This document shows positions 1 to 64,000 of a DNA stretch of 64,000 nt, piece after piece (positions within the stretch are counted from its first letter, which is position 1; the number at the start of each line of letters is the position of its first letter). The position numbers were made by a program, and so were the translations under genes. Under the pieces are notes generated by a model. It saw only the letters and a program-made list of their open reading frames with translations, was not told the origin of the DNA and searched no databases. Source of the DNA: Halapricum desulfuricans (lineage in GTDB: Archaea; Halobacteriota; Halobacteria; Halobacteriales; Haloarculaceae); assembly GCF_017094525.1 (NCBI RefSeq), contig NZ_CP064788.1, positions 496,001 through 560,000 on the forward strand, in the 5' to 3' direction.

Positions 1-180
1 GAGCGCGACGGATCGGCGAGCGCCGACGGTGGCTCAACGGAAGACTCGATCGCCGAGCAGTTCGGTGAGGACGCCGACGAGGTGCTAGAAGCGCTGTCCG
101 ACCTCGACGTCGACGAGACGGCCCCGGTCGAGCTGCTGTCGAAGGTGCAGGGATGGCAGGACCGGCTTGAGGGTCCCTGA
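1..180 (+). CDS. mutS: C-terminal fragment of DNA mismatch repair ATPase MutS (partial)
   Basis: Only the last 59 codons are present, open from base 1 to the TGA at 178-180. The fragment is acidic and ends in a helix-rich tail containing VDETAPVELLSKVQG, which resembles the C-terminal tail of MutS, where a T/SPxEALxxL-type helix closes the dimer. MutS recognises mismatches and couples ATP hydrolysis to repair signalling. None of the mismatch-binding or Walker regions is visible, so the call rests on the tail alone. An 80-bp palindromic element begins on the last base of the stop codon. Confidence 0.55.
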   Translation, partial: ERDGSASADGGSTEDSIAEQFGEDADEVLEALSDLDVDETAPVELLSKVQGWQDRLEGP

Positions 181-259
181 TACTGCCGGCTGTAACAAAC
201 TGAAGGAATTCGCCACCCCGGGGTGGCGAATATCTTTACGAACTTACAGCCGGCAGTAT
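180..259. repeat. 80-bp palindromic element, copy 1
   Basis: A perfect 16-bp terminal inverted repeat (ATACTGCCGGCTGTAA at 180-195, complement at 244-259) encloses a perfect 24-bp palindrome at 208-231 (ATTCGCCACCCC plus its complement). The palindrome lies exactly 28 bases from each end. Two further copies at 11409 and 42566 have the same 80-bp length and layout. The left end is the final A of the mutS-like TGA stop. The architecture fits a miniature palindromic mobile element. A role as a transcript-end hairpin is also possible. Confidence 0.8.
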
Positions 260-301
260 GAGCGCCGACGTCATGTAAGCAAACAGTTCGGTGTCTGACG
301 G

Positions 302-312
302 TATTTTATATC
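302..312 (+). promoter_or_regulatory. TATA box for the coiled-coil gene
   Basis: The AT-rich box TATTTTATATC is centred about 27 bases upstream of the ATG at 335. In haloarchaea this spacing indicates a leaderless transcript starting at or next to that ATG. It is the reason for choosing 335 over the ATG at 329 or the TTG at 314. Confidence 0.5.
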
Positions 313-334
313 GTTGAGGGACAGATCTATGTGT

Positions 335-718
335 ATGAGTAGCGAACCCGCAGATTCGAACCCCGAGTCACCGGGCGACGACGAGTCGAACTCACCCAGG
401 CTGACCATCGCGCTGCCGGACGGGAGCACGAGCGTCTCGGACGCGATCGTGACCAACCGGGAGATGCTGCGCGAACCCCAGGAACACGGGCTGGCGACGC
501 AGGAAGAGATCACGCACCTCTCGGAGGCGATCGAGGGGCTCTCGGAGAAGGCACAGACGGCGACCACCCAGTCCGAACAGACGCAGGCGAGCGTCGACGA
601 ACTGCAGGCGGTCGTCGAACGGCAGCGCCGACAGATCGAGGAACTGCAGTCGATGGTTTCTTCGCTTGCCGACATCCTGGGGACGGAAGCGGAGTGGGAA
701 ACCTTCGACGACGCGTAG
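335..718 (+). CDS. Hypothetical acidic coiled-coil protein
   Basis: This gene encodes a 127-residue protein with no family recognised. The first 25 residues are a disordered, acidic Ser/Pro/Glu stretch. Residues from about 45 to 115 form a continuous Gln/Glu-rich coiled coil with many heptad leucines and valines, ending in an acidic tail. There is no signal peptide or membrane segment, so a cytoplasmic oligomeric or scaffold protein is the simplest reading. It is flanked by the palindromic element and by one copy of a 42-bp direct repeat, and appears to be a single-gene unit. Confidence 0.7.
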   Translation: MSSEPADSNPESPGDDESNSPRLTIALPDGSTSVSDAIVTNREMLREPQEHGLATQEEITHLSEAIEGLSEKAQTATTQSEQTQASVDELQAVVERQRRQIEELQSMVSSLADILGTEAEWETFDDA

Positions 719-814
719 TCGGTCCGCGAGTTGCGGGCGATTCCCGTGCGCCGGACCTGGTGTGCCGAAACTGTGACCGAACAGCCGAGGCTACGGCTAC
801 TCGATCGATCTCAG

Positions 815-856
815 TAGAAGGCTCACTATCAGCCATTGCGACCAGAAGCACTTAAA
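815..856 (-). repeat. 42-bp direct repeat, copy 1
   Basis: This 42-bp sequence recurs at 2227-2268 with a single mismatch (base 848 against 2260). The two copies lie just downstream of two consecutive minus-strand stop codons: the nuclease-like gene ends at 874 and the aldo/keto reductase ends at 2273. On the minus strand each copy starts with a TATA-like TTTAAGTG and contains ATGGCTGATAG. Nothing convincing is encoded downstream of copy 1. Confidence 0.85.
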
Positions 857-873
857 CGGCACCGAGATCAGGC

Positions 874-2121
874 CTACCGTCGACGCGACAGCGGCTCGCA
901 GAGCCCCCACTCGTCGGTTCGGGGATCGAGGTTCGTCGGCTCGCTGCCGCGCTCGGTGAGGATGCCCGCGTGGAACAACATGGCCTTCAGCTGGAAGACC
1001 GTCGGCGAGTGGTAGCTCGCCCCCTCTTCGAGCACTGGCGTCCGGAGTTCGCCGTCGGCGGTCAGCGCACGCTCGCGCACGTCTTCGTCGCCTCGAAGGA
1101 AGAGCTCGACGGTGAAGGTCGGATGCTGCTCGTGGAGCCACGTGACGAGGTCGACCAGCGACGGACGGCCGAGGCCGTCGTCGTGCATCGTCTGCAGTTC
1201 GGTGACGAGCAACTCGGTAGCCGGATACTCGAAGACGACTCGTCGGGCGAGCTGGCCCCAGCGCGGCGCGAGGTCACGAAAGCGCTTGCGCGAGCGCTGC
1301 CACTGCTCGAAGGCGGCGAGCGCGTCGTCCAGAGCGGGATACTCCCGGAGCGCGAACCGGACGACCTCCTGCCCGAGCGAGGTGAGTCGGTAGCTCGCGC
1401 CGCGCTCGTCGATCAACCCCAGAAACGCCGCGCCGTCGATCGCGCCGTCGACCGCGCTGACGACGTGCGCCTCGAGCAACGCGCGGTGATCGCGGTCGTG
1501 AGCGAGCGCGAGCGGGACCGCCAGATAGTTCTTCGGGTGATTGAGACTGAAGTTGCGGTCGGCGACGCCCTGTGCGCTGGCCTGGAATCGGATCGCCGTG
1601 GCCTCCTCCGCGGTTCGGTTACCGACCACGCGCGGGCGTTCGAGTACCTCGATCGAACCGTCCGCTTCGACGCCGAGCACGCCGACGTTGAGCTGCCGGG
1701 CGAGCGTCCGGTCGGTCGCGGTGATCGCCCCGGCCGGCGCGCTGACGAACGCGACGTTGGCCTCGCCGAGCCGATCGTAGGCCTGGACGATGCCACGCTG
1801 GACGTCCACCCCGCCGCGCTTGCGGCCCTTGGCCTCGACGACGACCAGCGGCGGCTCGTCGCCGAGGCGATCGACCGCCAGGTACTCCGCCTCCAGTCTC
1901 CGGACGCCGATCAGATCCGGATAGCCCGAGCCGACCCGGACGTGATTAAAGGGCGCGAGAGCGGACGTGACCTCGGCGGCGATCTCGCGGTCCTCGACCC
2001 ACTTATCGCGCGCGAACTGCGTGTCCGCGACGACGTAGCTGTCGCTGTCATCCTCGGGAAAGAGCTGGGACTTCGTGTGCGCGAGCACGGTCGGCTCGGT
2101 CAGCGACGCCGCGGCAGCCAT
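874..2121 (-). CDS. PD-(D/E)XK nuclease-like protein with winged-helix-like C-terminal part
   Basis: This gene encodes a 415-residue protein. Residues 66-100 carry a restriction-endonuclease-fold signature: GYPDLIGV (Asp69) followed by VVVEAKGRKRG (Glu96, Lys98), with a downstream Q-x(4)-QAY helix typical of the fold. The middle part (AFLGLIDERGASYRLTSLG) looks like a winged helix, and the rest is alpha-helical and unassigned. The DNA substrate is unknown. No methylase or other restriction partner is adjacent. The reading frame stays open to a GTG at 2238, but those codons look non-coding and overlap the direct repeat, so the ATG at 2121 was chosen. A weak TATA-like CTCTTTGG lies about 26 bases upstream of it. 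The gene sits precisely between two 42-bp repeats. Confidence 0.65.
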   Translation of the reverse strand: MAAAASLTEPTVLAHTKSQLFPEDDSDSYVVADTQFARDKWVEDREIAAEVTSALAPFNHVRVGSGYPDLIGVRRLEAEYLAVDRLGDEPPLVVVEAKGRKRGGVDVQRGIVQAYDRLGEANVAFVSAPAGAITATDRTLARQLNVGVLGVEADGSIEVLERPRVVGNRTAEEATAIRFQASAQGVADRNFSLNHPKNYLAVPLALAHDRDHRALLEAHVVSAVDGAIDGAAFLGLIDERGASYRLTSLGQEVVRFALREYPALDDALAAFEQWQRSRKRFRDLAPRWGQLARRVVFEYPATELLVTELQTMHDDGLGRPSLVDLVTWLHEQHPTFTVELFLRGDEDVRERALTADGELRTPVLEEGASYHSPTVFQLKAMLFHAGILTERGSEPTNLDPRTDEWGLCEPLSRRR

Positions 2122-2226
2122 AGGCCCGGGTTCGGCGGGCCGGCCAAAGAGCGTTCCGCCGATCGCGGACCGGCGAGCGAACGGGACCTGCCTCTGAGGG
2201 CGCAGCTGCTCGACGATTGGTGGCCC

Positions 2227-2268
2227 TAGAAGGCTCACTATCAGCCATTGCGACCAGAACCACTTAAA
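2227..2268 (-). repeat. 42-bp direct repeat, copy 2
   Basis: This is the partner of 815-856, with 41 of 42 bases identical and the same orientation, 1412 bp away. It lies between the stop of the aldo/keto reductase and the nuclease-like gene. Its minus-strand TTTAAG could serve as a TATA box for a transcript reading into the nuclease-like gene. Confidence 0.85.
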
Positions 2269-2272
2269 GGAA

Positions 2273-3109
2273 CTACTCGGCGATGCCCCAGACGTCGTCG
2301 TCCCAGCTCCGGCCGCGGACGTCGTAGACCGGCTCGTCGCGGTCGAGGTCGTCGATGCGCCGGCGATCCTCGGGATCGAGTTCCCAGCCGAACAACTCGA
2401 AGTTCTGCCGGATGTGGCCCTCGGAGGTCGACCGCGGCAGGACGACCACGTCGTGATCGAGCGCCCACCGGAGGACGACCTGTGCGGGCGTGCGGTCGTG
2501 CTTGTCCGCGATCTCCTCGATGGCGGGGTCGTCGAGCACCTCTGTGCGAGCCAGCGGCGCGGCGGCCTCGACGACGACGTCGTTGGCCTGACAGTACTCG
2601 ACCAGTTCGGGCCGCTGGAGGTAGGGGTGGAACTCGATCTGGTTGACCGCGATCGGGACGTCCGAAATATGCAGCGCCGCGGAGAGCTGATACCGGCTGA
2701 AGTTCGAGACGCCGACGTTGCGGACGAGCCCGCGGTCGTGTAGCGTCGCCATCGCGTTCAGCGTCTCCCGCAGCGAGATCGCGGGGTTCGGCCAGTGGAT
2801 CAGATACAGGTCGAGATACTCCGTGCCGAGGCGATCGAGCGTCGACTCGCAGGCGTCGATCACCGACTCGTAGTCGAGGTTCTTCGCCAGTACCTTCGAG
2901 GTGACGAAGAGGTCCTCGCGATCGTGGTCGGCAAGCACGTCGCCGATCTCGTCCTCGTTGTGATAGCCTTCGGCGGTGTCGATATGGGTGTAGCCGGTTT
3001 CGAGCGCCGCCGAGACGGCCGTTCTGGCGGTTTCGCCGTCGAGACGATACGTTCCCTTGCCGACGACGGGCAGCTCACCGTCCGGAAGCGTGACTGTCGG
3101 TACAGACAT
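2273..3109 (-). CDS. Aldo/keto reductase (2,5-diketogluconate reductase type)
   Basis: This gene encodes a 278-residue TIM-barrel NAD(P)H-dependent reductase of the AKR superfamily. The catalytic tetrad is visible as Asp44 (HIDTAEGY), Tyr49, Lys72 (VTSKV) and His105 (YLIHWPNP). The cofactor-binding end has VLPRSTSEGHIRQNF near residue 225, and the length is normal for single-domain AKRs. It should reduce aldehydes or ketones, but the natural substrate cannot be read from sequence. It is transcribed alone, with a 42-bp direct repeat starting 5 bases after its stop. Confidence 0.9.
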   Translation of the reverse strand: MSVPTVTLPDGELPVVGKGTYRLDGETARTAVSAALETGYTHIDTAEGYHNEDEIGDVLADHDREDLFVTSKVLAKNLDYESVIDACESTLDRLGTEYLDLYLIHWPNPAISLRETLNAMATLHDRGLVRNVGVSNFSRYQLSAALHISDVPIAVNQIEFHPYLQRPELVEYCQANDVVVEAAAPLARTEVLDDPAIEEIADKHDRTPAQVVLRWALDHDVVVLPRSTSEGHIRQNFELFGWELDPEDRRRIDDLDRDEPVYDVRGRSWDDDVWGIAE

Positions 3110-3675
3110 CGTTCGACAGTTCGATGTCGACGTTGTAAGGCCCTTCGTCTGAGACCCCGGATCGTATTACCGCACCAACAAGATTCATAATCGTGATGGG
3201 CGTATCACGACGCGGCGGGTCCCCGATACCAACCCTGCCCCCACTGTTGGTGTCATCGATCGGTGCCCGTCCCGCCATTGTTGATCGACCGACGTGGACG
3301 CCCGTTTCTCCCGGCGTCCCCATTTCGCTATCGTCCGTCTGTTCTGTCGTCCTGCCCGAGTCGAATGCGGATGGTAACGTGGTCCAGTCGTCCAACAGTG
3401 TACCCAATTCACACGAGGCCGCTCGGCAACCCAATCACTCCACCGACGAGCGCAAACCGCCACGCCCTCCGATCGATTCGTCGATATATGGTCCCCCTCA
3501 TATCCGGCATGTTCTCAGGTAGCAAACAGCTTCGGGCGCAATATTGCCGGTCGTTCGCCGCCAGACTGGCTGTGCTACACGTCGCCGCCGTCGTCGGGGA
3601 CGCCAACTCGCCGCTTCGCTCTCTGAGGCAGGCGATGCTGGACGAGAAAACCAGGTGCGACAACGACGCTATCTT
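3110..3675. other. Gene-poor stretch with decayed sequence left of the IS element
   Basis: This roughly 560-bp stretch has no convincing gene. A short minus-strand frame (3409-3510) encodes a hydrophobic segment, WRFALVGGVIGLPSGLV, then a TGA. The same frame continues another 24 codons to TAG, which looks like a decayed single-TM protein. The bases around 3320-3365 resemble, on the minus strand, the tail of another remnant at 45233-45300 (both read QxDxTDG followed by a K/R-W-rich end). Codon usage is unlike the neighbours, consistent with debris beside a mobile element. Confidence 0.4.
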
Positions 3676-3690
3676 GATTCAGCGAGAGAA

Positions 3691-3758
3691 TCCCGCCCTT
3701 CCCGCGAAGGACGAGCGTTCCGACGCTCAGTCGGAACCGAGGACTGAGCAGGGCGGGA
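3691..3758. repeat. Left-end hairpin of the IS element with an enlarged loop
   Basis: TCCCGCCC at 3691-3698 pairs with GGGCGGGA at 3751-3758. The 52-base loop contains two smaller hairpins: GAGCGT-TCCG-ACGCTC (3713-3728) and GCTCAGTC...GACTGAGC (3725-3749), which are mutually exclusive at their junction. The right flank (GTGAATCGCGTAAGCTC) matches the flank of a six-base-loop version at 31490-31511 (GTGAAGCGCGTACGCTC). This suggests the same left-end element with extra palindromic DNA in the loop. Confidence 0.6.
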
Positions 3759-3793
3759 GTGAATCGCGTAAGCTCTGGTGAGAAGCCGCCGAG

Positions 3794-3937
3794 TTACTGC
3801 TGGTCTTGAGTCTCTAACGTGTCGAGTCCGGCTTCTAACAACTCTGTATAGGCTTCTGATAGCGTCAGGTCGCGTTCCTCTGCGAAGTCTTTGATACGTC
3901 CCTGTAACGTGTGGGTTATTTCTACGTTTGGTCGCAT
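3794..3937 (-). CDS. Small ribbon-helix-helix-like protein associated with tnpB
   Basis: This gene encodes 47 residues starting MRPNVEITHTLQGRIKDFAE and ending in a Gln-rich tail. The layout is a short beta-strand (NVEITHTL), a helix (QGRIKDFAEERD), a turn (LTLSEA) and a second helix (YTELLEAGLDTLE), which matches a ribbon-helix-helix DNA-binding subunit. It is transcribed divergently from tnpB with 44 bases between the starts, so it may repress the shared promoter region. Small genes of this kind next to haloarchaeal tnpB are familiar, but the function is inferred. The gene is intact even though tnpB is broken. Confidence 0.7.
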   Translation of the reverse strand: MRPNVEITHTLQGRIKDFAEERDLTLSEAYTELLEAGLDTLETQDQQ

Positions 3938-3981
3938 AGTCCAACAGTCTTTTATCTACGGAAACCTAACAATCTGTCGTC

Positions 3982-5380
3982 GTGAAGCGTACCAACACGT
4001 TCGCCGTGCGCCCGCTCACCGACGACGATGAGCAGGTGCTACAGGACCTGTTGGACGCGTGTGCCGCTCTCTGGAACGAAATCAATTACCAGCGCCTTAT
4101 GCGCTACAACGACGAGGACGGCTTCGAGGGCGACGTGTGGGACGCTGATACTGGCGCTCTGGAAGGCAAATACAAAGGCGTTCTCGGCGCGTCCACCGCC
4201 CAGACTGTCCGGCGAGTAAACACCGAAGCGTGGCGGTCGTTCTTCGAGAACAAGAAAGCGTATCACGACGAGTCAAACACGTCGGTTACTGAACACCCCG
4301 AACCGCCCGGCTTCCGTGGCAACGAGGACGACGGACGTGTTCTCAAAGGCGTCATCCGAAAGGACGCCTACACCGTCGAATGGGGCGACCGCTCCCGGCT
4401 AGAGATGGTCGTCGGAAAAGAACTCCGTGATAGGCACAACAGCCCGAAAAGCCGTCTCCGGCTGGAAATCGTTGGCGACCCGAACTGGCCCGACTACGAA
4501 GACCAGAGCCGGTTGGAACTGTGGTACGACGAGACTGAGAGCACCTTCCGAGCTTCGCAACCCGTGACTGTTTCTGACGATGTACGGGATCCTCCACTGG
4601 CCGATGAAAAGGCCGCTCTGGATATTGGTGCAAACAATCTCGTTGCCTGTACCACCACGACCGGCGAGCAATATCTGTACGAGGGCCGCGAGTTGTTCCA
4701 GCGGTTCCGCGAGACGACACGAGAAATTGCCCGGTTGCAGTCCAAGCTACCGGAAGGCCGATACAGTAGCGAGCGTATCAGGCGACTGTATCGGAAACGA
4801 ACCCGTCGCCGTGACCACGCTCAAGAAGCACTGTGTCGTGACCTGCTGGAACGACTGTACGCCGAGGGCGTGGACACGGTGTATGTCGGTGGCTTGACTG
4901 ACGTACTCGAAACGCACTGGTCGGTCAGGGTGAACGCCAAGACGCACAACTTCTGGGCGTTCAAGCACTTCACCGAGCGACTGGTCTGTACCGCCGAGGA
5001 ATACGGCATCTCGGTGGAAGTCCGGTCGGAAGCGTGGACCAGCCAAGAGTGCCCACAGTGTGGCGGCACAGACCGAACGACACGGCATCAGGACACGCTC
5101 ACCTGCCCGTGTGGATTCGAGGGTCACGCCGACCTTACAGCGTTCGCAAGACGCGACGCGTCTTGCGTGCCCACGAGAACCTTCGGTTCTCGGGACGTCA
5201 GAAACGTTCCTGAAGCGGCACACAGAGAAGGCAGTCAGGCCGATGGCCCGGCCCGTGCGGTTCGAGTGGGACGACCACACTTGGTCGGAGTCACCACGCT
5301 CTCACGAAAGTCCCAAAGAACAGCGCACAGACCCGAGTACCGTCCACCACAACGGGAATGTTGCCTCCGGGGGATCGTAG
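3982..5380 (+). pseudogene. tnpB: TnpB-family RNA-guided nuclease/transposon protein, frameshifted
   Basis: The frame opens at GTG 3982 and gives normal TnpB up to codon 387. It has an N-terminal domain, RuvC-I LDIGANN (Asp214), the [14 protein letters not shown] block, the zinc ribbon (ECPQCGG and TCPCGFEG) and RuvC-III GHADLTA (Asp384). It then shifts out of frame. The missing C-terminus, starting [20 protein letters not shown], is encoded in another frame from 5198 to the TGA at 5378-5380. Removing exactly bases 5143-5197 (55 nt) rejoins the two into a normal 447-residue TnpB. As it stands, the frame runs on into unrelated sequence to 5955. Intact TnpB cleaves DNA guided by an omega RNA from the element's right end. 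This copy keeps all RuvC residues but loses its tail. Confidence 0.85.
5143..5197. repeat. 55-bp double-hairpin insertion inside tnpB
   Basis: The insert consists of two consecutive near-perfect hairpins. The first is CGCAAGACGCG-A-CGCGTCTTGCG (5145-5167) and the second is CGAGAACC-TTC-GGTTCTCG (5174-5192). It lies directly after the codons of the RuvC-III motif. Its length is not a multiple of three, so it causes the frameshift. A CGT is present at both junctions, which leaves the exact borders ambiguous by a few bases. Confidence 0.8.
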
Positions 5381-5434
5381 ACCGACTGAGACTCCCACGG
5401 AGGAAACCGCGCCGTTTACGGCGCGGAGGATGTC
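5198..5434 (+). ncRNA. Possible omega RNA / right-end region of the IS1341-type element
   Basis: In IS200/IS605 elements the guide RNA overlaps the 3' end of tnpB and the right end. Here the region from the restored tnpB tail to 5434 ends with a strong hairpin (5407-5414 with 5419-5426, loop TTTA) and GGATGTCA at the element border. The bases just beyond would be the guide. This is placed by analogy only, and no promoter or processing site is visible. Confidence 0.3.
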
Positions 5435-6080
5435 ATTCCAGCGCGGAGATAACTTCGTCGACGAACTGCTCGGGCGGGAGCCCGCCGGTGAACTGTCCGG
5501 AATCGTTGACGTTAATCTGTGGGACGCCACGGACGCCGTACTCCTGGGAGAGTTCCATGAACTCCTGGGACTCGATGCCGTCGGCAGTGATCCGGTCGTT
5601 CTCGATCGCCATCTGGTGGGCGGCCTGGACTGCGCGCGGGCAGTGCGGACAGGTCGGCGTCACGAACACCTTGATGTTGACGGGCTGGTCGATGTTCTGG
5701 ACTTTCTCGCGCACGTCGTCGGGGAGGTCCGTCTCGCCCGGACCCTGCGCGACCGCGATGAGCCCCTGCAGGAAGGCGCTGAACTCCTGGCCCGACGGGA
5801 TGCCGAAGTACCGGACGCCGGTGACGCCGTCGCGAGTGATGACGGTGACGGGCGCGCCGTCGTACTTGGTCGCGCCGAGTTCCTCGGCCAGCGGATCGTC
5901 CATGTCGTGGGTCTCGACGACGACGTCGTCGCTTTCGCCTTCGACGTCGTCGTAGAGATCGAGTGTCTCCTCGCAATACTGACAGCCGTCCTCAGTGAAG
6001 ACGTGGACGGTGACTGTCTCCTCGAGGGAGGTCAGGAGTTCGTTGACTTGACTGCGGTCGTCTGCGGAGAGGACTGACAT
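5433..6080 (-). CDS. Protein disulfide oxidoreductase (PDO), two thioredoxin folds
   Basis: This gene encodes a 215-residue cytoplasmic glutaredoxin-like protein of the archaeal PDO family. The N-terminal thioredoxin unit has GCQYC (Cys33, Cys36) and the C-terminal unit has TCPHC (Cys144, Cys147), followed by the cis-Pro loop [10 protein letters not shown]. Such proteins form, reduce or isomerise protein disulfides, usually with the second CxxC as the main active site. The ATG at 6080 gives the family's normal N-terminus; the upstream extension to 6230 has no family support. The IS1341-type element abuts its stop codon without truncating it. Confidence 0.85.
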
Positions 6081-6168
6081 TCTACCTTGACGTTGGCACT
6101 CTGACTGTGTTATATTTTGCGTTTTGCCCAATACTCCGAAACGAGGGGTGACAGCCACTGAGACGCCG

Positions 6169-7284
6169 CTATTCGGGCGTGAACGCGTGGCCCCGAAGCA
6201 CCATCCGGGTAGTGAGTGCCGCAGTGACAACCCAGACGACTGCGAGCAGGCCAGTCACGGCGGCGAGCGCGGCGGTGAACGCACTGATACCGAGGAAGCC
6301 GCCGAGCGACCCCGCCGAGATGGCGAAGGCCCCGAGCGGGAAGGTGTAGGCCCACCAGGTGAAGAAAAACGGGTGCGTCCGGCGAGTGATGTAGTGGGCC
6401 ACGAGTCCGGCGGTCAGCACGAACCACCAGGCGGAGAAGCCCCACATCACAAGCGCGAGGAGCTTCAGACCCGGCACCAGCGGCTCGACTGCGAGCCCCA
6501 GTCCGACGCCGGCCTCGAGCGCGTGGGCGAGCTTCACGAGGGCGATCGTGAGCACGGCCGTCGGGGCCAGCCCGATGACGAACGTCGGCGCGAGTTTCTC
6601 ACGCGGGAGGCTCTCGTAGGCGTAGCGATGGAGCACGATCGAGCCGAAAAACAAGAACATGAACGTCCCGATCCCGAGCGCGATCATCGAGACGACGAAG
6701 ACGAGCTGTCCGGTGGCCGTCCCGGCGAGATGACCGGCGACGAGCTCGAAGCCCAACAGCGGAATGACGAGGTGGCTCACCGGCGGGATGTACCAGGCGA
6801 AGACGCCGTGTTCAGTCCCAATCTCGTCGTTGGTGAACATGATCGTCACGACGACCAGCCCGAACCCGAAGATGCCGGCGCTTCCGAGGACGAACAGCCC
6901 CGTCAGTAGCGGTTCGAGGACGCTCGACGGGACGATATCACCCATCGTGCGAGCGATCCCGAGACCGAGGACGATCAGCGTGATCGGCATCGTCGGGAAG
7001 AACTGACTCCGGATGGGATGGGTGAGGTCCGTTCGGACTCGATGTGGGTACAGCCACATCCGCGCCAGCCACGGCAGCGTGTACGTGACCGTCATTACGG
7101 CCGTCAGCGCGACGAACAACTGCGCGAACGGGAGCAACGCGTCGATCCCGGACTGGGCGGCGAGCAACCCGAGCGCGACGCCGAGCGCGCCGGTCCCCAT
7201 CGTCGATCCGAACCACTGCGGACCGAAGAACTCGACCGTGTTTGCGACTCTCGCCCTCGTCGATGTCGAAGTGACCTGACTCAT
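6169..7284 (-). CDS. TDT family (TehA/SLAC1-type) membrane transporter
   Basis: This gene encodes a 371-residue integral membrane protein with about ten hydrophobic helices. It begins with the family-typical N-terminal segment FFGPQWFGSTMGTGALGVA and includes FFTWWAYTFPLGAF near residue 310. It belongs to the tellurite-resistance/dicarboxylate transporter and voltage-dependent anion channel superfamily (TehA, Mae1, SLAC1). The substrate is not predictable; anion, C4-dicarboxylate or sulfite export are all possible. It is a single gene on the minus strand upstream of the PDO gene. Confidence 0.85.
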   Translation of the reverse strand: MSQVTSTSTRARVANTVEFFGPQWFGSTMGTGALGVALGLLAAQSGIDALLPFAQLFVALTAVMTVTYTLPWLARMWLYPHRVRTDLTHPIRSQFFPTMPITLIVLGLGIARTMGDIVPSSVLEPLLTGLFVLGSAGIFGFGLVVVTIMFTNDEIGTEHGVFAWYIPPVSHLVIPLLGFELVAGHLAGTATGQLVFVVSMIALGIGTFMFLFFGSIVLHRYAYESLPREKLAPTFVIGLAPTAVLTIALVKLAHALEAGVGLGLAVEPLVPGLKLLALVMWGFSAWWFVLTAGLVAHYITRRTHPFFFTWWAYTFPLGAFAISAGSLGGFLGISAFTAALAAVTGLLAVVWVVTAALTTRMVLRGHAFTPE

Positions 7285-7567
7285 AGTATTGTGTGTTTGT
7301 GTACTTTCTCTGCTGGATCGTCTTCAACTCGTCGGATCCGACAACCCCATTTAATAGTGATGTATACGTTCTTCCAGTCCGCTTTTTTCGGTTTCGCGCG
7401 CGTGAATTTCGAAGCAGATGAGTCGCTCTGTCCACAGTACACTGGTTCGGTCCACGGACCTCCACACCGGGCTCGTGCTGTGCATGGTCGTGGGATATTC
7501 ACGAAAGATCGGACGGATATCCGGCGTATCAAAGCCCTATTGGTGGTCCGGTCGCCATGTAGGGGTG

Positions 7568-9370
7568 ATGACGATGGAATTCGAAATGCCGGAATGCGAC
7601 GACGGGAGCGACGAGGGGAAACTCGTCGCCTGGCACGTCGAACCCGGTGACACGGTTCAGTCCGGCGACCGGATCGCCGACGTCGAGACCGACAAGTCGG
7701 TCATCGAGGTCACCGCCCCCGGCGGGATGGTCGTGACAGAACTGCTCCATGAGGTCGGCGACGACATCCCGGTCGGCGAACCGCTCGTCGCCTACGACGA
7801 GGTCGACGACGCCGAGAGCGAGAGCGATGAATCGTCGGCGGACGAGGGGCCGGTGTCCGCCGTCTCGCGCGTCGACGACGGGAGCGAGGACGCTGAGAGC
7901 GAGGCCGACGAAGGTGGGGAGGAACCGACGTCCGCCGTCTCGCACGTCGAAGGCGAGTCGGTCGCACCGGACGAGGCCGACGACGCGACGGAGGTGCTGA
8001 TCGTCGGTGCCGGACCCGGCGGGTACGTCGCGGCGATCCGGGCTGCACAGCTCGGGCTGGACGTGACGCTCGTCGAACGGGACGCCTACGGCGGGACCTG
8101 TCTCAACTACGGCTGCATCCCTTCGAAGGCGCTCATTCACGGCAGCGACGTCGCCCACGAGGCGCGCAACGCCGAGGACCTCGGGATCACTGCCGACGTC
8201 GAGGTCGATTTCGCGAAACTCGTCGACTGGAAGGACAACGTGGTCGATCAGCTCACCGGCGGCGTCGAGAACCTCTGTCAGGCGGCCGGCGCGACGCTGA
8301 TCGAGGGGACCGCACGCTTCGTCGACGACCACGTCGCCGAGGTCGAGACCGACGGCGGGGCGTCGACGCTCGCCTTCGAGAACGCGATCGTTGCGACCGG
8401 CAGCCGCGTCATCGAGATCCCCGGCTTCGAGCCGGACGGCGAGTACGTCCTCGACTCGCGAGACGCGCTCGATCTCGATGAGATCCCCGACTCGCTGGTC
8501 GTCATCGGCGCAGGATATATCGGGATGGAACTGTCGACGGTCTTTGCGAAGCTCGGGACCGATGTCACGGTCGTCGAGATGCTCGAGGACGTGCTGCCGA
8601 TGTACGAGGGAGACATCTCGCGGATCGTCCGCGAGGAAGCCGCCGATCTGGGGATCGAGTTCCGGTTCGGCGAGCTCGCCGCCGACTGGGAACGGGACGG
8701 CGACGGCGTCGTCGTCACGACCGAAGACGAGGACGGCGCGACGGCGGAACTGAAAGCCGACGCGGTACTGGCTGTCCCCGGGCGGGAACCCATCACCGAC
8801 ACGGTCGGTCTCGGCGCGCTCGGGATCGAACCCGACGATGACGGCTTCGTCCCGACGGACGCGCAGGGGCGGACCGCCCGCGATCACGTCTTCGCGATCG
8901 GCGACGTGGCCGGCGAACCCATGCTCGCCCACAAGGCCAGCCACGAGGGCGAGGTCGCCGCGGCCGCGGTCGCCGGCGAGCCCGCTGCGCTGGACCACAG
9001 AGCGATGCCGGCGGCTGTCTTCACTGACCCCGAGGTCGCGACGGTCGGCCTGACCGAGGCTGACGCCGAGGAAGCCGGGTATACGACGGCGGTCGGACAG
9101 ATGCCCCTCAGTGGGAACGGCCGCGCGCTGACGGTCGAATCCCCCGAAGGGTTCGTCCGGATCGTCGCCGACGCGCCGACCGGAACCGTCCTCGGCGCAC
9201 AGATCGTCGCGCCCGAGGCCTCGGAACTGATCGGCGAGGTCGCACTGGCGGTCGAACAGCGTCTCACCCTCGAGGAACTCGCCGGAACGGTCCACACCCA
9301 TCCGACGCTCTCGGAAGCGATCATGGAAGCCGCCGCCGACGCCGCCGGCGAGGCTATCCATACGCACTGA
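7568..9370 (+). CDS. lpdA: Dihydrolipoamide dehydrogenase (E3) with N-terminal lipoyl domain
   Basis: This gene encodes a 600-residue fusion. Residues 1-80 are a lipoyl domain with VETDKSVIEV (lipoylated Lys43). An acidic Ser/Glu/Asp linker runs to about residue 138. The rest is a complete E3 flavoprotein: FAD motif IVGAGPGGYVA, redox pair in GGTCLNYGCIPSKAL, NAD motif VIGAGYIGMELS, GDVAGEPMLAHKA, and the catalytic HTHPTLSE at the C-terminus. E3 reoxidises dihydrolipoamide of 2-oxoacid dehydrogenase or glycine-cleavage complexes. No E1 or E2 genes are nearby. ATG 7568 was chosen because the lipoyl domain starts there; 7574 is an alternative. Lipoate-attachment genes follow at 9944-10956. Confidence 0.92.
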   Translation: MTMEFEMPECDDGSDEGKLVAWHVEPGDTVQSGDRIADVETDKSVIEVTAPGGMVVTELLHEVGDDIPVGEPLVAYDEVDDAESESDESSADEGPVSAVSRVDDGSEDAESEADEGGEEPTSAVSHVEGESVAPDEADDATEVLIVGAGPGGYVAAIRAAQLGLDVTLVERDAYGGTCLNYGCIPSKALIHGSDVAHEARNAEDLGITADVEVDFAKLVDWKDNVVDQLTGGVENLCQAAGATLIEGTARFVDDHVAEVETDGGASTLAFENAIVATGSRVIEIPGFEPDGEYVLDSRDALDLDEIPDSLVVIGAGYIGMELSTVFAKLGTDVTVVEMLEDVLPMYEGDISRIVREEAADLGIEFRFGELAADWERDGDGVVVTTEDEDGATAELKADAVLAVPGREPITDTVGLGALGIEPDDDGFVPTDAQGRTARDHVFAIGDVAGEPMLAHKASHEGEVAAAAVAGEPAALDHRAMPAAVFTDPEVATVGLTEADAEEAGYTTAVGQMPLSGNGRALTVESPEGFVRIVADAPTGTVLGAQIVAPEASELIGEVALAVEQRLTLEELAGTVHTHPTLSEAIMEAAADAAGEAIHTH

Positions 9371-9391
9371 TACTCGCCGGTCCATCACGAT

Positions 9392-9412
9392 CCTTGATCG
9401 TTTTTCTTCTTC
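9392..9412 (+). terminator. Oligo-T terminator after the lipoyl-E3 gene
   Basis: GATCGTTTTTCTTCTTC lies 22-42 bases after the E3 stop codon. Archaeal RNA polymerase terminates at coding-strand T-runs without needing a hairpin. It separates the E3 gene from the independently promoted OsmC gene. Confidence 0.45.
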
Positions 9413-9482
9413 AGCGGGGCCTATTGTAGCGATCGATTCCACAAGCCCTTTTACTGTATGGTGGATACTGCACAATACAGAC

Positions 9483-9887
9483 ATGTCCGATATCAGTCTG
9501 ACGACGACGAACACGAGCGGTTTCGACACTGAAAGCGTCATCGGCGGTTTCGCAGTCGGTATCGATCCGATGACAGAGACCGGTCCCGATCCGAACTCGG
9601 TACTGGTCGCCGATTACGCGGCGTGTTTCCTGCCCGCGGTTCGGATGGGCGCGCGCAAGTCCGGCTACGACCTCGGCAAGATGGAGATCGAGGCCGAGGC
9701 CGACCTGACCGACGAGGACAACCTCGAGTCGATCAGCTTCACGCTGAAAGTCGAGGGTAACGTCGAGAACCCCGAGGAACTCGTCGAACTGGGCGAGCAG
9801 TTCTGTCATGTCCACACGGCGCTTCGCGAGGAACTGCACGCCGACGTCACCGTCGAGACCGAGGCCTTCGCGACGGCCTCGGCGTAA
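9483..9887 (+). CDS. OsmC family protein
   Basis: This gene encodes a 134-residue member of the OsmC/Ohr superfamily of thiol-dependent organic peroxide reductases. The two conserved cysteines are visible: Cys48 in VADYAACFLPA on the first long helix and Cys108 in GEQFCHVHTAL. The intervening beta strands (MEIEAEADL, ISFTLKVEG) fit the fold. Ohr/OsmC enzymes are recycled by lipoylated proteins through E3 in several bacteria, which suits its place between a lipoyl-E3 fusion and the lipoate ligase genes. That link here is inference. A TATA-like box near 9447-9456 fits a near-leaderless start at 9483. Confidence 0.85.
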   Translation: MSDISLTTTNTSGFDTESVIGGFAVGIDPMTETGPDPNSVLVADYAACFLPAVRMGARKSGYDLGKMEIEAEADLTDEDNLESISFTLKVEGNVENPEELVELGEQFCHVHTALREELHADVTVETEAFATASA

Positions 9888-9943
9888 CGACCGCGAGCGC
9901 GGAGACCGACACGCAGAAACACGCTCCACCCCTTTCGATTCCT

Positions 9944-10213
9944 ATGGATCGTCGTAGCTCAGTCAAGGTGCCGGACGGCAAACTCGTCGAGGTGGCCGTC
10001 TCGGGAACCGACCGGATCGAATCCGCTCGCATCACGGGTGACTTCTTCCTCGAGCCGCCCGAGGCGCGAGCCGAACTGGAGGCCGCGATCGAGGGCCACT
10101 CCTTCGAGGTCGACCGCGAGACGCTCGTGGCGTCGATCGAGAGCGTCGACGCACGGCTCATCGGCTTCGACCACGACCACCTCGCCGAGGCGACGCTGGA
10201 GGCGATCGAATGA
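9944..10213 (+). CDS. lplB: Lipoate-protein ligase accessory subunit (LplB-type)
   Basis: This gene encodes an 89-residue protein resembling the separate C-terminal accessory domain of archaeal two-part lipoate ligases. It begins with beta strands (VKVPDGKLVEVAVSG, ARITGDFFLEP), followed by helices with the LEAAIEG segment. In Thermoplasma the LplB protein must combine with LplA for lipoate activation. Its TGA overlaps the ATG of the lplA gene by four bases (ATGA at 10210-10213), so the two are translationally coupled as subunits of one enzyme. Confidence 0.75.
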   Translation: MDRRSSVKVPDGKLVEVAVSGTDRIESARITGDFFLEPPEARAELEAAIEGHSFEVDRETLVASIESVDARLIGFDHDHLAEATLEAIE

Positions 10214-10956
10214 ACCTTCGCGTCGTCGACTCAGGGCGGTACAGCGAGCCGGTCCAGCAGGCGCTGGAACGCGTTCTGACCGACCGGCTGGTGGCGGGCG
10301 AGATCGAGCCGACGCTGCGGTTCTGGTACCGCGACGGCCCCGCGGTCCCGCTGGGTCGCTTCCAGGCCTACGCCGACGAGGTCGCGACCGACTACGTCGA
10401 GGAACACGACGTTGAGGTCGTCCGCCGGATCACCGGCGGCGGTGCGATGTACGTCGAACCGGGTGCCGTGATCACCTACTCGCTGTATCTCCCCCGCGAG
10501 ACTGTCTCGGACGACGTCGAGGCCAGCTACGCCGAACTCGATCAGTTCACGCTCGACGCGCTCCGGGACCTCGGATTGGCGGTCCGCCACGAGCCGCTGA
10601 ACGACATCGCTCACCCGGAGGGCAAGATCGGCGGCGCTGCCCAGCTTCGGACGGACGACGCCGTGCTCCATCACACGACGATGAGCTACGAACTGGACAT
10701 CGCGGAGATGCTGCGCGTGCTCCGGATCGGCGAGCAGAAGGTCTCGGATAAGGCCATCAAGTCCGCCGAAAAGCGCGTCGCCCGTATCAGCGATCACATC
10801 GATGCCGACCGCAGCGAGGTCGTCGACGCGATGATCGACGCGGCGGCAGACCGATACGACGTCTTCGAGGGCGAACTCTCCGAGCAGGTGCTCACGGAGG
10901 CACGAACGCTCGCTGACGAACAGTTCGGCACCGACGAGTGGAACCGACAGCTGTAG
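10210..10956 (+). CDS. lplA: Lipoate-protein ligase A, catalytic subunit
   Basis: This gene encodes a 248-residue member of the biotin/lipoate ligase fold family. The signature RRITGGGAMYVEPG (from residue 72) matches the RRxxGGGAVYH-type loop that binds lipoyl-AMP. NDIAHPEGKIGGAAQ (about residue 131) holds the conserved lysine that contacts the intermediate. The enzyme attaches lipoate to Lys in lipoyl domains such as the one fused to E3 upstream. The C-terminal accessory domain of bacterial LplA is missing and supplied in trans by the overlapping lplB. An octanoyltransferase function is a less likely alternative. Confidence 0.88.
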   Translation: MNLRVVDSGRYSEPVQQALERVLTDRLVAGEIEPTLRFWYRDGPAVPLGRFQAYADEVATDYVEEHDVEVVRRITGGGAMYVEPGAVITYSLYLPRETVSDDVEASYAELDQFTLDALRDLGLAVRHEPLNDIAHPEGKIGGAAQLRTDDAVLHHTTMSYELDIAEMLRVLRIGEQKVSDKAIKSAEKRVARISDHIDADRSEVVDAMIDAAADRYDVFEGELSEQVLTEARTLADEQFGTDEWNRQL

Positions 10957-11070
10957 CCGGACGCGGATCGAAACGTGTCGGTGGGTCGCGCACCCGGTAC
11001 CGGCAATTTTTGCATTGAAAACCATTGATAAATACGCTTATTATGCTGGCGTCCATCCGAAAAACCGGAT

Positions 11071-11409
11071 ATGGCATCTCCAGAAGACGAAGTCGCGGAG
11101 AAAAAGCAGAACGTACAGGAATTCGCCGGGGAAGCAGAATCTGTCGAATCGTTCCTGGGATTCGTCCACTCGGCCGAGGAAGACGGCGCGCTGGACGCGA
11201 AGACGAAGGAACTGATGTCGCTCGCGCTGGGCGTCACGCTGCGCTGTGAGGACTGTATCGTCTGGCACCTCGACGCGGCTATAGCGGCGGGCGCGACCGA
11301 GGACGAGATCGTCGAAGCGCTCGAGATCGCGGTCGTCATGGGCGGCGGTCCGGCCCTGATGTACGCCACCGAGGCCTACGAGACGCTGCAGTCGTTCGAC
11401 CTCGATTGA
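11071..11409 (+). CDS. Carboxymuconolactone decarboxylase / AhpD-like protein
   Basis: This gene encodes a 112-residue all-helical protein of the CMD superfamily. It has the AhpD-type peroxidatic motif CEDCIVWHLDAA (Cys59, Cys62, His66) followed by GATEDEIVEALEIAVVMGGGP. The CxxC...H arrangement indicates a thiol-redox role (alkylhydroperoxidase-like, lipoamide-linked in AhpD) rather than a true decarboxylase. That would fit with the nearby OsmC, lipoate ligase and lipoyl-E3 genes, an inferred link. The TGA stop donates the first base of an 80-bp palindromic element. A TATA-like region lies around 11034-11042. Confidence 0.88.
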   Translation: MASPEDEVAEKKQNVQEFAGEAESVESFLGFVHSAEEDGALDAKTKELMSLALGVTLRCEDCIVWHLDAAIAAGATEDEIVEALEIAVVMGGGPALMYATEAYETLQSFDLD

Positions 11410-11488
11410 TACGGGTGGCTATCCGTTTCTAAAGATATCTGGCACGACGGCGTGCCGGATCGTTCCGCGATGGTATAGTCACCAGTAT
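11409..11488. repeat. 80-bp palindromic element, copy 2
   Basis: The terminal repeats ATACGGGTGGCTAT (11409-11422) and ATAGTCACCAGTAT (11475-11488) match with two mismatches. The central hairpin ATCTGGCACG-ACGG-CGTGCCGGAT (11437-11460) lies exactly 28 bases from both ends. It shares its hairpin core with copy 3 at 42566, and like copy 1 it starts on the last base of an upstream TGA stop. A separate short hairpin, CCGCCC-CGTC-GGGCGG, follows at 11503-11518. Confidence 0.8.
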
Positions 11489-11567
11489 AAACTGCCGTTC
11501 TACCGCCCCGTCGGGCGGCCGATCCGGCGGACTTCGAGCAGCTGCTCTCGCGAGTCCGGTGCGTGTC

Positions 11568-11577
11568 CTTTAATATC
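11568..11577 (+). promoter_or_regulatory. TATA box of the thiamine transporter operon
   Basis: CTTTAATATC is centred about 26 bases before the ATG at 11599, predicting a leaderless thiB transcript. Bases 11489-11598 show none of the conserved core of a TPP riboswitch, so thiamine control would have to act at this promoter, for example through a DNA-binding repressor. Confidence 0.5.
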
Positions 11578-11598
11578 ACTGGGTACAACAACCGGGTA

Positions 11599-12726
11599 AT
11601 GAGACGTCGAACGTTCCTCAGGACCGCGGGTGCCGGTTCGGTCGTCGCGCTGGCGGGCTGTACCGGAAACGGCGATCAGAACGGGACACCGAGTGACACT
11701 CCGCAGGACGGGTCATCAGGCGATACCCAACAGAACGGGACGACGACTACGGGCGACCCGGAGCGGACGCTCACGGTCGCCACCTATTCGTCGTTCACCG
11801 GCGAGGACACGGCCGGAAACTACCTCAAGTCGGCGTTCGAGGACGACCGCGACGACGTGACCGTCGAGTTCGAGGTGCCGGAGAACGGACTCAACCAGTA
11901 CATCCTGCAAAAACAACAGGGGTCGAACGTCAGCGCCGACATGTACCTCGGGCTGAACACGGCGGAACTCGTCCGCGCCGAGGACGAACTCGACGCGGAG
12001 CTGTTTCTCGACTCGCGGGGCGATCTCGATCGGGCCGACGCGATCAAGTCGGATCTGGAGATCGACCCCGAGGGGCGGGCTGTCACCTACGACACCGGCT
12101 ACATCACGCTCGTCTACGACGAGGACGAGGTCGACTCGCCGGCGACGTTCGACGAGTTGCTCGAGCCGGCCTACGAGGACGCGCTGATCACTCAGAACGC
12201 CCAGCAGTCCGACCCCGGCCGGGCGTTCCTGCTGTGGACGATCGCCGATCAGGGCGAAGACGAGTATCTCGACTACTGGCAGGGACTGCTCGACAACGGC
12301 GTCCGGATCCTCAGCGACTGGGAGCCCGCCTACAACGCTTACCTCGACGGAAGTGCACCGATGGTCGTCTCCTACTCGACCGATCAGGTGTACTATCACG
12401 GTCCCGACGTGGACATGTCCCGCCATCAGGTCGGGTTCATCGAGGACCAGGGGTACGCCAACCCCGAGGCGATGGCCCGGTTTGCCGACACCGACACCGC
12501 GGATCTCGCGCTGGAGTTCATGGACTTCGTCCTGCAGCCCGAACAGCAGGCCGAGATCGCGGTCAAGAACGTCCAGTTCCCGGCCGTCGAGGACGCCGAC
12601 CCCGGCGAGGGGTTCTCCGAGTACGCCTACGAGCCACCGGAACCCGTCACGCACACCTACGACGAACTGCAGGGCAAAGTCGACGGGTGGATCGAGCAGT
12701 GGGCCCGACAGATCGCTGGCCCGTGA
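11599..12726 (+). CDS. thiB: Thiamine ABC transporter, substrate-binding lipoprotein
   Basis: This gene encodes a 375-residue extracellular solute-binding protein. The N-terminus has twin arginines (MRRRTFLRTAG) and a lipobox LAGC (Cys21), indicating Tat export with lipid anchoring, followed by a Thr/Gly/Asn/Asp-rich linker. The mature domain follows the TbpA pattern: LTVATYSSFTGE at the start, then SADMYLGL, YDTGYITLVYD, DPGRAFLLWT, DYWQGLLDNGV and MVVSYSTDQVYYH. It captures thiamine or its phosphates for the permease and ATPase encoded next. An iron-binding relative is the main alternative, but the TbpA-like blocks favour thiamine. Confidence 0.85.
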   Translation: MRRRTFLRTAGAGSVVALAGCTGNGDQNGTPSDTPQDGSSGDTQQNGTTTTGDPERTLTVATYSSFTGEDTAGNYLKSAFEDDRDDVTVEFEVPENGLNQYILQKQQGSNVSADMYLGLNTAELVRAEDELDAELFLDSRGDLDRADAIKSDLEIDPEGRAVTYDTGYITLVYDEDEVDSPATFDELLEPAYEDALITQNAQQSDPGRAFLLWTIADQGEDEYLDYWQGLLDNGVRILSDWEPAYNAYLDGSAPMVVSYSTDQVYYHGPDVDMSRHQVGFIEDQGYANPEAMARFADTDTADLALEFMDFVLQPEQQAEIAVKNVQFPAVEDADPGEGFSEYAYEPPEPVTHTYDELQGKVDGWIEQWARQIAGP

Positions 12727-12852
12727 TCGCCGCCGGTCGATCGCCGTCACAGCGCCGGCAGTGTGAGTCGGCGCGGCCGGATCACGCCGCGTCGATGCGA
12801 CAGTGTGTCGAATATCGTCACGGACGTACATCCGGCTCCTGCACTTCCATCA

Positions 12853-14658
12853 ATGACTGCTGATCGGACCATCTCCCGGGCGCTCCAGCGCGCCGCGCTC
12901 CCGGTCGGGGTCGCGGCGACGATCGCCGTCCTGCTGGTCGTCTTCTACTACCCGGTCGGCCACGTGCTCGTTTCGGCCGTCCGCGAGGGCGGTCACCTGA
13001 CAATCGAGCCGATCCGGGCGGTCCTGACCGACCCCTTCTACGCGGGCGTCGCCCATCACCTGTTCGTCGATCCGCTCGGCGTCCCGGCCGGGGTCGTCGA
13101 CTGGATCGCCGCCGGCTTCCCGTCGGTCCGGCTCGGTCTGTTCGGATTCACGGCCTACCAGGCGCTGCTGTCGACGGTCGCGAGCGTCCTGCTCGGGCTT
13201 CCCGGAGCGTACGTGCTGGCCCGCTATGACTTCCGCGGTCGGCGGACGATCCGGTCGCTGACGCTCGTGCCGTTCGTCCTCCCGTCGATCCTGGTCGCGG
13301 TCGGCTTCCGGGCGATGTTCAGCCGCCGCGGGCTCGCCAACGACCTGCTCGGCGCGGTCGGGCTGGGACCGGTCGAGTTGCTCGGCACGCTGCAGATCGT
13401 CGTCCTCGCGCACGCCTTCTACAACGCGCCGCTGGTGACGCGGCTGGTGACGACCGCCTGGGAGGGCGTCGACCGACGGCAGGTCGAGAGCGCCCGTTCG
13501 CTGGGCGCGTCCCGGATCCGGGCCTTTCTGCATGTCGTCCTGCCGGCGCTGGCTCCGGCGATCCTCACCGGGGCCGTGCTGACGTTCGTGTTCACGTTCA
13601 TGTCGTTCCCGATCGTGCTGACGCTCGGCGGGCTCGATCTGGCGACCGTCGAGGTGTGGATCTACGCCCGCGTCCAGTCGCTGGCACTCCAGGAGGCCGC
13701 CACACTCGCCACCCTGGAGACCGTCCTCTCGCTCGCGTTCATCTACGTCTATCTGCGCTACGAGAACCGGCAGGTCACGACCCGGGGTGGCGGTCAGTCG
13801 CTCCCCAGGGAACGGCTAGTCGCCGGCTGGCGGTCGCTTTTCGACCCGCGTCGGCTGGCGATCGCCGCCTACGTCGCGGTCGTCGCCGTCGTGATCGTCG
13901 GGCCGCTGGTCAGTCTGCTCGTCGAGAGCGTCACCGATCCCAGCGGAAGCTTCACCACGGCCTACTACGAGTTCCTGCTGGCCCGACAGTCTTCCGGGGC
14001 CGTCGGTACCGTCCGGCCGATGCCGGCCGTGATCAACTCGCTGGTCTTCGGGGCGGGGACGCTGCTGCTTGCGATCCCGATGGGCGTGGTCGTCGCCGTC
14101 GTCGCGACGCGGGGCGGTCGCGGCAGCCGCGTCGCAGAGGCGATATTGACCGCACCGCTGGCGGTCAGCGGGATCGTCGTCGGGATCGGACTCCTGCTGA
14201 CGTTCGTCTTCGGGACGACGGTCGCGGGCCACCGACTGGTGGTGACCGGTCCCGTCGCGATCGTCTTCGCACACGCCGCGGCGGCCTACCCGTTCGTGAC
14301 GCGCAACGTCGCGCCCGCGCTGGGCGGACTCGATCCCCGGCTCCGGGAGGTCGCCCGATCGCTGGGCGCGACGCGACTGCGGGCGCTGCTCGAGGTCGAA
14401 CTCCCGGTGATCGCGCCGGCGCTGCTCGCGGGGGCGGCCTTCGCGTTCGCGATCAGCATCGGCGAGTTCGATTCGACGGTCTTACTCGCGGAGGGCGTCG
14501 ACAGTTACACGATGCCGGTCGCGCTCGAACGGTACGTCGGCACGCGCTCGCTCGGTCCCAACCTCGGCCCGGCGACCGCGATGGGGACCGTCCTGCTCGC
14601 GGTGACGGCCGTCAGCTTCGTCGTCATCGATCGCCTCGGCGGGCGGTGGGAACCGTGA
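12853..14658 (+). CDS. thiP: Thiamine ABC transporter, fused permease
   Basis: This gene encodes a 601-residue membrane protein made of two homologous permease halves of about 300 residues. Each half has roughly six TM helices and an EAA loop that docks the ATPase: ESARSLGASRIRAFLHVVLP in the first half and VARSLGATRLRALLEVELP in the second. This two-domain layout is typical of ThiP and FbpB-like permeases. The ATG at 12853 was chosen over upstream codons, which look non-coding. The final GTGA overlaps the start of thiQ, indicating translational coupling. Confidence 0.9.
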   Translation: MTADRTISRALQRAALPVGVAATIAVLLVVFYYPVGHVLVSAVREGGHLTIEPIRAVLTDPFYAGVAHHLFVDPLGVPAGVVDWIAAGFPSVRLGLFGFTAYQALLSTVASVLLGLPGAYVLARYDFRGRRTIRSLTLVPFVLPSILVAVGFRAMFSRRGLANDLLGAVGLGPVELLGTLQIVVLAHAFYNAPLVTRLVTTAWEGVDRRQVESARSLGASRIRAFLHVVLPALAPAILTGAVLTFVFTFMSFPIVLTLGGLDLATVEVWIYARVQSLALQEAATLATLETVLSLAFIYVYLRYENRQVTTRGGGQSLPRERLVAGWRSLFDPRRLAIAAYVAVVAVVIVGPLVSLLVESVTDPSGSFTTAYYEFLLARQSSGAVGTVRPMPAVINSLVFGAGTLLLAIPMGVVVAVVATRGGRGSRVAEAILTAPLAVSGIVVGIGLLLTFVFGTTVAGHRLVVTGPVAIVFAHAAAAYPFVTRNVAPALGGLDPRLREVARSLGATRLRALLEVELPVIAPALLAGAAFAFAISIGEFDSTVLLAEGVDSYTMPVALERYVGTRSLGPNLGPATAMGTVLLAVTAVSFVVIDRLGGRWEP

Positions 14659-15776
14659 GCGACGTTGCCCTCGAGGACGTCTCGGTCGCCTTCGGCGGCG
14701 TCCCCGCGCTCGAGTCGGTGTCGCTGTCGATCGAGGCGGGCGAGTTCTTCACGCTGGTCGGCCCCTCCGGGTGCGGGAAGACGACGACGCTGCGGGCGAT
14801 CGCCGGCTTCGAGACGCCCGACGCCGGCACCGTCGCGATCGGCGGCGAAGACGTCGCGGGCGTTCCCCCGGAAGACCGGAACGTCGGCATCGTCTTCCAG
14901 AACTACGCGCTGTTCCCGCACATGAGCGTCCGCGAGAACGTCGCCTACGGCCTGCGTTATCGTGACCCGCCGGGGGGCGGCTCGACGGAAGAGCGGGTCG
15001 CGGAACTGCTCGATCTCGTGGACATGGACGGGATGGGCGACCGCGATCCCGAATCGCTGTCGGGCGGCCAGCAACAGCGGATCGCGCTGGCTCGAGCGCT
15101 CGCGCCCGGCCCGGACGTCCTCCTGCTGGACGAACCGCTGTCGGCGCTTGACGCCCGACTTCGGGAGCGGTTGCGCGTCGTGATCCGGGAGATCCAACGG
15201 GAACTTGATATCACGACGGTCTACGTCACCCACGACCAGTCGGAGGCGCTGGCGATCTCCGACCGCGTGGCGGTCATCTCCGACGGCCGCGTCGAACAGG
15301 TCGGGCCGCCCGAGTCGATCTACCGCGAGCCGGCGACCCGGTTCGTCGCGGCGTTCGTCGGCAATAACAACTTGCTGGAGGGCGTCGTCGTCTCCTCGGA
15401 CCCGCCGCGAGTCGCGCTCGACGCGCGTTCCGGCCCCGCCGGTCGCTCGGACGTGACAGTCCCCGTGGACATCCCTCACGCGACCGACCGGGCGGTGACG
15501 CTGTCGATCCGGCCCGAATCGCTCTCGCTCGTCGAGTCAGGATCGTCCCCGGAGGGGGACAGCCGGATCACGTTTCCCGCGACCGTCTCGACGGCCGAGT
15601 TCATGGGCGACGCCTATCGCGTCCACTGCGAGTGGGGCGGCCGCGAGTTGCTGGTCAAGACCGACGCCGACGAGCCGCCGGACGGCGACGTTCGGCTGGC
15701 AGTCGATCCGGCAGACGTGACGGTTCTGGACGAACCACAGGCGAGTTCGCGTCCCGTGGAGGCCGACGATGACTGA
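14655..15776 (+). CDS. thiQ: Thiamine ABC transporter, ATP-binding protein
   Basis: This gene encodes a 373-residue ABC ATPase. It has Walker A GPSGCGKTT (about residue 37), Q-loop FQNYALFPHMSVREN, signature LSGGQQQR, Walker B VLLLDEPLSALDARL and the switch His in YVTHDQ. A C-terminal extension of about 120 residues is a TOBE-like regulatory domain. It begins with a GTG that overlaps the thiP stop (GTGA) and ends over the start of the AIR-synthase-like gene. It powers import by the ThiB-ThiP complex. Confidence 0.9.
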   Translation: MSDVALEDVSVAFGGVPALESVSLSIEAGEFFTLVGPSGCGKTTTLRAIAGFETPDAGTVAIGGEDVAGVPPEDRNVGIVFQNYALFPHMSVRENVAYGLRYRDPPGGGSTEERVAELLDLVDMDGMGDRDPESLSGGQQQRIALARALAPGPDVLLLDEPLSALDARLRERLRVVIREIQRELDITTVYVTHDQSEALAISDRVAVISDGRVEQVGPPESIYREPATRFVAAFVGNNNLLEGVVVSSDPPRVALDARSGPAGRSDVTVPVDIPHATDRAVTLSIRPESLSLVESGSSPEGDSRITFPATVSTAEFMGDAYRVHCEWGGRELLVKTDADEPPDGDVRLAVDPADVTVLDEPQASSRPVEADDD

Positions 15777-16776
15777 TCTCGGGAAGATCGACGCCGACTT
15801 CTTCGAACGGGTGATCGCTCCGAACATCGGTGCCGACCGCGAGGCCGTCTCGCTCGGCCCGACGGCCGGGGTCGACTTCGGCGTCCTCGAACTCGGCGGG
15901 CGGGCGGTCGTCGCCGCCACCGATCCCCTGTCGGTCCTGCCGGTGCTCGGCCTCGAGCGCGCCGGTCGGCTGGCGATCGACATCGTGCTCTCGGACGTCG
16001 CAGTCTCGGGAATCGAACCCGACCACCTGACGCTCGGTCTGACGCTGCCGCCCGACTACGAACGGGAGACGCTGGCCGCGGTCTGGCGCGGTATCGACGC
16101 CCACGCGAGCGAACTGGGCGTCGAGGTGACAGCGACGCACGTCGGGCGCTACCCTGGCGTCGAGCGCTCCTGGATCGGCTCGGCGACGGCGCTCGGCATC
16201 GGAGACCCGGAGGATCTGGTCCGCCCGGACGGCGCACGGCCGGGCGACGAACTCGTGATCTCGACCGGTCCGGCCGCGGAGGTCGCGGGGCTGTTCGCCA
16301 CGCGGTACCCCGAGCGACTCGGACTCGATCCCGAAACAGTCGCGACGGCCCAGCAACGCGTGAACGACATCCCGGCGGTCGAAGACGCGCTTGCCGCCCA
16401 CCGCTCCGGGGCCGTCACCGCGATGCACGACGCGACGGAGGGCGGGATCGCCGGCGGGCTCGACGAGATGGCCGACGGCGCGGGCGTCCGTTTCGATATC
16501 GACCCCAGGGCGATGCCGACGGCCGAGAGCGTCGAAGCGGTCTGCTCGGCGATCGACGTCGACCCCTGGCACGTGACCAGTTGCGGGACGCTGCTGATCA
16601 GCGTCGAGTCGGGCGAAGGCGAGACTGTCGTCGCAGCACTCGAGGAGCGTGGAACCCCGGCGGCGGTCGTCGGGCGGGTGCGCGAAGGGAGTGGCGTCTA
16701 CGCCGACGGTCAGCGAGTCGAGCCGCCGGCTCGTGATCCGTCCTGGAAAGCCGCAGAACGCCTCTCGCAGTCCTAG
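15769..16776 (+). CDS. AIR synthase-related protein (HypE/ThiL/PurM superfamily)
   Basis: This gene encodes a 335-residue protein of the two-domain PurM-like superfamily. The N-terminal dimerisation domain has VDFGVLELGGRAVVAATDPL and DIVLSDVAVSGIEP. The C-terminal ATP-binding domain has MHDATEGGIAGGLDEMAD and the final SCGTLLISV strand. The family includes thiamine-phosphate kinase ThiL and the hydrogenase factor HypE. It overlaps the end of thiQ by eight bases, so a thiamine-phosphorylating role is attractive. The sequence is closer to HypE-like proteins, and no hydrogenase genes are near, so the substrate is open. Confidence 0.75.
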   Translation: MTDLGKIDADFFERVIAPNIGADREAVSLGPTAGVDFGVLELGGRAVVAATDPLSVLPVLGLERAGRLAIDIVLSDVAVSGIEPDHLTLGLTLPPDYERETLAAVWRGIDAHASELGVEVTATHVGRYPGVERSWIGSATALGIGDPEDLVRPDGARPGDELVISTGPAAEVAGLFATRYPERLGLDPETVATAQQRVNDIPAVEDALAAHRSGAVTAMHDATEGGIAGGLDEMADGAGVRFDIDPRAMPTAESVEAVCSAIDVDPWHVTSCGTLLISVESGEGETVVAALEERGTPAAVVGRVREGSGVYADGQRVEPPARDPSWKAAERLSQS

Positions 16777-16940
16777 AGCGAGATCGCGTCGACCGGGCAC
16801 TGCTCGGCAGCCTGCTCGGCTTCCGGCGTGACCTCGTCGCTGACGGCTACCGCGACGCCGCCGTCCATCTCGAACGTCTCCGGTGCGACCGACACGCACA
16901 CCTGACAACCCGTACAGATCGCCTCGTCAACTTCAACCAT
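16773..16940 (-). CDS. Small [Fe-S] ferredoxin
   Basis: This gene encodes 55 residues starting MVEVDEAICTGCQVCVSVAP and ending QCPVDAISL. One cluster is ligated by CxxCxxC near residues 9-15 and the distal CPV cysteine; there is no second cluster motif. It resembles the single-cluster 4Fe-4S (or 3Fe-4S) ferredoxins that serve as electron donors in the cytoplasm. Its end overlaps the stop of the convergent AIR-synthase-like gene. The P450 at 23013 is a possible partner in this window, but nothing links them directly. Confidence 0.85.
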   Translation of the reverse strand: MVEVDEAICTGCQVCVSVAPETFEMDGGVAVAVSDEVTPEAEQAAEQCPVDAISL

Positions 16941-17035
16941 TGTTCCGGTTGCACGTTGCGACCCCCAATAAAAGGGGGTCTCGGCGATTCTCAGCCGCTG
17001 GAAACGAGGCTGTGGAACCGTGAACGATGACAGTG

Positions 17036-17887
17036 TCACCTGTCGGTCTCGTCCGTGACGGACTCGTACAGCTGGTCGCCGGTCACGTCCATCCCCTGGC
17101 GGGCGAAGAAGGCAGCGACGTTCTCGCAGTCCCGCTGGAGGAACTCCTCGGCGTTGGGGTGGTGTTTCGTGACGGCTTGCCCGAGGTCGATCACGACGAG
17201 TTGCCCCTCCTGAAAGACGATGTTGTACTCGCTGAGGTCGCCGTGGACCAGCCCGGCGTCGTACAGCCGGCGCATGTACTCGGCGACGACGTCGTAGGCG
17301 GTCTCGGGGTTCTCGACGTGGACCTCGTTGAGCCGCTTTGCGCGGTCGCCGTCGGTCGCGATGTACTCCATCACGAGGACGTTGCGCTCGACTGCGATCG
17401 GGTCCGGGACGCGGACGCCCGCCTGCTTTGCGCGCTGCAGGTTCGCGAACTCCTTGCGGACCCAGGCCATTACGACCTTGCGTTTGTTCTGGCCGATCCC
17501 CTCGAAACGCGGGTCGCCGTCGAGATACCCGCGCATGTCCTTGAAATCGCTGGCGTTGATCCGGTATACCTTGACTGCGACCGTTCGATCGCCCGACTTT
17601 GCCGTGTAGACGTTGGCCTCTTTCCCCGTCGAGATCGGGCCGCCGAAGGCGTCGATGTAGCCGTCTTGGACGAGCTTGTAGATCGCGGCGTAGGTCGCCT
17701 CGTCGAACACCGACTCCTCGAGCTTGAACCGCTCGCTGTCTTTGATCCGCTTGCGGAACTCGTTGAACTCCCGATCCCGCCGGCGGGCGATCCGATCGGC
17801 CTCCGTGTCGGTGACGTCGATCTCCTCCCACTCGTCGCCGGGTGAATCGACCGCCTCGGGCGCGACGAGTTCGAAATCCTCTGTCAT
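17036..17887 (-). CDS. rio1: RIO1-type serine/threonine protein kinase
   Basis: This gene encodes a 283-residue atypical kinase. The RIO-specific P-loop is [11 protein letters not shown], followed by the ATP-anchoring lysine in VAVKVYRI. The catalytic loop is [13 protein letters not shown] and the metal-binding Asp lies in VVIDLGQAV. The N-terminal helical region (residues 25-75) is typical of the RIO1 family. RIO kinases act in late maturation of the small ribosomal subunit. It is a single gene; its stop lies about 95 bases from the ferredoxin start. Confidence 0.93.
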
Positions 17888-18037
17888 CTACTCGCTGGTT
17901 GGTCGTCGGCGACCAAAAGGACCGGGCCTTTTTCGACGAACGTCCGGCCACCATCGAACGGCTCCGTTTCGGGCCGTCGAGAACCGCTGTATCCGGGAGT
18001 AGGCAGGCATTTATTTCGCGCCCCTTTCTCATCGGAC

Positions 18038-18376
18038 ATGAAACAGGCCATCGTCGCCCGCACGGACCTGAACATGGGCGAAGGGAAACTGGCGGCGCAG
18101 GTCGCCCACGCCTCGCTGTCGGCCTACGAGGACGCGACAGCGCGTGCACGCAACGAGTGGAAAGAGAGCGGCCAGAAGAAGATCGTTCTGCAGGCCGACG
18201 GCGAGTCCCGGCTGTTCGAACTCGCCGAAAAGGCCGAGACGGAAGGGATCCCCCACGCGATCGTCCGCGACGCCGGCCACACGCAACTCGATCCCGGGAC
18301 CGTCACCGCGCTGGCAGTCGGGCCCGCGGCCGACGATCGCGTCGACGCTGTCACCGGCGATCTGCGGCTCTACTGA
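18038..18376 (+). CDS. pth2: Peptidyl-tRNA hydrolase, archaeal/eukaryotic type (Pth2)
   Basis: This gene encodes a 112-residue enzyme that releases tRNA from stalled peptidyl-tRNA. The family signature is complete: [29 protein letters not shown], a lysine-rich middle (GQKKIVLQ), and the C-terminal [19 protein letters not shown]. The length matches Pth2. A TATA-like CATTTATTT about 26 bases upstream predicts a leaderless transcript at 18038. Confidence 0.95.
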
Positions 18377-18390
18377 CGACCGCAACCCAA

Positions 18391-18403
18391 CCAAATACTT
18401 ATA
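18391..18403 (+). promoter_or_regulatory. BRE/TATA element of the proteasome operon
   Basis: CCAAATACTTATA resembles a purine-containing BRE followed by a TATA box. It predicts a start near 18428, about 30 bases before the psmA ATG. A GGAG-like ribosome site lies around 18441. A second AT-rich patch (TTTATGTATAT, 18417-18427) is an alternative TATA box. Confidence 0.45.
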
Positions 18404-18458
18404 CCTTTCTAAAAGATTTATGTATATCGCCCCCTAACCCGGAGTGAATACCGACACA

Positions 18459-19202
18459 ATGCAAGGAAACCACGAACAGCAGGCCTACGACCGGGGAATC
18501 ACTATCTTCTCGCCGGACGGACGGCTCTATCAGGTCGAGTACGCCCGGGAAGCAGTCAAGCGCGGCAGTGCCAGCGTCGGCGTCCGCACGCCCGAAGGCG
18601 TCGTCCTGGCGGCCGACCGGCGGGCCCGATCCCCGCTCATCGAGGAGGAGAGCATCGAAAAGATCCACGGCGTCGACGACCACGTCGCGCTCGCGAGCGC
18701 GGGTCACGTCGCTGACGCGCGCAAACTCATCGACTTCGCCCGGCGTCGGGCACAGGTCGAGAAACTGCGCTACGACGAGTCGATCGGTGTCGAGACGCTA
18801 ACGAAAGCCGTGACCGACCACATCCAGGAGTACACCCAGACAGGTGGCGCGCGCCCGTTCGGCGTCGCGCTTCTGGTCGGCGGCGTCGAGAACGGCGAGC
18901 CGCGCCTGTTCGAGACCGATCCCTCGGGCACGCCCTACGAGTGGCAGGCGACCGCTATCGGCGGCGGGCGCGAGGACATTCAGTCGCATCTGGAAGACAA
19001 CTACGAGGACGATCTCTCGCTCGAGGAGGGCGTCGGGCTGGCGCTGGAAGCGATCGCGGAGGCCAGCGACGACGGCATCACGGCCTCGGGCGTCGAACTG
19101 ACGACGATCGCCGCCGAGTCCGGCCGGGTCGAGCCGGTCACCGAGGAGACGATCGCCGATCACATCGAGGACCGCGACCTCGGAGGTGAGGACGATGAAT
19201 AA
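18459..19202 (+). CDS. psmA: 20S proteasome alpha subunit
   Basis: This gene encodes a 247-residue protein. The alpha-subunit N-terminal signature YDRGITIFSPDGRLYQVEYA is intact; this segment gates the core. The body has the Ntn fold without an N-terminal threonine. The ATG at 18459 gives the standard MQGN... start; a GTG at 18444 would add only five residues. The stop lies inside the start region of psmB (eight-base overlap), so equal subunit synthesis by translational coupling is likely. Confidence 0.96.
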   Translation: MQGNHEQQAYDRGITIFSPDGRLYQVEYAREAVKRGSASVGVRTPEGVVLAADRRARSPLIEEESIEKIHGVDDHVALASAGHVADARKLIDFARRRAQVEKLRYDESIGVETLTKAVTDHIQEYTQTGGARPFGVALLVGGVENGEPRLFETDPSGTPYEWQATAIGGGREDIQSHLEDNYEDDLSLEEGVGLALEAIAEASDDGITASGVELTTIAAESGRVEPVTEETIADHIEDRDLGGEDDE

Positions 19203-19872
19203 CGACTTCTCCCCCTACGAACCCGAACTGGGCGGCTTCGAGGACGTCCCCGAAGCCGACGACGAGCCGGTCACCAAGACCGGGACGACGACCGTCGGCA
19301 TCGCGACCGAGGACGGCGTCGTGATCGCGACGGACAAGCGCGCCAGCCTCGGCGGGCGGTTCGTCTCGAACAAGAACGTCCAGAAGGTCGAACAGATCCA
19401 CCCGACGGCCGCGCTCACGCTCGTCGGCAGCGTCGGCGGTGCCCAGTCGTTCATCCGCTCGCTACGCGTCGAGTCGAACCTCTATGAGTCGCGCCGCGAC
19501 GAGCCGATGAGCATTCACGCGCTGGCGACACTCGCGGGCAACTTCGCCCGCGGCGGACCGTTCATCGCGATCAACCCGATCCTGGGCGGCGTCGACGAGG
19601 AAGGGAGTCACGTCTACAGCATCGACCCCGCCGGCGGCGTCATGGAAGACGACTACACCGTCACCGGCAGCGGGATGCAACTGGCCCACGGTGCGCTCGA
19701 AGGCGAGTACAGCGAGGACCTCTCGATCGAGGAGGCCCGGACGCTGGCCGCGCGTGCGGTCCACGCCGCCACCGAGCGCGACACCGGCTCGGGCAACGGC
19801 ATCTACTTCGCTGTCGTCACCGACGAGGGCGTCGAGATCGAGGACTACGACGACGTCACCGAGCTGCTGTAG
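19195..19872 (+). CDS. psmB: 20S proteasome beta subunit (catalytic)
   Basis: This gene encodes a 225-residue protein. A 30-residue acidic propeptide ends in VTKTG, and autocatalytic cleavage would expose Thr31 of TTTVGIATEDG as the nucleophile. The Ntn partner residues are visible in VVIATDKRASLGGRF. The gene overlaps psmA and together they encode the complete 20S core particle. No PAN/ARC ATPase gene lies in this window. Confidence 0.96.
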   Translation: MNNDFSPYEPELGGFEDVPEADDEPVTKTGTTTVGIATEDGVVIATDKRASLGGRFVSNKNVQKVEQIHPTAALTLVGSVGGAQSFIRSLRVESNLYESRRDEPMSIHALATLAGNFARGGPFIAINPILGGVDEEGSHVYSIDPAGGVMEDDYTVTGSGMQLAHGALEGEYSEDLSIEEARTLAARAVHAATERDTGSGNGIYFAVVTDEGVEIEDYDDVTELL

Positions 19873-19948
19873 CGGCGACGTTCCGTTTTCGTGCGACCAC
19901 GCCGGTAGTGGCGACGCTTCTATTGGTGCGCGAGCCAAACGGCCGGGT

Positions 19949-20494
19949 ATGTGTGGCCGGACCTCGCTGTTCACCCCGCAGTCCCACCTCGAAGCGCGCT
20001 TCGACGCGACGGCGACACAGCCGATCGAACCGCGGTACAACATCGCGCCCCGGGAGAAACTGGCCGTCATCCGCAACGATTCGCCGGGGACGATCGACTT
20101 GCTGGAGTGGGGCTTGCTCCCCTCGTGGGCCGACACCCGCAGCGGGAGCCAGCCCTACCGCGTCGAGCGGACCGACGGCGAGCCCTTCGCGATGGCCGGG
20201 CTGTTCGAGCGCCGCGAGGGCGAGCGCGGGATCGAGGAGACCGTCGCCGTCGTCACGACGGAGCCGAACGCGGTCGTCGAACCACTGCACCACCGGATGG
20301 CCGTCGTCCTCGATCCCGAACAACAGCAGCGATGGCTCTCGGCGGCCGATCGGTCGGTGCTCGACACGCCATCGGCCGGAGAGTGGCGCGCCTATCCCGT
20401 CTCGACGCGAGTCAACGATCCGACCAACGACGATTCAGGCGTCCTCGAGGAGGTCGAGCCCGCTACCCAGACCGGACTCGACGAGTTCGTGTAG
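19949..20494 (+). CDS. SRAP (HMCES/YedK) domain protein with internal deletion
   Basis: This gene encodes a 181-residue protein. It starts MCGRTSLF with the catalytic Cys2 that crosslinks to abasic sites, continues normally through RYNIAPREKL and LLEWGLLPSWAD, and resumes at QPYRVERTDGEPFAMAGLF, PLHHRMAV and the C-terminal RVNDPTND block. The usual 40-50 residues between LPSWAD and QPYR are replaced by TRSGS. This stretch carries the conserved Asn of INARAE and the Glu of the ADGFYEW block. The frame is preserved. The His of PLHHRM remains. DNA crosslinking or peptidase activity is therefore doubtful although the gene looks expressed. Confidence 0.85.
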   Translation: MCGRTSLFTPQSHLEARFDATATQPIEPRYNIAPREKLAVIRNDSPGTIDLLEWGLLPSWADTRSGSQPYRVERTDGEPFAMAGLFERREGERGIEETVAVVTTEPNAVVEPLHHRMAVVLDPEQQQRWLSAADRSVLDTPSAGEWRAYPVSTRVNDPTNDDSGVLEEVEPATQTGLDEFV

Positions 20495-20675
20495 TATACC
20501 GACGGACGTGACTTTTGATACGGCTTCAGCCGAATCGGTCGAGGTCGAACGTATCAGGGCATATGTCTGTCGGTATCGTTCGGTCGGGGCCTCAACAGCC
20601 AGAAGCCGGCAATATAATCCGTGTCGATCGATCCGTTCCGATATCATTATTAACGTTCCTGAAGAATCACGAGAT

Positions 20676-20873
20676 ATGAGCGCCATCCACCACGCGCCGC
20701 AGGAAGGGTCGTTCGACAGTGAAGATCCGACGCGGGGGGCGGTGCGGGTGGCCCGCGACGGCGACGAGGTGACGCTGTATCTCGACGCGCCGGGAATGAC
20801 GGATGACGACCGCGCGACACACTGGCTGACCGCCGACGCCAGTGACGCGCACTCGCTCGAAGCGATGCGGTGA
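20676..20873 (+). CDS. Small hypothetical haloarchaeal protein
   Basis: This gene encodes 65 residues and is acidic. Its middle reads VTLYLDAPGMTDD and its end reads THWLTADASDAHSLEAMR. This resembles small haloarchaeal proteins that end in a W-I/L-T...L-E-x-x-R block (possibly the DUF7511 type), of unknown function. There is no signal or membrane segment. An AT-rich region (ATATCATTATTAAC, about 20640-20653) could be the promoter. The preceding 180 bases hold nothing else recognisable. Confidence 0.6.
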   Translation: MSAIHHAPQEGSFDSEDPTRGAVRVARDGDEVTLYLDAPGMTDDDRATHWLTADASDAHSLEAMR

Positions 20874-20884
20874 CGTCGTTCGGC

Positions 20885-21880
20885 CTACGCGGCCTGTTCG
20901 GCCTGCTCGTGAGCGTCGAGTAGTTCCTGGTAGCGGTTGCGGATCGTCACCTCGCTGACGTCGGTCTCCTCGGCGATCGTCTGCTGGGTGATCCGTTCGT
21001 TGCTCAACAGCGCGCCGGCGTACAGCGCGCCGGCGGCCAGCCCGACGGGCGATTTCCCGGAGTGGATGCCCTGTGACTTGCCCGTTTCGAGGAGTTCGCG
21101 TGCGCGGCGCTCGACTGCTTCGGGCACCTCGAGTTCGGAGGCGAACCGCGGGAGGTACTTCGCCGGATCGGCCGGTTCGATCGCCAGCCCGAGTTCGCGG
21201 GCGAGATACCGGTAGGCGCGGGCGTACTCCTGGCGGTCGACGCGGCTGATCGGCTGGAACTCGTCGAGACTCCGGGGCGTGCCACCCTGTCGCGCAGCGG
21301 CGTACAGCGACCCTGTCGCCATCGCCTCGATCGACCGACCGGGCAGCAGGTCGTCGTACAGCGCCTTCCGATAGATGACTCCTGCCGTTTCCCGGACGTT
21401 TTCGGGCAGCCCCAGCGCCGATGCCATGCGATCTATCTCGCCAAGTGCCTGCTTGAGGTTACGCTCGCGAGCACTCTTCGCCCGGAATCGCTCGTCCCAG
21501 GTCCGCAGCCGGACCATCTGCGAGCGCTTGCGCGCCGACAGGGCCGATCCGCTGGCGTCGCTGTCCTTCCAGTCGATCTTCGTCGACAGGCCCTTGTCGT
21601 GGAGCGTCTTCGTCGAGGGCGCGCCGACTCGTGACTTCTGATCGCGCTCGCGGGAATCGAACGCCCGCCACTCCGGTCCGTGGTCGATCATGTCGTCCTC
21701 GATCACGACACCACACTCCTCACAGACGGTCTCGCCGCGCTTCTCGACTGTGATCCCCGTCGCGCCACACTCCGGACAGGTCAGTTCGTCGCTGTCTTCG
21801 GTCTCCTGCTCGCTCTGCGTTCGTTCGCGTGCGGTTCGGGTCTGTGCGTGCGCTCGAAATCGCGTGTTGGTCTCTGACAT
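20885..21880 (-). CDS. tfb: Transcription initiation factor TFB
   Basis: This gene encodes a 331-residue TFIIB homologue. After a 30-residue charged N-terminus come the zinc ribbon (CPECGATG and CEECGVVIED), the B-reader/linker region (EWRAFDSRERDQKSRVGAPS), and two cyclin-like repeats (about residues 130-220 and 225-325). A recognition-helix-like end reads TIAEETDVSEVTIRNRYQEL. It bridges TBP-bound promoters and RNA polymerase. Haloarchaea carry several TFB paralogues, and which one this is cannot be told here. An A-rich promoter (AAAAATACTC on the minus strand) lies near 21915. Confidence 0.95.
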   Translation of the reverse strand: MSETNTRFRAHAQTRTARERTQSEQETEDSDELTCPECGATGITVEKRGETVCEECGVVIEDDMIDHGPEWRAFDSRERDQKSRVGAPSTKTLHDKGLSTKIDWKDSDASGSALSARKRSQMVRLRTWDERFRAKSARERNLKQALGEIDRMASALGLPENVRETAGVIYRKALYDDLLPGRSIEAMATGSLYAAARQGGTPRSLDEFQPISRVDRQEYARAYRYLARELGLAIEPADPAKYLPRFASELEVPEAVERRARELLETGKSQGIHSGKSPVGLAAGALYAGALLSNERITQQTIAEETDVSEVTIRNRYQELLDAHEQAEQAA

Positions 21881-22099
21881 CGTCTATCTATCTCGCCCGG
21901 GTCCGGCCCCGAGTATTTTTTTCTATTGTAGAAAACAGGCTGTTCCGATATAAATCTTACCCTCTCGGCAACGGGTCCGCAATTCGATCGTGATTATGCG
22001 TTCTGTAGCTGCCCCGTAGCCTTTCGAGGATAGTAGAAAAACCAAAGCGACTTTAGTGATCCCACGCGAAAGGCGCGCAGATCAGCGGGGCGTCCACCA

Positions 22100-22933
22100 A
22101 TGACAAAACGAACATCACCGGACGGCATCGACGCGGTGGTCGAGGAGTCCGTCGAGTTGCTCCAGGGATTCGAACTGACTGAATACGAGGCCAAGAGTTT
22201 CGTCGCGCTGTCGCGCATCTCGACCGGGACGGCCAAAGAAGTCGCGGAGGTCGCCGACATCCCGCAGGCGCGAGTCTACGACTGCATGGAGACCTTGCAC
22301 GACCGCGGGTTGGTCGACATCCAGCAGTCGACGCCGCGGCGGTTTCGCGCGTCCGATTCCGAGGAGGCGGTCGCGACGCTCCAGCGACAGTACATGGACC
22401 GGCTCGATCGCCTCCGAGAGTTGTTTCCGCGGCTAGAATCGCCGGACCGCGAGGACGAAAGCGTCGACGTCTGGGTGATGGAGGGGTCGACCGAAGTGAG
22501 CGAGCGACTCCGCGAACTCGTCTCGGCGGCCGAAGACGAAGTCCTGCTCGCGCTGGCCGTCGAGGAGTTGCTCACCGACGAACTCCTGGCGGCACTCGAC
22601 GATGCCGCCGAGCGGGGGGTATCGGTCGTTGTCGGGTCGCCGGGCGAACCGATCCGCGATCGGGTGGCGGCGACCGCGGCGACCGCCAGGGTCGTCGAGA
22701 CCTGGACCTGGTGGGAGGCCTACCCCGTTCGACCCGGTGCCGTCAGTGCCGTGTTGATGGTCGATGGCGAGTCGATACTGGTCAGCGCCGACGCCGCTTC
22801 GTCGCTGCCCGGCGTCAGCAATCACCGCGCGGTCTGGACCGACAGCGAGCGCGCCCCGCTGGTGAAGATGTTGCGACCGCTGCTCGCACGCGCGGTCGAT
22901 CCGTCCGGTGTCGACAGCTTCGCGAGTCCTTGA
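22100..22933 (+). CDS. TrmB family transcriptional regulator
   Basis: This gene encodes a 277-residue protein. Residues 15-90 form a winged HTH of TrmB type (LQGFELTEYEAKSFVALSR, then PQARVYDCMETLHDRGLVD). A helical linker leads to a C-terminal sugar/effector-sensing-like domain (VDVWVMEGSTEV, VSVVVGSPGEP, AVLMVDGESILVS). TrmB proteins usually control sugar uptake or central carbon genes. The flanking TFB and P450 genes give no target. A TATA-like ACTTTAGTG about 45 bases upstream leaves a short leader of roughly 19 bases. Confidence 0.88.
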   Translation: MTKRTSPDGIDAVVEESVELLQGFELTEYEAKSFVALSRISTGTAKEVAEVADIPQARVYDCMETLHDRGLVDIQQSTPRRFRASDSEEAVATLQRQYMDRLDRLRELFPRLESPDREDESVDVWVMEGSTEVSERLRELVSAAEDEVLLALAVEELLTDELLAALDDAAERGVSVVVGSPGEPIRDRVAATAATARVVETWTWWEAYPVRPGAVSAVLMVDGESILVSADAASSLPGVSNHRAVWTDSERAPLVKMLRPLLARAVDPSGVDSFASP

Positions 22934-23012
22934 CTTCGTTCGACTGGCAATCTCGGGGACGTCTGATACTGCCGGCCCCGCGAGTGCCTGCCTGTCGCTG
23001 CGGAGCGTCCGC

Positions 23013-24371
23013 CTACCGCTGGCGGAGCGTCATCGGCATCCCGCCACGCGGATGGGCCGTCAGCGACGGGAGGAGATCGAGTTCCCCCTCGCGGTCGGTG
23101 TCGAGACTGAACTCGCGGGCGACGGTCGTCAGGATGACCTGCGCCTCCAGCATCGCGAGGTGCTTGCCGATACAGTGGCGCGGCCCGCCCCCGAACGGGA
23201 AGTACGCGAATCGGGGCCGGTCGCCCTGGTCGAGCCAGCGATCCGGTTCGAACCGATCGGGCTCGTCCCAGAAGTCGGGCGACCGGTGGACTGCCCACTG
23301 TGGCAGCATGACCGCCGCTCCTTCCGGAACGCGGTAGCCGCCGAGTTCGACGTCCCGGGTCGGCTGGCGAAAGATCACGTACACCGGCGGGTACAGTCGC
23401 ATCGACTCCTGGATCACCCGCTCGATCAGGTCCAGCTGCCGGACGGCCTCGAACGTGACCGGGCCTTCGACGGCGTCTGCCTCGGCCTGGACTGCCCGCT
23501 CGATCTCCGGGTGGTTCGCCAGCAGATACCAGCTGTAGGTCAGCGTCAGTGCCGTCGTGTCGTGTCCGGCCAGGAGTATCGTGACGACCTCGTCGCGCAG
23601 CTGCTTGGCGGACTGCTCGCCGCGGTTCTGTGCCCGCAACAGGATCGACAGTACGTCCATCGGCGGGTCCTCGTCGTCTTCGTGACCTTCGGTCCCGCGA
23701 CGCTCTGCAATGATTTCCGACACGACTCCGTCGAGTTCGTCCAGGGCTGCCCGGTACTCGCGGTTGTCCGGCGTCGGGACCCAGTCGGGCGTGATGAACC
23801 TGATCGGATCGGGTTCGAACCGCATACCGATCGGCTCGAGGTTCTCCCGGATCGTCTCGCGCTGGCCGTGGGTCAGCTTCACGTCCAGCATGAGGTCACA
23901 GATGACGTCCAGCGTCACCTGAGTCATCTCCAGTTCGATATCGCGACTGTCTCCGTCCTGCCACGTATCGACCATCGCCTGTGCGTGATCGGCGATGGTG
24001 TCGGTAAACTGGCCCAGTCGCGTCATCGCGAACGCCGGGTTGGCGAGCTCGCGCTGGCGCTGCCAGACGTCACCTTCGCTCAACAGCAGCCCGTCTCCGA
24101 GGAGGTCACCGATCGCGTCGTCCTGGAAATCGGGTTTGATGTACTCGTCCGCGTCGGCGACGAGCACCCGCTGGATCTCGCCGGGATCTGTGAGCATGTA
24201 CGTCTCCAGCGGACCGAGATCCAGACTGACGACGTCGCCGTACGATCGTTCGCAGGCCGTCAGAAACCGGAACGGATCATCGGCGTACTGCCTGGCGTTA
24301 CCGAAAAGCGGCTCGCCTTTGGGCTGTGGCGGGGTCGGGCGCATCACCCTTCGAAAGGGATCGATCGGCAT
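23013..24371 (-). CDS. Cytochrome P450
   Basis: This gene encodes a 452-residue soluble P450. It shows the I-helix oxygen-activation motif AGHDTTA, the K-helix ExxR (ESMRLYPP), the PERF-like DRFEPDRW, and the heme-binding loop FPFGGGPRHCIGKH with the thiolate ligand Cys400. There is no N-terminal membrane anchor. The overall pattern is of the CYP102/CYP4-like class common in haloarchaea (CYP174-type). The substrate is unknown. The redox partner is not adjacent; ferredoxins are encoded at 16773 and 34859. Confidence 0.93.
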   Translation of the reverse strand: MPIDPFRRVMRPTPPQPKGEPLFGNARQYADDPFRFLTACERSYGDVVSLDLGPLETYMLTDPGEIQRVLVADADEYIKPDFQDDAIGDLLGDGLLLSEGDVWQRQRELANPAFAMTRLGQFTDTIADHAQAMVDTWQDGDSRDIELEMTQVTLDVICDLMLDVKLTHGQRETIRENLEPIGMRFEPDPIRFITPDWVPTPDNREYRAALDELDGVVSEIIAERRGTEGHEDDEDPPMDVLSILLRAQNRGEQSAKQLRDEVVTILLAGHDTTALTLTYSWYLLANHPEIERAVQAEADAVEGPVTFEAVRQLDLIERVIQESMRLYPPVYVIFRQPTRDVELGGYRVPEGAAVMLPQWAVHRSPDFWDEPDRFEPDRWLDQGDRPRFAYFPFGGGPRHCIGKHLAMLEAQVILTTVAREFSLDTDREGELDLLPSLTAHPRGGMPMTLRQR

Positions 24372-24481
24372 AAGTCCCCGTACAGCGGCCAGTACCGTTC
24401 CGTTCCTGCGACGGGGATATCTGCCCGTCCTGTCAATCCACCCGGCAGAATTGATTTACTCTCCCGACCCGGAGTTCCGCC

Positions 24482-25129
24482 GTGGCCTACGAAACGATCC
24501 TGTTCGACATGGATGGCGTGCTGCTGACGGGCTATCACACCGACCCCGATGTCTACCGCCAGGCGGCCGCCGCGACGCTCGCCGACTTTGGGATCGACTA
24601 CGACGGTGTGCCTCCGGGACTGGTCAGGCCTGACGACGTCGCGGAGATACGGACGACCTGTGACGACCTCGGACTGGCGGCCGCCCCGGCCTGGGCCTAC
24701 CGCGAACGGGCCGCGACTGACCTCGAAAACGAGCGTATCGTCGCCGGCGATCGCGTCCCATTCGAGGACACCGCCGTCCTCTCGGCGCTTGCCGGGGACC
24801 GGACGCTCGCAATCGTCAGCAACAACCGCCAGGGGACGGTCCGGTTCGCCGCCGACTACTTCGACTGGCCGGTCGAAATCGCCCGCGGCCGCTACCCGAC
24901 GCTGTCGGAGTTCGGCCGCCGCAAGCCCGACGGACACCTGCTTCGGTGGACGCTCGATCGACTCGGAACTGACGACGCCCTGTTCGTCGGTGACCGCCGC
25001 TCGGACGTCGAGGCGGCCCACCGTGTCGGCATCGACGCCGCCTTGCTGTCCCGGGACGACGTGCCCGACGGCGAACCCCAACCCGCCCACCATATCGAGT
25101 CGCTTTCCGAACTTCCGGACCTGCTGTGA
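24482..25129 (+). CDS. HAD superfamily hydrolase (phosphatase-like)
   Basis: This gene encodes a 215-residue protein. HAD motif I is LFDMDGVLL with the nucleophile Asp, motif II is IVSNN, motif III is the Lys in RRKPDGH, and motif IV is ALFVGDRRSDVEAA. A helical cap sits between motifs I and II, as in phosphoglycolate-phosphatase-like enzymes. The substrate cannot be assigned. The GTG start at 24482 is supported by TTGATTTACT centred about 26 bases upstream, giving a leaderless transcript. Confidence 0.88.
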   Translation: MAYETILFDMDGVLLTGYHTDPDVYRQAAAATLADFGIDYDGVPPGLVRPDDVAEIRTTCDDLGLAAAPAWAYRERAATDLENERIVAGDRVPFEDTAVLSALAGDRTLAIVSNNRQGTVRFAADYFDWPVEIARGRYPTLSEFGRRKPDGHLLRWTLDRLGTDDALFVGDRRSDVEAAHRVGIDAALLSRDDVPDGEPQPAHHIESLSELPDLL

Positions 25130-25213
25130 CCGTCGACGAGCCGACGGCGGTGATTGCACAGTCTTGTGCTCGTCCCAATGTATTACTTGGTCCAGCAATT
25201 ATCCCGTGTGTAC

Positions 25214-25417
25214 ATGGAACGCAACGTCGGTCGGACGGACCGGAAAGCGCGCATCGCCGCAGGATCAGCGTTCGTCGGTGCAGGACTGCTCGCGGGGCCG
25301 AAAGCCCCGGCAAAGAGCGCGGCCGCTGCCGGTGTCGGCAGCGTGATGATTGCAACGGGAGCGACGGGCCGCTGTCCCGCTTACAAACTCGCCGGGATCG
25401 ATACGCTTGAAAGATAG
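25214..25417 (+). CDS. DUF2892 (YgaP membrane-like) small protein
   Basis: This gene encodes 67 residues. It starts MERNVGRTDRKARIAAGSAF and ends with the family-typical TGRCPAYKLAGIDT. DUF2892 proteins usually have two short hydrophobic segments; here one (SAFVGAGLLAG) and a second (AAAAGVGSVMIATGA) are weakly hydrophobic. The function is unknown; relatives are fused to rhodanese domains in bacteria. A TATTACTT box about 27 bases upstream fits a near-leaderless start at 25214. Confidence 0.8.
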   Translation: MERNVGRTDRKARIAAGSAFVGAGLLAGPKAPAKSAAAAGVGSVMIATGATGRCPAYKLAGIDTLER

Positions 25418-25463
25418 TCAACCGCTCTTTTCCGAACCGTCGATTTCGGAGTCCAGACGCCAC

Positions 25464-26060
25464 CTAGGGACAGTCGTTTCGACACGGACCGAACGCCTCC
25501 GAGAGACGTTCCCTGTCGACGTATCGCCCGACACGCGAGCGGTAGTCCTCGTAGCGATCACCGTAGCGCTCCGCCAGCACCGGCTCCTCGGCGAGCGGCC
25601 TGACCGCGAACCAGGCGACGATCGCACCCGCCAGAACCGTCGCCTGCCAGGAGCCGGCCGCGACCGCGAGTCCGGCGACCGCACCGGCGTGACCCACCAC
25701 TTCGGGATTGCGCGAGAACCGGAACGGACCGTCGGCGTGGTGGTTCCACTCCAGTCCAAGGATCTCTTCGGGGCCCTCGAACTCGTCGGCGGTCAGGACG
25801 TTGACTGCCGCACCGAACACGAACGCGCCGCCTCCGAGGATCGAGACGACGCCGACCGGATAGAGACTGCCCGACGTGGTCGCTATCAGGGTGAAAAACG
25901 ACCCCGCCATCGACATCACGAGCAGCCAGTACAGCCCGAACCGCCCCGTGATCTCGTCCGGCGGCCAGGGCCGACGTTCGGCGTCGATCGCCGCCTGCCC
26001 CGTCAGAACGAACTGCAGCGCGGCCCCGGTCAGTCCGATCGCAAGTAGCGTCGCGCTCAT
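25464..26060 (-). CDS. Isoprenylcysteine methyltransferase/NnrU-like membrane protein
   Basis: This gene encodes 198 residues with about five TM helices. The C-terminal half matches the ICMT/PEMT-type membrane methyltransferase pattern: GPFRFSRNPEVVGHAG, then the conserved double Glu in RPLAEEPVLAERYGDRYEDY and R-V-G-R-Y. Members transfer methyl groups from SAM to lipid-linked or small substrates, or are uncharacterised. The start at 26060 (MSATLLAIG) gives a clean first TM segment. Confidence 0.7.
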   Translation of the reverse strand: MSATLLAIGLTGAALQFVLTGQAAIDAERRPWPPDEITGRFGLYWLLVMSMAGSFFTLIATTSGSLYPVGVVSILGGGAFVFGAAVNVLTADEFEGPEEILGLEWNHHADGPFRFSRNPEVVGHAGAVAGLAVAAGSWQATVLAGAIVAWFAVRPLAEEPVLAERYGDRYEDYRSRVGRYVDRERLSEAFGPCRNDCP

Positions 26061-26127
26061 ACGTGTCCTGTGGGCCACACTGACTTGTATTGTGGGATCG
26101 TCGAAATACTGACTCCGCGTATCCGAC

Positions 26128-27360
26128 CTACAGCCGTCGCGTTTCGCCGAGTTCGGGGGCGCTCGCGTCGTATCCCGTCTCGCGCAACTCCGCGGCGAAG
26201 GCCTCGCACTGATCGCCGTGGCCGATCAGGAGTTCGGCGTCACGGTACGGCTCGAGAAACGAACGCAGTCCGTCGCGGTCGGCGTGCGCGGAGAAGTCGT
26301 AGGTCTCGACCTGCGCGGCGACGGGCATCCGCCGACCGTCGATCTCGGCGCTGCCGGTCTCGAGCAGTTCGCGGCCGGGCGTGCCCTCGACCTGATAGCC
26401 GGTCAGCGTGATCTTGTTCGTCGGATTGGACCGGATCTCGGGGATGTACGTCATGGCGGGACCCCCGGATAACATGCCGCTGGTCGTGATGATCGCTGCC
26501 TTCTGGTCGGCGATGCGCTTTCGCTGCCCCTCGCGGCCGGTAACGAACCGGGCGTGGGACTTCGCACGCCGCAGTCTGTCGGCGTCCCGGACGAACCCGG
26601 GATACTGTCGAAGGGTTTCGGTGACCTGCTTGCCCATCCCGTCGACGTAACAGGGGATGTCGTACGCCTCACAGACGAGCATCAGCTCCTGGGTGCGCCC
26701 GATGGCAAACGCCGGGACGACGACCGTCCCGCCCTCCCAGAGCGTCGTCTTGACGCTCTGTGCGAACTCTTCGGCAACTTCGTCACGGTCGTCGTGTTCG
26801 ACATCGGCGTACGTACTCTCGCAGACGACGACGTCCGCGTCAGGTCGTGCGGTCGTCCCTGCGACCAGGCGCTGGTCGTCAGTGTGAAAATCGCCCGTAT
26901 AGAGGAGTCGCGTGTCGCCGTCGTCGACGAGCACGTGAGCGCTCCCGGGAATGTGTCCGGCGTCGTAGAACGTCACTTCGTGACCTGCCGCCTCGAACGG
27001 CTCCCGGTAGCCGTGTGTCTCGGTGACTTCGGTCACGCGCTTGATGTCGTTCTCTGTGAACGGGCAACGGTACGACCCGCCGTGGAGTTTGAGCGTGTCG
27101 CGGGCGAGCGTGAGCGCGAGTTCGTACGTCGGCGGCGTCCAGTGGATCGGGGGGCGGTCGTCACCGGAAAGCAGCGACGGGACCGTCCCGACGTGATCGA
27201 GATGGCCGTGTGAGACGACGACCGCATCGGGGTCCGGACTCCCGACCGGGAACTGGGGCGGGTTCCCGGTCAACATACCGAAATCGAGGAGCAGCGAGTC
27301 GTTTACGAGGACGGCACTCCGGCCGATCTCTCGCGCGCCCCCGAGGAACCGAATCTCCAT
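26128..27360 (-). CDS. Beta-CASP metallo-beta-lactamase-fold RNase (aCPSF2-like)
   Basis: This gene encodes a 410-residue protein. MBL motif 2 is SHGHLDHVG, further metal ligands are in GDFH, and the beta-CASP region runs from VCESTYAD to TTSGMLSGGPA, ending in motif C SAHAD and the final IGHGD. There are no N-terminal KH domains, which separates it from aCPSF1 and places it with the shorter archaeal CPSF-like 5'-3' exo/endoribonucleases. It acts in RNA processing or decay in the cytoplasm. Confidence 0.88.
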   Translation of the reverse strand: MEIRFLGGAREIGRSAVLVNDSLLLDFGMLTGNPPQFPVGSPDPDAVVVSHGHLDHVGTVPSLLSGDDRPPIHWTPPTYELALTLARDTLKLHGGSYRCPFTENDIKRVTEVTETHGYREPFEAAGHEVTFYDAGHIPGSAHVLVDDGDTRLLYTGDFHTDDQRLVAGTTARPDADVVVCESTYADVEHDDRDEVAEEFAQSVKTTLWEGGTVVVPAFAIGRTQELMLVCEAYDIPCYVDGMGKQVTETLRQYPGFVRDADRLRRAKSHARFVTGREGQRKRIADQKAAIITTSGMLSGGPAMTYIPEIRSNPTNKITLTGYQVEGTPGRELLETGSAEIDGRRMPVAAQVETYDFSAHADRDGLRSFLEPYRDAELLIGHGDQCEAFAAELRETGYDASAPELGETRRL

Positions 27361-27454
27361 TGTCGGTACTACTGTCTCGGACGGATTACTGTACCGGTTT
27401 GTCGCTCCGACTGCCCCACGCCGGGCAGTCGATCAGAAACAGAGATACTCTATC

Positions 27455-27934
27455 TCAGTGATCCTCTTCCTCGTAGACCCAGACGGCGTCGGTCCGCTCG
27501 TAGTCGACAAGTTCCTCCTCGTCGAAGAACAGGTCGATCTCGCGCTCGTTGGAGCCGGGATCCTCGTGATCGGAGCCGTGGATGAGGTTCTGCCCGAGAT
27601 CCAGCCCGTAGTCGCCACGGATCGTTCCGGGTTCGGCCTCGGCGGGGTCGGTCGCGCCCATCATCTGGCGGACCTGCCGGGTCGCATCAGCGCCCTCCCA
27701 GACCATCGCCATGACGGGCCCGGACGTGATGAACTCCACGAGCCCGTCGAAGAAGGGCTTGTCCTCGTGTTCGGCGTAGTGCTCGTGTGCGAGTTCCTCG
27801 TCGATCTGCATGAACTTCGCACCCACGAGTTTCAGGCCCCGCTCCTCGAGTCGCGTGATGATCTCGCCGACCAGCCCACGCTGGACGGCGTCCGGTTTCG
27901 CCATTACGAACGTTCGCTCGTCGTGGTGGCTCAT
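27455..27934 (-). CDS. ndk: Nucleoside diphosphate kinase
   Basis: This gene encodes a 159-residue enzyme that equilibrates NTP pools by transferring phosphate through a histidine. It has the N-terminal [18 protein letters not shown], the [18 protein letters not shown] loop, and active-site His in [18 protein letters not shown]. The length is close to typical for archaeal Ndk. It is the last gene of a minus-strand operon after L7Ae, S28e and L24e, a conserved haloarchaeal order. Confidence 0.96.
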
Positions 27935-27939
27935 TGTGA

Positions 27940-28353
27940 TCAGGCCTCGGCCTCTTCGGCCTCAGTGTCGTCGTCTGTTTCGGAATCGTCCGATTCGTCC
28001 GCGTCGGCCTCGGTGTCGTCCGTCTTCTCGGCGTCGTCCCCCTCGGTTTCGGCGGCTTCGAGATCCGGCGCAGCCTCGGACTCGTCTTCCGTTTCGGCTG
28101 TCTCGGCGTCCGACTCGACGTCGTCTGTCTGCTCCGTCTCGGCCTCACGCTCGGCGGCGACAGTCTCCTGGCGGTCGCTCTCGCGGCCGGCTTCGGTCCA
28201 GTTCAGGTCGCGGGGTTCCCGACCGAGCTCGGCGTTCTTCTCGCACTTCGAGGAGCAGTAGTACAGCGTCGTCCCGTCGGTTCGGACGAGCATCGTCCCC
28301 GTTCCGGGTTCGATCTCGCCCCCGCAGTAGTCACACTCGCGTGTCTGTGGCAT
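27940..28353 (-). CDS. rpl24e: Ribosomal protein L24e with a long acidic C-terminal tail
   Basis: This gene encodes 137 residues. The first 60 or so are a complete zinc-binding L24e: [14 protein letters not shown], then [14 protein letters not shown] and [10 protein letters not shown]. The remaining 75 residues are a low-complexity tail of Asp, Glu, Thr, Ala and Ser with no predicted fold, which ordinary L24e proteins of about 60-65 residues lack. The gene starts within a few bases of the S28e stop and ends close to the ndk start, so it is co-transcribed and probably coupled. Confidence 0.9.
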
Positions 28354-28354
28354 C

Positions 28355-28582
28355 TTACTGGCCTCCGATTGCGTCGGCTTCGCGGGCGGTTTCCCGGAGT
28401 TGCAATACGTCACCTTCCCGGACCGGGCCCAGGACGTTCCGGGTGATGATCCGGCCCTGGTTGGATCCCTCGCGGATGCGGCACTTGACCTGCATGGCCT
28501 CGCCGTGCATCCCCGTCCGGCCGACGATCTCGATGACCTCGGCGGCCGTGGATCCGCTGTCTTCGGATTCCTCAGCACTCAT
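28355..28582 (-). CDS. rps28e: Ribosomal protein S28e
   Basis: This gene encodes 75 residues of the small-subunit protein S28e. Diagnostic blocks are [20 protein letters not shown] and [20 protein letters not shown], ending in the acidic/hydrophobic LREGD-type segment ([15 protein letters not shown]). It lies 11 bases downstream of the L7Ae gene and is followed immediately by L24e. Confidence 0.95.
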
Positions 28583-28593
28583 AACCGGTCACC

Positions 28594-28956
28594 TCACCGA
28601 AGCTCCTCGATCTTCTCGGCGATGTCTTCGACATCGCTGCCGGCGTCGCCGGCGTCGACGATCGCCGCGGCCGCGCTGCCGACCTCCAGGCCGGCGGCCG
28701 CTCCGAGGTCGTCCTGCTGGGCGACGAAGACGAACGGGACGTCCTTCTCGTCGGCCAGCTCGGGCAGATGCATGACGATCTCCTCGGGCTGGACGTCCTC
28801 GGCGACGAAGATCAGCTCGGCGGAGCCGCGCTCGACGGCTTTGGTCGTTTCGTTGGTACCTTTCTTGACGGATCCTGTGTCCCGCGCGATCTCGAGCGCC
28901 TCGAGGGCGTCGGATTCGAGATCGGCAGGGACGTCGAAATCGACGTATACTGGCAT
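28594..28956 (-). CDS. rpl7ae: Ribosomal protein L7Ae
   Basis: This gene encodes a 120-residue K-turn-binding protein shared by the large ribosomal subunit, box C/D and H/ACA RNPs and RNase P. Recognisable blocks are [17 protein letters not shown] and [20 protein letters not shown], then the VPFVFV strand. A strong ribosome site, GGAGGTGA, sits seven bases before the ATG at 28956, which is unusual among the leaderless genes here and implies a real 5' leader. It is the first gene of the L7Ae-S28e-L24e-Ndk operon. Confidence 0.95.
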
Positions 28957-29114
28957 GTGTTGGTCACCTCCTGCACGTGGGCTCGCGCTCCCCCGCCGTT
29001 TCGGAGGCCGACCCTCCGGCCGCGCCGAAACCGGCGCGCGCAAATCCTAGATGGCTAGGAGCATCATCAACCCCGCGCAGGCTGTACTCGATAGTGAACT
29101 GCCACACCTAAAAG
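28957..29114 (-). promoter_or_regulatory. TATA box and long structured 5' leader of the L7Ae operon
   Basis: On the minus strand CTTTTAGG (29107-29114) is a TATA box predicting a start near 29084, giving a leader of about 128 bases. The leader contains three successive hairpins: TCCTAG/CTAGGA (29045-29060, loop 4), CGCGCCG/CGGCGCG (29021-29038, loop 4) and CGGAGG/CCTCCG (29002-29018, loop 5). A TTGATGATG box-C-like sequence comes before them. A Shine-Dalgarno sequence precedes the ATG. L7Ae is known in archaea to repress its own mRNA by K-turn binding, and this leader is a candidate site, though no perfect K-turn was identified. Confidence 0.5.
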
Positions 29115-29178
29115 CGCTTTCGAAGCGCTCACTGCGTGTGGGGGCGGCACATACCGGTCGAAGCGACGGACGATACCG

Positions 29179-29967
29179 TCACGCGATGTCCCGGCGGCCG
29201 AAGTACAGCATGCTCGCGCCGACCAGCAGCGCCGTCGCTCCGAGCAGGATCGCGCCGCCGGCCCAGTCGTAGCTCCCCTCGACGAGCACCGCCGTCGCGT
29301 CGAAGTACCGCATCGGTGCGACCGAACCCAGCTGCTCGTAGTCTGCGATGATAGTCACCGACTCGAACAGGAACAACCCGAAAATCGCGACCAGGGCACC
29401 ACGCTGAGCGACTGACGATCGGCTGGTCAACACCGATAGGACGACCCCGATCGCACCACAGGCCAGCAGATACGGGATCGCGAGCAGATGCACGACCGTC
29501 AGGTTGACCGGATCGATCGGGTACCCGATCGCGGCCGTCCCGGCGTAGATGACGACCGGCAGGACGACGTTCACGACGAGGATCGGCACGAACAGCCCGA
29601 GGAACTTCTCGCCGAGCACGCGCGCCCGCGAGATCGGGAGCGACAGCAGAACGTCCATCCGCTCGCGGTCGATGTCGCCCGCGATCAGTCCCGCGCCGCT
29701 GTAGGCCACGTACAGTCCCAGCAGGAGGACCCAGCCGATCGAATACAGTTCGGCGGCGAGAAAGCCCTCGATGGTGTTCATCGTCGCGATGTTGAACAGC
29801 TCCAGAAAGACCTCGGGCATCTGCTCGAGAAACTGATCGAGGTCTATGCCCTCAGCCAGCGACGGGAACGTCGCGATGTACATCCCCGCGAGCAGCGTGA
29901 GTCCGACCGTCAGATAGACCGTCCCCCTCAGCCGGCGTCGCGCTTCGTAGCGAGCGAGTTCAAGCAT
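29179..29967 (-). CDS. ABC-2 type transporter permease
   Basis: This gene encodes a 262-residue membrane protein with six predicted TM helices. An amphipathic N-terminus (ARYEARRRLRGT) is followed by a long extracellular loop between TM1 and TM2 (residues 30-75) and the cytosolic GDIDRERMDVLLSLPISRARVL coupling segment typical of ABC-2 exporters. Its start overlaps the end of the ATPase gene by eight bases. Together they would export an unidentified substrate. Confidence 0.85.
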   Translation of the reverse strand: MLELARYEARRRLRGTVYLTVGLTLLAGMYIATFPSLAEGIDLDQFLEQMPEVFLELFNIATMNTIEGFLAAELYSIGWVLLLGLYVAYSGAGLIAGDIDRERMDVLLSLPISRARVLGEKFLGLFVPILVVNVVLPVVIYAGTAAIGYPIDPVNLTVVHLLAIPYLLACGAIGVVLSVLTSRSSVAQRGALVAIFGLFLFESVTIIADYEQLGSVAPMRYFDATAVLVEGSYDWAGGAILLGATALLVGASMLYFGRRDIA

Positions 29968-30973
29968 CGAGATCGCCCCCGGACGGTTCGGCTTCGACGT
30001 CCCGTGTCGACTGTCTGTCCGAGTCGTCGCTTCCCTCGGGTCCGTAAAACCGCATGAACACCTCTTCGAGCGGGGCCTCCTCGACGTCGAGATCGACGTA
30101 CGTGTGCTTCCCGAGTTCGGTCACGAGATCGTTGATGTCGCCGGTGTAGGTGAACCTGACTTCGGTGACGACCTCGGCGTCGCCCTCGTGGCCGGTCGCT
30201 GCGAGCAACTCGCCGGCGCGGTCGTCGATCCGGGTTCGCTCGAGACCGTGGACCGCATCGCCGTCGAACGCGCCGGGTTCGACGCTGCCGACGATCCGGG
30301 CGCGGACGAACTTGCCCGAGCGGTCGAGCAGCGATTCGATCGCCTCGGTCGTGACGAGTTCGCCCTCCCGGAGGATCGCGACCCGGTCGCACACCCGCCG
30401 CACTTCGCTGAGCACGTGCGAGGAGAAAAACACCGTCACGCCCTGCTCGCGCTCCGCGCGGACGAACTCGTTGAACCGCTGTTGCATCAGCGGATCGAGC
30501 CCGCTCGTCGGTTCGTCCATGATCACCAGCTCTGGATCGTGCATGAACGCCTGGACGACGCCGAGTTTCTGTACGTTTCCCGAGGAGTACTCCCGGACGT
30601 TGCGGTCCAGCGGGGGCTCGAACAGTTCCAGCAACTCCTCGCGCCGGTCGTCGCCCTTGATCGAGGCGTGGAGGTCAAGTATCTCCCGGCCGGTCGCGCC
30701 GTCGTCGAACGCGGGATTCGCCGGCAGGTAGCCGATTGATCGCTTGGCCTCGATCATCGCCCGCTCGTCGGTGCTATCCGCGTTGAGTACCGTCGCCCGC
30801 CCTGCCGTCGGATCCAGTAACCCTAGCATTGTCCGGATCGTCGTTGTCTTGCCCGCACCGTTTGGACCGAGAAAACCGAACACTTCACCCGCCTCAACAC
30901 TGAAGTTGATCCCCCGGACGGCCCGGACCTCGCCGTAGTGTTTGGTCAGGTCCGTCACGTCAATGACACTCAT
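29960..30973 (-). CDS. ABC transporter ATP-binding protein
   Basis: This gene encodes a 337-residue ATPase of the exporter (CcmA/NatA/DrrA) class. It has Walker A GPNGAGKTT, Q-loop YLPANPAFDD, signature YSSGNVQKLG (a degenerate LSGGQ) and Walker B LVIMDEPTSGLDP with the H-loop FFSSHVLSE. The C-terminal 110 residues form an extra domain as in DrrA-type proteins, ending in a Ser/Asp-rich tail. The start MSVIDVTDLTKHYG at 30973 fits the family. Confidence 0.9.
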   Translation of the reverse strand: MSVIDVTDLTKHYGEVRAVRGINFSVEAGEVFGFLGPNGAGKTTTIRTMLGLLDPTAGRATVLNADSTDERAMIEAKRSIGYLPANPAFDDGATGREILDLHASIKGDDRREELLELFEPPLDRNVREYSSGNVQKLGVVQAFMHDPELVIMDEPTSGLDPLMQQRFNEFVRAEREQGVTVFFSSHVLSEVRRVCDRVAILREGELVTTEAIESLLDRSGKFVRARIVGSVEPGAFDGDAVHGLERTRIDDRAGELLAATGHEGDAEVVTEVRFTYTGDINDLVTELGKHTYVDLDVEEAPLEEVFMRFYGPEGSDDSDRQSTRDVEAEPSGGDLDA

Positions 30974-31047
30974 CCCCTTGTTTGTCTCGCCCGCTGGTAA
31001 AAGGTGTTTCCCGAACGCGTTTCCGGCCGGCTGAGGTAGCAAAGGAC

Positions 31048-31470
31048 ATGAAGGAACGGCAAAAGCACAAACTCGCGGACACTGCCCAGCAAATCGTCGG
31101 CGGGTTCCTCCTGTCGGGTCCGTTTGTCGTAACCCAAGAAGTGTGGGCGCTCGCGCTGAACATGACCGTATTCCACAACGTGTTCATCATCTGTATCGTC
31201 GTCGCGATCGGATACGGCGGTCTGTACGGTGCCGACAACGACCGTGACCCCGGACGCGAGGCTGCTGTCGCCGGGATTCCGGTCCGGTTCATCTCGGTGC
31301 TGATCGTCGCGTTCGGTTCTGTCGGGACCCTCGCGTTCGCGGTCACCGCCCCCAGTCAGTTCCTGGGCGGGCTTGCTCTGACCGACCGCCTGATCGTGAC
31401 GTTCCGGGCCATCAGCGTCGGTGCCGTCTTCAGTGTCGTCGGCGCAGTGACGACCGATAGTCTGTTCTAA
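31048..31470 (+). CDS. DUF2391-like small integral membrane protein
   Basis: This gene encodes 140 residues with four TM helices. The N-terminal block HKLADTAQQIVGGFLLSGPF and the following VTQEVWALA are typical of the DUF2391/TIGR02587 family of putative membrane proteins. The function is unknown. It is divergent from the ABC exporter; the ATG at 31048 was chosen because upstream codons are not part of the family. Confidence 0.75.
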   Translation: MKERQKHKLADTAQQIVGGFLLSGPFVVTQEVWALALNMTVFHNVFIICIVVAIGYGGLYGADNDRDPGREAAVAGIPVRFISVLIVAFGSVGTLAFAVTAPSQFLGGLALTDRLIVTFRAISVGAVFSVVGAVTTDSLF

Positions 31471-31475
31471 ACGGA

Positions 31476-31860
31476 AAGCAGCGCGAGTTCCCCGCCCCAC
31501 CGTGGGCGGGGGTGAAGCGCGTACGCTCCGCTGCACAATCCATATCTTCAAGTTGCTGTCGAACCATATTTACAGTACGGGAGCCACGGTATCCGCCTCG
31601 CAAAACACCGCAAGGTTGCGCCGGGCTTCAAGTGTGTCGGGCAGTGGTGAAGCCGCCGACCTCCACGGACACATCACCCACGGCGGCAACAGGCGACCCC
31701 TGTTGCGGTGGGATTCGCGGTGTGTTCGGGTGTTACTGCTCCCACACGACCCATCTGGGAAGTGCGGAGGGAATTAAATTCGCCTGCCGCCGTTACGCTC
31801 CCTGTTGGGAGAGGCCAAACGGCGAAGCCCCGCGCCACCGTGCGCGGGGTACTTCACACG
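31476..31860. mobile_element. Degenerate IS200/IS605-family remnant bracketed by twin hairpins
   Basis: The gene-free interval 31471-31966 contains two hairpins of identical design. These are CCCCGCCC-CACCGT-GGGCGGGG (31490-31511) and CCCCGCGC-CACCGT-GCGCGGGG (31828-31849), sharing the loop and differing in the stem by a compensated base pair. The flank of the first (GTGAAGCGCGTACGCTC) matches the left-end flank of the IS1341-type element at 3757. The interior has no intact tnpA or tnpB. One frame (31512-31907) is open but matches no family I recognise. From 31861 to 31966 nothing is seen. Confidence 0.5.
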
Positions 31861-31966
31861 TTCGGACAGCTATTCGTCACATTGCCCTGGCAGATCACTC
31901 TGGATAGTACGGCCACTAGCTGGACCCAGGTGGTGAGACGGGATACGAGGACTGTTGGATATCCGG

Positions 31967-32491
31967 CTACAGCAGCGCGATCACCGCGACAGTGACCAGG
32001 ACCGACCCGGTCAGAAGGGTCTGGACGACGACCGTCCCGAGTACGCCCGCAGTCGCGTACGCCGCCGTTCGGATCCCGGTAGCCGCCTCCCGCTCACGGG
32101 CGTAACTCGCCAGGAACACCGTCCCTGCGACGCCTACGAGCAGACCGACCGGCCCGGCGACGACGGTTCCGGCAAGGCCGACGACGCCGGCGAGTAGGCT
32201 CACTCGTGTCGAGACACCGCTCCCCTTCGCTGCCGCCGCACCACCCAGCCAATCGACCAGTACCGCCGCCACGCCGACTGCGAGCAACGCAGCCAGTGCT
32301 AGCCAGCCTGGATCGCCGGTCGCCCACCAGTAGACGAGTACACCGCCGACAGACAGTATTGGCCCCGGTAACAGCGGGACGACGCTGAAGACGACGCCCG
32401 CGATCAGCAACGCGAACGCGACGACGACGAACGGGTCGGGAATCGGTACCCCGCGTATCAGGGGTGTGAGTATCGTTGGATCGCGAATCAT
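31967..32491 (-). CDS. DUF456 family membrane protein
   Basis: This gene encodes 174 residues, almost entirely hydrophobic, with five to six TM helices. The first long segment FALLIAGVVFSVVPLLPGP carries the family-typical P-x-LPGP, and a Gly-rich GxVGLxxGP repeat region follows. DUF456 proteins are of unknown function. Its start overlaps the tmcA stop by four bases, so it is translated with tmcA although no functional link is obvious. Confidence 0.8.
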   Translation of the reverse strand: MIRDPTILTPLIRGVPIPDPFVVVAFALLIAGVVFSVVPLLPGPILSVGGVLVYWWATGDPGWLALAALLAVGVAAVLVDWLGGAAAAKGSGVSTRVSLLAGVVGLAGTVVAGPVGLLVGVAGTVFLASYAREREAATGIRTAAYATAGVLGTVVVQTLLTGSVLVTVAVIALL

Positions 32492-34782
32492 TCGAATCGC
32501 TCCAGTTCCGCTTGCGCCTCGTCAGTTCCGTAGGCTTCGATCAGTCGTGCAGTCACGTCTCCGAGCGCGCGCATACACTCCCGGCGGGAGACGACGTCCA
32601 GTTCCGCCGTGACACTGTCCCAGTCGTGGGCCTGCAGCACTTTCCGGACGAGCAGTCGTTCGGCCCGGGGTTCGAGCGCCGGTTCTCCGTCGCCAGTCGG
32701 CGTCGGGCTGTCAGCGTCGGTCAACGCCCGGAGCGCGAGCGCACGGAAGGCGTCGGGTGCGGTGTCGAACAGCCCGGCCCCGTGCGGCGAGCCGGCGAGC
32801 AATCGCCACTCCCAGTCGGTCAGTTCCAGTCGAGTCGTCCCCTCGACGGCCGACAGCACCGCCCGGACCACGTCCGGGTCGAGATCCGCGAGCGGATCGG
32901 TGAGCATCCCCCGGACGCGCTCGAGGAACCACGCTGTGTGGCGGTCATGCAGCGCTTCGCCCGCCTCCGAGAGCGCCCGCAGCATGATCGCGGAGTGCTC
33001 GCCGCTGCGGTCGTTGCGGGTCGTCGAGACGTGGACGGTCCGGTAGCCGTTGTCGGCCCAGAACGAGACGAGTTCCGGCGTCGCACCGAACCCGACGCCG
33101 AGGTAGTCGTATGCGTCGGCTTCACCTGTTTCGGCCGAGCCGGATCCGCCGGCAGCCTCCGCTTCGATTCGCTCCAGCAGCAGCGAGCCCAGCCCCCGAT
33201 CGCGGGCCGCGTGGTGGGTCGCGATCCGCATGACGCGCCAGCCAGTCTCGATCCCGGCGGCCTCGTCGCGGAGCTGGGTCGTCAACACGTCCGGGAGCAT
33301 GTTCCCCCTGATTCGCCCGCCGGCGTACATATCGGCCCGGCGAGCGGCGTCCAGTCCCCCCTCGCGAGCCAGCAGCGCGACCGAGACGACGTGACCGTCG
33401 TGCAACAGCGCGCGAACCGAGACGTTCGGGCCGTCGAGCAGCCGCGCGAGGTCGTCGGGCTCGGTTCGGTAGTGAGCGAGCACGAGCAACCCGAACGCCT
33501 CCCGCAACAGGCGTTCGTCCGACAGGAGTCGCTCGGCCGAGAGGGGTTCGTAGGACACTGTCTCCGGGCGGGCGTCGGCGATCAGCGGCTCGACCGGCGG
33601 GCGCGCGTCGAGCAACAGCGCCCGGCTCGCCCACACTTCCACGGGGTCGCCAGCCGCGTACCGGATCGGCTCGTCCATGCGCACCTCCCGAACCGTCCGG
33701 TCGGACTCGGCCAGCCGGTCCTTGAACCGGACGGAGAAACCGCGTCCGGCCCCCTCGTAGCCGTGGATCGTCGTCGTGAACGCCACCGCGCGGGCGTCGA
33801 GAAACCCCGAAAGCAGTCGGACCGGCAGGGCCGCCGCCTCGTCGACGACGACCGCGTCCGGATCGCCGGGCAACGCGACGGCGTCGGTTGGCGGCGCGTA
33901 TCGAACCCGTCCGCCGTCGGTCGAGAGCAGATGGGGCGTCGTCTCGTCGTCGACCTCGACTCGCTCGTCGAGCGCGTCGAGCAGTTCCCGGGCACGGGCG
34001 AACACCTCGCCGGCCCGCCGGTACTGCGGCGCGGTCACGAGCACGTCCCGGCCGGACGCCGCGAGACTCCCCGCGGCCAGCCCCGCAGTGCTGGACTTTC
34101 CGCGACCGCGGTCGGCCTCGACGACGACGGTTCCGCCGGGTTCGGAAAGCGCCTCCATCGCTACCAGCGTCTCGGATTGATCGCGCGTCAGACAGGCGGT
34201 GTAGGCTTCGACCGGGAACGTGCGGTCCTCGCGGTCCGGGACGGCGGGATCCGGCGAGGCCAGTCGTGGCGCGGGATCGGTCAGTCCGTCGGACTCGACG
34301 CTGTCGCGCTCGACATCGACGACTGCGACCCCGCGATGGGCGTACAGCGTCTCGATTACCCGCGACCGGAAGTGACCGGTCACGTCACCGGACTCGAACG
34401 GCGGAACGGCGAGCGTCTCGTCGAAGTCGTCCCGCCTCGAGGGCCACGCCGACAGCGGCGGCGCGAGCAGCACGAACAGGCCGCCGCCCTCGACGGCCCC
34501 GACGAGCTGGCCGAGCGCGTTCGGCCGGAGCGACTCGTGGGCGTCGTAGACGACCGCCGTGCGCGTCTGGCCGAGCAACTCGCTGGCGCGGTCGGCGTCG
34601 AAACGCTCGCAATTCAGAAACGGTTCGGGGCCGACCAGCGTCGTCTCCGCATCGTCGATCCCGGCGGCTTCGAGCGCGTCCGCGGCGCGGGCACGCGTCG
34701 TCTCCGGCTGGCCGGCCAGCACGAGCAGCCGACGCTCGTTGCAGTCCCGTGCCTCCGCCCGGAGCGCGGCCGCCACCTCCAT
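32488..34782 (-). CDS. tmcA: tRNA(Met) cytidine acetyltransferase TmcA
   Basis: This gene encodes a 764-residue enzyme of the TmcA/NAT10 family that makes N4-acetylcytidine in tRNA and, in archaea, also rRNA. The domains in order are an N-terminal DUF1726-like domain (residues 1-180), a helicase-like ATPase (Walker A ADRGRGKSS; VVDEAAALP as DExx box), a GNAT acetyltransferase domain with RIATHHAARDRGLGSLLL for acetyl-CoA binding, and a C-terminal tRNA-binding domain. ATG 34782 gives the family N-terminus; the upstream extension to 34920 antiparallels the neighbouring gene and is rejected. Confidence 0.93.
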   Translation of the reverse strand: MEVAAALRAEARDCNERRLLVLAGQPETTRARAADALEAAGIDDAETTLVGPEPFLNCERFDADRASELLGQTRTAVVYDAHESLRPNALGQLVGAVEGGGLFVLLAPPLSAWPSRRDDFDETLAVPPFESGDVTGHFRSRVIETLYAHRGVAVVDVERDSVESDGLTDPAPRLASPDPAVPDREDRTFPVEAYTACLTRDQSETLVAMEALSEPGGTVVVEADRGRGKSSTAGLAAGSLAASGRDVLVTAPQYRRAGEVFARARELLDALDERVEVDDETTPHLLSTDGGRVRYAPPTDAVALPGDPDAVVVDEAAALPVRLLSGFLDARAVAFTTTIHGYEGAGRGFSVRFKDRLAESDRTVREVRMDEPIRYAAGDPVEVWASRALLLDARPPVEPLIADARPETVSYEPLSAERLLSDERLLREAFGLLVLAHYRTEPDDLARLLDGPNVSVRALLHDGHVVSVALLAREGGLDAARRADMYAGGRIRGNMLPDVLTTQLRDEAAGIETGWRVMRIATHHAARDRGLGSLLLERIEAEAAGGSGSAETGEADAYDYLGVGFGATPELVSFWADNGYRTVHVSTTRNDRSGEHSAIMLRALSEAGEALHDRHTAWFLERVRGMLTDPLADLDPDVVRAVLSAVEGTTRLELTDWEWRLLAGSPHGAGLFDTAPDAFRALALRALTDADSPTPTGDGEPALEPRAERLLVRKVLQAHDWDSVTAELDVVSRRECMRALGDVTARLIEAYGTDEAQAELERFE

Positions 34783-34858
34783 ATCCAGTGGTGATCGGCG
34801 CTCGTCGTAAGTCAATTCCGCCTCGATCGGAGCGACCTGCGAAACGGACGCGGTGTGT

Positions 34859-35212
<354 letters not shown>

Positions 35213-35254
35213 CTAATACTGTCGCCGGATCGTCGCTCTCGTTTCTGGTTCCGG

Positions 35255-35785
35255 TTACTCCGCGAGCAACGCCGCGAACTCCTCGCGGACCTTCTGAACT
35301 TTCGGCTCGACCTGCACCTGACAGTAGCCGTCTGCAGGGTTCTTCTCGTAGTAATCCTGGTGATACTCCTCGGCCTCGTAGAAGGTCTCGAGGGGTTCGA
35401 CCTCGGTAACGATCGCGCCGTCGTAGACCTCCTCGTTCAGGCGCTCGAGGAACCCCTCGACCTGTCGGCGTTGCTCGTCGTCATGATAGAGGACGATCGA
35501 CCGATACTGGCTGCCGACATCCGGCCCCTGGCGGTCCTTCGTCGTCGGATCGTGCACCTTGAAGAACACTTCCAGCAGTTCGAGATAACTGATCTCTTCG
35601 GGGTCGTACTCGACCTGCACGACCTCGGCGTGGCCGGTCGAACCCGAACAGACCTCCTCGTATGAGGGGGTCGCCACGTCGCCGCCCGCGTAGCCGGACG
35701 TGACCGACCGGACGCCTCCGAGTTCTTTCATCGCGGCTTCGATACACCAGAAGCAGCCGCCGCCAAGCGTCGCCGTTTCAGTCAT
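35255..35785 (-). CDS. msrA: Peptide methionine sulfoxide reductase MsrA
   Basis: This gene encodes 176 residues with the catalytic GCFWCIEAAMKEL, the SGYAGG motif, HAEVVQVEYDP, and PEFYEAEEYHQDYYEKNP-like C-terminal block (here EEYHQDYYEKNP). It repairs Met-S-sulfoxide using thioredoxin. The length is standard. The ATG at 35785 places the catalytic cysteine about ten residues in, as usual for archaeal MsrA. No msrB is adjacent. Confidence 0.95.
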   Translation of the reverse strand: MTETATLGGGCFWCIEAAMKELGGVRSVTSGYAGGDVATPSYEEVCSGSTGHAEVVQVEYDPEEISYLELLEVFFKVHDPTTKDRQGPDVGSQYRSIVLYHDDEQRRQVEGFLERLNEEVYDGAIVTEVEPLETFYEAEEYHQDYYEKNPADGYCQVQVEPKVQKVREEFAALLAE

Positions 35786-35897
35786 GGCTTCGTGTTGGTG
35801 TTGCAGGGGTAAGTCCCCCGCGGTGGTGGCAATCGAGTTCGGCGATCTGCGCACGCCACTCGCCAACAAACCAGTGTCAGCGGGGGGATCGCGCCGG

Positions 35898-36977
35898 CTA
35901 GACGATCTCCATGAGGCGGCGCTCGAAGCGCCCGACACGGACGCGGTGCCAGCCGCGCAGGCGTTCGTCGAGGTCGGCGTCGCCGGTATCGACCCGGAGG
36001 ACGCCCAGCTGATCGACCTTCTGCCGTGACGCGACGATTTCGGTCTCGCACTGGCGGATCACGGCCGGCGAGAGTTGCTGGTTGCCCCGTCCGAAGACGA
36101 ACCCCTGGCCGCCGATCGGCGAGACGACGATCACGTTCTCGTCGCCGAGCGAATCGAGAACCTCGTCCTCGCGAGCGTCGGCTACCAGCAGTTCGCCGTC
36201 GCGCCAGACGTCGACCCCGAGCGGCGACCCGTCGAATCCCAGCCGTGATTTGATCGCGCCGACGGTCCCCCCCGGTCCGAGGACGTACGTGACGCCCGGT
36301 CGGACCTCCTCGGCGACCCCCTCCGCGACTGCCTCGACAGTGCCGCCGGCGAGTTGCTTGCTCGACTGACGCTGCTGGGCCCGCGGGACGGTCACGACGG
36401 CGTGCAACTCCGAGCGGACCTCGCCCTCCCGGTAGGCTTGCTCGTCGATATCGTTGACCTCCCCGTCGGTCACCTCCTCGAAGGTCGCCGCGACCCGCCC
36501 GGCGGCGCGCGGCGTCACGCCGAAGACCGACGAATAGACCTTGACACCGGCAGGCACACCGAAGACCGGTACGCCCGATTCCCCGAGCGCCTCGGCGACG
36601 TCGACGGCCGTCCCGTCGCCCCCGACGAAGACGACGATGTCGACCCCGCGATCCAGAAACGCCCGGACGGCTGCGCGCGTGTCCTCGGCTGTTGTCTCGC
36701 CGACAGCGGCGTCGGGGCCGGCCTCGGATTCGCCGATAATTTCGGGATCGAAGCCAGCCTCGCGAGCGGCAGACGCGCCCATGACGCCGCCGTAGGTCAC
36801 GAGCGTGACGTCGGTGTCGGTCGCGGCCATCGCGTCGAGCGCCTCCCGCGCCCGGTCGGGGGCACGCGGTCGCGCGCCGCGCTCGCGGGCCTGCGCCAGC
36901 TTGCCGTCGGTGCCTTTCAGCCCGACGCGCCCGCCCATGCCGGCGATGGGGTTGACGACGAACCCGATAGTGCGCAT
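35898..36977 (-). CDS. ATP-NAD kinase family (AcoX-like) protein
   Basis: This gene encodes 359 residues. The N-terminus FVVNPIAGMGGRVGLKGTDG and the VVFVGGDGTAVDVAEAL diphosphate loop place it in the NAD kinase/diacylglycerol kinase superfamily. A Gly-rich block VTYVLGPGGTVGAIKSRLG and IVVSPIGGQGFVFGRGNQQ in the C-terminal half match the longer AcoX-like subgroup. The role may be NAD phosphorylation or a related nucleotide substrate. The canonical short archaeal NAD kinase is not seen here. Confidence 0.8.
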   Translation of the reverse strand: MRTIGFVVNPIAGMGGRVGLKGTDGKLAQARERGARPRAPDRAREALDAMAATDTDVTLVTYGGVMGASAAREAGFDPEIIGESEAGPDAAVGETTAEDTRAAVRAFLDRGVDIVVFVGGDGTAVDVAEALGESGVPVFGVPAGVKVYSSVFGVTPRAAGRVAATFEEVTDGEVNDIDEQAYREGEVRSELHAVVTVPRAQQRQSSKQLAGGTVEAVAEGVAEEVRPGVTYVLGPGGTVGAIKSRLGFDGSPLGVDVWRDGELLVADAREDEVLDSLGDENVIVVSPIGGQGFVFGRGNQQLSPAVIRQCETEIVASRQKVDQLGVLRVDTGDADLDERLRGWHRVRVGRFERRLMEIV

Positions 36978-37106
36978 ACCCGTTCCACGGGGCCTCGGAA
37001 GGAAAGCGCCACGGTGTCCGGCGTGACTGTGACACTGCTTTCCCGGGTCGACAGCGGCACTCGGTTCTGAGAGCCTGCCAGACACGTCGGACGGCTCGGC
37101 CACGCA

Positions 37107-37117
37107 CATTTTTATCG
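37107..37117 (+). promoter_or_regulatory. TATA box for the 40-residue membrane protein
   Basis: CATTTTTATCG is centred 27 bases before the ATG at 37139, the spacing of a leaderless haloarchaeal start. It is the main argument that the tiny downstream frame is a gene. Confidence 0.5.
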
Positions 37118-37138
37118 TTCGACGACGGAGTATCGGAC

Positions 37139-37261
37139 ATGCTCGTACCGCTTGCGGAAACCGCAGTCAACGGGGACGTGATCAATCTCGCCGGCGCGAT
37201 CGTCGCTGTCGGCGGGCTCGTGTTGACCTACGCCTGGCTGCAGGAACTCTATCTGGATTGA
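37139..37261 (+). CDS. Tiny single-TM protein (40 residues)
   Basis: This gene encodes 40 residues: MLVPLAETAVNG, then one membrane segment (INLAGAIVAVGGLVLTYAWL), then a short QELYLD tail. The promoter spacing fits a leaderless mRNA. Its last 13 bases overlap the end of the convergent cinA-like gene. No family is recognised. It may be a conserved haloarchaeal small membrane protein. Confidence 0.6.
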   Translation: MLVPLAETAVNGDVINLAGAIVAVGGLVLTYAWLQELYLD

Positions 37262-37950
37262 TCGTCCGGGTGATCGACGCGCTCGGCGAGCCACCTCGCG
37301 GCTGACTCTACGGTTTCAACGTCAGTTCCGGAGACTTTCACGCGGACGTGATCCCCCGGATAGACGCCGACAGTCACGTCGAAGCGTCCGCGGAGGTTCT
37401 CGATCCGGTCGAGGAGCGCGCTTTCGGGCTCGTCGGCGACGACCGTCTCGGTGTGCTTGACCGTCCCGCTGAACTGGTCGGCGATCTCGCCGAACATCCC
37501 CCGCATCTCCTCGGGGACACCCGGGAGCACGTAGACGTTCTCCACGTGACAGCCCGGCGCGACCCCCTCCGGGTTCGGGATGAACTGCCCGCCGGCGGGG
37601 ATCTCGGTCGTCCCCTCGGTCAGGTCCTCGCGGGCGTAGCCGCGCTGTGTCTCGATGTATTCCAGGGCCGGCTCGCTCGGCTCCATCGGCTGGCCGACGG
37701 CCGCCGCGACCGCGTCCATCGTTACGTCATCGTGCGTGGGTCCGATCCCGCCGGTGACGACCACGGCGTCGTATTCGGCGCGGTACTCGTTGACGACGCG
37801 CGCGATCTCTCCGATACGGTCCGGGACGGCGGTGGCGCGTTCGACCGTCACTCCGCGGTCGGTCAACTTCCGGGAGAGCCACGCGGCGTTCGTGTTGACG
37901 GTGTCACCGGCAAGCAACTCGTCGCCGACGGTTACCAGCGCGACGCGCAT
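37249..37950 (-). CDS. CinA/MoaB-type molybdopterin-binding domain protein
   Basis: This gene encodes 233 residues of the MoCF-binding superfamily: VTVGDELLAGDTVNTNAAWL at the start, then VVVTGGIGPTHDDVTMDAVA with the phosphate-binding GGIGPTxDD loop, and FIPNPEGVAPG plus VYVLPGVPEEM in the middle. This is the N-terminal half of bacterial CinA without the C-terminal nicotinamide-nucleotide amidase domain. Proposed roles include NMN or ADP-ribose pyrophosphatase activity. The start MRVALVTVG at 37950 fits. Confidence 0.88.
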   Translation of the reverse strand: MRVALVTVGDELLAGDTVNTNAAWLSRKLTDRGVTVERATAVPDRIGEIARVVNEYRAEYDAVVVTGGIGPTHDDVTMDAVAAAVGQPMEPSEPALEYIETQRGYAREDLTEGTTEIPAGGQFIPNPEGVAPGCHVENVYVLPGVPEEMRGMFGEIADQFSGTVKHTETVVADEPESALLDRIENLRGRFDVTVGVYPGDHVRVKVSGTDVETVESAARWLAERVDHPDDQSR

Positions 37951-38012
37951 ACCTGTTCGTTGTGGTCTCGATAGCAAAGGCGTGTCGCCCTCTTTTCGGC
38001 TCGTTCGAGGGC

Positions 38013-38771
38013 TTATCGTCCCATCCCCGGCGGCGGCCCCCGGTCTCCCAGGTCGTCGTCCTCATCTTCCACGTCGAGCCCGACCTCCTCGCGGCGGTTC
38101 TGTAGCGACCGGATCTGCAGCCAGTAGTACAGCCCGCCGCCGAGTCCGATGATCACGAGCAGCGCGAACAGGCCACCGAACAGCCACAAGTCGCGCTCGA
38201 GGTAGTACTCGACGACCAGCTGGTCGCTGTCGACGTCGTCCCAGGTGATGTGGACCCGTCCGTCGATCGTCTCGGTCTCGTAGCCGCCGGGAGCGACGTT
38301 CGAGAGGATCGGCACGCCGACGTCGGTCTTCGGCGGGAGCACGACCTCGTAACTGTCGTCGACGAACGTCGCCGTCCGGACGGCCTTGCCGTTCTGCTCG
38401 ACGGTGTAAGCGACCTTCCCGGTTCGGTCGGGCAACTCGAGGCGGATCCGCTCGGCGTTTCTGGAGACGTCGAACGCCGAGGCGTTGGCGACCGTGCCGT
38501 TCGGGTAGCGGAACTGCAGCGCTCTGATCGGGAGCGGCTCGCGGTTGTTGAACATGTCCCGCTGGTAGAGGTTCAGCGCCGACGTGTTGGCGACCTCGTA
38601 GACGGCAGTGTAGCTGTCCCCGCCCAGCTGGATGGTCCCGTTCGCGGTGGTGTTCCAGTCGTACGTTGCGTCTTCGCTCAGCTGCGCGTCCGACGGGCCA
38701 GAACCGCCGAGACAGCCCGTGAGAACGAGCACAACGCCCAGTCCGAGGAGTGCGAGGAGTCGACGGTTCAT
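38013..38771 (-). CDS. DUF5803-like membrane-anchored lipoprotein
   Basis: This gene encodes 252 residues. It has an N-terminal signal with lipobox (LALLGLGVVLVLTGC), an extracellular beta-rich domain of about 170 residues, a TM helix (LWLFGGLFALLVIIGLGGGL) and a cytoplasmic acidic tail ending GPPPGMGR. It matches a haloarchaeal family of unknown function (DUF5803 type). It overlaps the DUF2110-like gene by four bases and follows tfe, forming a three-gene coupled unit. Confidence 0.75.
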   Translation of the reverse strand: MNRRLLALLGLGVVLVLTGCLGGSGPSDAQLSEDATYDWNTTANGTIQLGGDSYTAVYEVANTSALNLYQRDMFNNREPLPIRALQFRYPNGTVANASAFDVSRNAERIRLELPDRTGKVAYTVEQNGKAVRTATFVDDSYEVVLPPKTDVGVPILSNVAPGGYETETIDGRVHITWDDVDSDQLVVEYYLERDLWLFGGLFALLVIIGLGGGLYYWLQIRSLQNRREEVGLDVEDEDDDLGDRGPPPGMGR

Positions 38772-39439
38772 GGAACGACAGCGAGCAACTCCGCGGAGAG
38801 ATACGACCCGATGCTCGAGAGCAGTCCCGGCGGGTCGGTGTCGTCCGTACAGACGATGCTCTGTTCGAGCAGTCCGAGCCGTTCGACGGTGACGATGTCC
38901 CGGGCGTGGCCGGCACGGTTGACCGTCGCCCGGACCTCGGCCCGGGTCGCGCTGTTGACGTTGACCCGACCGTTGCCACGGGTCCACTCGTAGAGCCGGT
39001 CCCGCTCTCGGTCGGCCAGTCGCGCCGGACCGTCTTCCTGCGGGACGAACCGCAGCGGGAGATGCTGAACCAGCCCGAACCGGGTCCGGATCTGCTCAGG
39101 CGACCCCGGTCCGAGTCCGAGTTCCTCGGCCGGGACGTGAACCTCCCGTCCGGCGTCGAGGTAGAACCCGTCGTCGTCCCACCGTTCGAGCGTGCCGACG
39201 TGGACATCGCCCGGCGTGAGATGCGGCGTGATCTCCCCGAACTCCTCGCGCAGGAGGTTCTGGGCGACCGTCGCGTCGTCCCCCTCGACCGTCACCGACG
39301 GGAAGTCGTCGTCGCGAACGCCGACCTCGTAGGTCACGTCCAGCTCGCCGAGCAGGTTCTCGATCTGCGAGGACAGCGAATCCAGCGCTCGCTGTCGGGC
39401 GTCGCCGGCGACGTAACACTTGGTTGCGAGGACGACCAT
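38768..39439 (-). CDS. DUF2110 family protein
   Basis: This gene encodes 223 residues. It starts MVVLATKCYVAGDARQRALD and contains the HLTPGDVHVGTLERWDDDGF block and a C-terminal HARDIVTVERLGLLEQSIVC. The DUF2110 family is archaeal and often linked to tfe, suggesting a transcription or RNA-related role, but no activity is known. Its start overlaps the tfe stop by one base (TGATG) and its end overlaps the DUF5803-like gene (ATGA). Confidence 0.8.
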   Translation of the reverse strand: MVVLATKCYVAGDARQRALDSLSSQIENLLGELDVTYEVGVRDDDFPSVTVEGDDATVAQNLLREEFGEITPHLTPGDVHVGTLERWDDDGFYLDAGREVHVPAEELGLGPGSPEQIRTRFGLVQHLPLRFVPQEDGPARLADRERDRLYEWTRGNGRVNVNSATRAEVRATVNRAGHARDIVTVERLGLLEQSIVCTDDTDPPGLLSSIGSYLSAELLAVVP

Positions 39440-39972
39440 CAGACTCGTTCCGTGTCGGGTTCGACGTTGAGTTCGTCGCGCAACTGTTCGATCCGTTCCT
39501 CCATCGCCTCGAGCAACATCGTGTTCTCCATCGCATCCAGCTGGGAGCCACAGTCGGGACATTCGAAGCCGAAGTCCATCGCCTCGCCGAACTCGAAGCG
39601 GATCCCGCAGTTCTCACAGAGGTAAAACTCGTGTTCGAACTCGTACTCTCGGCGTTCCTCGAGTCCATCCAGCAACCGGTGCATCTCCGCTTCGAGTTGC
39701 TCGGGGATGTTCTCGTAGTGGAACGTCCAGAGGTAGGTCAGCCACCCCGAGTCCTCGTCGCGCAGTCGGCGGTAGCTCGCCAGGTCGTTCTCGTAGAGGA
39801 TGAACAGCGCCCGGCGGACGTCGTTGAGTTCGAGTCCCAACTCCTCCGCCAGTTCCTCGTCCGTCACTTCGCCGTCCGGCGGCGCGGCGGCGACGGGCAT
39901 CCCCTTCGGTCCGACGAGTTCGTGGAGGTACTTCTGTATGACCGGGTCCTCCAGGAGATCCTCAAAAGCCAT
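39439..39972 (-). CDS. tfe: Transcription factor E (TFE alpha)
   Basis: This gene encodes a 177-residue homologue of TFIIE-alpha. The N-terminal winged helix covers residues 1-90 (GEVTDEELAEELGLELNDVRRAL), a helical linker follows, and a C-terminal zinc ribbon has CENCG and CPDCGSQLD. It stabilises open promoter complexes with RNA polymerase and TFB. It is the first gene of the tfe-DUF2110-DUF5803 unit. Confidence 0.94.
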   Translation of the reverse strand: MAFEDLLEDPVIQKYLHELVGPKGMPVAAAPPDGEVTDEELAEELGLELNDVRRALFILYENDLASYRRLRDEDSGWLTYLWTFHYENIPEQLEAEMHRLLDGLEERREYEFEHEFYLCENCGIRFEFGEAMDFGFECPDCGSQLDAMENTMLLEAMEERIEQLRDELNVEPDTERV

Positions 39973-40043
39973 TGTGCGTACCTGGGCCTGTGACGCGGTT
40001 AAGTCTTTAGCTTTTCCCGTACGAAAACGAACGCCGAGGTTCG

Positions 40044-40136
40044 CTATTCGTCGTCTTCGACGTTTGCCGGAAGGGACTCGTGACACCACATCGCGCCCCA
40101 GCCGCCACAGCCGACGTGAATCACTCGCTGTGTCAT
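40044..40136 (-). pseudogene. N-terminal remnant of a Gfo/Idh/MocA-type oxidoreductase
   Basis: A 30-codon frame reads MTQRVIHVGCGGWGAMWCHE and then SLPANVEDDE before a TAG. IHVGxGGxGxxWCxxxLPxNVxD is the dinucleotide-binding N-terminus typical of haloarchaeal Gfo/Idh/MocA dehydrogenases, which are normally 350 residues or more. Nothing downstream on the minus strand (toward tfe at 39972) continues the family. It is therefore either a decayed gene fragment or, less likely, a domesticated micro-protein. Confidence 0.55.
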
Positions 40137-40207
40137 GGATTGGGTGGGACGTGCGTCGGACAAAAAACCGGCGTATTTCGACGATCGTCGTATCAGTAGT
40201 CGACAAA

Positions 40208-40215
40208 CACTTAAC
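40208..40215 (+). promoter_or_regulatory. TATA box of the HMG-CoA synthase gene
   Basis: CACTTAAC, preceded by the BRE-like CGACAAA, is centred about 26 bases upstream of position 40238. This gives an almost leaderless message for the ATG at 40242 rather than the GTG at 40236. Confidence 0.45.
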
Positions 40216-40241
40216 CCAGTTCCCCGTCAGGACAGGTGAAC

Positions 40242-41576
40242 ATGAAGGACGTAGGAATCGACGCCGTCGAGTTCCGGTCAGGGAAGCTCAAGCTCGATCT
40301 CCCGGGGACGTTCGCGGAAGTCAAGGACGAAGACCCGGCGAAGTACACGAAGGGGCTGGGACTGCACGCGAGTTCGTTCCCGGACGCGTACGAGGACATC
40401 GTAACGATGGCGGCCAACGCATCCAAGCGGCTGATGGACCGCAAGGGTCTGGAACCGGACGACATCGGCCGGATCGATGTCGCAACTGAGAGCGCGTTCG
40501 ATCACTCGAAGCCGGTTTCGACGTACGTCGCCGGTTGTCTGGAACAGGTCTACGACGGCGATTTCCGCCACGCCAACAAGGGCGAGCGCAAGTTCGCCTG
40601 CATCGCCGGCACCCAGAGCGTCGACGACGCCGTCAACTGGATCGCCGCCGACAAGAACCGCGGTCGCGCCGCGATCGTGATCTCGACCGACACGGCCCTC
40701 TACGAGCGCGGCGACTCCGGCGAGGCGACCCAGGGTGCCGGTGCCGTCGCGATGCTCATCGACGAGGACCCCGATCTCGTCACGATCGAGCCCGAGCAGG
40801 GTATCGGTAGCGTCGACGAGACGGACTTCCTCAAGCCCAACCAGCAGTTCCCGAGCGTCGACGGCAAGCGCTCGATGCAGGTGTATCTCATGCGGATGCG
40901 CGAGGCCCTGGAAGACTACGAGACGCAGGTGGAGACCCACCCGGACGACTTCGCGTTCATCCCGTTCCACACACCCTTCCCGGGCATGGTGCGCAAGGCC
41001 GCCCCGCTGGGGTATCGACACGTCGCGCGCGGTACCGAGGTCGAGGACGAACTCGCCGAGGAGATCGGCCGCCAGCCCCGGCCCGAGGCGTTCGACGACG
41101 ACGAGGCGTACCGCGAGGCGCTCAAAGAGTACACCGACAAGCTGACCGAGACCGAGCGCTATCAGGAGTGGTACAGCCGCGCGATCGAGCCGACGCTTGA
41201 CATCTCCTCGCGCGTCGGCAACTGGTACACCAGTTCCGTCCACCTCGCCCGCATCTCGGCGCTCAAGCACGCCCGCGAGAACGGCATCGACCTCGACAAC
41301 GAGCGACTGCTGGTCGGCTCGTACGGTTCGGGGGCGCAGGCCGAGATCCATGGCGAGACGGTCCAGCCCGGCTGGGAGGACGAGATCGCACAGCTCAACG
41401 TCGACGATCAACTGGTCGAGCGTTACGACATCTCATGGGAGGAGTACGAGGCGATCCACGACGTGCACAATCACGAGGAGTCAGTCGATGTCGACCCGCT
41501 CACGACGCCGGACGGCGAGTTTGTCTTCGACGGCTGGGGTCGAATGGGCGAGCGGAAGTACACCTACGTTGAGTAG
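40242..41576 (+). CDS. hmgB: Hydroxymethylglutaryl-CoA synthase
   Basis: This gene encodes 444 residues. The enzyme condenses acetyl-CoA with acetoacetyl-CoA at the start of the mevalonate route to archaeal isoprenoid lipids. The catalytic residues are visible: general base Glu83 (VATESAFDHSKP), nucleophile Cys120 (FACIAGTQS) and His243 (FIPFHTPFPGM). Further family blocks are NWYTSSVHLARISAL and GSYGSGAQAEI. The first two codons of the longer GTG frame are not needed. It is a single gene. Confidence 0.96.
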   Translation: MKDVGIDAVEFRSGKLKLDLPGTFAEVKDEDPAKYTKGLGLHASSFPDAYEDIVTMAANASKRLMDRKGLEPDDIGRIDVATESAFDHSKPVSTYVAGCLEQVYDGDFRHANKGERKFACIAGTQSVDDAVNWIAADKNRGRAAIVISTDTALYERGDSGEATQGAGAVAMLIDEDPDLVTIEPEQGIGSVDETDFLKPNQQFPSVDGKRSMQVYLMRMREALEDYETQVETHPDDFAFIPFHTPFPGMVRKAAPLGYRHVARGTEVEDELAEEIGRQPRPEAFDDDEAYREALKEYTDKLTETERYQEWYSRAIEPTLDISSRVGNWYTSSVHLARISALKHARENGIDLDNERLLVGSYGSGAQAEIHGETVQPGWEDEIAQLNVDDQLVERYDISWEEYEAIHDVHNHEESVDVDPLTTPDGEFVFDGWGRMGERKYTYVE

Positions 41577-42536
41577 TCACGGAACGACCTGATTGTCGAG
41601 GTTGTCCCACGAGCCGGACTCGACCGCATGCTCGACGTTCCCGACGACGATATCGGCCAGTCGATCGTAGTACTCGGGCGTGTACCCGCCGTTGTGCGGC
41701 GTGATCAGGACGTTCTCGAAGTCCCAGAGCGGGTGCTCCGGGGGCAGCGGCTCGGGATCAGTCACGTCCAGCGCGGCCCCGCGGATGTGGTTCCACCGCA
41801 GCGCGTCGACCAGCGCGTCGGTCTCGATCACGCCGCCGCGGGCGACGTTGACGACGACCGCGTCGGGATCGAGCAGGTCGAACGCCGCACCGTCCAGCAG
41901 GTCCTCGGTCGTCTCGGTCAGCGGGCACGCGAGTACGACCCCCTCGGAACCGGCAAGCGCCGTCTCGAGGTCGTCGTAGCCGAACACCGCGTCGGCGGGG
42001 CCGCCCTTCTCCGGCGTGTGACGGACTGCCCGGAGGTCGACGTCGAACGGCCGGAGCCGACGGGCGATCGCCGTTCCGATCGCGCCCAGTCCGACGACAG
42101 TGACGGTACGGCCGGCGAGTTCGCCGGGCTGGAAGTTGCGCCACTCGTGGTTGCGTTGCTGGCGGCGCGCCCGGAAGAGACCGCGAGTCAGCGAAAGCAG
42201 CGACCCGACGGCGTGCTCGGCGACGTTCGATGCGTGGACGCCGCCGGCGTTGGTCACCGTTACGCCCTGCTCGCGCAGTTCCGAGAGCGGGAGGTGGTCG
42301 GTGCCCGCGTACGAGCAGGCGAACAGTTCGAGGGCCCCGGCCTGGTCGAGGTCGTCGGGCGAGATGTAGTTTCCGACGACGACGGTCGCCGAGGGCAACG
42401 CCGCGTCGATTTCGTCGCTCGTCCGGGCGAGCGACACGTCCCCGTCGTAGCGTGCGCGCAGCGACGAGACGAGCGACTCGACCGGGATCCCGTGTGGCTT
42501 CTGCGGGAGGACGAGAATCTCGGGTAACGCTGTCAT
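41577..42536 (-). CDS. D-2-hydroxyacid dehydrogenase
   Basis: This gene encodes 319 residues. It has the NAD-binding Rossmann motif VVGLGAIGTAIARRL and the catalytic Arg (NVARGGVIETDAL), Glu (DPEPLPPEHPLW) and His (ITPHNGGYTPE) of the family. It oxidises or reduces 2-hydroxy/2-oxo acids; glyoxylate/hydroxypyruvate or phosphoglycerate-like substrates are possible. ATG 42536 was preferred to the one at 42548. The third 80-bp palindromic element lies just upstream. Confidence 0.9.
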   Translation of the reverse strand: MTALPEILVLPQKPHGIPVESLVSSLRARYDGDVSLARTSDEIDAALPSATVVVGNYISPDDLDQAGALELFACSYAGTDHLPLSELREQGVTVTNAGGVHASNVAEHAVGSLLSLTRGLFRARRQQRNHEWRNFQPGELAGRTVTVVGLGAIGTAIARRLRPFDVDLRAVRHTPEKGGPADAVFGYDDLETALAGSEGVVLACPLTETTEDLLDGAAFDLLDPDAVVVNVARGGVIETDALVDALRWNHIRGAALDVTDPEPLPPEHPLWDFENVLITPHNGGYTPEYYDRLADIVVGNVEHAVESGSWDNLDNQVVP

Positions 42537-42565
42537 CGTACGGGTCATGGTGTGCCGCGTTTGTC

Positions 42566-42645
42566 ATACTGGTGGCTATACGTTCGTAACGATATCTGGC
42601 ACGACGGCGTGCCAGATCAGTTCGAAATGGTATAGCCACCAGTAT
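42566..42645. repeat. 80-bp palindromic element, copy 3
   Basis: Perfect 15-bp terminal inverted repeats, ATACTGGTGGCTATA (42566-42580) and its complement (42631-42645), flank the perfect hairpin ATCTGGCACG-ACGG-CGTGCCAGAT (42594-42617). The hairpin lies exactly 28 bases from each end. The element occupies the intergenic space between two divergent genes. The sequence CGTTTGTC directly before the left end is repeated before the half-element at 45218. Confidence 0.85.
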
Positions 42646-42712
42646 CAATGCTCCCGTTGGCGGCGTGACCCGAGGTCACGAGATTTAACTATCGACAGGT
42701 CGGGGTACAGGT

Positions 42713-44077
42713 ATGGAACGAGTCGACGTCGCCATCGTCGGCGGCGGTCCGGCGGGGTCGTCAGCCGCGCGGGCCGCGGCCGAGCGTGATGCGGACGTGC
42801 TCGTCGTCGAGAAGGGGGTCCCCCGGGCGGACCGCGAGCGGCTGGGCCCCGACTCGACCGACGCAGCCGGCATGCTCGATTACTGGGTCGACCTCATGGA
42901 CTACGAACCCGAGGAGATCCCCGACGATATCGTGTTGCAGGAGCTCGACGGTGCGGTCTTCGAGGGGCCGTCGGAGTCGGTGACGCTCAGAGAGACGGGG
43001 ATCGACGCCAGCTACGACGAATTCGGGTTCGCCTTCCACCGCGCCCGCTTCGACGACTGGCTCCGCGAGGAAGCCGAGGTCGCCGGCGCGTCCTACGAGG
43101 TCGGTACGAGCGTCAACGACGTCACGTCGACGTTCGAACAGGGCTCGTTCGTGCACACGCTGACGCTGGCGGACGGAGAGCAAGTCGAGGCCGACGCGCT
43201 CGTGCTCGCGGACGGCCCCCAGCGGACGGTCACGATCGACGCGCTCGACCAGTTCATGCCCGACGACCGGTCGGTCGCAGACCTCCTCGGCCCGGATCGC
43301 GCGAACCACATCGCCTATCAGGAACACCGCCGTATCCCCGACGAGCTGTTCGACGAGGACCTACTCAAGTTCTGGTGGGGCATCATCCCCGGTCACACCG
43401 CCTACCCCTGGATCTTCCCGAACGACGACGGCGTCGCTCGCGTCGGACTGACGATGCCGATCGGAACGGACCTCGGAGACGTCCGGAACCGCGGCGACTA
43501 CGCGCTGCTCGAGCCGGGCGACGAGCAGGTGCCGCCGGGCCGGGTCTACCTCCGTCGGCTGCTGGAGTGGCGCTATCCCGAGTACGACCTCGATGACTTC
43601 CCGCTCGTCGAGGACCGGGGCAAACGCGGCGGGACGGAAGCGTATCCAATCTCCTCGACGCGGCCGATCGAGTCACCGACCCAGGCCGACATCGCCGTCG
43701 TCGGCGGCGCGATGGGCGCGACCTCGGCGTTCCACGAGGGCGGCGATCACGTCGCCGTCCGGACCGGCAAACTCGCCGGTCGGCTCGCCGCCACGGACCG
43801 GCTCCGTCGCTACAACCGTGCGTGGAAACGTGCGCTCGGTGACGAAGTCCTGCGCAACGTCACGCTCGCGGAGCTGGCGCGTGACATGGAGCCGTCGGAC
43901 TGGGACGAAACCTTCGCCACCGTCGGTCGGATGCTCTTGATCGAGGGGTCGCGCTATCGACAGGCGCTCGGAGCGGGCCTGAGTGGGCTGTCGGTGGTCG
44001 CCCGCTACAGGTGGCTCCGGCGACAGTTCCGGGACGGCAAGTACGTCCAGCTCCACGAGTCGGAGTACGTGCTCTGA
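42713..44077 (+). CDS. Geranylgeranyl reductase family FAD-dependent oxidoreductase
   Basis: This gene encodes 454 residues. It has the N-terminal FAD dinucleotide fold VAIVGGGPAGSSAARAAAER, then the VVEKGVP and FHRARFDDWLREEAEVAG segments, the GGR-type YPWIFPNDDGVARVGLTMP block, and AVVGGAMGATSAFHEGGD near the FAD closing motif. Members reduce the double bonds of geranylgeranyl chains in archaeal lipids or related isoprenoids. TTTAACTATC about 26 bases upstream supports a leaderless ATG. It is coupled to a 58-residue membrane protein. Confidence 0.88.
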   Translation: MERVDVAIVGGGPAGSSAARAAAERDADVLVVEKGVPRADRERLGPDSTDAAGMLDYWVDLMDYEPEEIPDDIVLQELDGAVFEGPSESVTLRETGIDASYDEFGFAFHRARFDDWLREEAEVAGASYEVGTSVNDVTSTFEQGSFVHTLTLADGEQVEADALVLADGPQRTVTIDALDQFMPDDRSVADLLGPDRANHIAYQEHRRIPDELFDEDLLKFWWGIIPGHTAYPWIFPNDDGVARVGLTMPIGTDLGDVRNRGDYALLEPGDEQVPPGRVYLRRLLEWRYPEYDLDDFPLVEDRGKRGGTEAYPISSTRPIESPTQADIAVVGGAMGATSAFHEGGDHVAVRTGKLAGRLAATDRLRRYNRAWKRALGDEVLRNVTLAELARDMEPSDWDETFATVGRMLLIEGSRYRQALGAGLSGLSVVARYRWLRRQFRDGKYVQLHESEYVL

Positions 44078-44253
44078 TGAGCCTCCTCCAGCGCGGGCTG
44101 CCGGTGATCGGGATCCTGTATCTCGGCTACCTCGCGCTCCAGCCGCCGCCGTTGCGATGGATCGGACTGCTCTGTCTGGCCGTCCTGACGCCGTTCGTGT
44201 TCGGGTGGCTGCTGGGACGACTGGCCGGGATCGGCCCGTGGGCACCGGAGTGA
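44077..44253 (+). CDS. Small two-TM membrane protein coupled to the GGR-type gene
   Basis: This gene encodes 58 residues with two hydrophobic helices (LPVIGILYLGYLAL and IGLLCLAVLTPFVFGWLLG) joined by a PPPLRW loop. The ATG shares a base with the TGA of the preceding gene (TGATG at 44075-44079), so translation is coupled. No family is recognised. It could anchor or assist the lipid-reducing enzyme at the membrane. Confidence 0.65.
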   Translation: MSLLQRGLPVIGILYLGYLALQPPPLRWIGLLCLAVLTPFVFGWLLGRLAGIGPWAPE

Positions 44254-44311
44254 TATCGATGGGAGTCCCTGGTTCGAGTTCCCAGACGGGCCACCAGCGT
44301 TTCCGGAACGG

Positions 44312-45175
44312 CTACTCACTCTGCCCGACAGTGATGACGGGGACTGGCGCGGATCGGGCGGTCTTCTCTGCGACGCTCCCGAGCAGAATGCGATCGGTGC
44401 CGCGCTTGCCCGAGGTCCCCATGACGACGGCGTGAATATCGTTCGCCTCGATCGTCTCGAGGATGACCTCGTCGGGCGTCCCGCGTTCGACGTGTCGGAC
44501 GACGTCCGTGACGCCGCGATCCTCGGCCGCCGAGACGAGGTCGTCGACGGCATCGGTCGCGGCCTGCTGGCGCTCCGCGTCGGCCGATCCGACGTCCAGG
44601 CCGAGCAGGTCGTCCTCCACGACAGACAGCACGTGCACGGTCGCGTCGAGCGCCGCGGCGAGCGAGAGCCCGTGTTCGCCGGCCCGAACCGCCCGGGCGC
44701 TCCCGTCGGTCGGAACGAGGACGTTCTCGTAGGGGAACGTCAGTTGCTCGTCGGGTTGCATCCGCATCGTCAACACTGGCACGTCCGAGAGCCGGACGAC
44801 CTTCTCGGTGACGCTGCCGATGACGTACCGGGAGATGCCCGCTCGGCCGTGTGTCGGCATCGCGATCAGGTCGTGGCCGTATTGCTCGGCGTACTCCGCG
44901 ATCATCGGCGCCGGGTTGCCCTGAATGACGTCAGTCTCGTAGTCCGCTCCGAGCGTGCGCAGGGTCTTGGCCGCGTCCTCGACGATCTCTTCGCCCTTTT
45001 CGACGAGCGTGTCGACGACGTGGGCCTCGACGACCGTGACGCTGTCGCGCGTCGTATCCGCCACGAAGAGGACGTGGATCGTGGCGTCGGCCCAGTGTGC
45101 GATCTCGGCCGTGTGATGGAGGGCCGCCGCCGCTCCGTCGCTGCCGTCGAACGGGAGCAGAATGTCGTCGTACAT
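44312..45175 (-). CDS. Tandem universal stress protein (UspA x2)
   Basis: This gene encodes 287 residues made of two Usp domains of about 145 residues each. Both carry the ATP-binding G-2x-G-9x-G-(S/T) pattern: THGRAGISRYVIGSV in the first and TSGKRGTDRILLGSV in the second. Each domain starts with the family strand (ILLPFDGSD; VLVPTDGSA). Tandem ATP-type Usp proteins are common in haloarchaea. The partner process is unknown. It is a single gene. Confidence 0.92.
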   Translation of the reverse strand: MYDDILLPFDGSDGAAAALHHTAEIAHWADATIHVLFVADTTRDSVTVVEAHVVDTLVEKGEEIVEDAAKTLRTLGADYETDVIQGNPAPMIAEYAEQYGHDLIAMPTHGRAGISRYVIGSVTEKVVRLSDVPVLTMRMQPDEQLTFPYENVLVPTDGSARAVRAGEHGLSLAAALDATVHVLSVVEDDLLGLDVGSADAERQQAATDAVDDLVSAAEDRGVTDVVRHVERGTPDEVILETIEANDIHAVVMGTSGKRGTDRILLGSVAEKTARSAPVPVITVGQSE

Positions 45176-45217
45176 CTCTTGACCGGAAGTACACGTCTCT
45201 CCCCCTAATCGTTTGTC

Positions 45218-45300
45218 ATACTGGTGGCTATCTCCATTTCGCCATCGTCAATTGTCCGTCTGTGCCGTCGCCCTGCTCGTTGTCGAAGTTTAAGTCCGAT
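45218..45300 (-). repeat. Half palindromic element joined to a decayed protein tail
   Basis: ATACTGGTGGCTAT (45218-45231) and the adjoining CCATTTCG match one end of copy 3 (read from its right end), but no second arm or central hairpin follows. On the minus strand the adjoining sequence encodes a short tail, NFDNEQGDGTDGQLTMAKWR, ending in a TAG that lies inside the repeat arm. The tail resembles bases 3320-3365. This looks like the end of a lost gene whose remainder is gone. Confidence 0.5.
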
Positions 45301-45318
45301 CGGGAGGCCACGCGTGGT

Positions 45319-47292
45319 ATGTCCGGACCCAGCGCTGGAACGGCCGCCCGGTCAGTGGCCGCGTCGCTCGGTATCGAGTCGCTGTTTGCGCCGATTCTGC
45401 CCGACCGGGACCCGCCGGCATGCACCTGTACGACGGTAGTCGAGGACGGGACGCTGACGGTTGATGCCTCCGAGTGCAGCGGCGATCTGGCGGCGTCGAC
45501 GGCCTGTCGCCGGACGGTCGTCGAGACGATGATCGATCACGCCGTCACGGAACTGATCGTCCGCGATCGGGGCCTGGAATACGGCTACAGCGAGCGCGCG
45601 ATCGATCTGCTGGCCGCGGCCGCCCGGTTCGTCGACCTTCTGGGAGATCGTCACGACCGACTCGCTGCGACGGCGGTCACCGACCCGCTGTCGGTCGCCG
45701 ATGAACTGCGCGACCGCGTCGATCCGATCGCGAACATCGCGAGCAGAGCCGGGCTGATCGAGGCCGCCGCGGGAATCGACGACTACGAGGCGGTCCTCAC
45801 GCCGACGATCGGGCTGTCGGTCGGCCACTACTTCGTCGATCAGCGCGTCTCCGAGCACGCCTCGCTCCGAGACGTCACGTCGCTGGAGACCGGCAGTGAG
45901 GCCCGGATCTACGACCGGCCCGAAGGGGCGTCGCTGTACGCGCTCGAGCTCGTCGATACGGATCTCGACGCCGACCAGCGCCGGCTCGTGGTCGAGGGCT
46001 ACGAGGCGATCGCGAACGGGCTGGTCGACGGCCGACGGCTGGCCTCGGAAGCGATCAAGTACGTCGCCGACGGGTCGGTCGACCCCCGCGTGACAGCGGT
46101 GCTTGAGAAGCACACGAGCGGGTACGGGGTCCTGGAGGACTTCTTCGCGGACCCGCGCGTGACGGACGTGTACGTCACCTCGCCAGTGACGACGAACCCG
46201 CTTCGAGTCGTTGTCGACGGCGAGTTGCTGTCGACGAACGTCACCCTGACCCGCAGCGGCGGGGGCGCGCTTGCCTCGCGGGTGCGAAAGACCAGCGGCC
46301 GGTCGTTCTCGCGGGCCAACCCGACCGTCGACGCCACGGCGTCGCTGAACAACGGCACCGGGATCCGGATCGCCGGCGTGACCGACCCGGTCGCCGACGG
46401 CGTCGCCTTCGCGTTCCGCGAGCGGGCCGACGACGCGTTCACGCTCCCGGCACTGGTCGCGAACGGTACGCTCACTGCCGGGGCCGCGGCGTTTCTCTCG
46501 GTCGCCGTCGAGCGCAACGCTGCGACGCTGATCGCGGGGACGCGCGGCGCCGGGAAGACGACGCTGCTCGGGACGCTCCTGTACGAGCTCCCGCCCGGAA
46601 CGCGGACGGTCGTTATCGAGGACACGCCCGAACTTCCCGTCGAACAGCTCCAGCGGGTCGACCGCGACGTGCAGGCGCTGCGGACCGGGACCGGCGAGGG
46701 GCCGGAGATCACTGCCGTCGACGCGCTCCGGACCGCCCTCAGGCTCGGTGACGGGGCACTCGTCGTCGGGGAGATCCGCGGCGAGGAGGCGCAGGTCCTC
46801 TATGAGGCGATGCGCGTCGGGGCGAACGCGAACGCGGTCCTCGGGACGATCCACGGCGACGGGGCCGCCGACGTCTACGAGCGGGTGGTGTCGGACCTGA
46901 ACGTCGCGCCGTCGTCGTTCGGTGCGACGGACCTCGTCGTGACCGTGCAGGCATACCAGACCCCGACCGGCCGCAAGCGTCGGCTCTCGCGGATCGAAGA
47001 GGTCGTCGTCGAGGACGGCGAGATCCGGTTCGAACCGCTGTACGAGGTCGACGGCGACAGCGCGACCGCGACGGACCGGATCGACCGCGGCGAGAGCCGG
47101 CTGCTGGGGCAACTCGCAAAGCCGACCGAGGAGTACGCGGACCTGCTCACACGCGTCGACGACCGCGAGCAGTTGATCGCGGGGCTCGCCGCGGACGGGA
47201 CGACGGAGCCGCGTGAGGTCGCCGTCGCCTACGGGAACCGCGGCACGGGCCAGCCGACCAATCGACCGACTGCGTTCGAACTGTCGGGGTGA
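45319..47292 (+). CDS. Type II/IV secretion system ATPase (TadA/VirB11-like)
   Basis: This gene encodes a 657-residue motor for pilus assembly or secretion. After a 250-residue N-terminal region comes the VirB11/TadA core: DPRVTDVYVTSP, Walker A IAGTRGAGKTT, the Asp box VVIEDTPELP, Walker B-like ALVVGEIRGEEAQVLYEAM and the His box TIHGDGAADVYERV. The C-terminus is charged. The N-terminal CTCTTVV cysteines are unusual. It is cotranscribed with the TadC-like membrane protein, whose ATG lies five bases after the stop. Confidence 0.9.
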   Translation: MSGPSAGTAARSVAASLGIESLFAPILPDRDPPACTCTTVVEDGTLTVDASECSGDLAASTACRRTVVETMIDHAVTELIVRDRGLEYGYSERAIDLLAAAARFVDLLGDRHDRLAATAVTDPLSVADELRDRVDPIANIASRAGLIEAAAGIDDYEAVLTPTIGLSVGHYFVDQRVSEHASLRDVTSLETGSEARIYDRPEGASLYALELVDTDLDADQRRLVVEGYEAIANGLVDGRRLASEAIKYVADGSVDPRVTAVLEKHTSGYGVLEDFFADPRVTDVYVTSPVTTNPLRVVVDGELLSTNVTLTRSGGGALASRVRKTSGRSFSRANPTVDATASLNNGTGIRIAGVTDPVADGVAFAFRERADDAFTLPALVANGTLTAGAAAFLSVAVERNAATLIAGTRGAGKTTLLGTLLYELPPGTRTVVIEDTPELPVEQLQRVDRDVQALRTGTGEGPEITAVDALRTALRLGDGALVVGEIRGEEAQVLYEAMRVGANANAVLGTIHGDGAADVYERVVSDLNVAPSSFGATDLVVTVQAYQTPTGRKRRLSRIEEVVVEDGEIRFEPLYEVDGDSATATDRIDRGESRLLGQLAKPTEEYADLLTRVDDREQLIAGLAADGTTEPREVAVAYGNRGTGQPTNRPTAFELSG

Positions 47293-47296
47293 GGGG

Positions 47297-49006
47297 ATGC
47301 TTGCTGTACTCGACACGCTGGCGCTGCTGGCACCGGTCGAGGCGGACCCGTCTGACGAACTCACGCAGGCGGTGGCGTTTATCGAGGCACCGTACGATCC
47401 GGAGACGGTCGTTCGAGCCGGATACGGCGCCGGAATCGTCGGCGTCGCGTTCGGCGTCGGGCTGTCCGTATTCCTCCCTGTCCCGCCGCCCGTCGCAGTG
47501 CTGGTGACACTCGCGCTCGCGCTCGGCTCGGTCCACGCGGTACACGAACTGCCGGGACTGCTCGCGGCGTTCAAGCGCACCAGGGCGCTCGGGGACGCCC
47601 CGAACCTCATCGGGCGTGCAGTCTTGCGGATGGAGATCCGCCCGGCCACCGAGACTGCGGTCGCGTTCGCCGCCGAAACCGGCCAGGGCCCGCTCTCGGA
47701 GAGCCTCCAGTCGAGCATCGACCGGGCGATGGGGACGCCCCGGACGGGGCTGATCGAGTTCGCGGAGCACTGGGCAGATGATTTCCCGGCGCTGCGACGG
47801 TCGGCGCATCTGCTCTCGACGGCGGAGAACGCACCGGACGGCGAGCGCACTCGAACTCTCGACCGGTCGCTGGAAGCGATCCTGCACGGCACGCGCGAGC
47901 AGATGGCCGATTTCACCGACGCGATCCGCGGGCCGACGACGGGGCTGTACGCGTTCGGCGTGATGATCCCGATGGCGATGATCGCGCTGGTTCCCGCCGC
48001 CGCGATGGCCGGCGTGCCGGTGTCGATCTGGGTGTTCGTCGTCCTCTACGATATCGCGCTGCCGGCGGTGCTGATCGGGGCCGGCGTCTGGCTGCTCGTG
48101 CGACGACCGGTGGCGTTTCCGCCACCACGGGTGGACCGCGATCACCCGGACGTCCCCGATCGGCTGTGGCTCCCGCTGGTCGTCGGACTCGTCACCGGGG
48201 CGATCGGGTACGCCGTGCCGTCGCTCGGGGCGTTCGGCGTCGGCTATCTCTCGCCCGTCGCCGCCCTCGGGACGGGGGTCGGCGGGTTCCTGCTGTCGTA
48301 TTTCGATCCGATCACTGACGTTCGCGAGCACGTCCGCGACGTGGAGGAGCACCTCACGGACGCGCTGTACCTCGTCGGACGCCAGGTATCGGAAGGCGAG
48401 GCCGTCGAGGCCGCGATCCGGCAGGCCGGCGACCGCGTCCCGGCCGAGACGGGCGAGGTCTTCGCGCAGGCCGCCGGGATCCAGAAGCGACTCCACCTGA
48501 CCGTTCGCGAGGCGTTCTTCGGGGAATACGGCGCACTCAGGGGGGTTCCGAGCGCTCGCGCACACGGGACGGCGTCACTGCTCTCGATCGCGGCCGATGA
48601 GGGACAGCCGGCCGGTCGCGCGGTCGTCTCGATGGCCGACCACCTCGAGGAACTCCAGGACGTCGAAAGCGAGGCCAAACGCCAGCTGTCGACGGTCACC
48701 GGAACGCTCGATACGACGGCCGCGTACTTCGGCCCGCTCATCGCCGGCACGGTGCTGGCGCTCGCAGACGTCATCAACAGTACCGATTCGGTCGGCGAGT
48801 TCGGAGCCGAACCGCTTTCGACCGAACCGCTCGGACTCGTCGTCGGCGTGTACGTGCTGGTCATGTCGGCCGTGCTGACGACGCTCTCGGTCGGGCTCCG
48901 ACACGGGCTCGACCGTCCGCTAGTCGGCTATCGCGTCGGCCAGTCGCTACTGACGGCGATGCCGCTGTACGTCGGTTCGGTCGTCCTCGTTGGGCAGCTG
49001 ATGTGA
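47297..49006 (+). CDS. Archaeal TadC-like (type II secretion F domain) membrane protein
   Basis: This gene encodes 569 residues with about nine TM helices in two halves, each with a cytoplasmic helical T2SSF-like domain (residues 105-210 and 370-480, the latter with LTDALYLVGRQVSEGEAVEAAI). This doubled organisation is typical of archaeal pilus platform proteins (PilC-like). It anchors the adjacent ATPase and the pilus base in the membrane. Confidence 0.85.
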   Translation: MLAVLDTLALLAPVEADPSDELTQAVAFIEAPYDPETVVRAGYGAGIVGVAFGVGLSVFLPVPPPVAVLVTLALALGSVHAVHELPGLLAAFKRTRALGDAPNLIGRAVLRMEIRPATETAVAFAAETGQGPLSESLQSSIDRAMGTPRTGLIEFAEHWADDFPALRRSAHLLSTAENAPDGERTRTLDRSLEAILHGTREQMADFTDAIRGPTTGLYAFGVMIPMAMIALVPAAAMAGVPVSIWVFVVLYDIALPAVLIGAGVWLLVRRPVAFPPPRVDRDHPDVPDRLWLPLVVGLVTGAIGYAVPSLGAFGVGYLSPVAALGTGVGGFLLSYFDPITDVREHVRDVEEHLTDALYLVGRQVSEGEAVEAAIRQAGDRVPAETGEVFAQAAGIQKRLHLTVREAFFGEYGALRGVPSARAHGTASLLSIAADEGQPAGRAVVSMADHLEELQDVESEAKRQLSTVTGTLDTTAAYFGPLIAGTVLALADVINSTDSVGEFGAEPLSTEPLGLVVGVYVLVMSAVLTTLSVGLRHGLDRPLVGYRVGQSLLTAMPLYVGSVVLVGQLM

Positions 49007-49039
49007 CGATTTAAGTACGATGGCTGGACCAGCGACGGT

Positions 49040-49549
49040 ATGGACCTCGAGGCACCGGCCGACGCGTGGTACGTCTGGGTGGGCGTCGCCATGGTGAGCG
49101 TCGCAGCGATGGGGATCGCGCTCGGACTCCCGTCGGGGCCGCCGCCGGACGCACACGCGGCGGCCAACGCCGTCGATCGTGTCGCCGGGAGCGCACACGA
49201 GGCCACCGGGACCTACGAACACGACGCGCGCTCCTACTGGGTCGACAGGGAACGCATCGCGATGCGAAACGAGCACGGCGTCACGAAGGCGACGCTCGCG
49301 TACGGGTCCGTGGTCCCGGTCCAGGAGGACACGAAACTCGCGGCCGTCTTGCACGGCAAACCGATTACGAGCGCGTACACGTCCCCTCTGAAACCGGCAC
49401 AGGAGCAGCTCCACGAGGACATTGAGGAAGCGATCGCGGCCGTCGATTCGGCTGACCCGGAGTGGCGTAGCGCTGACGGGACGTTGCGCGTGCGTTCCAT
49501 CGAGTACTGGTGGGGAGGTGAGCGCCGTGTCGTCCTGGTCACGATGTGA
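49040..49549 (+). CDS. Pilus-cluster secreted/membrane protein (DUF7283-like)
   Basis: This gene encodes 169 residues. One N-terminal membrane segment (WYVWVGVAMVSVAAMGIALGL) is followed by an extracellular mixed alpha/beta domain ending RVRSIEYWWGGERRVVLVTM. It resembles proteins found after TadA/TadC genes in haloarchaea (DUF7283 type), of unknown role, possibly a minor pilin or assembly factor. Its last 23 bases overlap the next gene. Confidence 0.7.
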   Translation: MDLEAPADAWYVWVGVAMVSVAAMGIALGLPSGPPPDAHAAANAVDRVAGSAHEATGTYEHDARSYWVDRERIAMRNEHGVTKATLAYGSVVPVQEDTKLAAVLHGKPITSAYTSPLKPAQEQLHEDIEEAIAAVDSADPEWRSADGTLRVRSIEYWWGGERRVVLVTM

Positions 49550-49991
49550 TCGCGGACAGACGGAACCGATCGCGGCGCTGTTCGCCGTCGTGCTGGTCGC
49601 GATCGCGATCACGACCTACGGCGGCGTGCTGACGGAACTGTTGCCCGGGCAGTCGGACAGAGCGCCGACGGACGCCACCGCGGAGCGCGTCTGGGACGAA
49701 CTCGGCGGCGACGGCGTCTACGACGCCGGGACGCTCTCCGATCCGTCGGGTGCGATCGATCACTCGGTACTTCCCCGGGGGTTCAGCGTCTCCGTCGACG
49801 TCACGTACCGCACCGGCGACGGCCGGAAGTCAGACGGTAGAGTCGTCTACACACCGGACGGGAACACCGACGCGTACGGATCCGGAGAGCCACCGGAACG
49901 GGCCGACGTGCTCGTCCGTCCGATCCCCGTCCGGATAGCGCCCGGCGTCGTCGAGTCCGGCAGACTGTCCGTCGCCGTCTGGAAACGGTGA
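49527..49991 (+). CDS. Type IV pilin-like protein of the Tad cluster
   Basis: This gene encodes 154 residues. A short positively charged leader, WSRCDRGQTEPIAALFAVVL, contains a class III (prepilin-type) processing context, RGQTEP, followed by a hydrophobic helix (VVLVAIAITTYGGVL) as in archaeal pseudopilins. The rest is a small beta-rich domain. The GTG at 49527 follows GGAGGTGA (49514-49521) at proper spacing inside the upstream gene; GTG 49518 is an alternative. No prepilin peptidase gene lies in the window. Confidence 0.7.
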   Translation: MSSWSRCDRGQTEPIAALFAVVLVAIAITTYGGVLTELLPGQSDRAPTDATAERVWDELGGDGVYDAGTLSDPSGAIDHSVLPRGFSVSVDVTYRTGDGRKSDGRVVYTPDGNTDAYGSGEPPERADVLVRPIPVRIAPGVVESGRLSVAVWKR

Positions 49992-50133
49992 ATCGGGCCG
50001 GACGGCAACAGCCCGGTGATCGTCGTCCACGAGACAACCGATCCCGAGCCACACGGAAGATGTATAATAGAGACAAAATATAGAATTAGATAGAATCGAA
50101 ATTGATTTATCTCTCGTTGGATATTGACGTCAC

Positions 50134-51279
50134 ATGGGGGATATCGCGGTCGAGATCCTGCTGGGGATCTCGTTCGGGTTGCTCGTCGGCGTGTTGCCGG
50201 CGATCGCACTGGGGGTACTGCACGCAACAGTCGCCTACGTCGCCGATCGGGCCCTGCCGGCGTCGGTCGTCGCGTCGCTCGCACTGGCGCTGGTCGCTGT
50301 GAGCGGGTATTACGCCGACGTGCTCGCCCTCGAGACGGGGATGGTCGCCCGGAACGCGGTCGTATTCGTCGTCGGCGTGTTGCTGTCGGTGTTCGCCGCG
50401 AGTCAGGGCGAGCGTCTCGCGCGGACGCTTCCGCGCAACGTCGGCGTCGCCGTCAGGCCGGAGCGAACGCTGTCCGAAGACGCGATCGACGCGGTCGACG
50501 GTCTCGGACAGGTGACGGTGCGACCGGCCGGTCGGGTCCGCGATCTCGAGGGACACCCGCCGCTGTCGCCGACACTTCGTACGCAGATCGCCGACGACAG
50601 CTGGCGCTTGCCGGCCGACCTTCCGCTCTCGGCGCTCGCGTCCCGTCTCGAGGCGACGCTGATCACACAGTACGGCATCGAGGCGGCGTCCGTGGAGATG
50701 GACCCGCGGGGTCGGGCGACGATCGCGGCGGCGCCGCCGTCGAACACCATTTCGTCTCGACTCGAGGCGGATCACAGAGCGGTCTCGGTACGCGTGGTCG
50801 CGCCGACGGAACTTGCGCCCGGGGACTCCGTCGTCGTTCACACGGGCGACGAATCGGCCGACGGGACTGTCCTCGCTGTTGGAACCGATCTCGACGATAC
50901 TGTTCGTGAGCGTGCCGCCGACGGCGGCGAGACGCGGATCACGGTCGACGTGCCGGTCGAATCGGCGGGTGAGATCCTGTCGGCGGATCGGGTCCGCGTC
51001 GTCGCCGTGTCGGACGAGGCGACCAGCGCTTTCGAGGCCTTCCGCGCGCTCTCGCAAGCCGGAGCGTCCGTCCGAAAGGTGCTCGTCGGCGAGAGGGACA
51101 CGGCCGACCTCGGAGACGACGTCAGCGTGCTCGCGGTCGAGGCGTCCGACGGCGGCTGGCAGTTTACGCCGGAACGGGATGTCATGAAGCCGGGTCGGAC
51201 CGCGTTCGTGACCGGGACGACCGGCAGCGACGCACTCCGGCGCTTCGAGGGGGCCCGGAAGGGGGGTGACGGCTCGTGA
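50134..51279 (+). CDS. Membrane-anchored TrkA-C-like regulatory protein
   Basis: This gene encodes 381 residues. Three N-terminal TM helices (residues 8-100) precede a soluble part with RCK/TrkA-C-like strands (RVVAVSDEATSAFEAFRALS, VSVLAVEASDGGW, AFVTGTTGSDALRRFE). TrkA-C domains bind ligands and gate K+ or other transporters, but no pore subunit is adjacent. It overlaps the next gene by four bases (GTGA), so the two probably form a complex. Confidence 0.7.
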   Translation: MGDIAVEILLGISFGLLVGVLPAIALGVLHATVAYVADRALPASVVASLALALVAVSGYYADVLALETGMVARNAVVFVVGVLLSVFAASQGERLARTLPRNVGVAVRPERTLSEDAIDAVDGLGQVTVRPAGRVRDLEGHPPLSPTLRTQIADDSWRLPADLPLSALASRLEATLITQYGIEAASVEMDPRGRATIAAAPPSNTISSRLEADHRAVSVRVVAPTELAPGDSVVVHTGDESADGTVLAVGTDLDDTVRERAADGGETRITVDVPVESAGEILSADRVRVVAVSDEATSAFEAFRALSQAGASVRKVLVGERDTADLGDDVSVLAVEASDGGWQFTPERDVMKPGRTAFVTGTTGSDALRRFEGARKGGDGS

Positions 51280-52439
51280 TCCCGCTGGCGGTGGTCGGCG
51301 ACTGGACGGTCCGCGCGCTCGTCCGGATACTCGGGTTCGGGTTGCTCGCGGGCGTCGTGACCGTGCTCGTCGCGGTCGCTCACCGGTGGTACAGCCGTCG
51401 TCGTCTCGCCGCCGGGGTCGGACTGCTCGTCGGCCTGTCGGTCCCGTCGGCGTGGCTGTACGTCGAAACTGTGACCGACGGCTCTCTCGTCTCCCCGACG
51501 CCGCTGTTCCACCGGGCGAGCGGTGCGTACGTCCTCGGCGTGTTCGTCGTCGCCACGGTCGCATCGGTGGTCGGCCGCCGGATCGGCGACCGAATCGCCC
51601 GGGACGTCTACGATATCGACGACGTGAACGCAAGCGGGCCGGCGGCGAGACTCGTTCGCGCCGGGAACCTCGCGGTCCCCGTGACGTTGCCGGACGCGAT
51701 CGAACGCCTCGACGGCTACGAGCCGGTTGGAGAAGCGACGCGGGCCAGACTGGCCGGTCGGACGATGCTGTTCCCGCGCCGACTCGCTGCCGACGAACTG
51801 GGCGACCGCCTCGCCGAGCGCGTCCGGGAGGACTTCGATGTCGATCACGTCCACGCGACGGTCGGGCCGGACGGGACCGTCGAGCGGTTCGCGGTCGGCG
51901 CGCGCCCGAGCGGGCTCAGTCCGCGAGTTCCGCCCGGCGTTGGCGCTGTCGGGATCGTGGCCGATCCGCCCGCGAGCGTCGGTTCGGGCGACCCCGTCGA
52001 GATCCGGGACGACCGCGGCGACACGACCCGGCCGGTCGCGACCGGGAGCGTCCGTGCGACAGACGGCGACGTGACGACAGTGGCGGTCGACGCCGACGAC
52101 GCGTCCGCGCTCGACGGCGACCAGTATCGACTACTCGTCCGCCCCGACGGAGTCGACGACGCCCGCGAACTGGCCGAACACGTCTGGGAGAGTGATTCGA
52201 CGGTGACAACGGTGTCCGTGGCCGCCGGGAGCTCCATGGTGGGCGAGTTCGTCGGATGGCTTCCCGGCGACGTGCTCCTGATCGAGCGCGAGGAGCCGAT
52301 CCCGTTCCCCGACGACAGCGTGACGTTGCAGGCCGGTGATTCGCTGTACGTCCTCGGGACGCCGTCCCAGCACCACCGGCTCGCCGACTACGATCCGGAT
52401 ATCGACCGGACGCCCCCGGACGACACGCCGACAGCCTAG
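51276..52439 (+). CDS. Membrane-anchored protein with C-terminal TrkA-C domain
   Basis: This gene encodes 387 residues. It has three N-terminal TM helices, a soluble middle, and a clear RCK_C domain at the end (MVGEFVGWLPGDVLLIERE, then VTLQAGDSLYVLGTP). The first gene of the pair has the same general layout, so they look like diverged paralogues. The ligand and target transporter are unknown. Confidence 0.75.
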   Translation: MIPLAVVGDWTVRALVRILGFGLLAGVVTVLVAVAHRWYSRRRLAAGVGLLVGLSVPSAWLYVETVTDGSLVSPTPLFHRASGAYVLGVFVVATVASVVGRRIGDRIARDVYDIDDVNASGPAARLVRAGNLAVPVTLPDAIERLDGYEPVGEATRARLAGRTMLFPRRLAADELGDRLAERVREDFDVDHVHATVGPDGTVERFAVGARPSGLSPRVPPGVGAVGIVADPPASVGSGDPVEIRDDRGDTTRPVATGSVRATDGDVTTVAVDADDASALDGDQYRLLVRPDGVDDARELAEHVWESDSTVTTVSVAAGSSMVGEFVGWLPGDVLLIEREEPIPFPDDSVTLQAGDSLYVLGTPSQHHRLADYDPDIDRTPPDDTPTA

Positions 52440-52504
52440 TGGCGGCCGGGCGGGAGCGCGTCGGGTGGGCGAAACACCGATCGGGGACGAAATAGCGGGA
52501 TCGA

Positions 52505-53656
52505 CTACCGTTCGGCCTCTTCCAGCACGGCCCTGAACCGCCGGCCGGCATCGTCGTTTGCTTCGATCGCGGTCTCGATCCGGTCGGGACACCAGCCGGC
52601 TTCGAGATAGCGGTCGTACACCGGGAGTCGCTCCGACAGCGGGACGCCGGCCTCGTCGGCGAGTTCCTCGAGTCGGTCGACTGCGGGCCAGGCGTGCTCG
52701 GGGTTGATGTGATCGTCGGTGACCGGCGAGACGCCGCCGAGATCGTCGACGCCACAGTCCAGCAGGTCTTCGACGGGCGCGAGGTTCGGCGGCGACTGGA
52801 CGCTGACCTCGTTGGGCAGGGCGGCGCGAGCCATCGCCGTCGCCCGTCGCATCGTCGCCAGATCGGGCGAGCCGCCCGACCAGCGCTCGTTCTCGACGAC
52901 CGGCTGGACGATCACTTCCTGGATGTGGCCGTATCGCTCGTGGAGTTCGCGGATAGCCAGGAGGCTCTCGGCCCGATCGCGCCAGTCCTCGCCGATCCCG
53001 ACGAGGATCCCGGTCGTGAACGGCACCCCCAGCTCGCCGGCAGTGCGGATCGTCGCCAGTCGCTGGCCGGGGGACTTCGAACGCGGACCGGCGTGGGCCC
53101 GGACGTCGGCCGTCGTCTCCAGCATGACGCCCATCGAGGCGTTCACGTCGGCCACCGTGGCCATCTGCTCGCGCGTCTGGTCGCCCGGGTTCGAGTGGGG
53201 CAACAGTCCCTCCTCGAGCGCGATCTCCGAAGCCGCCCGCAGGTACTCGTGAATGGAGCCGTAGCCCCACTCCGAGAGCTGGTCGTGGACCGCCGTGTAG
53301 CGGTCGTTGGGATCATCACCGAACGTGAACAGTGCCTCCGTACAGCCCGCCTGTGCCCCCGTCCGGCAGATCTCTCTGACCTCCTCAAGCGAGAGCAGCG
53401 AGGCCTCTCCCGGCGGATCGTAGTAGGTGCAGTAGGTGCAGGTGTACCGGCAGGCCGTCGTCAGCGGAACGAAGACGTTGCGGGCGAAGGTCAACTCGTC
53501 GGCCGCCTCGACGTCGGCCGGCGTCACCTCGAGCAGTCGCTCGATGGCCGCTTCGTCGATCTCGATGTCCACGTCGTGGGCGTCAGCCCCGGGAATCACA
53601 TCGACCGATAGCCGACTGACGGCCAAAAGCGTACCGCCACCGGTCGCACTCGCCAC
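52505..53656 (-). CDS. cofG: FO synthase subunit CofG
   Basis: This gene encodes a 383-residue radical-SAM enzyme that makes the deazaflavin ring of coenzyme F420 together with CofH. The cluster motif is CRYTCTYC (Cys69, Cys73, Cys76), followed by FGDDPNDRY, the SMGVMLETT strand and NLAPVEDLLDCGVDDLGGVSPV. CofH is not in the window. The GTG at 53656 is used as start. CofC, a later F420 enzyme, lies at 55406. Confidence 0.92.
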   Translation of the reverse strand: MASATGGGTLLAVSRLSVDVIPGADAHDVDIEIDEAAIERLLEVTPADVEAADELTFARNVFVPLTTACRYTCTYCTYYDPPGEASLLSLEEVREICRTGAQAGCTEALFTFGDDPNDRYTAVHDQLSEWGYGSIHEYLRAASEIALEEGLLPHSNPGDQTREQMATVADVNASMGVMLETTADVRAHAGPRSKSPGQRLATIRTAGELGVPFTTGILVGIGEDWRDRAESLLAIRELHERYGHIQEVIVQPVVENERWSGGSPDLATMRRATAMARAALPNEVSVQSPPNLAPVEDLLDCGVDDLGGVSPVTDDHINPEHAWPAVDRLEELADEAGVPLSERLPVYDRYLEAGWCPDRIETAIEANDDAGRRFRAVLEEAER

Positions 53657-53686
53657 CGGGGACGATTGCCAGCCGAGCGGCGACCG

Positions 53687-54889
53687 TCAGGACGACCGCG
53701 GCAGTCGCGTCGTGAGCGCGACGATCAGCACCATCAGCCCCGCGAGGACGAGATACGCCGCATCGAAGTATCCGCGGTCGGCGAGCAGGCCGAACCCGAC
53801 CGGGCCGAGCGCGCCCAGTGACGCTGCCGTGGTCCGGACGACGCCCAGCCCCGTCCCCCGGATGTCGGCCGGGATCGCGTCGGCGAGATACGACTGGGTG
53901 ATCGCCCCCGATCCCAGCATCGTGCTGACCAGCGCCGTGAGCGCGACGATCGGCCAGAACCCCTCCAGGAAGGGGAGCGCGGCCAGTCCGACGACCGGTC
54001 CGATCAGCACGGCAAGTAGCGATCGACGCATCCCGACGCGGTCGTAGGCGGTCCCGGCGATCGGCTTCACGACGACCCCGAAGCCGAAAAACAGCGCGAA
54101 GATCCCGCCCGCCACGCTCTCGGACAGCCCCTTCATCTCGACGAGATACGTCGGATAGAAGCCGGTGAACGACTGCCAGACCAGGATGTAGAAGAAGAGC
54201 ACGACCGTGACGAGTCCCATCGTTCGAGTACGCAGTACGCCGAGGACGTCCCGGGCGAGGTCGGCCGAGAGCGCCTCGCGTTCCGAGCCGGTCCCGTCGT
54301 CGGGGACGACGACCCAGACGACCGTCGCGAGGACGAGAAAGAGCGGGACGAGCAGCCCCAGTCCGAGTTGCCAGGCGACTGCGGCTGCGACGATACCGAT
54401 CGCGGGCGGCAGGACCGTCTGGCCGACGTCGCCGGTCGCCATCGTCACGCCCAGCGCGCTCCCGACCGAGTCGGCATAGATCGACGACAGCACGGTGATC
54501 CGGGCGATGGGATACAGCGAGAGCCCGATCCCGACGAGCCCGGTCGCCAGAAAGACGACTCCCGGGCCGGGGGCCAGCACCACGGCAGTCAGCGCGACCG
54601 CGACGACGCCGAGCCCGGCGGTCAGGACGCGTCGCTCGCTGTAGCGGTCGGCCAGGATACCCCCCGGGAGCTGTCCGATTGCCGAGCCGAGCCACAGGAT
54701 CGTGACCAGCAACCCCGCGACCGACAGCGAGAAGCCATAGGTCTCCCGGAAATACGGCAGTAAGACCGGATAGGTCATTCGCGTCCCGACGAGCAGTCCC
54801 CAGCCCGACGCGATCGCGACCAGAATACGGCCGCGCCCCTCGCCGCGCAACGCGCCCACTGACCGTCGAATCGACCGGAGTGGATCCAT
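53687..54889 (-). CDS. MFS transporter
   Basis: This gene encodes 400 residues with 12 TM helices. The family motif in loop 2-3 is GGILADRYSERRVL, the central cytoplasmic loop is charged (EREALSADLARD), and the second half repeats with AYDRVGMRRSLLAVLIGP. The substrate is unknown. It lies in the cofG-cofC block. The start MDPLRSIRRS at 54889 gives a short cytoplasmic N-terminus. Confidence 0.9.
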   Translation of the reverse strand: MDPLRSIRRSVGALRGEGRGRILVAIASGWGLLVGTRMTYPVLLPYFRETYGFSLSVAGLLVTILWLGSAIGQLPGGILADRYSERRVLTAGLGVVAVALTAVVLAPGPGVVFLATGLVGIGLSLYPIARITVLSSIYADSVGSALGVTMATGDVGQTVLPPAIGIVAAAVAWQLGLGLLVPLFLVLATVVWVVVPDDGTGSEREALSADLARDVLGVLRTRTMGLVTVVLFFYILVWQSFTGFYPTYLVEMKGLSESVAGGIFALFFGFGVVVKPIAGTAYDRVGMRRSLLAVLIGPVVGLAALPFLEGFWPIVALTALVSTMLGSGAITQSYLADAIPADIRGTGLGVVRTTAASLGALGPVGFGLLADRGYFDAAYLVLAGLMVLIVALTTRLPRSS

Positions 54890-54965
54890 CGAGGATCGAT
54901 CGTTGGGACTGCTCGCGCCAAGACTGTTCCGTTCGCCGCCCGCGATGGACGCGCCGCCGTCCACG

Positions 54966-55409
54966 TCACCCGCGATGGACGCGCCAGGTGAGCAGGCTCT
55001 CGAAGGAGTAGTTGACGAAGAAGCCGACGCCGATCCCGACGGCGTTGGCCAGCGGATACCAGAGGCCGACGGTTTCGGTGAGCACGACCAGCACGGTCGT
55101 CGCGGTCGCGAGCCCGCCCAGCCGAACGCCGTTGGACGTGGCGAGCCGGCGCAGTCGAGCGCGCAGTGACGTCTTGCCGAACGACTCGAACGTCCAGCGT
55201 TCGTTGATCACGAACATCACGAGAAACGAGATTTCGGCCCCGGCGAGTTTCGAGATGACCAGTGACAGGCCGACGACGCTGTGGAAGACGACGAGCAGGG
55301 ACATGTCGACGCTCGCGCCGATCGTCCCGACCGCGACGAACTGCGCGAGCCGATCGGCCGCGGCCAGACTGCGGAGTCGGTCACGGAGCGGGATCGAGAA
55401 CATGTTCAT
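54966..55409 (-). CDS. GtrA family membrane protein
   Basis: This gene encodes 147 residues with four TM helices and the GtrA pattern ([20 protein letters not shown], then [17 protein letters not shown], ending in [20 protein letters not shown]). GtrA-like proteins help move lipid-linked sugars across membranes. Its start overlaps the cofC stop by four bases, a coupling with no obvious functional reason. Confidence 0.88.
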
Positions 55410-56020
55410 TCGTTTCGTTGTACGGTCACTCGCCCGTCGCTGACGGCCACTTCGACGGCGTGATCGCGGAGCCATGCGGTCGGTTCCCCCTGGCCGTGAA
55501 GCAACACCTCGGCCAGATCGGCCGGTTCGTCGACGTCGGTCGAGAGCCGAAACGAATCGACAAGTGTGGGATCGACGCCGATGGCGGCGGCTCGCTCGCG
55601 ATGATCGCGGATCGAAACGCCGTGGTAGTCCACCCGGAAGTCGGGGTGGCGCGCCAGCGCGACGTTGGTGCCGCCGCCGCGGCCCGCCACGAGGACGACC
55701 TCGCCGTCGGCCGCGAAGACTCGCTTCAGCGCGGCGGGCGTCGCCAGTGCGAGATCGGCCATCACGACCGCCACGGGGTCGTCACGCTCGGCCAGCATCG
55801 CGTTGACGGCGTCGCTCAGCGACCGGTCGTCGACGCGGACGGGCCACTCGATGTCGGGATCGGCTGTCGCCAGGACCGTCGGCTCGTGGCCCGTCGCTTC
55901 GACGGTCGAGCAGACGCTGTGGAGCATCACCCGTGCGAACTCGCGGCGCTCGCCGGGATCGAGGACGGGAGACAGACGGGTTTTCGGCTCGCGAGCGTCG
56001 AACGGGACGACGACGTGCAT
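55406..56020 (-). CDS. cofC: 2-phospho-L-lactate guanylyltransferase CofC
   Basis: This gene encodes 204 residues. It activates 2-phospholactate (or PEP) with GTP in F420 biosynthesis. The nucleotidyltransferase start [20 protein letters not shown] and the metal-binding [10 protein letters not shown] are diagnostic, with [18 protein letters not shown] in the later half. The ATG at 56020 shares a base with the stop of the upstream membrane protein gene. It is co-directional with cofG. Confidence 0.92.
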
Positions 56021-56799
56021 CACCGGAGTTTGTCGTAGTCGTCCTGCTGGTTGCGGTAGTAGTAGACGCCGCCCCCGATCAGCGCCAGCACGACGAGCGC
56101 GCCGACGCCGTACAGGAGCAGTTGCATCGTGTCCTGAGACTGGGTAGCCTCGTTTGCGGTCTGCTCGGCGTCCTCGGCGTTGCTGATCGCTCGATCGAAC
56201 TCGCCCTCGTTGTACCAGTCGATCGCGTTCTGCAGATCCGACTCCGCGTCGGCGCTGTCGGCGTCGCTGACGGCCGTTTCGGCGTCCTGAATGATCTGAC
56301 GCGCGTTTTCGCTCTCGTTGGTGTAGTGGTGGACCTCGACGGCCTCGATGACGCTTTCGCTGTCACCGACGATTTTCGTCAGTTCGGCGGCCGCGAACGA
56401 CTGTGGCGGCTGGTAGGAGAACGACTCGACGGCGGGCGCGTCGCCGGTGATCGAGACGGTGATCGACTCGAAGTTGTCACTTGAGGAGATCTGCCGTTCG
56501 AACTCCGAGTCGCCCTCGTAGCTCACCTCGGCGGTCGTCCCGTTCGGATAGGTCTGGACCACGTCCCAGCCCGTGACGTTTTCCAGCTGGGTCGTCCCCC
56601 GAAGCGTCCAGTCGTCGTCGGTTTCGTACAGCTCCGACAGGGTGACTTCGACGGTGACCTCTTCGCCGACCCCCGCCTCGTCGGGTGCGGCAGTGTCGGA
56701 CGGCTGGACGGCTGCGACAGTCCCGACTGCCGCCGCCGCGATCACGAGCGCTACCACGACCGCCGTACGCTTAGAAGAGAGGATCGAGTTCATCTTCAT
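56020..56799 (-). CDS. Signal-peptide membrane protein coupled to cetZ and cofC
   Basis: This gene encodes 259 residues. It has an N-terminal signal segment ([18 protein letters not shown]), an extracellular beta-rich region (40-150), a helical repeat-like part with [20 protein letters not shown], which resembles one TPR-like helix pair, a C-terminal TM ([21 protein letters not shown]) and a short cytoplasmic tail. Its start lies 29 bases inside the cetZ gene. The function is unknown. The place between cetZ and cofC suggests an envelope role. Confidence 0.65.
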
Positions 56800-57949
56800 C
56801 GTCTTCGACCAATTGCTCTAAGTTTTCTTCGCTTTCTGCGCGGATCTCGTCGATGTTCTCCTGGGCCTCGATGGCCACCTGCTGGAGTTCCTTGATCCGG
56901 GGCACGTTGTGGACGCCCGACAGCAGGATGACACTCGCCACGTACGAGGAGTCGGAGACGGGATAGTCGCCGCCCCGGACCTCCATGCTGCCGGTCTGCT
57001 CTTCGAGCCACTTGCGCCCCCGCTCGATGCCCTTCCGGTTGAGCTCGGCTGGGGGCCCCGACAGCACGAGCAACGCGCGCTCGGCCCCGTTGATCTCACA
57101 GGGTAGCGTCAGTCGACCGAGCGCGGCTTTCCGGACCAGCGACGTGATCCGGTTTGTGGTGTTGGCTGCGTCCATGTTGTCGCTTGTGCCGTCGCTTTTG
57201 AACCGCGAGAGCAGTCCGCCGCCGGAGTCGTCGGTCACTTCCTCGGCGGCGTACCCGACCGTCGAGACGCCGCCGGTGTCGAGCGTGTTGACGATCTCGC
57301 TGGAGTCGACGACGCTCTCCGCGACCTCGCCCTGGGCGCCGACCTCGCCCGCACCGAAGAGAATTCCGAACCGCTTGACGATCTCGTCGTTGATCTCCTC
57401 GTAGCCGGACTCCATCGATTCGCCGGTCTTGCGCCAGGCGTCGTTGTCGAACACCAGCAGGTTGTCCACCTCGCGGACGAACGTCTGGAAGGACCGTGCG
57501 GCGTTGAGCGTGTAGATCCCACCCTCGTCGCTGGAGGGCAGGATGCCCAGCCCGTACACCGGCTCGGTGTAGATCCGCTTGAGGTGTTTCGCCAGGACCG
57601 GTGAGCCGCCCGATCCGGTCCCGCCGCCGAGTCCGGCGATGATGAGGAACGCGTCGATCTCGTGGACCGGGATGTTGTCGATGACGCTCTGGACCTCGTC
57701 GATGTCCTCCTCGGCGATCTCCGCGCCGAGTTCGTTGTCCGCGCCGACGCCGTGACCTTTCACGCGCGTCTGGCCGATCAATACCCTGTTTTCCTCTGGA
57801 ACGCGTTCGAGCCCGAGCAGGTCGGCTTTCGCCGTGTTGACTGCCACGGCCGAGCGGACGATCCCGCTGCCCGTCCGATCGTCGTACTCTAGGAACTTCT
57901 CGACGATCTTCCCGCCGGCCTGCCCGAAGCCGATCATCGCGAGCTTCAT
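56771..57949 (-). CDS. cetZ: CetZ tubulin/FtsZ-superfamily GTPase
   Basis: This gene encodes 392 residues. The tubulin signature GGGTGSGG lies near residue 108-115, and the N-terminal MKLAMIGFGQAGGKIVEKFL with FGQAGGK is diagnostic of CetZ, an archaeal tubulin-like protein that controls cell shape and motility rather than division. The C-terminal tail is acidic ([16 protein letters not shown]), followed by LDPLF. Start 57949 was chosen over 57985 by homology. The order cetZ with cofC and cofG nearby is known from Haloferax. Confidence 0.93.
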   Translation of the reverse strand: MKLAMIGFGQAGGKIVEKFLEYDDRTGSGIVRSAVAVNTAKADLLGLERVPEENRVLIGQTRVKGHGVGADNELGAEIAEEDIDEVQSVIDNIPVHEIDAFLIIAGLGGGTGSGGSPVLAKHLKRIYTEPVYGLGILPSSDEGGIYTLNAARSFQTFVREVDNLLVFDNDAWRKTGESMESGYEEINDEIVKRFGILFGAGEVGAQGEVAESVVDSSEIVNTLDTGGVSTVGYAAEEVTDDSGGGLLSRFKSDGTSDNMDAANTTNRITSLVRKAALGRLTLPCEINGAERALLVLSGPPAELNRKGIERGRKWLEEQTGSMEVRGGDYPVSDSSYVASVILLSGVHNVPRIKELQQVAIEAQENIDEIRAESEENLEQLVEDDEDELDPLF

Positions 57950-57981
57950 AAGTATCTCTTGAGGTAGTACGATACGTATAA

Positions 57982-57991
57982 CCATTAAAAG
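57982..57991 (-). promoter_or_regulatory. TATA box of the cetZ gene
   Basis: CTTTTAATGG on the minus strand is centred about 26 bases before position 57961. This predicts a leader of roughly 12 bases before the ATG at 57949. Confidence 0.45.
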
Positions 57992-58087
57992 CCTTGTGTC
58001 CGTCTATCATTTCTAAGAACGGCTTCTGTGTGGAAATAACACACGGGACCGGAGGCGGGACAACGAGACGACAGGTCCGGCTCCCGA

Positions 58088-58993
58088 TCAGTCGAGTCCG
58101 AGATACGCCGCGAGCGGGGTCAGCGCTTCGGGGTCGACGCCGAACGCCCCGAGGTCGTTATCGTCGGTCGTGTTGTCGAACTGCAGCGACCGGTACTGGT
58201 CGGCTCCCATCGGGAACCCGGGGACGGAGCCGAGCGTCTTCAGTCCGACGCCGGCAAGCCCCATCGGGAGGCTCACGATCTTGATCGAGCGGCCCTCGCT
58301 CTCGTAGACCAGTTCTGTGATCTCCCGGAGCGTCAGCACCTCCGGGCCGCCGAGTTCGTAGGTCTCGCCCGCGTGGGCGGCTTCGACGGCCGCGTCGGCG
58401 AGCATCGGAGCCAGATCGCCGACCCAGATCGGCTGGAACCGCGTTCGCGTCCCGCCGCCGGGGAGCGGATAGATCGGCACGCCCGGCGCGAACAGCCCCT
58501 TCAGGCGCTTGGTGAAGCTGACGAACTCCCCGCCCTCGCCGAAGATGACCGACGGTCGGACAATCGTCCATTCCAGATCAGACTCCCGAACGACTTCTTC
58601 TGCTCGCCCTTTCGCGCGGATGTAGTGTGTCGGCCCGTTCGGATCGGCACCGAGCGCGCTCATCTGGAGGATCCGATCGACGCCCGCTCGCTCTGCAGCC
58701 GCGACGACGTTCTCGGTCCCGCCGAGGTGAACGCGCTCGTGCATCTCGTCGCCGCCGCTGGGCGTGAAAAGCGGGGACAGCGCCACAAGGTTGATAACGA
58801 CGTCGACGCTCTCGAACGCGTCGCCGAAGGAGTCGGGGTCAGTCACGTCGCCCCGAACGGTTTCGATGCCGTCGGGTAACACCGACGGGTCAGGGTCCCG
58901 GGAGAGGCTCACCACGTCGTGGTCACGATCGGCCAGTTCGACACACAGGTGACGGCCGACGAAACCGTCACCGCCGGTCACGAGGACGCGCAT
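58088..58993 (-). CDS. NDUFA9-like extended/atypical SDR (NAD-dependent epimerase family)
   Basis: This gene encodes 301 residues. It has the Rossmann motif VTGGDGFVGRHLCVEL, atypical-SDR signatures (VVINLVALSPLF, MSALGADPNGPTHYIRAKG with the Tyr/Lys pair, WTIVRPSVIFGEGG) and a C-terminal PEALTPLAAYLGL. Members of the complex I NDUFA9 subunit group bind NADP(H) and are common in haloarchaea next to cetZ. The reaction is unknown. The start MRVLVTGG at 58993 fits. Confidence 0.85.
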   Translation of the reverse strand: MRVLVTGGDGFVGRHLCVELADRDHDVVSLSRDPDPSVLPDGIETVRGDVTDPDSFGDAFESVDVVINLVALSPLFTPSGGDEMHERVHLGGTENVVAAAERAGVDRILQMSALGADPNGPTHYIRAKGRAEEVVRESDLEWTIVRPSVIFGEGGEFVSFTKRLKGLFAPGVPIYPLPGGGTRTRFQPIWVGDLAPMLADAAVEAAHAGETYELGGPEVLTLREITELVYESEGRSIKIVSLPMGLAGVGLKTLGSVPGFPMGADQYRSLQFDNTTDDNDLGAFGVDPEALTPLAAYLGLD

Positions 58994-59468
58994 GTCGACA
59001 TACAGGGTCGGATCCTTGATAAATCCCTGGCGCAACCGGTTCGGTTGCCGGAAAAGCAAGCCGATACAGACTTTCGGTGGTCGATTCGTTGGCCGCAGAC
59101 TTGGCGGGTTCACACGGCGAGAACCCACGTATCCCGTGGCGAATGGCTGACGCCGTTCGTCGACACTGCAATCGCCGATGGGGGACGTCCGTTGTGCTAC
59201 CGTTCGAGCCTTCTTAGCCTGTCGCGTGCGACAGATGGCGTATAGCGATACGTCGCAGCGCTCGCGCAGTTCGCAGGTCCGTGGGGCTTTGTCCTACAGA
59301 GATCCGAGGCGAAAGCCCACGGCGTTACAGAAATCTAGGAGAAAGCCCACGACTTCAGTCGTGTGGAAGACGTCAAGTGAGAGGAGGTCACCCCATCACG
59401 GATATGTCCGGTTTCCGTATGACATCGGAGTATTTCTTTGACTGAGGGGTGTGATCGTCGCCGGACAC
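58994..59468. other. Gene-free stretch holding an IS200/IS605-type right-end remnant
   Basis: No gene is supported here. At 59341-59377 GAAAGCCCACGACTTCAGTC continues into GTGTGGAAGACGTCAA. This is a right-end hairpin (CACGAC/GTCGTG) and terminus like that of the IS1341-type element at 5401-5435. A second, partial copy of the same start (GAAAGCCCACGG) lies 30 bases earlier at 59311. No tnpA or tnpB sequence remains. The rest of the interval shows nothing recognisable. Confidence 0.5.
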
Positions 59469-59609
59469 TCAGAGTGCCACGAGTATGAGCGCTACGCCCA
59501 GCGAGACGACAAAGAGATAGATGAGCAAGAGAACAAGGTTCCGGCGGACGGCACCACTGGCCATCCCCGGCAGGAGCAGCCGTTCGTGCAACCGCTGTCG
59601 GGATATCAC
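59469..59609 (-). CDS. 46-residue single-TM protein ending the secretion operon
   Basis: This frame is 46 codons long. Its GTG start overlaps the stop of the preceding gene (GTGA). A short basic N-terminus (ISRQRLHERLLLPG) leads to a strong TM helix (LVLLLIYLFVVSLGVALILV) at the very C-terminus. An internal ATG at 59564 would give a 31-residue version. No family is recognised. The coupling to the secreted-protein operon is the main evidence that it is real. Confidence 0.55.
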   Translation of the reverse strand: MISRQRLHERLLLPGMASGAVRRNLVLLLIYLFVVSLGVALILVAL

Positions 59610-60709
59610 ACTGTCTCACTGTCGGTGACGTCTGTAGCTCCGCCAGCAGTCGAGCCGGTTCCGTCGCCCGGCGCGTGTTCTCCGGTAGCGTCGCTGTCAG
59701 CCACAGTCGCGTCTGCGTCGTCCGCTATCTGTTCGTCGGTGCTGTCACTCTCACTGTTTGTTCTGTCGGCGACAGTCGTCTCGGTGCCGGTGCTGTCAGT
59801 GACACCTCTCTCAGTTGTATTTATTGATGTGGTTGGTTCGTCTGTCATTTTACCCGTCTCGGCCATCTCAGCGGTACGCGACGCAGTTTCGTTCTCATCG
59901 GCACTGGACACGCTTCCGTCTCCGTCAGCACTCGTCTCGTTCCAAGTGATCGTCTCGTCGCCGTGCTGCTGTGCGGTTTCAGTGGCGTCTCCAGTGTCAG
60001 TGCCATCGGCTGACGTTCTATCAGTCGCGCCACTCTCGATGTCGTCGCCGACAGTGGCACTACTTGTCGTCTCCGTTCCGTTAGCGACAGTCCGAGCGGT
60101 CGTGTCCCCGTCGGTGCTACTGCCCGCATCGGTCGTGACGTTCGTATCAGTGTGTCTGTCGCCTCCCGGTGGGTCTGGGTCGTTCATCACTTCCCCTTTT
60201 GGCGTAGCGTTCACGCCATCGAGATTAGCGGTGGCGTTGCTGTCAGTGCTGTCGGCGTTATCAATGCCGTCTACGGCGGCGGTACGATCACTGCTACTCT
60301 CGGTGGTGTTGCCGTCGGTGCCGGTACTGTCAATGTCGTTACCGGCAACCCCGCTGACCGGCACGGGCGGTGACGCGGTGTCGCTGTCGTCGGCCGCCAG
60401 CGTGGCAGGGTCAGAGCCGACCGACTCGTTGCTGGCAGCCGGCGTGTCGGTCCCGCTGTCGCTACTGGTTGGCTCTTTGGTCCCACGGTCGTCAGTCGTC
60501 TCGTTCGCTCCACTGGTGTGAAACACGGTCGGCTCCGGCGACCGCTCAACGATGTCGAAGCCCTCGGTACCGGCGCTCGCGCTGAAATCGAGCGCGAGGC
60601 GTTCCTCGTCGCTGAGCAGGGCGGCGGACTCGCCGCCGTGGCCGAAGCCGACCGTCGCCGCTGCGAATACGACGACCGCGGCGACAAAGACAACGACCGG
60701 GCGGGTCAT
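59606..60709 (-). CDS. Secreted Thr/Ser/Asp-rich low-complexity protein
   Basis: This gene encodes 367 residues. It starts with a signal segment (VVVFVAAVVVFAAATVGFGH) and a short ordered region (EERLALDFSASAGTEGFDIV). The remaining 310 residues are low-complexity Thr, Ser, Asp, Gly and Asn with several N-glycosylation sequons (NTT, NET, NGT). Such composition fits an extracellular, heavily glycosylated stalk or matrix protein. There is no C-terminal anchor; the coupled 46-residue TM protein follows. It overlaps the signal peptidase gene by four bases. Confidence 0.75.
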   Translation of the reverse strand: MTRPVVVFVAAVVVFAAATVGFGHGGESAALLSDEERLALDFSASAGTEGFDIVERSPEPTVFHTSGANETTDDRGTKEPTSSDSGTDTPAASNESVGSDPATLAADDSDTASPPVPVSGVAGNDIDSTGTDGNTTESSSDRTAAVDGIDNADSTDSNATANLDGVNATPKGEVMNDPDPPGGDRHTDTNVTTDAGSSTDGDTTARTVANGTETTSSATVGDDIESGATDRTSADGTDTGDATETAQQHGDETITWNETSADGDGSVSSADENETASRTAEMAETGKMTDEPTTSINTTERGVTDSTGTETTVADRTNSESDSTDEQIADDADATVADSDATGEHAPGDGTGSTAGGATDVTDSETV

Positions 60710-61662
60710 CGTTCGTCCTCCGTGCCGCCGTCGGCACGCGCTGATGGTGTCGTCGCTGGCCGGTCAGTGCCGGCGTCTCCGGCCGCCAGCCGTGCGGTGA
60801 CCGTTACCCAGATTGCAAATCCGAGACCGAGCAGACCCCCAGTGAGCGCGCCGACCGAAACGGGGTCTGGCGCGGCGACAGCGGTCACCTCGCGGTAGAC
60901 GTTCCAGGCGGCGTAGCCGACCAGCCCGAGCGTTGCGAGGACAGTAAGTTTCAGGTCAGCGACAGCGACAGCCACCGTTTCGCGGGCGTCGTCGGATTCG
61001 GTCGCAGTATCGTTGTCACTTGTTCGGTCTGTGTCGGCACGCGTGGCGCTCGCGGCGTCGGCCTGTTCGGCGCGCCCGTCGTCGATACGACGGAGGACCG
61101 GCTTCGGGACCGGACCGCCCTCCGCTCTGTCGTCGTCATTGGTATCCGATCCATCGCCACTGCTGCTGTCCTTGCCCGCCCACGCGAACAATTCGTTGGC
61201 GACGAGCAACACCAGCGGTCCGACGACGAGACTCACATAACCGATGGGAGTGTTCACCCAGAGGATGACGCGGCCGATGAACGGAATCGTCAGCGTCACA
61301 CGGCCGAGCACGTCGTCCGGTGACACGGGCTGTGCGTCCGGGTTCGAGTTCGCGTCGCCCTGTGTAACGTACTGGCCGTCCTCGATAGCGACGACGCGGT
61401 GGGTCGTCGGAACGGTGTTGCCGTCGTCGAACGTGATGATATCACCGACCGAGATAGGGGCCGAGGCGTCAACGATGACAACGTCTCCGGGCGAGGTAGT
61501 CGGCTCCATGCTCCCCGAGAGGATGACAAAGCCGTGATCGGCCCCGACTACCTGCGGGACGGCGAAGACGACGAAGGGGACGACCGCGACGATCAGCACC
61601 ATGACGGCCAGTGCGGCCGCGACGCGTCGAACGCCCGGCAGCCGTTCGGTGAGACTGTTCAT
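60706..61662 (-). CDS. Signal peptidase I (archaeal/SipW type)
   Basis: This gene encodes 318 residues. It has an N-terminal TM anchor, the catalytic Ser in ILSGSMEPTTSPGD, then PTTHRVVAIEDG with the His that replaces the bacterial Lys, and the VSPDDVLGRV box. These are the features of archaeal/ER-type type I signal peptidases. A TM helix and a long acidic linker with two further TM helices extend the C-terminus. It overlaps both neighbours by ATGA, so it is dedicated to this operon and may cleave its SipW-type substrates. Confidence 0.88.
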   Translation of the reverse strand: MNSLTERLPGVRRVAAALAVMVLIVAVVPFVVFAVPQVVGADHGFVILSGSMEPTTSPGDVVIVDASAPISVGDIITFDDGNTVPTTHRVVAIEDGQYVTQGDANSNPDAQPVSPDDVLGRVTLTIPFIGRVILWVNTPIGYVSLVVGPLVLLVANELFAWAGKDSSSGDGSDTNDDDRAEGGPVPKPVLRRIDDGRAEQADAASATRADTDRTSDNDTATESDDARETVAVAVADLKLTVLATLGLVGYAAWNVYREVTAVAAPDPVSVGALTGGLLGLGFAIWVTVTARLAAGDAGTDRPATTPSARADGGTEDER

Positions 61663-62819
61663 TCGTCTCCCTCCTGCTTGCCCGCTCCGAGTCCAGTGTC
61701 TGGCTTGCCACGCGGCGGCTTGGAGCCGCCGACGCTCGCGGCGCCGGTGGCGACCGGCACCGGACAGGTCCCGTCGGCGAGCGTCGGCGAGCAGACGCTC
61801 ACGAGGAGATAGCTGATGCCGTAGCGCTCGCCGCTGTCGGGATTCTCGGGCGCGTAGACGATGCCGTCGATGGCACCGTCAAGGGAGTTCGTATCGAAGC
61901 CGAAGGTGTCGTCCTGTCGGGGGTAGTGAACGTCCGGTGGACCGCCCTTGACCGCCACGTCACAGAGCGGAAGGCGCGGCACGTCGTCGTCAGTCGTGAC
62001 TAGTTCGAAGGCGACGTCGCTGTCGCCGTCGGTATCGGTCACGTGGACGGCGTATCCCGCCAGTCCTTCGTCGAAGGCGTAGGTCTGACCCGACTGTAAT
62101 CGCGCGTCCACCTCGACTTTTCCGATGGTCCAGCAGCAGTCACAGCTGTAGGCGGGACGGCAACGGTCGTCGATCGCGTCAGCGGGGAACGGATTCGCCC
62201 CGGGGTCGGCGTTGCGACATTGCGTCGCGACCAACGAGAACGGCAGGGAGACGGTCTCCGAGCCCAGGAACGTTCCGAGTTCGTACTCGACGACGAGGAA
62301 CACCTCGTCGCTCAGACAGTCCGGTTCAGGTGTGGTCGGGTCGCCATCGATCCGACGACCGCCCCGAAGCGCGTCCGCTACCGCCCGGAGTGATCCGCGT
62401 TCAATCTCGGTCGTCGGTGTCCCGTCGGCGGTAGCGTACGAGACCGTCACCTGTAGCAACTCCGCGAGCGTCGTTTTCTCGGGACAGTCGCTCCGCAGCC
62501 AGATGCTCCCGGGGTTGTTCGGCCCCTCGTCTTGCGGGAGCGAGAGCCGGAGGACCGTCCGGCCGCGCCCGTCTGCTGTGAGAGATGTAATCGGGACGGC
62601 GAGCTGTTGCCCGTCGACGATACCGTCAGGGTTCGAACGGTCGACCCCATCCTCGGGGTTCTCCCAATATTCGACGACGAGATCGACCAGCCCGACTGAG
62701 AGGTCGAGACTGCCCTGTTCGCGGTTCCGGAGAACAGCACCGGTCGTCCGCTCGGTGAGCGCACCCGCACCGCCGACCGCCACGAGTGCCGCGAGGACGC
62801 GGCGTCGGGTCATCGTCAT
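61659..62819 (-). CDS. Cys-rich secreted protein with twin-arginine-type leader
   Basis: This gene encodes 386 residues. The N-terminal MTMTRRRVLAALVAVGGAGA is a twin-arginine-type signal. The mature part has about 11 cysteines, including a cluster CRPAYSCDCCW, which is unusual for haloarchaea and suggests disulfide bonding outside the cell. Segments such as WENPEDGVDRSNPDG and DTDGDSDVAFELVTTDDD fit a beta-rich fibre or adhesin domain, and the end is Gly/Lys-rich. It overlaps its neighbours on both sides (ATGA). Confidence 0.7.
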   Translation of the reverse strand: MTMTRRRVLAALVAVGGAGALTERTTGAVLRNREQGSLDLSVGLVDLVVEYWENPEDGVDRSNPDGIVDGQQLAVPITSLTADGRGRTVLRLSLPQDEGPNNPGSIWLRSDCPEKTTLAELLQVTVSYATADGTPTTEIERGSLRAVADALRGGRRIDGDPTTPEPDCLSDEVFLVVEYELGTFLGSETVSLPFSLVATQCRNADPGANPFPADAIDDRCRPAYSCDCCWTIGKVEVDARLQSGQTYAFDEGLAGYAVHVTDTDGDSDVAFELVTTDDDVPRLPLCDVAVKGGPPDVHYPRQDDTFGFDTNSLDGAIDGIVYAPENPDSGERYGISYLLVSVCSPTLADGTCPVPVATGAASVGGSKPPRGKPDTGLGAGKQEGDE

Positions 62820-63100
62820 GCCGACCCTCCGGTACACGGGCTATCTGTCCCGATCGAGACGCCGACAAAGGCCAGGTCAAAGGTCACGCTGTCGCCCTGG
62901 GCGACGTTTGTTGCGATGCTCTCGGGCAAGACCCACGAGAGCGCGATGCAACGGGTCTGTCCAGGGTCAAGCGAGTTGAGGACGCACTGGCCGTCGGCAT
63001 CGTCGATATCACTGTCCGGTCCAAATTCGAGGCTGAACCCTCCGAACCAGAGAGCCACCGCTCCGGTGCCCGCCAGCAGTTTCTGCCGTGTGAGTTGCAT
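62816..63100 (-). CDS. Short SipW-type secreted protein (94 residues)
   Basis: A signal segment (QLTRQKLLAGTGAVALW) is followed directly by CVLNSLDPGQTRCIALSWVL and QGDSVTFDLAFVG. The latter block closely matches the C-terminal CVALSWELP...QGDSVTFDLGF of the vWA-like gene next door. The large domain normally between signal and tail is absent. Cys pairs are conserved. It looks like an internally deleted paralogue acting as a minor secreted subunit. It is the first gene of the overlapping operon. Confidence 0.65.
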   Translation of the reverse strand: MQLTRQKLLAGTGAVALWFGGFSLEFGPDSDIDDADGQCVLNSLDPGQTRCIALSWVLPESIATNVAQGDSVTFDLAFVGVSIGTDSPCTGGSA

Positions 63101-63258
63101 TGTAAATCTCCGTGGGATGGTCGCGTTCGATACTACTCTCTCGTCTGATTCCGGTATAGGTATAGCGCGGTTGCCGGTCCCGTCGAAGTCGGTACGAAAA
63201 CCGTACGGACTGTTTTCGAGCGGACAAACTGGCTTCGTCGTCCGAAGAGACGGGTATG

Positions 63259-64000
63259 TCAGGCCGGCGCTGGCCCGCTACCGTCGTTGTTGCGCTCCTG
63301 TTCAGTGTAGAAGCCCAGATCAAAGGTCACCGAGTCGCCCTGGACTTCGTTGCCGACCTCGAAGGGTAGTTCCCACGAGAGCGCGACACAGTACATCAGA
63401 CCGTCGCCTTCGAAGGCGTCGCGGTCGGGGTCGTTAGCAGGGTCCGATAGCTCGTCGTACAGCGTCAGGACGTTGCCGTCGAGCGGGATGCCGTTCCCGT
63501 CGGCCAGTTCCGCGAGGATGTTGTCGAGCGTGTCCTCTATAATGACCTTTTCGGCAACGAACTGACTGGCGAGCACGCCGAAGACGCTCGGAATCGCGAC
63601 CGGGTCGTCGACGTCGTAGAAGAACTGCGGGTCGTTGCCCGTCGGGTCGGCTGCGGCACCGGCCATCTGCTGGAGAACGCTGTCGTTGGCGCTCCCGACG
63701 GAGATGGTGTACATATCCGTCGCCGGTGCCGGCGAGGTCGCGCGTGCGTCGTCGGCCGCGTTGGTCGGGGAGCTGAATTGCGTGGAGCCGCTGCCGTTGA
63801 ACGACTCGCCGTCGGAGAGGACGATGTTCGCCGCGCGAGCGCCCGTGCGCCCATTGCTCGCGAGTTCGTCCTGGGCGTCGTCGACACCCTCGCCGATGTA
63901 GGTCCCGGTGGCGGTACCGCCGCCGTTGGCCGGGTCCGGGTCGCCGTCGCCGTCGAAGGGCGTCGACCCGGGGCCGCCGCTCACGACGTTCGCGAGCTTC
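63259..64000 (-). CDS. Secreted vWA-like protein (partial, 5' end outside window)
   Basis: At least 246 residues are visible, open to the right edge of the window. They include AANIVLSDGESF and DMYTISVGS, strands typical of von Willebrand A domains; the MIDAS start would lie outside. The C-terminus YCVALSWELPFEV with QGDSVTFDLGFYTEQERN is the pattern of SipW-dependent haloarchaeal secreted proteins. It is separated from the five-gene overlapping operon by 158 bases and is co-directional with it. Confidence 0.7.
   Translation of the reverse strand, partial: KLANVVSGGPGSTPFDGDGDPDPANGGGTATGTYIGEGVDDAQDELASNGRTGARAANIVLSDGESFNGSGSTQFSSPTNAADDARATSPAPATDMYTISVGSANDSVLQQMAGAAADPTGNDPQFFYDVDDPVAIPSVFGVLASQFVAEKVIIEDTLDNILAELADGNGIPLDGNVLTLYDELSDPANDPDRDAFEGDGLMYCVALSWELPFEVGNEVQGDSVTFDLGFYTEQERNNDGSGPAPA

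Follow-up and report, generated by a model that had tools for sequence, protein, structure and literature searches.

The three 80-bp palindromic repeats in the window (the 64,000-nucleotide stretch of the Halapricum desulfuricans chromosome analysed here) are very probably copies of a non-autonomous, MITE-type DNA transposon, whose 78-bp body TAC...GTA is inserted at TNA with duplication of the three bases. A MITE was one of the readings offered in an earlier note on this DNA, and it is borne out by the target duplications, by orthologous sites that lack the element, by insertions in tandem or inside another repeat, and by copies with identical sequence. Of the features by which a MITE is recognised, these are present: 16-bp terminal inverted repeats, a length of 80 bp that is too short for coding a transposase, a target duplication, multiple copies, and both filled and empty sites. 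The best label is a MITE-type element of a new family, set apart from the Haloquadratum SMRs by their description.

The positions of the three copies, 80 bp each, are exactly those proposed before (Table 1). The terminal inverted repeats and the central hairpin 28 bases from both ends were also confirmed, with arms of 16 bp and a hairpin of a 10-bp stem and a 4-nt loop. In copies 1, 2 and 3, respectively, Watson-Crick pairs number 16/16, 13/16 and 16/16 in the terminal arms, 4/12, 2/12 and 2/12 in the 12-nt spacers, and 10/10, 9/10 and 10/10 in the central stem. Copy 2 has decayed: its arms pair imperfectly, and its right target duplication (11488-11490) reads TAA, against TGA on the left. The strand of copy 1 is defined by the half carrying GTTCGTAAAGATAT on the left. 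Neither the TNA duplication nor the placement on stop codons was mentioned in the earlier note; both are visible at copies 1 and 2.

Table 1. Copies of the element in the window and their parts.
Feature	Position	Strand	Remark
Copy 1 of the 80-bp element	180..259	-	commonest sequence type in the host
Copy 1, left target duplication TGA	178..180	+	called stop codon of the left-hand gene
Copy 1, right target duplication TGA	259..261	+	
Copy 1, central hairpin	208..231	.	10-bp stem, 4-nt loop
Copy 2	11409..11488	+	partly decayed; arms 13/16 paired
Copy 2, left target duplication TGA	11407..11409	+	stop codon of ORF 11071-11409
Copy 2, central hairpin	11437..11460	.	9/10 Watson-Crick pairs
Copy 3	42566..42645	+	between divergent ORFs 41577-42548 (minus) and 42713-44077 (plus)
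Copy 3, left target duplication TCA	42564..42566	+	
Copy 3, right target duplication TCA	42645..42647	+	
Copy 3, central hairpin	42594..42617	.	10-bp stem, 4-nt loop

Fold stability was scored against 200 dinucleotide shuffles. The plus strands of copies 1, 2 and 3 fold with z scores of -11.5, -4.3 and -9.9 as RNA and -9.5, -2.8 and -8.8 as DNA, and 0, 3 and 0 of the 200 shuffles folded equally well as DNA. The minus strand of copy 2 folds more weakly (RNA z -2.7, two shuffles as good). The length had been described as exactly 80 bp. Using an exact arm pattern that allowed 62-84 bp, we found that 80 bp is a strong mode (44/57 host copies, with 79 bp in 11 and 74 bp in 2; 67/93 copies in other genomes) but not a rule; the remaining copies in other genomes range over 72-82 bp. 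For the genome G163, every one of the 41 complete arm pairs among the matches listed measures 80 bp. The shorter forms have lost length mostly in the central hairpin.

Identical 3-bp TNA flanks were found at 138/150 copies (54/57 in the host and 84/93 elsewhere), and the preferred target in these copies has the consensus GACTSAGTC. The duplication was also seen in 23 of 27 usable copies from the order-wide and G163 loci. A comparison of filled and empty orthologous sites, as proposed in the earlier note, revealed that all three window sites are element-free in one or more relatives. At the site of copy 3, Halapricum hydrolyticum has no element and a single TCA at the joint. At that of copy 1, H. 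hydrolyticum has no element and a stop codon at the same place, and the relative G001 has the element there. The site of copy 2 is without the element in H. hydrolyticum, G003 and G005, where no arm with fewer than four mismatches was found. At three pairs of orthologous sites, the element is present in Halapricum as well as in Haloarcula-type genomes, which is consistent with common descent or with a target that was hit repeatedly. Furthermore, the host has two tandem pairs, each sharing one TNA, two of its 57 copies (L001 and L120) are nested inside a second repeat family, and 14/57 are letter-identical.

The target duplication also bears on the other half of the phrase "MITE or REP-like" in the earlier note. 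A REP/REPIN-like element would be moved via single-stranded DNA by a hairpin-recognising Y1/HUH enzyme (TnpA-REP or IS200-type), and such movement fits a 3-bp duplication poorly. The hairpin architecture, the extragenic position and the lack of a linked transposase speak for it, as does the abundance in Haloquadratum of IS605-type elements and of PATEs derived from them (PMC3119063). However, IS605-type elements and PATEs are reported there without target duplication (PMC3119063), against TNA at 138/150 copies here, and both ends of the element are inverted repeats, so that we regard this mode of movement as highly improbable. An identity with PATEs or other IS605-derived elements was rejected, because these are defined without terminal inverted repeats or target duplication and the element has both.

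The two-arm exact pattern detected 57 copies in the host chromosome (2.89 Mb) and none in the reversed control, which argues against a match of the three repeats by chance only, an outcome that the earlier note had allowed for; the covariance model detected about 96 places. In the exact-pattern survey, the element was found in 16/59 genomes, namely the host and 15/34 others of its family, with 0/24 outside the family. The restriction to one family that this suggested was overturned by the covariance model, by which 34/146 genomes of the order, host included, have the element. BLAST with one 84-base query each gave no match in plasmids (copy 3) or phages (copy 1), and the two-arm pattern gave 0 matches in viral contigs. 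Single arms occurred at 239 viral loci, among which there was no inward pair with equal flanks, and these arms were taken as chance. A literature search found no published description of this element.

Paired changes preserve pairing in the terminal arms and the central stem. In alignment A2, in which 10/16 arm pairs are fixed by the search pattern, 59 cells were changed on both sides against a shuffle mean of 22.2, and in alignment A3 35 against 8.9; in each case 0/500 shuffles reached the observed value. Two of five covariation measures were weak on A2: double-change pairs (11 vs 8.4; 14/500) and further pair types (21 vs 19.4; 125/500). Columns 34/47 of the central stem show CG, GC and AU versions of the same pair in both alignments. 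The inner spacer, tested at 6 of 12 pairs, shows no covariation (one double-sided change vs 4.2 expected). Thus, compensatory changes genome-wide with fixed geometry, which the earlier note had looked to, were found as covariation in two sequence sets with a near-fixed geometry, and these support its proposal of selection on the folded form. Paired changes in a mobile element could, however, come from mutation and not from fold selection, through quasi-palindrome correction by template switching or through inverted-copy recombination. Arms vary between subfamilies symmetrically, as blocks, and the mosaic copy L012 has arms from different subfamilies, as such a process might leave them; on the other hand, it is at odds with the several versions of the 34/47 pair and with the adjoining inner spacer, which is not kept paired. 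We consider this origin of the paired changes possible but somewhat unlikely.

The earlier note had also raised a regulatory RNA. In this case a structured regulatory or 3'-UTR RNA (terminator, stabiliser or riboregulator) would be conserved at the RNA level, and mobility would be incidental. The very stable fold, the compensatory changes and the many copies at gene 3' ends are consistent with it. However, G·T and A·C mismatches are about equal among 96 distinct 80-mers (12 vs 10 in the arms, 29 vs 22 in the stem), indicating no strand preference, and the orientation at stop codons is mixed (24 vs 33). Some copies lie between divergent genes (copy 3; 13/57 host copies have flanking genes called -+), the element-free sites in relatives include all three of the window, and there were 0 Rfam matches above the gathering score in the window. 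The RNA alternative was not borne out; in view of the strand balance it was set aside as the main explanation, and it is very unlikely. The balanced mismatches together with the mixed orientation at genes favour a fold at the DNA level over a strand-specific RNA.

For the MITE-type transposon that we prefer, a DDE-type transposase acting in trans would cut with a 3-bp stagger. The arms and central hairpin may be kept because folded DNA (cruciform or hairpin) helps a short DNA to join its ends; alternatively, the folded form may be what the enzyme recognises. Movement may thus depend on the fold, but clean duplications were also seen at five sites with 72-mers whose stem is only 5 bp long.

Among clean copies, 58/135 lie exactly on a stop codon, as called with a crude gene caller. 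At non-coding sites this holds for 17/51 copies in the host and 41/77 in other genomes, against an expectation of 15.5% from plain TNA counts in the window (p = 0.0013 and 2e-14). The target sequence by itself does not account for the bias: a weight matrix from non-stop copies predicts just 9.8%; even a matrix trained on all copies gives 15.5% for the host and 32.5% for the others, still below the observed values (p = 0.001 and 0.0001). In a second set, 4/22 non-coding copies were on a stop codon, 0/11 in G163 and 4/11 elsewhere. Since G163 has no copy placed in this way, selection or a local preference may lie behind the bias. An insertion on a stop codon duplicates the target TGA or TAA and would thereby rebuild the stop, and such insertions would be nearly harmless and could accumulate. 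The element would then form the gene's 3' untranslated end and might affect transcript ends. In this simple way a selfish element can spread through a compact genome with genes unbroken, and it can provide many genes with the same 3' end. The copies might also be useful as markers of strains.

A limited search, covering three Pfam transposase families and single arms, found no autonomous partner with matching ends. The PF01609 loci of the host (20 places) have different ends or none recognisable, PF13359 is absent in 6/6 genomes, and PF13586 gave one match, below the cut-off, in six genomes. For four of the 13 unpaired arms listed in the host, lists of neighbouring ORFs were inspected by eye and no transposase was seen. 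Among the 17 single arms of G163 in the matches listed, 13 have a mutated partner at 79-80 bp, one belongs to a 26-bp remnant and three had no partner found; no transposon with such ends was reached from any of them. The host copy at 2844056 is split by a PF01609 element whose own ends are different.

The element adds a widespread haloarchaeal repeat family with a sharply defined structure and target, and poses the question of what moves an element too short to bend easily, with no transposase found, and whether foldback DNA takes part. The IS1031 group (IS5 superfamily) has a 3-bp TNA target. Eukaryotic PIF/Harbinger elements also make a 3-bp duplication (PMC2213677), which is thus common to all three. 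They differ in that no DDE_Tnp_4 protein was found in 6/6 genomes here and the end TACTG... was not matched to any family. Like the haloarchaeal MITEs described in PMC3119063, the element is short and mostly non-coding, with terminal inverted repeats, many copies and, as often in those, a target duplication; it differs in its length of about 80 bp, covarying central hairpin, TNA target and the lack of a related-end transposon in our searches. In Haloquadratum walsbyi, too, a MITE was inferred to be mobile even though an intact transposase to match it was not found (PMC3119063). The SMRs of Haloquadratum, including the 80-bp HqIRS41, are similar in size (about 80-110 bp), in inverted repeats unlike those of known transposons and in having an unknown mobiliser (PMC3119063). 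Compared by description only, SMRs are reported without target duplication (PMC3119063), whereas this element duplicates TNA, and SMR identity was rejected on this point. SMRs also target other mobile elements (PMC3119063), whereas here only the two nested host copies were seen in one other repeat family and 17/51 are on stop codons. REPINs and REPs with TnpA-REP (RAYT) are likewise extragenic hairpins with many copies per genome and an unlinked mover (PMC3116915, PMC2817692); their hairpins are tagged GTAG or CGTC (PMC3733652), and the REP-associated enzymes are tyrosine transposases (PMC2817692). The element differs from them in its 3-bp target duplication, and no mover was found for it. A further reading is conceivable, though unlikely: selection acts on the folded DNA of this order-wide element itself, an unlinked transposase, perhaps domesticated by the host, moves it in trans, and in many hosts it lands preferentially on stop codons. 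If so, each insertion would leave a stop codon intact and add a new 3' hairpin, and the system would be the equivalent in archaea of the REPIN/RAYT pair, from which it would differ by its 3-bp TNA duplication.

The 80-bp repeat is a transposable element. The earlier reading of it as a mobile element was confirmed by target duplications, element-free sites, nesting, tandem pairs and identical copies. The ends read T-N-[ATAC...GTAT]-N-A, i.e., a 78-bp body TAC...GTA lies between two copies of TNA. This TNA is identical at both ends in 54 of 57 host copies and 84 of 93 copies from other genomes; TGA or TCA makes up 118 of these 138 identical duplications, and the pooled target consensus is GACTSAGTC. 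The duplication was also found in 23 of the 27 usable copies from the order-wide survey and from G163, a genome outside the host's family. Comparison of filled and empty sites revealed that each window site is element-free in at least one relative. Copy 1 is absent from Halapricum hydrolyticum, whose homologous gene has its terminal TGA at that position, and is present in the relative G001. H. hydrolyticum, G003 and G005 all lack copy 2, the gene's TGA end being present in the first two. The site of copy 3 in H. hydrolyticum has a single TCA at the joint, and this is the only base-exact joint because the intergenic regions have otherwise diverged. Two tandem pairs have their copies one base apart with TNA in common, and 14 of the 57 copies in the host are identical letter for letter. 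Two of the 57 (loci L001 and L120) are nested inside a second repeat family, and the entire nest at L001 is missing from H. hydrolyticum. Together with the arm pairs of G163, these observations show recent movement.

The second family (Table) has TNA-like flanks and an unrelated internal sequence, and its copy at L147 appears to match the 80-bp element in layout (arms, spacers, inner inverted repeat). One host copy is split by a PF01609 insertion sequence with a 10-bp duplication. At three pairs of orthologous sites (L122/L086, L154/L049 and L156/L072), host and Haloarcula genomes carry different subfamilies, which are either old shared insertions with exchanged sequence or repeated hits on one target.

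Coordinates of the repeat copies and related features
Feature	Location	Length	Ends
Copy 1	window 180-259	80 bp	
Copy 2	window 11409-11488	80 bp	
Copy 3	window 42566-42645	80 bp	
Weak model match	window 20496-20576	81 nt	ATACCGACGGAC/GTCTGTCGGTAT
Solitary left arm	window 45218-45232		ATACTGGTGGCTATC
Second family	L147:4728-4808	about 81 bp	ATACGGTCGGTTGTA
Second family	L151:2530-2593	64 bp	ATACGGTCGGTTGTA
Derivative in G163	L464:301-326	26 bp	
Copy split by PF01609 insertion sequence	G000:C1 (host) from 2844056 (L164)		CATCCGTCTTTAGC/CATTCGTCTTTAGC (insertion sequence)

Re-reading of the three window copies bore out their positions, their length and the 28 bases from either end to a central hairpin (10-bp stem, 4-nt loop). 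The claimed terminal inverted repeats are fully paired over 16 bp in copies 1 and 3, but copy 2 pairs at 13 of 16 positions, and its stem is Watson-Crick at 9 of 10. Pairing is sparse in the 12-nt spacers that separate arm from stem (4/12, 2/12 and 2/12 in copies 1, 2 and 3). Copies 1 and 3 have folding energies far below those of shuffled sequences, and that of copy 2 is moderately lower, under RNA and DNA parameters alike. The fixed length of 80 bp proved to be the mode but not a law. Host 79-mers are one base short near the centre. Five 72-mers (L045, L075, L082, L039 and L090) have a central stem shortened to 5 bp yet still paired; this short form seems to be mobile too, because each of the five sites has a clean duplication.

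Selection on the folded form had been proposed, and constraint is well supported by covariation in two sets of sequences, from which we infer a role of the fold. In the first set (24 distinct 80-mers from the host genome, its family, named genomes and copy 2; the search pattern fixed 10 of 16 arm pairs), cells changed on both sides numbered 59 against 22.2 in shuffles (0/500 as high), and 92.6% of cells were paired against 22.6-51.0% with the partner slid. Two measures were weak: double-change pairs (11 vs 8.4; 14/500) and pair types (21 vs 19.4; 125/500). The second set, drawn from the order-wide survey, comprised 16 80-mers (11 from other families). Here, both-side-changed cells were 35 against 8.9 (0/500), no more than 1 shuffle in 500 reached any of the five measures, and 94.5% of cells were paired, a share biased upward because retrieval used a structure-aware model. 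This set also contains pair types that the training set lacked, for instance AU in place of CG at columns 11/70. The inner spacer half served as an internal control: 65.6% of its cells were paired, less than the mean of the shuffles, and double changes numbered 1 against 4.2. Among 96 distinct 80-mers, the Watson-Crick share was 97.2% in the arms, 89.1% in the stem and 33.2% over all 12 spacer pairs. The alternative of a regulatory RNA was not supported. If the constraint acted on an RNA from one fixed strand, G·U would be expected to be tolerated and A·C not, but G·T and A·C mismatches in these 80-mers were about equal (arms 12 vs 10, stem 29 vs 22). Therefore, the constraint appears to act on DNA or to favour neither strand.

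Copies are numerous outside the window. The two-arm pattern occurs 57 times in the single host contig of 2,893,909 bp that holds the window (496001-560000), and its reversed control 0 times. A covariance model built on 24 distinct copies, the search suggested by the earlier note, recovered copies 1-3 (E 1e-24, 3.4e-23 and 1.3e-17) and at least about 96 distinct places in the host genome among the matches listed. The exact pattern was found in 16 of 59 genomes, host included, all from the host's family; the named genomes that carry it include Haloarcula pellucida, Haloarcula rara and H. hydrolyticum. With the model, 34 of 146 genomes of the order (host included) had matches at E <= 1e-6, in eight families and often with just one to three matches per genome. 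Of 18 copies fetched from this survey, 16 are 80 bp and 13 lie outside the host's family. One BLAST query each of plasmids and phages found no copy, nor did a pattern search of viral contigs. In G163, exact arms number 53 forward and 50 reverse; the 100 matches listed include 41 pairs, each spanning 80 bp, and 17 single arms, 13 of which have a mutated partner 79-80 bp away. The 79-80 bp copies in this genome thus number 54 or more. Identical model scores for many of them suggest that they spread in a recent burst. A derivative in G163 retains hardly more than both arm tips. In the window, the weak match (E 0.018 with filters off) is perhaps a remote third family or an old copy, and the solitary arm, preceded by TTGTC as is copy 3, is probably a truncated copy.

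Placement on stop codons is a new feature that generalises in part. Copies 1 and 2 start exactly on a TGA stop codon. We removed the element and one target copy and scored the position of TNA, calling genes by a codon-usage score trained on 18 window ORFs. Host sites fell on 17 stop codons, 34 other non-coding and 3 coding positions, and those of other genomes on 41, 36 and 4, respectively. Stop codons make up 48 of 309 non-coding TNA sites in the window (15.5%), a share that the copies exceed significantly (p 0.0013 host, 2e-14 others), and a target matrix from non-stop copies predicted 9.8%; against a stricter matrix, for which every copy was used in training, p was 0.001 and 0.0001. Occupancy per 100 TSA sites in the same loci was 20 at stop codons against 6-10 at 4-40 bp downstream in the host, and 12 against 2-8 in the others. 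In the loci from the order-wide survey and from G163, a stop codon is the site of 4 of 22 non-coding copies (p 0.04 vs local 5.9%): G163 contributes 0/11 and the remainder 4/11, and three of the four belong to families other than that of the host. In these small numbers, the bias reaches past the family and not into every genome. Such insertions should be tolerated because duplication of TGA or TAA rebuilds the stop codon, and the enzyme may also prefer them. In one orthologous gene, the same stop codon carries the 80-bp element at L130 of the host and, at L093 of a MAG, an arm from the second repeat family, for which a partner arm was not found; this hints at one target used repeatedly.

The 3-bp duplication at TNA suggests that the mover is a DDE-type transposase. 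Host PF01609 loci had no ends like those of the element, PF13359 was absent and PF13586 gave nothing above cut-off in six genomes, and none of the single arms inspected, whether from the host, other genomes' loci or G163, led to a transposon with similar ends. An autonomous partner may have been missed, as the search covered these three Pfam families, PF01609 in the host and the other two in six genomes. Looping both ends of a very short DNA together is difficult. Extruding the central stem, or the foldback in its entirety, would help to join them, and this aid is our proposed reason for the persistent geometry.

Our literature searches found no description of the 80-bp element. It behaves like a MITE, and the sole gap in membership is a matching autonomous transposon, not found in the families and genomes searched. 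Its closest counterparts in the literature are the MITEs and the small mobile repeats (SMRs) of Haloquadratum walsbyi (PMC3119063). According to that report, one SMR is 80 bp, SMR ends are unlike known transposons, their mover is enigmatic and they reportedly lack target duplications. On that account, the 80-bp element differs from SMRs in one defining feature, in that it has a target duplication.

What the first reader, a model, noticed from the sequence alone, without database searches (positions are those of the whole stretch)
5143..5197. Double-hairpin insertion whose removal exactly restores tnpB
Deleting 55 bases rejoins two frames into a normal 447-residue TnpB. The insert is two back-to-back hairpins with 11-bp and 8-bp stems, placed just after the RuvC-III Asp codon. 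Such double-hairpin DNA inside a coding gene looks like a very small mobile palindrome rather than random indels. It would also disturb the omega RNA region that overlaps the tnpB 3' end.
Basis: partly seen in the sequence, partly recalled or inferred. Interest (0 to 1): 0.6.

Follow-up and report, generated by a model that had tools for sequence, protein, structure and literature searches.

The report
Tiny double-hairpin jumping DNA in haloarchaea
The 55-base insert that breaks this tnpB gene is one copy of a very small, widespread mobile DNA piece made of two back-to-back hairpins; it is found in nearly all salt-loving archaea examined, in no sampled genome outside their order, and appears not to have been described before.

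Summary
Observation confirmed. Removing 55 bp restores a 447-residue TnpB. The insert has stems of 11 bp (5145-5167) and 8 bp (5174-5192).

It is not random. An identical insert sits at the same codon in a second tnpB copy of this genome, while three other copies have the empty site. Relatives with strong compensatory changes occur in 49 of 53 sampled genomes of the order and in 0 of 242 other genomes of the phylum. They turn up in about 40 unrelated target clusters: tnpB, left-end hairpins of IS605 elements, tRNA 3' ends, other transposase genes, and other copies of the element.

Comparing filled with empty sites gives sharp borders: target C(G/A)(G/A)C, then element GTT...GGAC of 53-62 bp, with no target duplication. 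Four insert-bearing tnpB proteins do not form a clade. Stem changes are almost all two-sided (244 against 9 one-sided), which suggests a DNA hairpin rather than an RNA.

Best reading: a non-autonomous, single-strand-type mobile element moved in trans. An HUH/Y1 enzyme with IS200/IS605-like logic is my preferred but unproven mover. No resident Y1 transposase tracks its presence, and no long parent element was found. It differs from Haloquadratum SMR-A repeats, bacterial REPs and MITEs.

The parts
5142..5196 (+). the 55-bp double-hairpin element (GTT...GGGAC); equivalent placements start at 5141-5144
   Evidence: filled/empty comparison in the family and equivalent placements
5145..5167 (+). hairpin 1 of the element (CGCAAGACGCG-A-CGCGTCTTGCG)
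   Evidence: inverted repeat I2; covarying helix 1
5168..5173 (+). linker TGCCCA between the hairpins (family: GCNCA)
   Evidence: alignment A2; genome-wide pattern
5174..5192 (+). hairpin 2 of the element (CGAGAACC-TTC-GGTTCTCG)
   Evidence: inverted repeat I5; covarying helix 2
5193..5196 (+). GGAC, the near-invariant right end of the element
   Evidence: GGAC ends 123 of 135 distinct copies
5138..5141 (+). CAGC, target tetranucleotide left of the element
   Evidence: family target C(G/A)(G/A)C; empty sites ACAGC^GTCAGA and similar in sister copies
3982..5142 (+). tnpB, first 387 codons, open frame up to the insert
   Evidence: ORF; Pfam OrfB_IS605 1e-30 and Cas12f1-like_TNB 4.6e-12
5198..5380 (+). 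tnpB, last 60 codons and stop, displaced to another frame by the insert
5280..5296 (+). second recurrent landing site in tnpB (TTGGTCGG.^GTCACC), empty here, filled in L142 and L154
3692..3757 (+). left-end hairpin of the host IS605-like element, its loop enlarged by another double hairpin; the left-end hairpin is the commonest landing site of the family elsewhere
   Evidence: alignment of five copies; 23 copies in such left ends
5407..5426 (+). right-end hairpin of the host element (CCGCGCCGTTTACGGCGCGG), plain here; two sister copies carry a different double hairpin in its loop
   Evidence: alignment

Best explanation
The insert is a copy of a haloarchaea-wide family of miniature mobile elements of 53-62 bp. 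Each consists of two palindromes joined by a short conserved linker and has no coding capacity. It goes in after C(G/A)(G/A)C without duplicating the target, as GTT-hairpin1-GCNCA-hairpin2-GGAC. Shown: the family, its borders, its two DNA hairpins, its insertion into many unrelated sites including other copies of itself, and repeated arrival at the same tnpB codon. Inferred: it moves as a folded single strand, by an enzyme supplied in trans that recognises the hairpins and cuts after the tetranucleotide on the left and after GGAC on the right, in the manner of HUH/Y1 transposases of IS200/IS605 or REP type. In this window it replaces the last 60 residues of TnpB by out-of-frame sequence. IS605-like elements are its commonest landing ground. 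I put the mobile-element reading at about 0.95 and the HUH/Y1 mechanism at about 0.5.
For: A second identical copy in this genome lies in a tnpB gene 89% identical overall; three sister copies are empty. At least 8 further matches in this genome, including one at a tRNA 3' end and one inside a transposase gene. Found in 20 of 146 family genomes by BLAST and in 124 of 146 by covariance model. Found in 49 of 53 genomes of the order and 0 of 242 outside it. Of 80 listed loci among 84,980 species, 79 are named haloarchaea and one is an unclassified Euryarchaeota MAG. 49 plasmid records, haloarchaeal in every row listed. 95 of 140 copies match an empty or tandem counterpart; the clearest is 98% identical over 157 nt with no duplication. 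Borders in 88 copies picked by a pattern that does not constrain the flanks: C at -1 in 95%, G at +1 in 100%, T at +2 in 98%. All 18 stem pairs covary, 98.7% of cells paired. Insert-bearing tnpB proteins are not one clade (4 changes). Nested copies. Target and right end resemble each other (CRRC / GGAC) and no duplication is made, as in the IS200/IS605 family.
Against: No autonomous version was found: all 193 right halves in the held loci sit next to a hairpin 1, or a degraded or deleted one. PF01797 (Y1_Tnp) presence does not follow presence of the element: 5 element-bearing genomes have none, 10 of 15 genomes without matches have one. The IS608-type guide rule shows no covariation with the target. 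The resident IS605 left ends sit next to TTGA(T)-like sequence, not CRRC. Recurrence at one tnpB codon could partly reflect short-tract gene conversion. The covariance model was trained on family members and alignment A4 is fitted to the structure.
Confidence: 0.65

Rival explanations
1. The element is mobile, but an enzyme of another type moves it in trans (a tyrosine or serine recombinase, an RNA-guided IS110-type enzyme, a plasmid or viral rolling-circle Rep, or an RNA intermediate).
For: No Y1 transposase tracks it; no guide covariation; the mover of the Haloquadratum SMRs was also left unknown (PMC3119063); mitochondrial double-hairpin elements without duplications were ascribed to a possible RNA route (PMC2800124).
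Against: Target and right-end tetranucleotides are alike, nothing is duplicated, the hairpins are conserved as DNA, and nested and tandem insertions occur; all fit single-strand HUH chemistry. No candidate gene of another type was seen next to copies, but none was searched for systematically.
Confidence: 0.3
2. The insert does not move on its own; it travels with IS605 elements and by short gene-conversion tracts between tnpB copies.
For: The two inserts of this genome are identical, with only short identical flanks; many copies lie in IS605 elements.
Against: About 40 unrelated target clusters, including tRNA ends, IS6- and IS4-like transposase genes and other copies of itself, with exact borders. 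Conversion cannot create new sites.
Confidence: 0.04
3. The insert is an archaeal intron of bulge-helix-bulge type, or another RNA structure removed from the mRNA, so TnpB is still made.
For: Removal restores the frame exactly; the upstream frame stays open in several insert-bearing copies.
Against: Copies lie in intergenic DNA, in IS left-end hairpins and next to tRNA genes, in both orientations relative to host genes. Stem changes avoid G-U steps. Most tnpB relatives have no insert.
Confidence: 0.03
4. Sequencing artefact or chance palindrome.
For: None found.
Against: Second copy, exact borders, and strong relatives in many genera.
Confidence: 0.005

Closest known systems
SMR-A small mobile repeats of Haloquadratum walsbyi (HqIRS42, HqIRS43, HqIRS55; PMC3119063)
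   Same: Haloarchaeal, non-coding, no target duplication; often inserted in the near-terminal palindromes of IS605-type elements; mover unknown.
   Different: About 110 bp with prominent inverted terminal repeats and no reported double hairpin. In 400 kb of a Haloquadratum-like genome the ~110-bp repeats (ends TAGTGATT.../...AATCACTA) do not coincide with the 57-63 bp double hairpins found by the model.
PATE elements and IS200/IS605-type elements of haloarchaea (PMC3119063)
   Same: Subterminal hairpins, no target duplication, short target motif.
   Different: The IS605 elements compared here are longer and have TTGA(T)-like left borders; the element here is only the two hairpins, with CRRC / GGAC borders.
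REP, BIME and REPIN elements with RAYT/TnpAREP (PMC8266576, PMC3116915, PMC3733652)
   Same: Tiny imperfect palindromes, dispersed, paired and clustered; single-strand HUH enzymes cleave the bacterial ones.
   Different: No GTAG tag, insertion after CRRC rather than cleavage at CT, an internal pair of unlike hairpins as the unit, and no linked RAYT gene.
Rickettsia palindromic elements and CGTC-tagged repeats (PMC3733652)
   Same: Small palindromes inside genes, without a known transposase.
   Different: Unrelated sequences; single stem-loops of 8-9 bp.
Double hairpin elements of fungal mitochondrial DNA (discussed in PMC2800124)
   Same: Architecture of two back-to-back hairpins, insertion in genes and intergenic DNA, no flanking duplication.
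   Different: Different genomes and sequences; here many filled and empty pairs and a target motif are available.

Membership tests
IS200/IS605 (Y1, single-strand) element or its miniature derivative | No target duplication; insertion after a short target motif that resembles the right end | tested here: met
IS200/IS605 (Y1, single-strand) element or its miniature derivative | Subterminal hairpins near both ends | tested here: met
IS200/IS605 (Y1, single-strand) element or its miniature derivative | Guide tetranucleotide that covaries with the target | tested here: inconclusive
   no covariation in 40 target clusters, but targets vary little
IS200/IS605 (Y1, single-strand) element or its miniature derivative | Shares its ends with a resident tnpA-bearing element | tested here: not met
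   tnpA left ends have other borders; no long version found
SMR-A of Haloquadratum | About 110 bp with prominent inverted terminal repeats | tested here: not met
   53-62 bp; the separate ~110-bp repeats do not overlap it
SMR-A of Haloquadratum | Insertion in near-terminal palindromes of IS605-type elements | tested here: met
   23 copies in left-end hairpins
REP/RAYT system | GTAG (or CGTC) tag at the foot of the palindrome | tested here: not met
   consensus GTT...GGAC; the CGTC seen at the right of many tnpB copies spans element and target, not the element alone
REP/RAYT system | Linked Y1 transposase gene flanked by the repeats | tested here: not met
   copies lie within about 3 kb of some Y1 genes but were not seen flanking them as a pair, and several element-bearing genomes have no Y1 gene
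MITE of a DDE transposon | Terminal inverted repeats plus target duplication | tested here: not met
   no duplication, only imperfect 5-6 bp terminal complementarity
Bulge-helix-bulge intron | Removed from the transcript | not testable with these tools
   no RNA data; genomic distribution speaks against it

The most novel reading that the evidence does not exclude
An order-wide family of exceptionally small mobile elements, about 55 bp of nothing but two DNA hairpins, that uses the hairpin ends and genes of IS605/TnpB elements as preferred landing sites and is moved by an enzyme type not yet linked to such elements, so that it acts as a parasite and brake of TnpB transposons across the haloarchaea.
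Probability: 0.35. Interest if true: 0.78.

Novelty: new variant of a known kind. Interest (0 to 1): 0.62.

Why it matters
Miniature palindromic elements are known in bacteria and mitochondria, but in archaea the mover of the Haloquadratum SMRs was called enigmatic in 2011 (PMC3119063). This family gives exact borders, a target motif, dozens of filled and empty pairs and genomes with and without candidate enzymes, so the mover can be sought directly. It also shows that TnpB elements are repeatedly hit at the same codons and end hairpins, which bears on how these RNA-guided nuclease elements decay or are held in check.

Tried and rejected
Spliced intron: rejected on genomic distribution. One ancient insertion inherited with tnpB: rejected, because insert-bearing proteins do not group and L036 is nearest to L177 (without) (in one search L177 was mislabelled as insert-bearing, corrected). 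Identity with SMR-A, and the idea that SMR-A are head-to-head dimers of the element: no support in 400 kb of a Haloquadratum-like genome. A long parent element carrying a transposase between the two hairpins: none found. IS608-type guide and target covariation: none. Preference for hairpin targets in general: weak (median DNA folding energy -8.95 against -7.9 kcal/mol, p = 0.009, 40 clusters). Presence of Y1_Tnp as predictor: none. Viral contigs (one pattern scan) and phage records: no match. Rfam: no family at or above cut-off. The element's sequence motifs occur in no paper of the held library.

Full report
1. What is in the window. tnpB runs from 3982 (GTG) with an open frame to 5142 and matches OrfB_IS605 (1e-30) and the Cas12f1-like TNB domain (4.6e-12). 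Deleting 55 bases restores a 447-residue protein; with them the frame runs to 657 codons. The insert holds two perfect inverted repeats of 11 and 8 bp. It lies three codons after the HAD Asp. Four placements of the 55 bases are equivalent (starts 5141-5144); comparison with relatives favours 5142-5196, between CAGC and GTCAGA.

2. The same genome. The insert occurs twice, at the same codon of two tnpB genes that are 89% identical overall, and the two inserts are identical. Three other full copies of the gene (near 254,680, 1,690,750 and 2,228,150 of the 2.89-Mb contig) have the uninterrupted site. A covariance model of the family (R1) finds at least eight further matches in this genome, including one at a tRNA 3' end and one inside a transposase gene.

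3. The family. BLAST with the 66-mer finds relatives in 20 of 146 genomes of the family, in 13 of 22 genera. The model finds 124 of 146 genomes and 21 of 22 genera at E <= 1e-5 (only 35 candidates per genome were scored, so counts are lower bounds). In an even draw from the phylum it finds 49 of 53 genomes of the same order and none of 242 others at E <= 1e-7. Independent BLAST of a consensus finds 49 plasmid records, haloarchaeal in every row listed and nearly always without annotation under the match, and no phage record. One pattern scan of viral contigs found nothing.

4. Borders and targets. Joined flanks of 140 copies were searched against all held loci; 95 have an empty or tandem counterpart. 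The best pairs are 90-98% identical over 150 nt or more and differ only by the element. No target duplication is seen. In 88 copies found by the pattern, which does not constrain the flanks, the base before the element is C in 95%, the preceding two are G in 88% and G/A in 90%, and the element begins GT in 98-100%. Over 135 distinct copies the element ends GGAC in 123 and is 53-62 bp long, mostly 57 (the pattern's gap limits may favour some lengths). The copies fall in about 40 target clusters. The largest (23 copies) is the 3' arm of the left-end hairpin of IS605-like elements. Others are tnpB at several codons, an IS6-like transposase gene, tRNA 3' ends, and the linker or the end of other copies of the element. 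The IS6-like and IS4-like labels rest on my reading of the translations, not on a family search.

5. Structure. In 102 distinct aligned copies 98.7% of stem cells are paired and all 18 pairs show two-sided changes; sliding the partner by one to three columns drops pairing to 34-54%. Leaving out the outermost pair there are 244 two-sided and 9 one-sided changes. An RNA would be expected to pass through G-U pairs more often (general knowledge), so I infer that the DNA hairpin is what is selected or copied. The alignment is fitted to the model, so these numbers lean towards the structure.

6. Repeated arrival in tnpB. On a protein tree of 21 tnpB copies the four insert-bearing ones need four changes and are rejected as one clade (p-AU 7e-11; identical rows on both sides were left free). 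Together with identical inserts in genes that have diverged by 11%, this means the insert arrived more than once, by insertion or by short conversion tracts. Lengths at this site are 54, 55 or 59, so most copies shift the frame.

7. Mechanism. Shown: dispersal with exact borders, and hairpins. Inferred: single-strand HUH/Y1 transposition in trans, because target and right end resemble each other and nothing is duplicated. Against: no tnpA-bearing parent with these ends, no link with presence of Y1_Tnp (10 of 15 genomes without matches have it, 11 of 15 with matches have it), and no guide covariation. The mover is therefore open, and I give the HUH route about one half.

8. Known relatives. Haloquadratum SMR-A elements share the habit of hitting IS605 palindromes but are ~110 bp with inverted terminal repeats (PMC3119063). 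In 400 kb of a genome that looks like Haloquadratum walsbyi (my identification, from contig size and number) the ~110-bp repeats and the double hairpins are separate things. REP elements differ in tag, unit and linked transposase (PMC8266576, PMC3733652). Mitochondrial double-hairpin elements share only the architecture (PMC2800124). No paper in the held library contains the element's motifs, and none that the searches returned describes it as far as I could see from the passages read; papers outside the library were not searched, so absence of a description is provisional.

Noticed in passing
L011 and L014 (contig 416,250 and 1,690,900 of G000): A different 45-bp double hairpin (CGTCGGGC...CTCTGT) sits in the loop of the right-end hairpin of two sister tnpB elements and is absent from the window copy and two others.
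   Followed up: partly
window 3692-3757: The left-end hairpin of the host element contains a further double hairpin (GAGCG..CGCTC / CTCAGTC..GACTGAG) that is shared with the copy at 1,689,290 but absent from the one at 255,840.
   Followed up: partly
L078 and L083 (G000 1,514,718 and 437,316): Apparent nested double hairpins: one kind inside the hairpin of another kind inside a right-end palindrome, and in L083 a further one inside that.
   Followed up: partly
L318 (G121:C1:2258670) and L304 (G085:C10:165294): tnpA genes in two genera carry an in-frame 51-nt double hairpin at the same codon (after Pro-Lys) with different stem sequences, similar in style to Rickettsia palindromic elements.
   Followed up: no
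L142, L311, L256: A third tnpB site carries an antisense copy of the family, 57 nt and in frame in L142, in three genomes.
   Followed up: partly
L140, L146, L151, L093: Copies sit directly at the 3' end of what reads as a tRNA gene (CTGGCGGC^) in four genomes including this one.
   Followed up: partly
L145 861-983, L202 5560-5682: Head-to-head pairs of the element form units of about 114 bp with inverted ends, reminiscent of REPINs.
   Followed up: partly
window 5270-5444: Weak Rfam HgcC match (24.4 bits, cut-off 50) over the 3' end of tnpB and the right-end hairpin; possible omega RNA region.
   Followed up: no
L344-L363 (400 kb of G243): About 106-117 bp repeats with ends like TAGTGATT/AATCACTA inserted inside palindromes, matching the published description of SMR-A.
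   Followed up: partly
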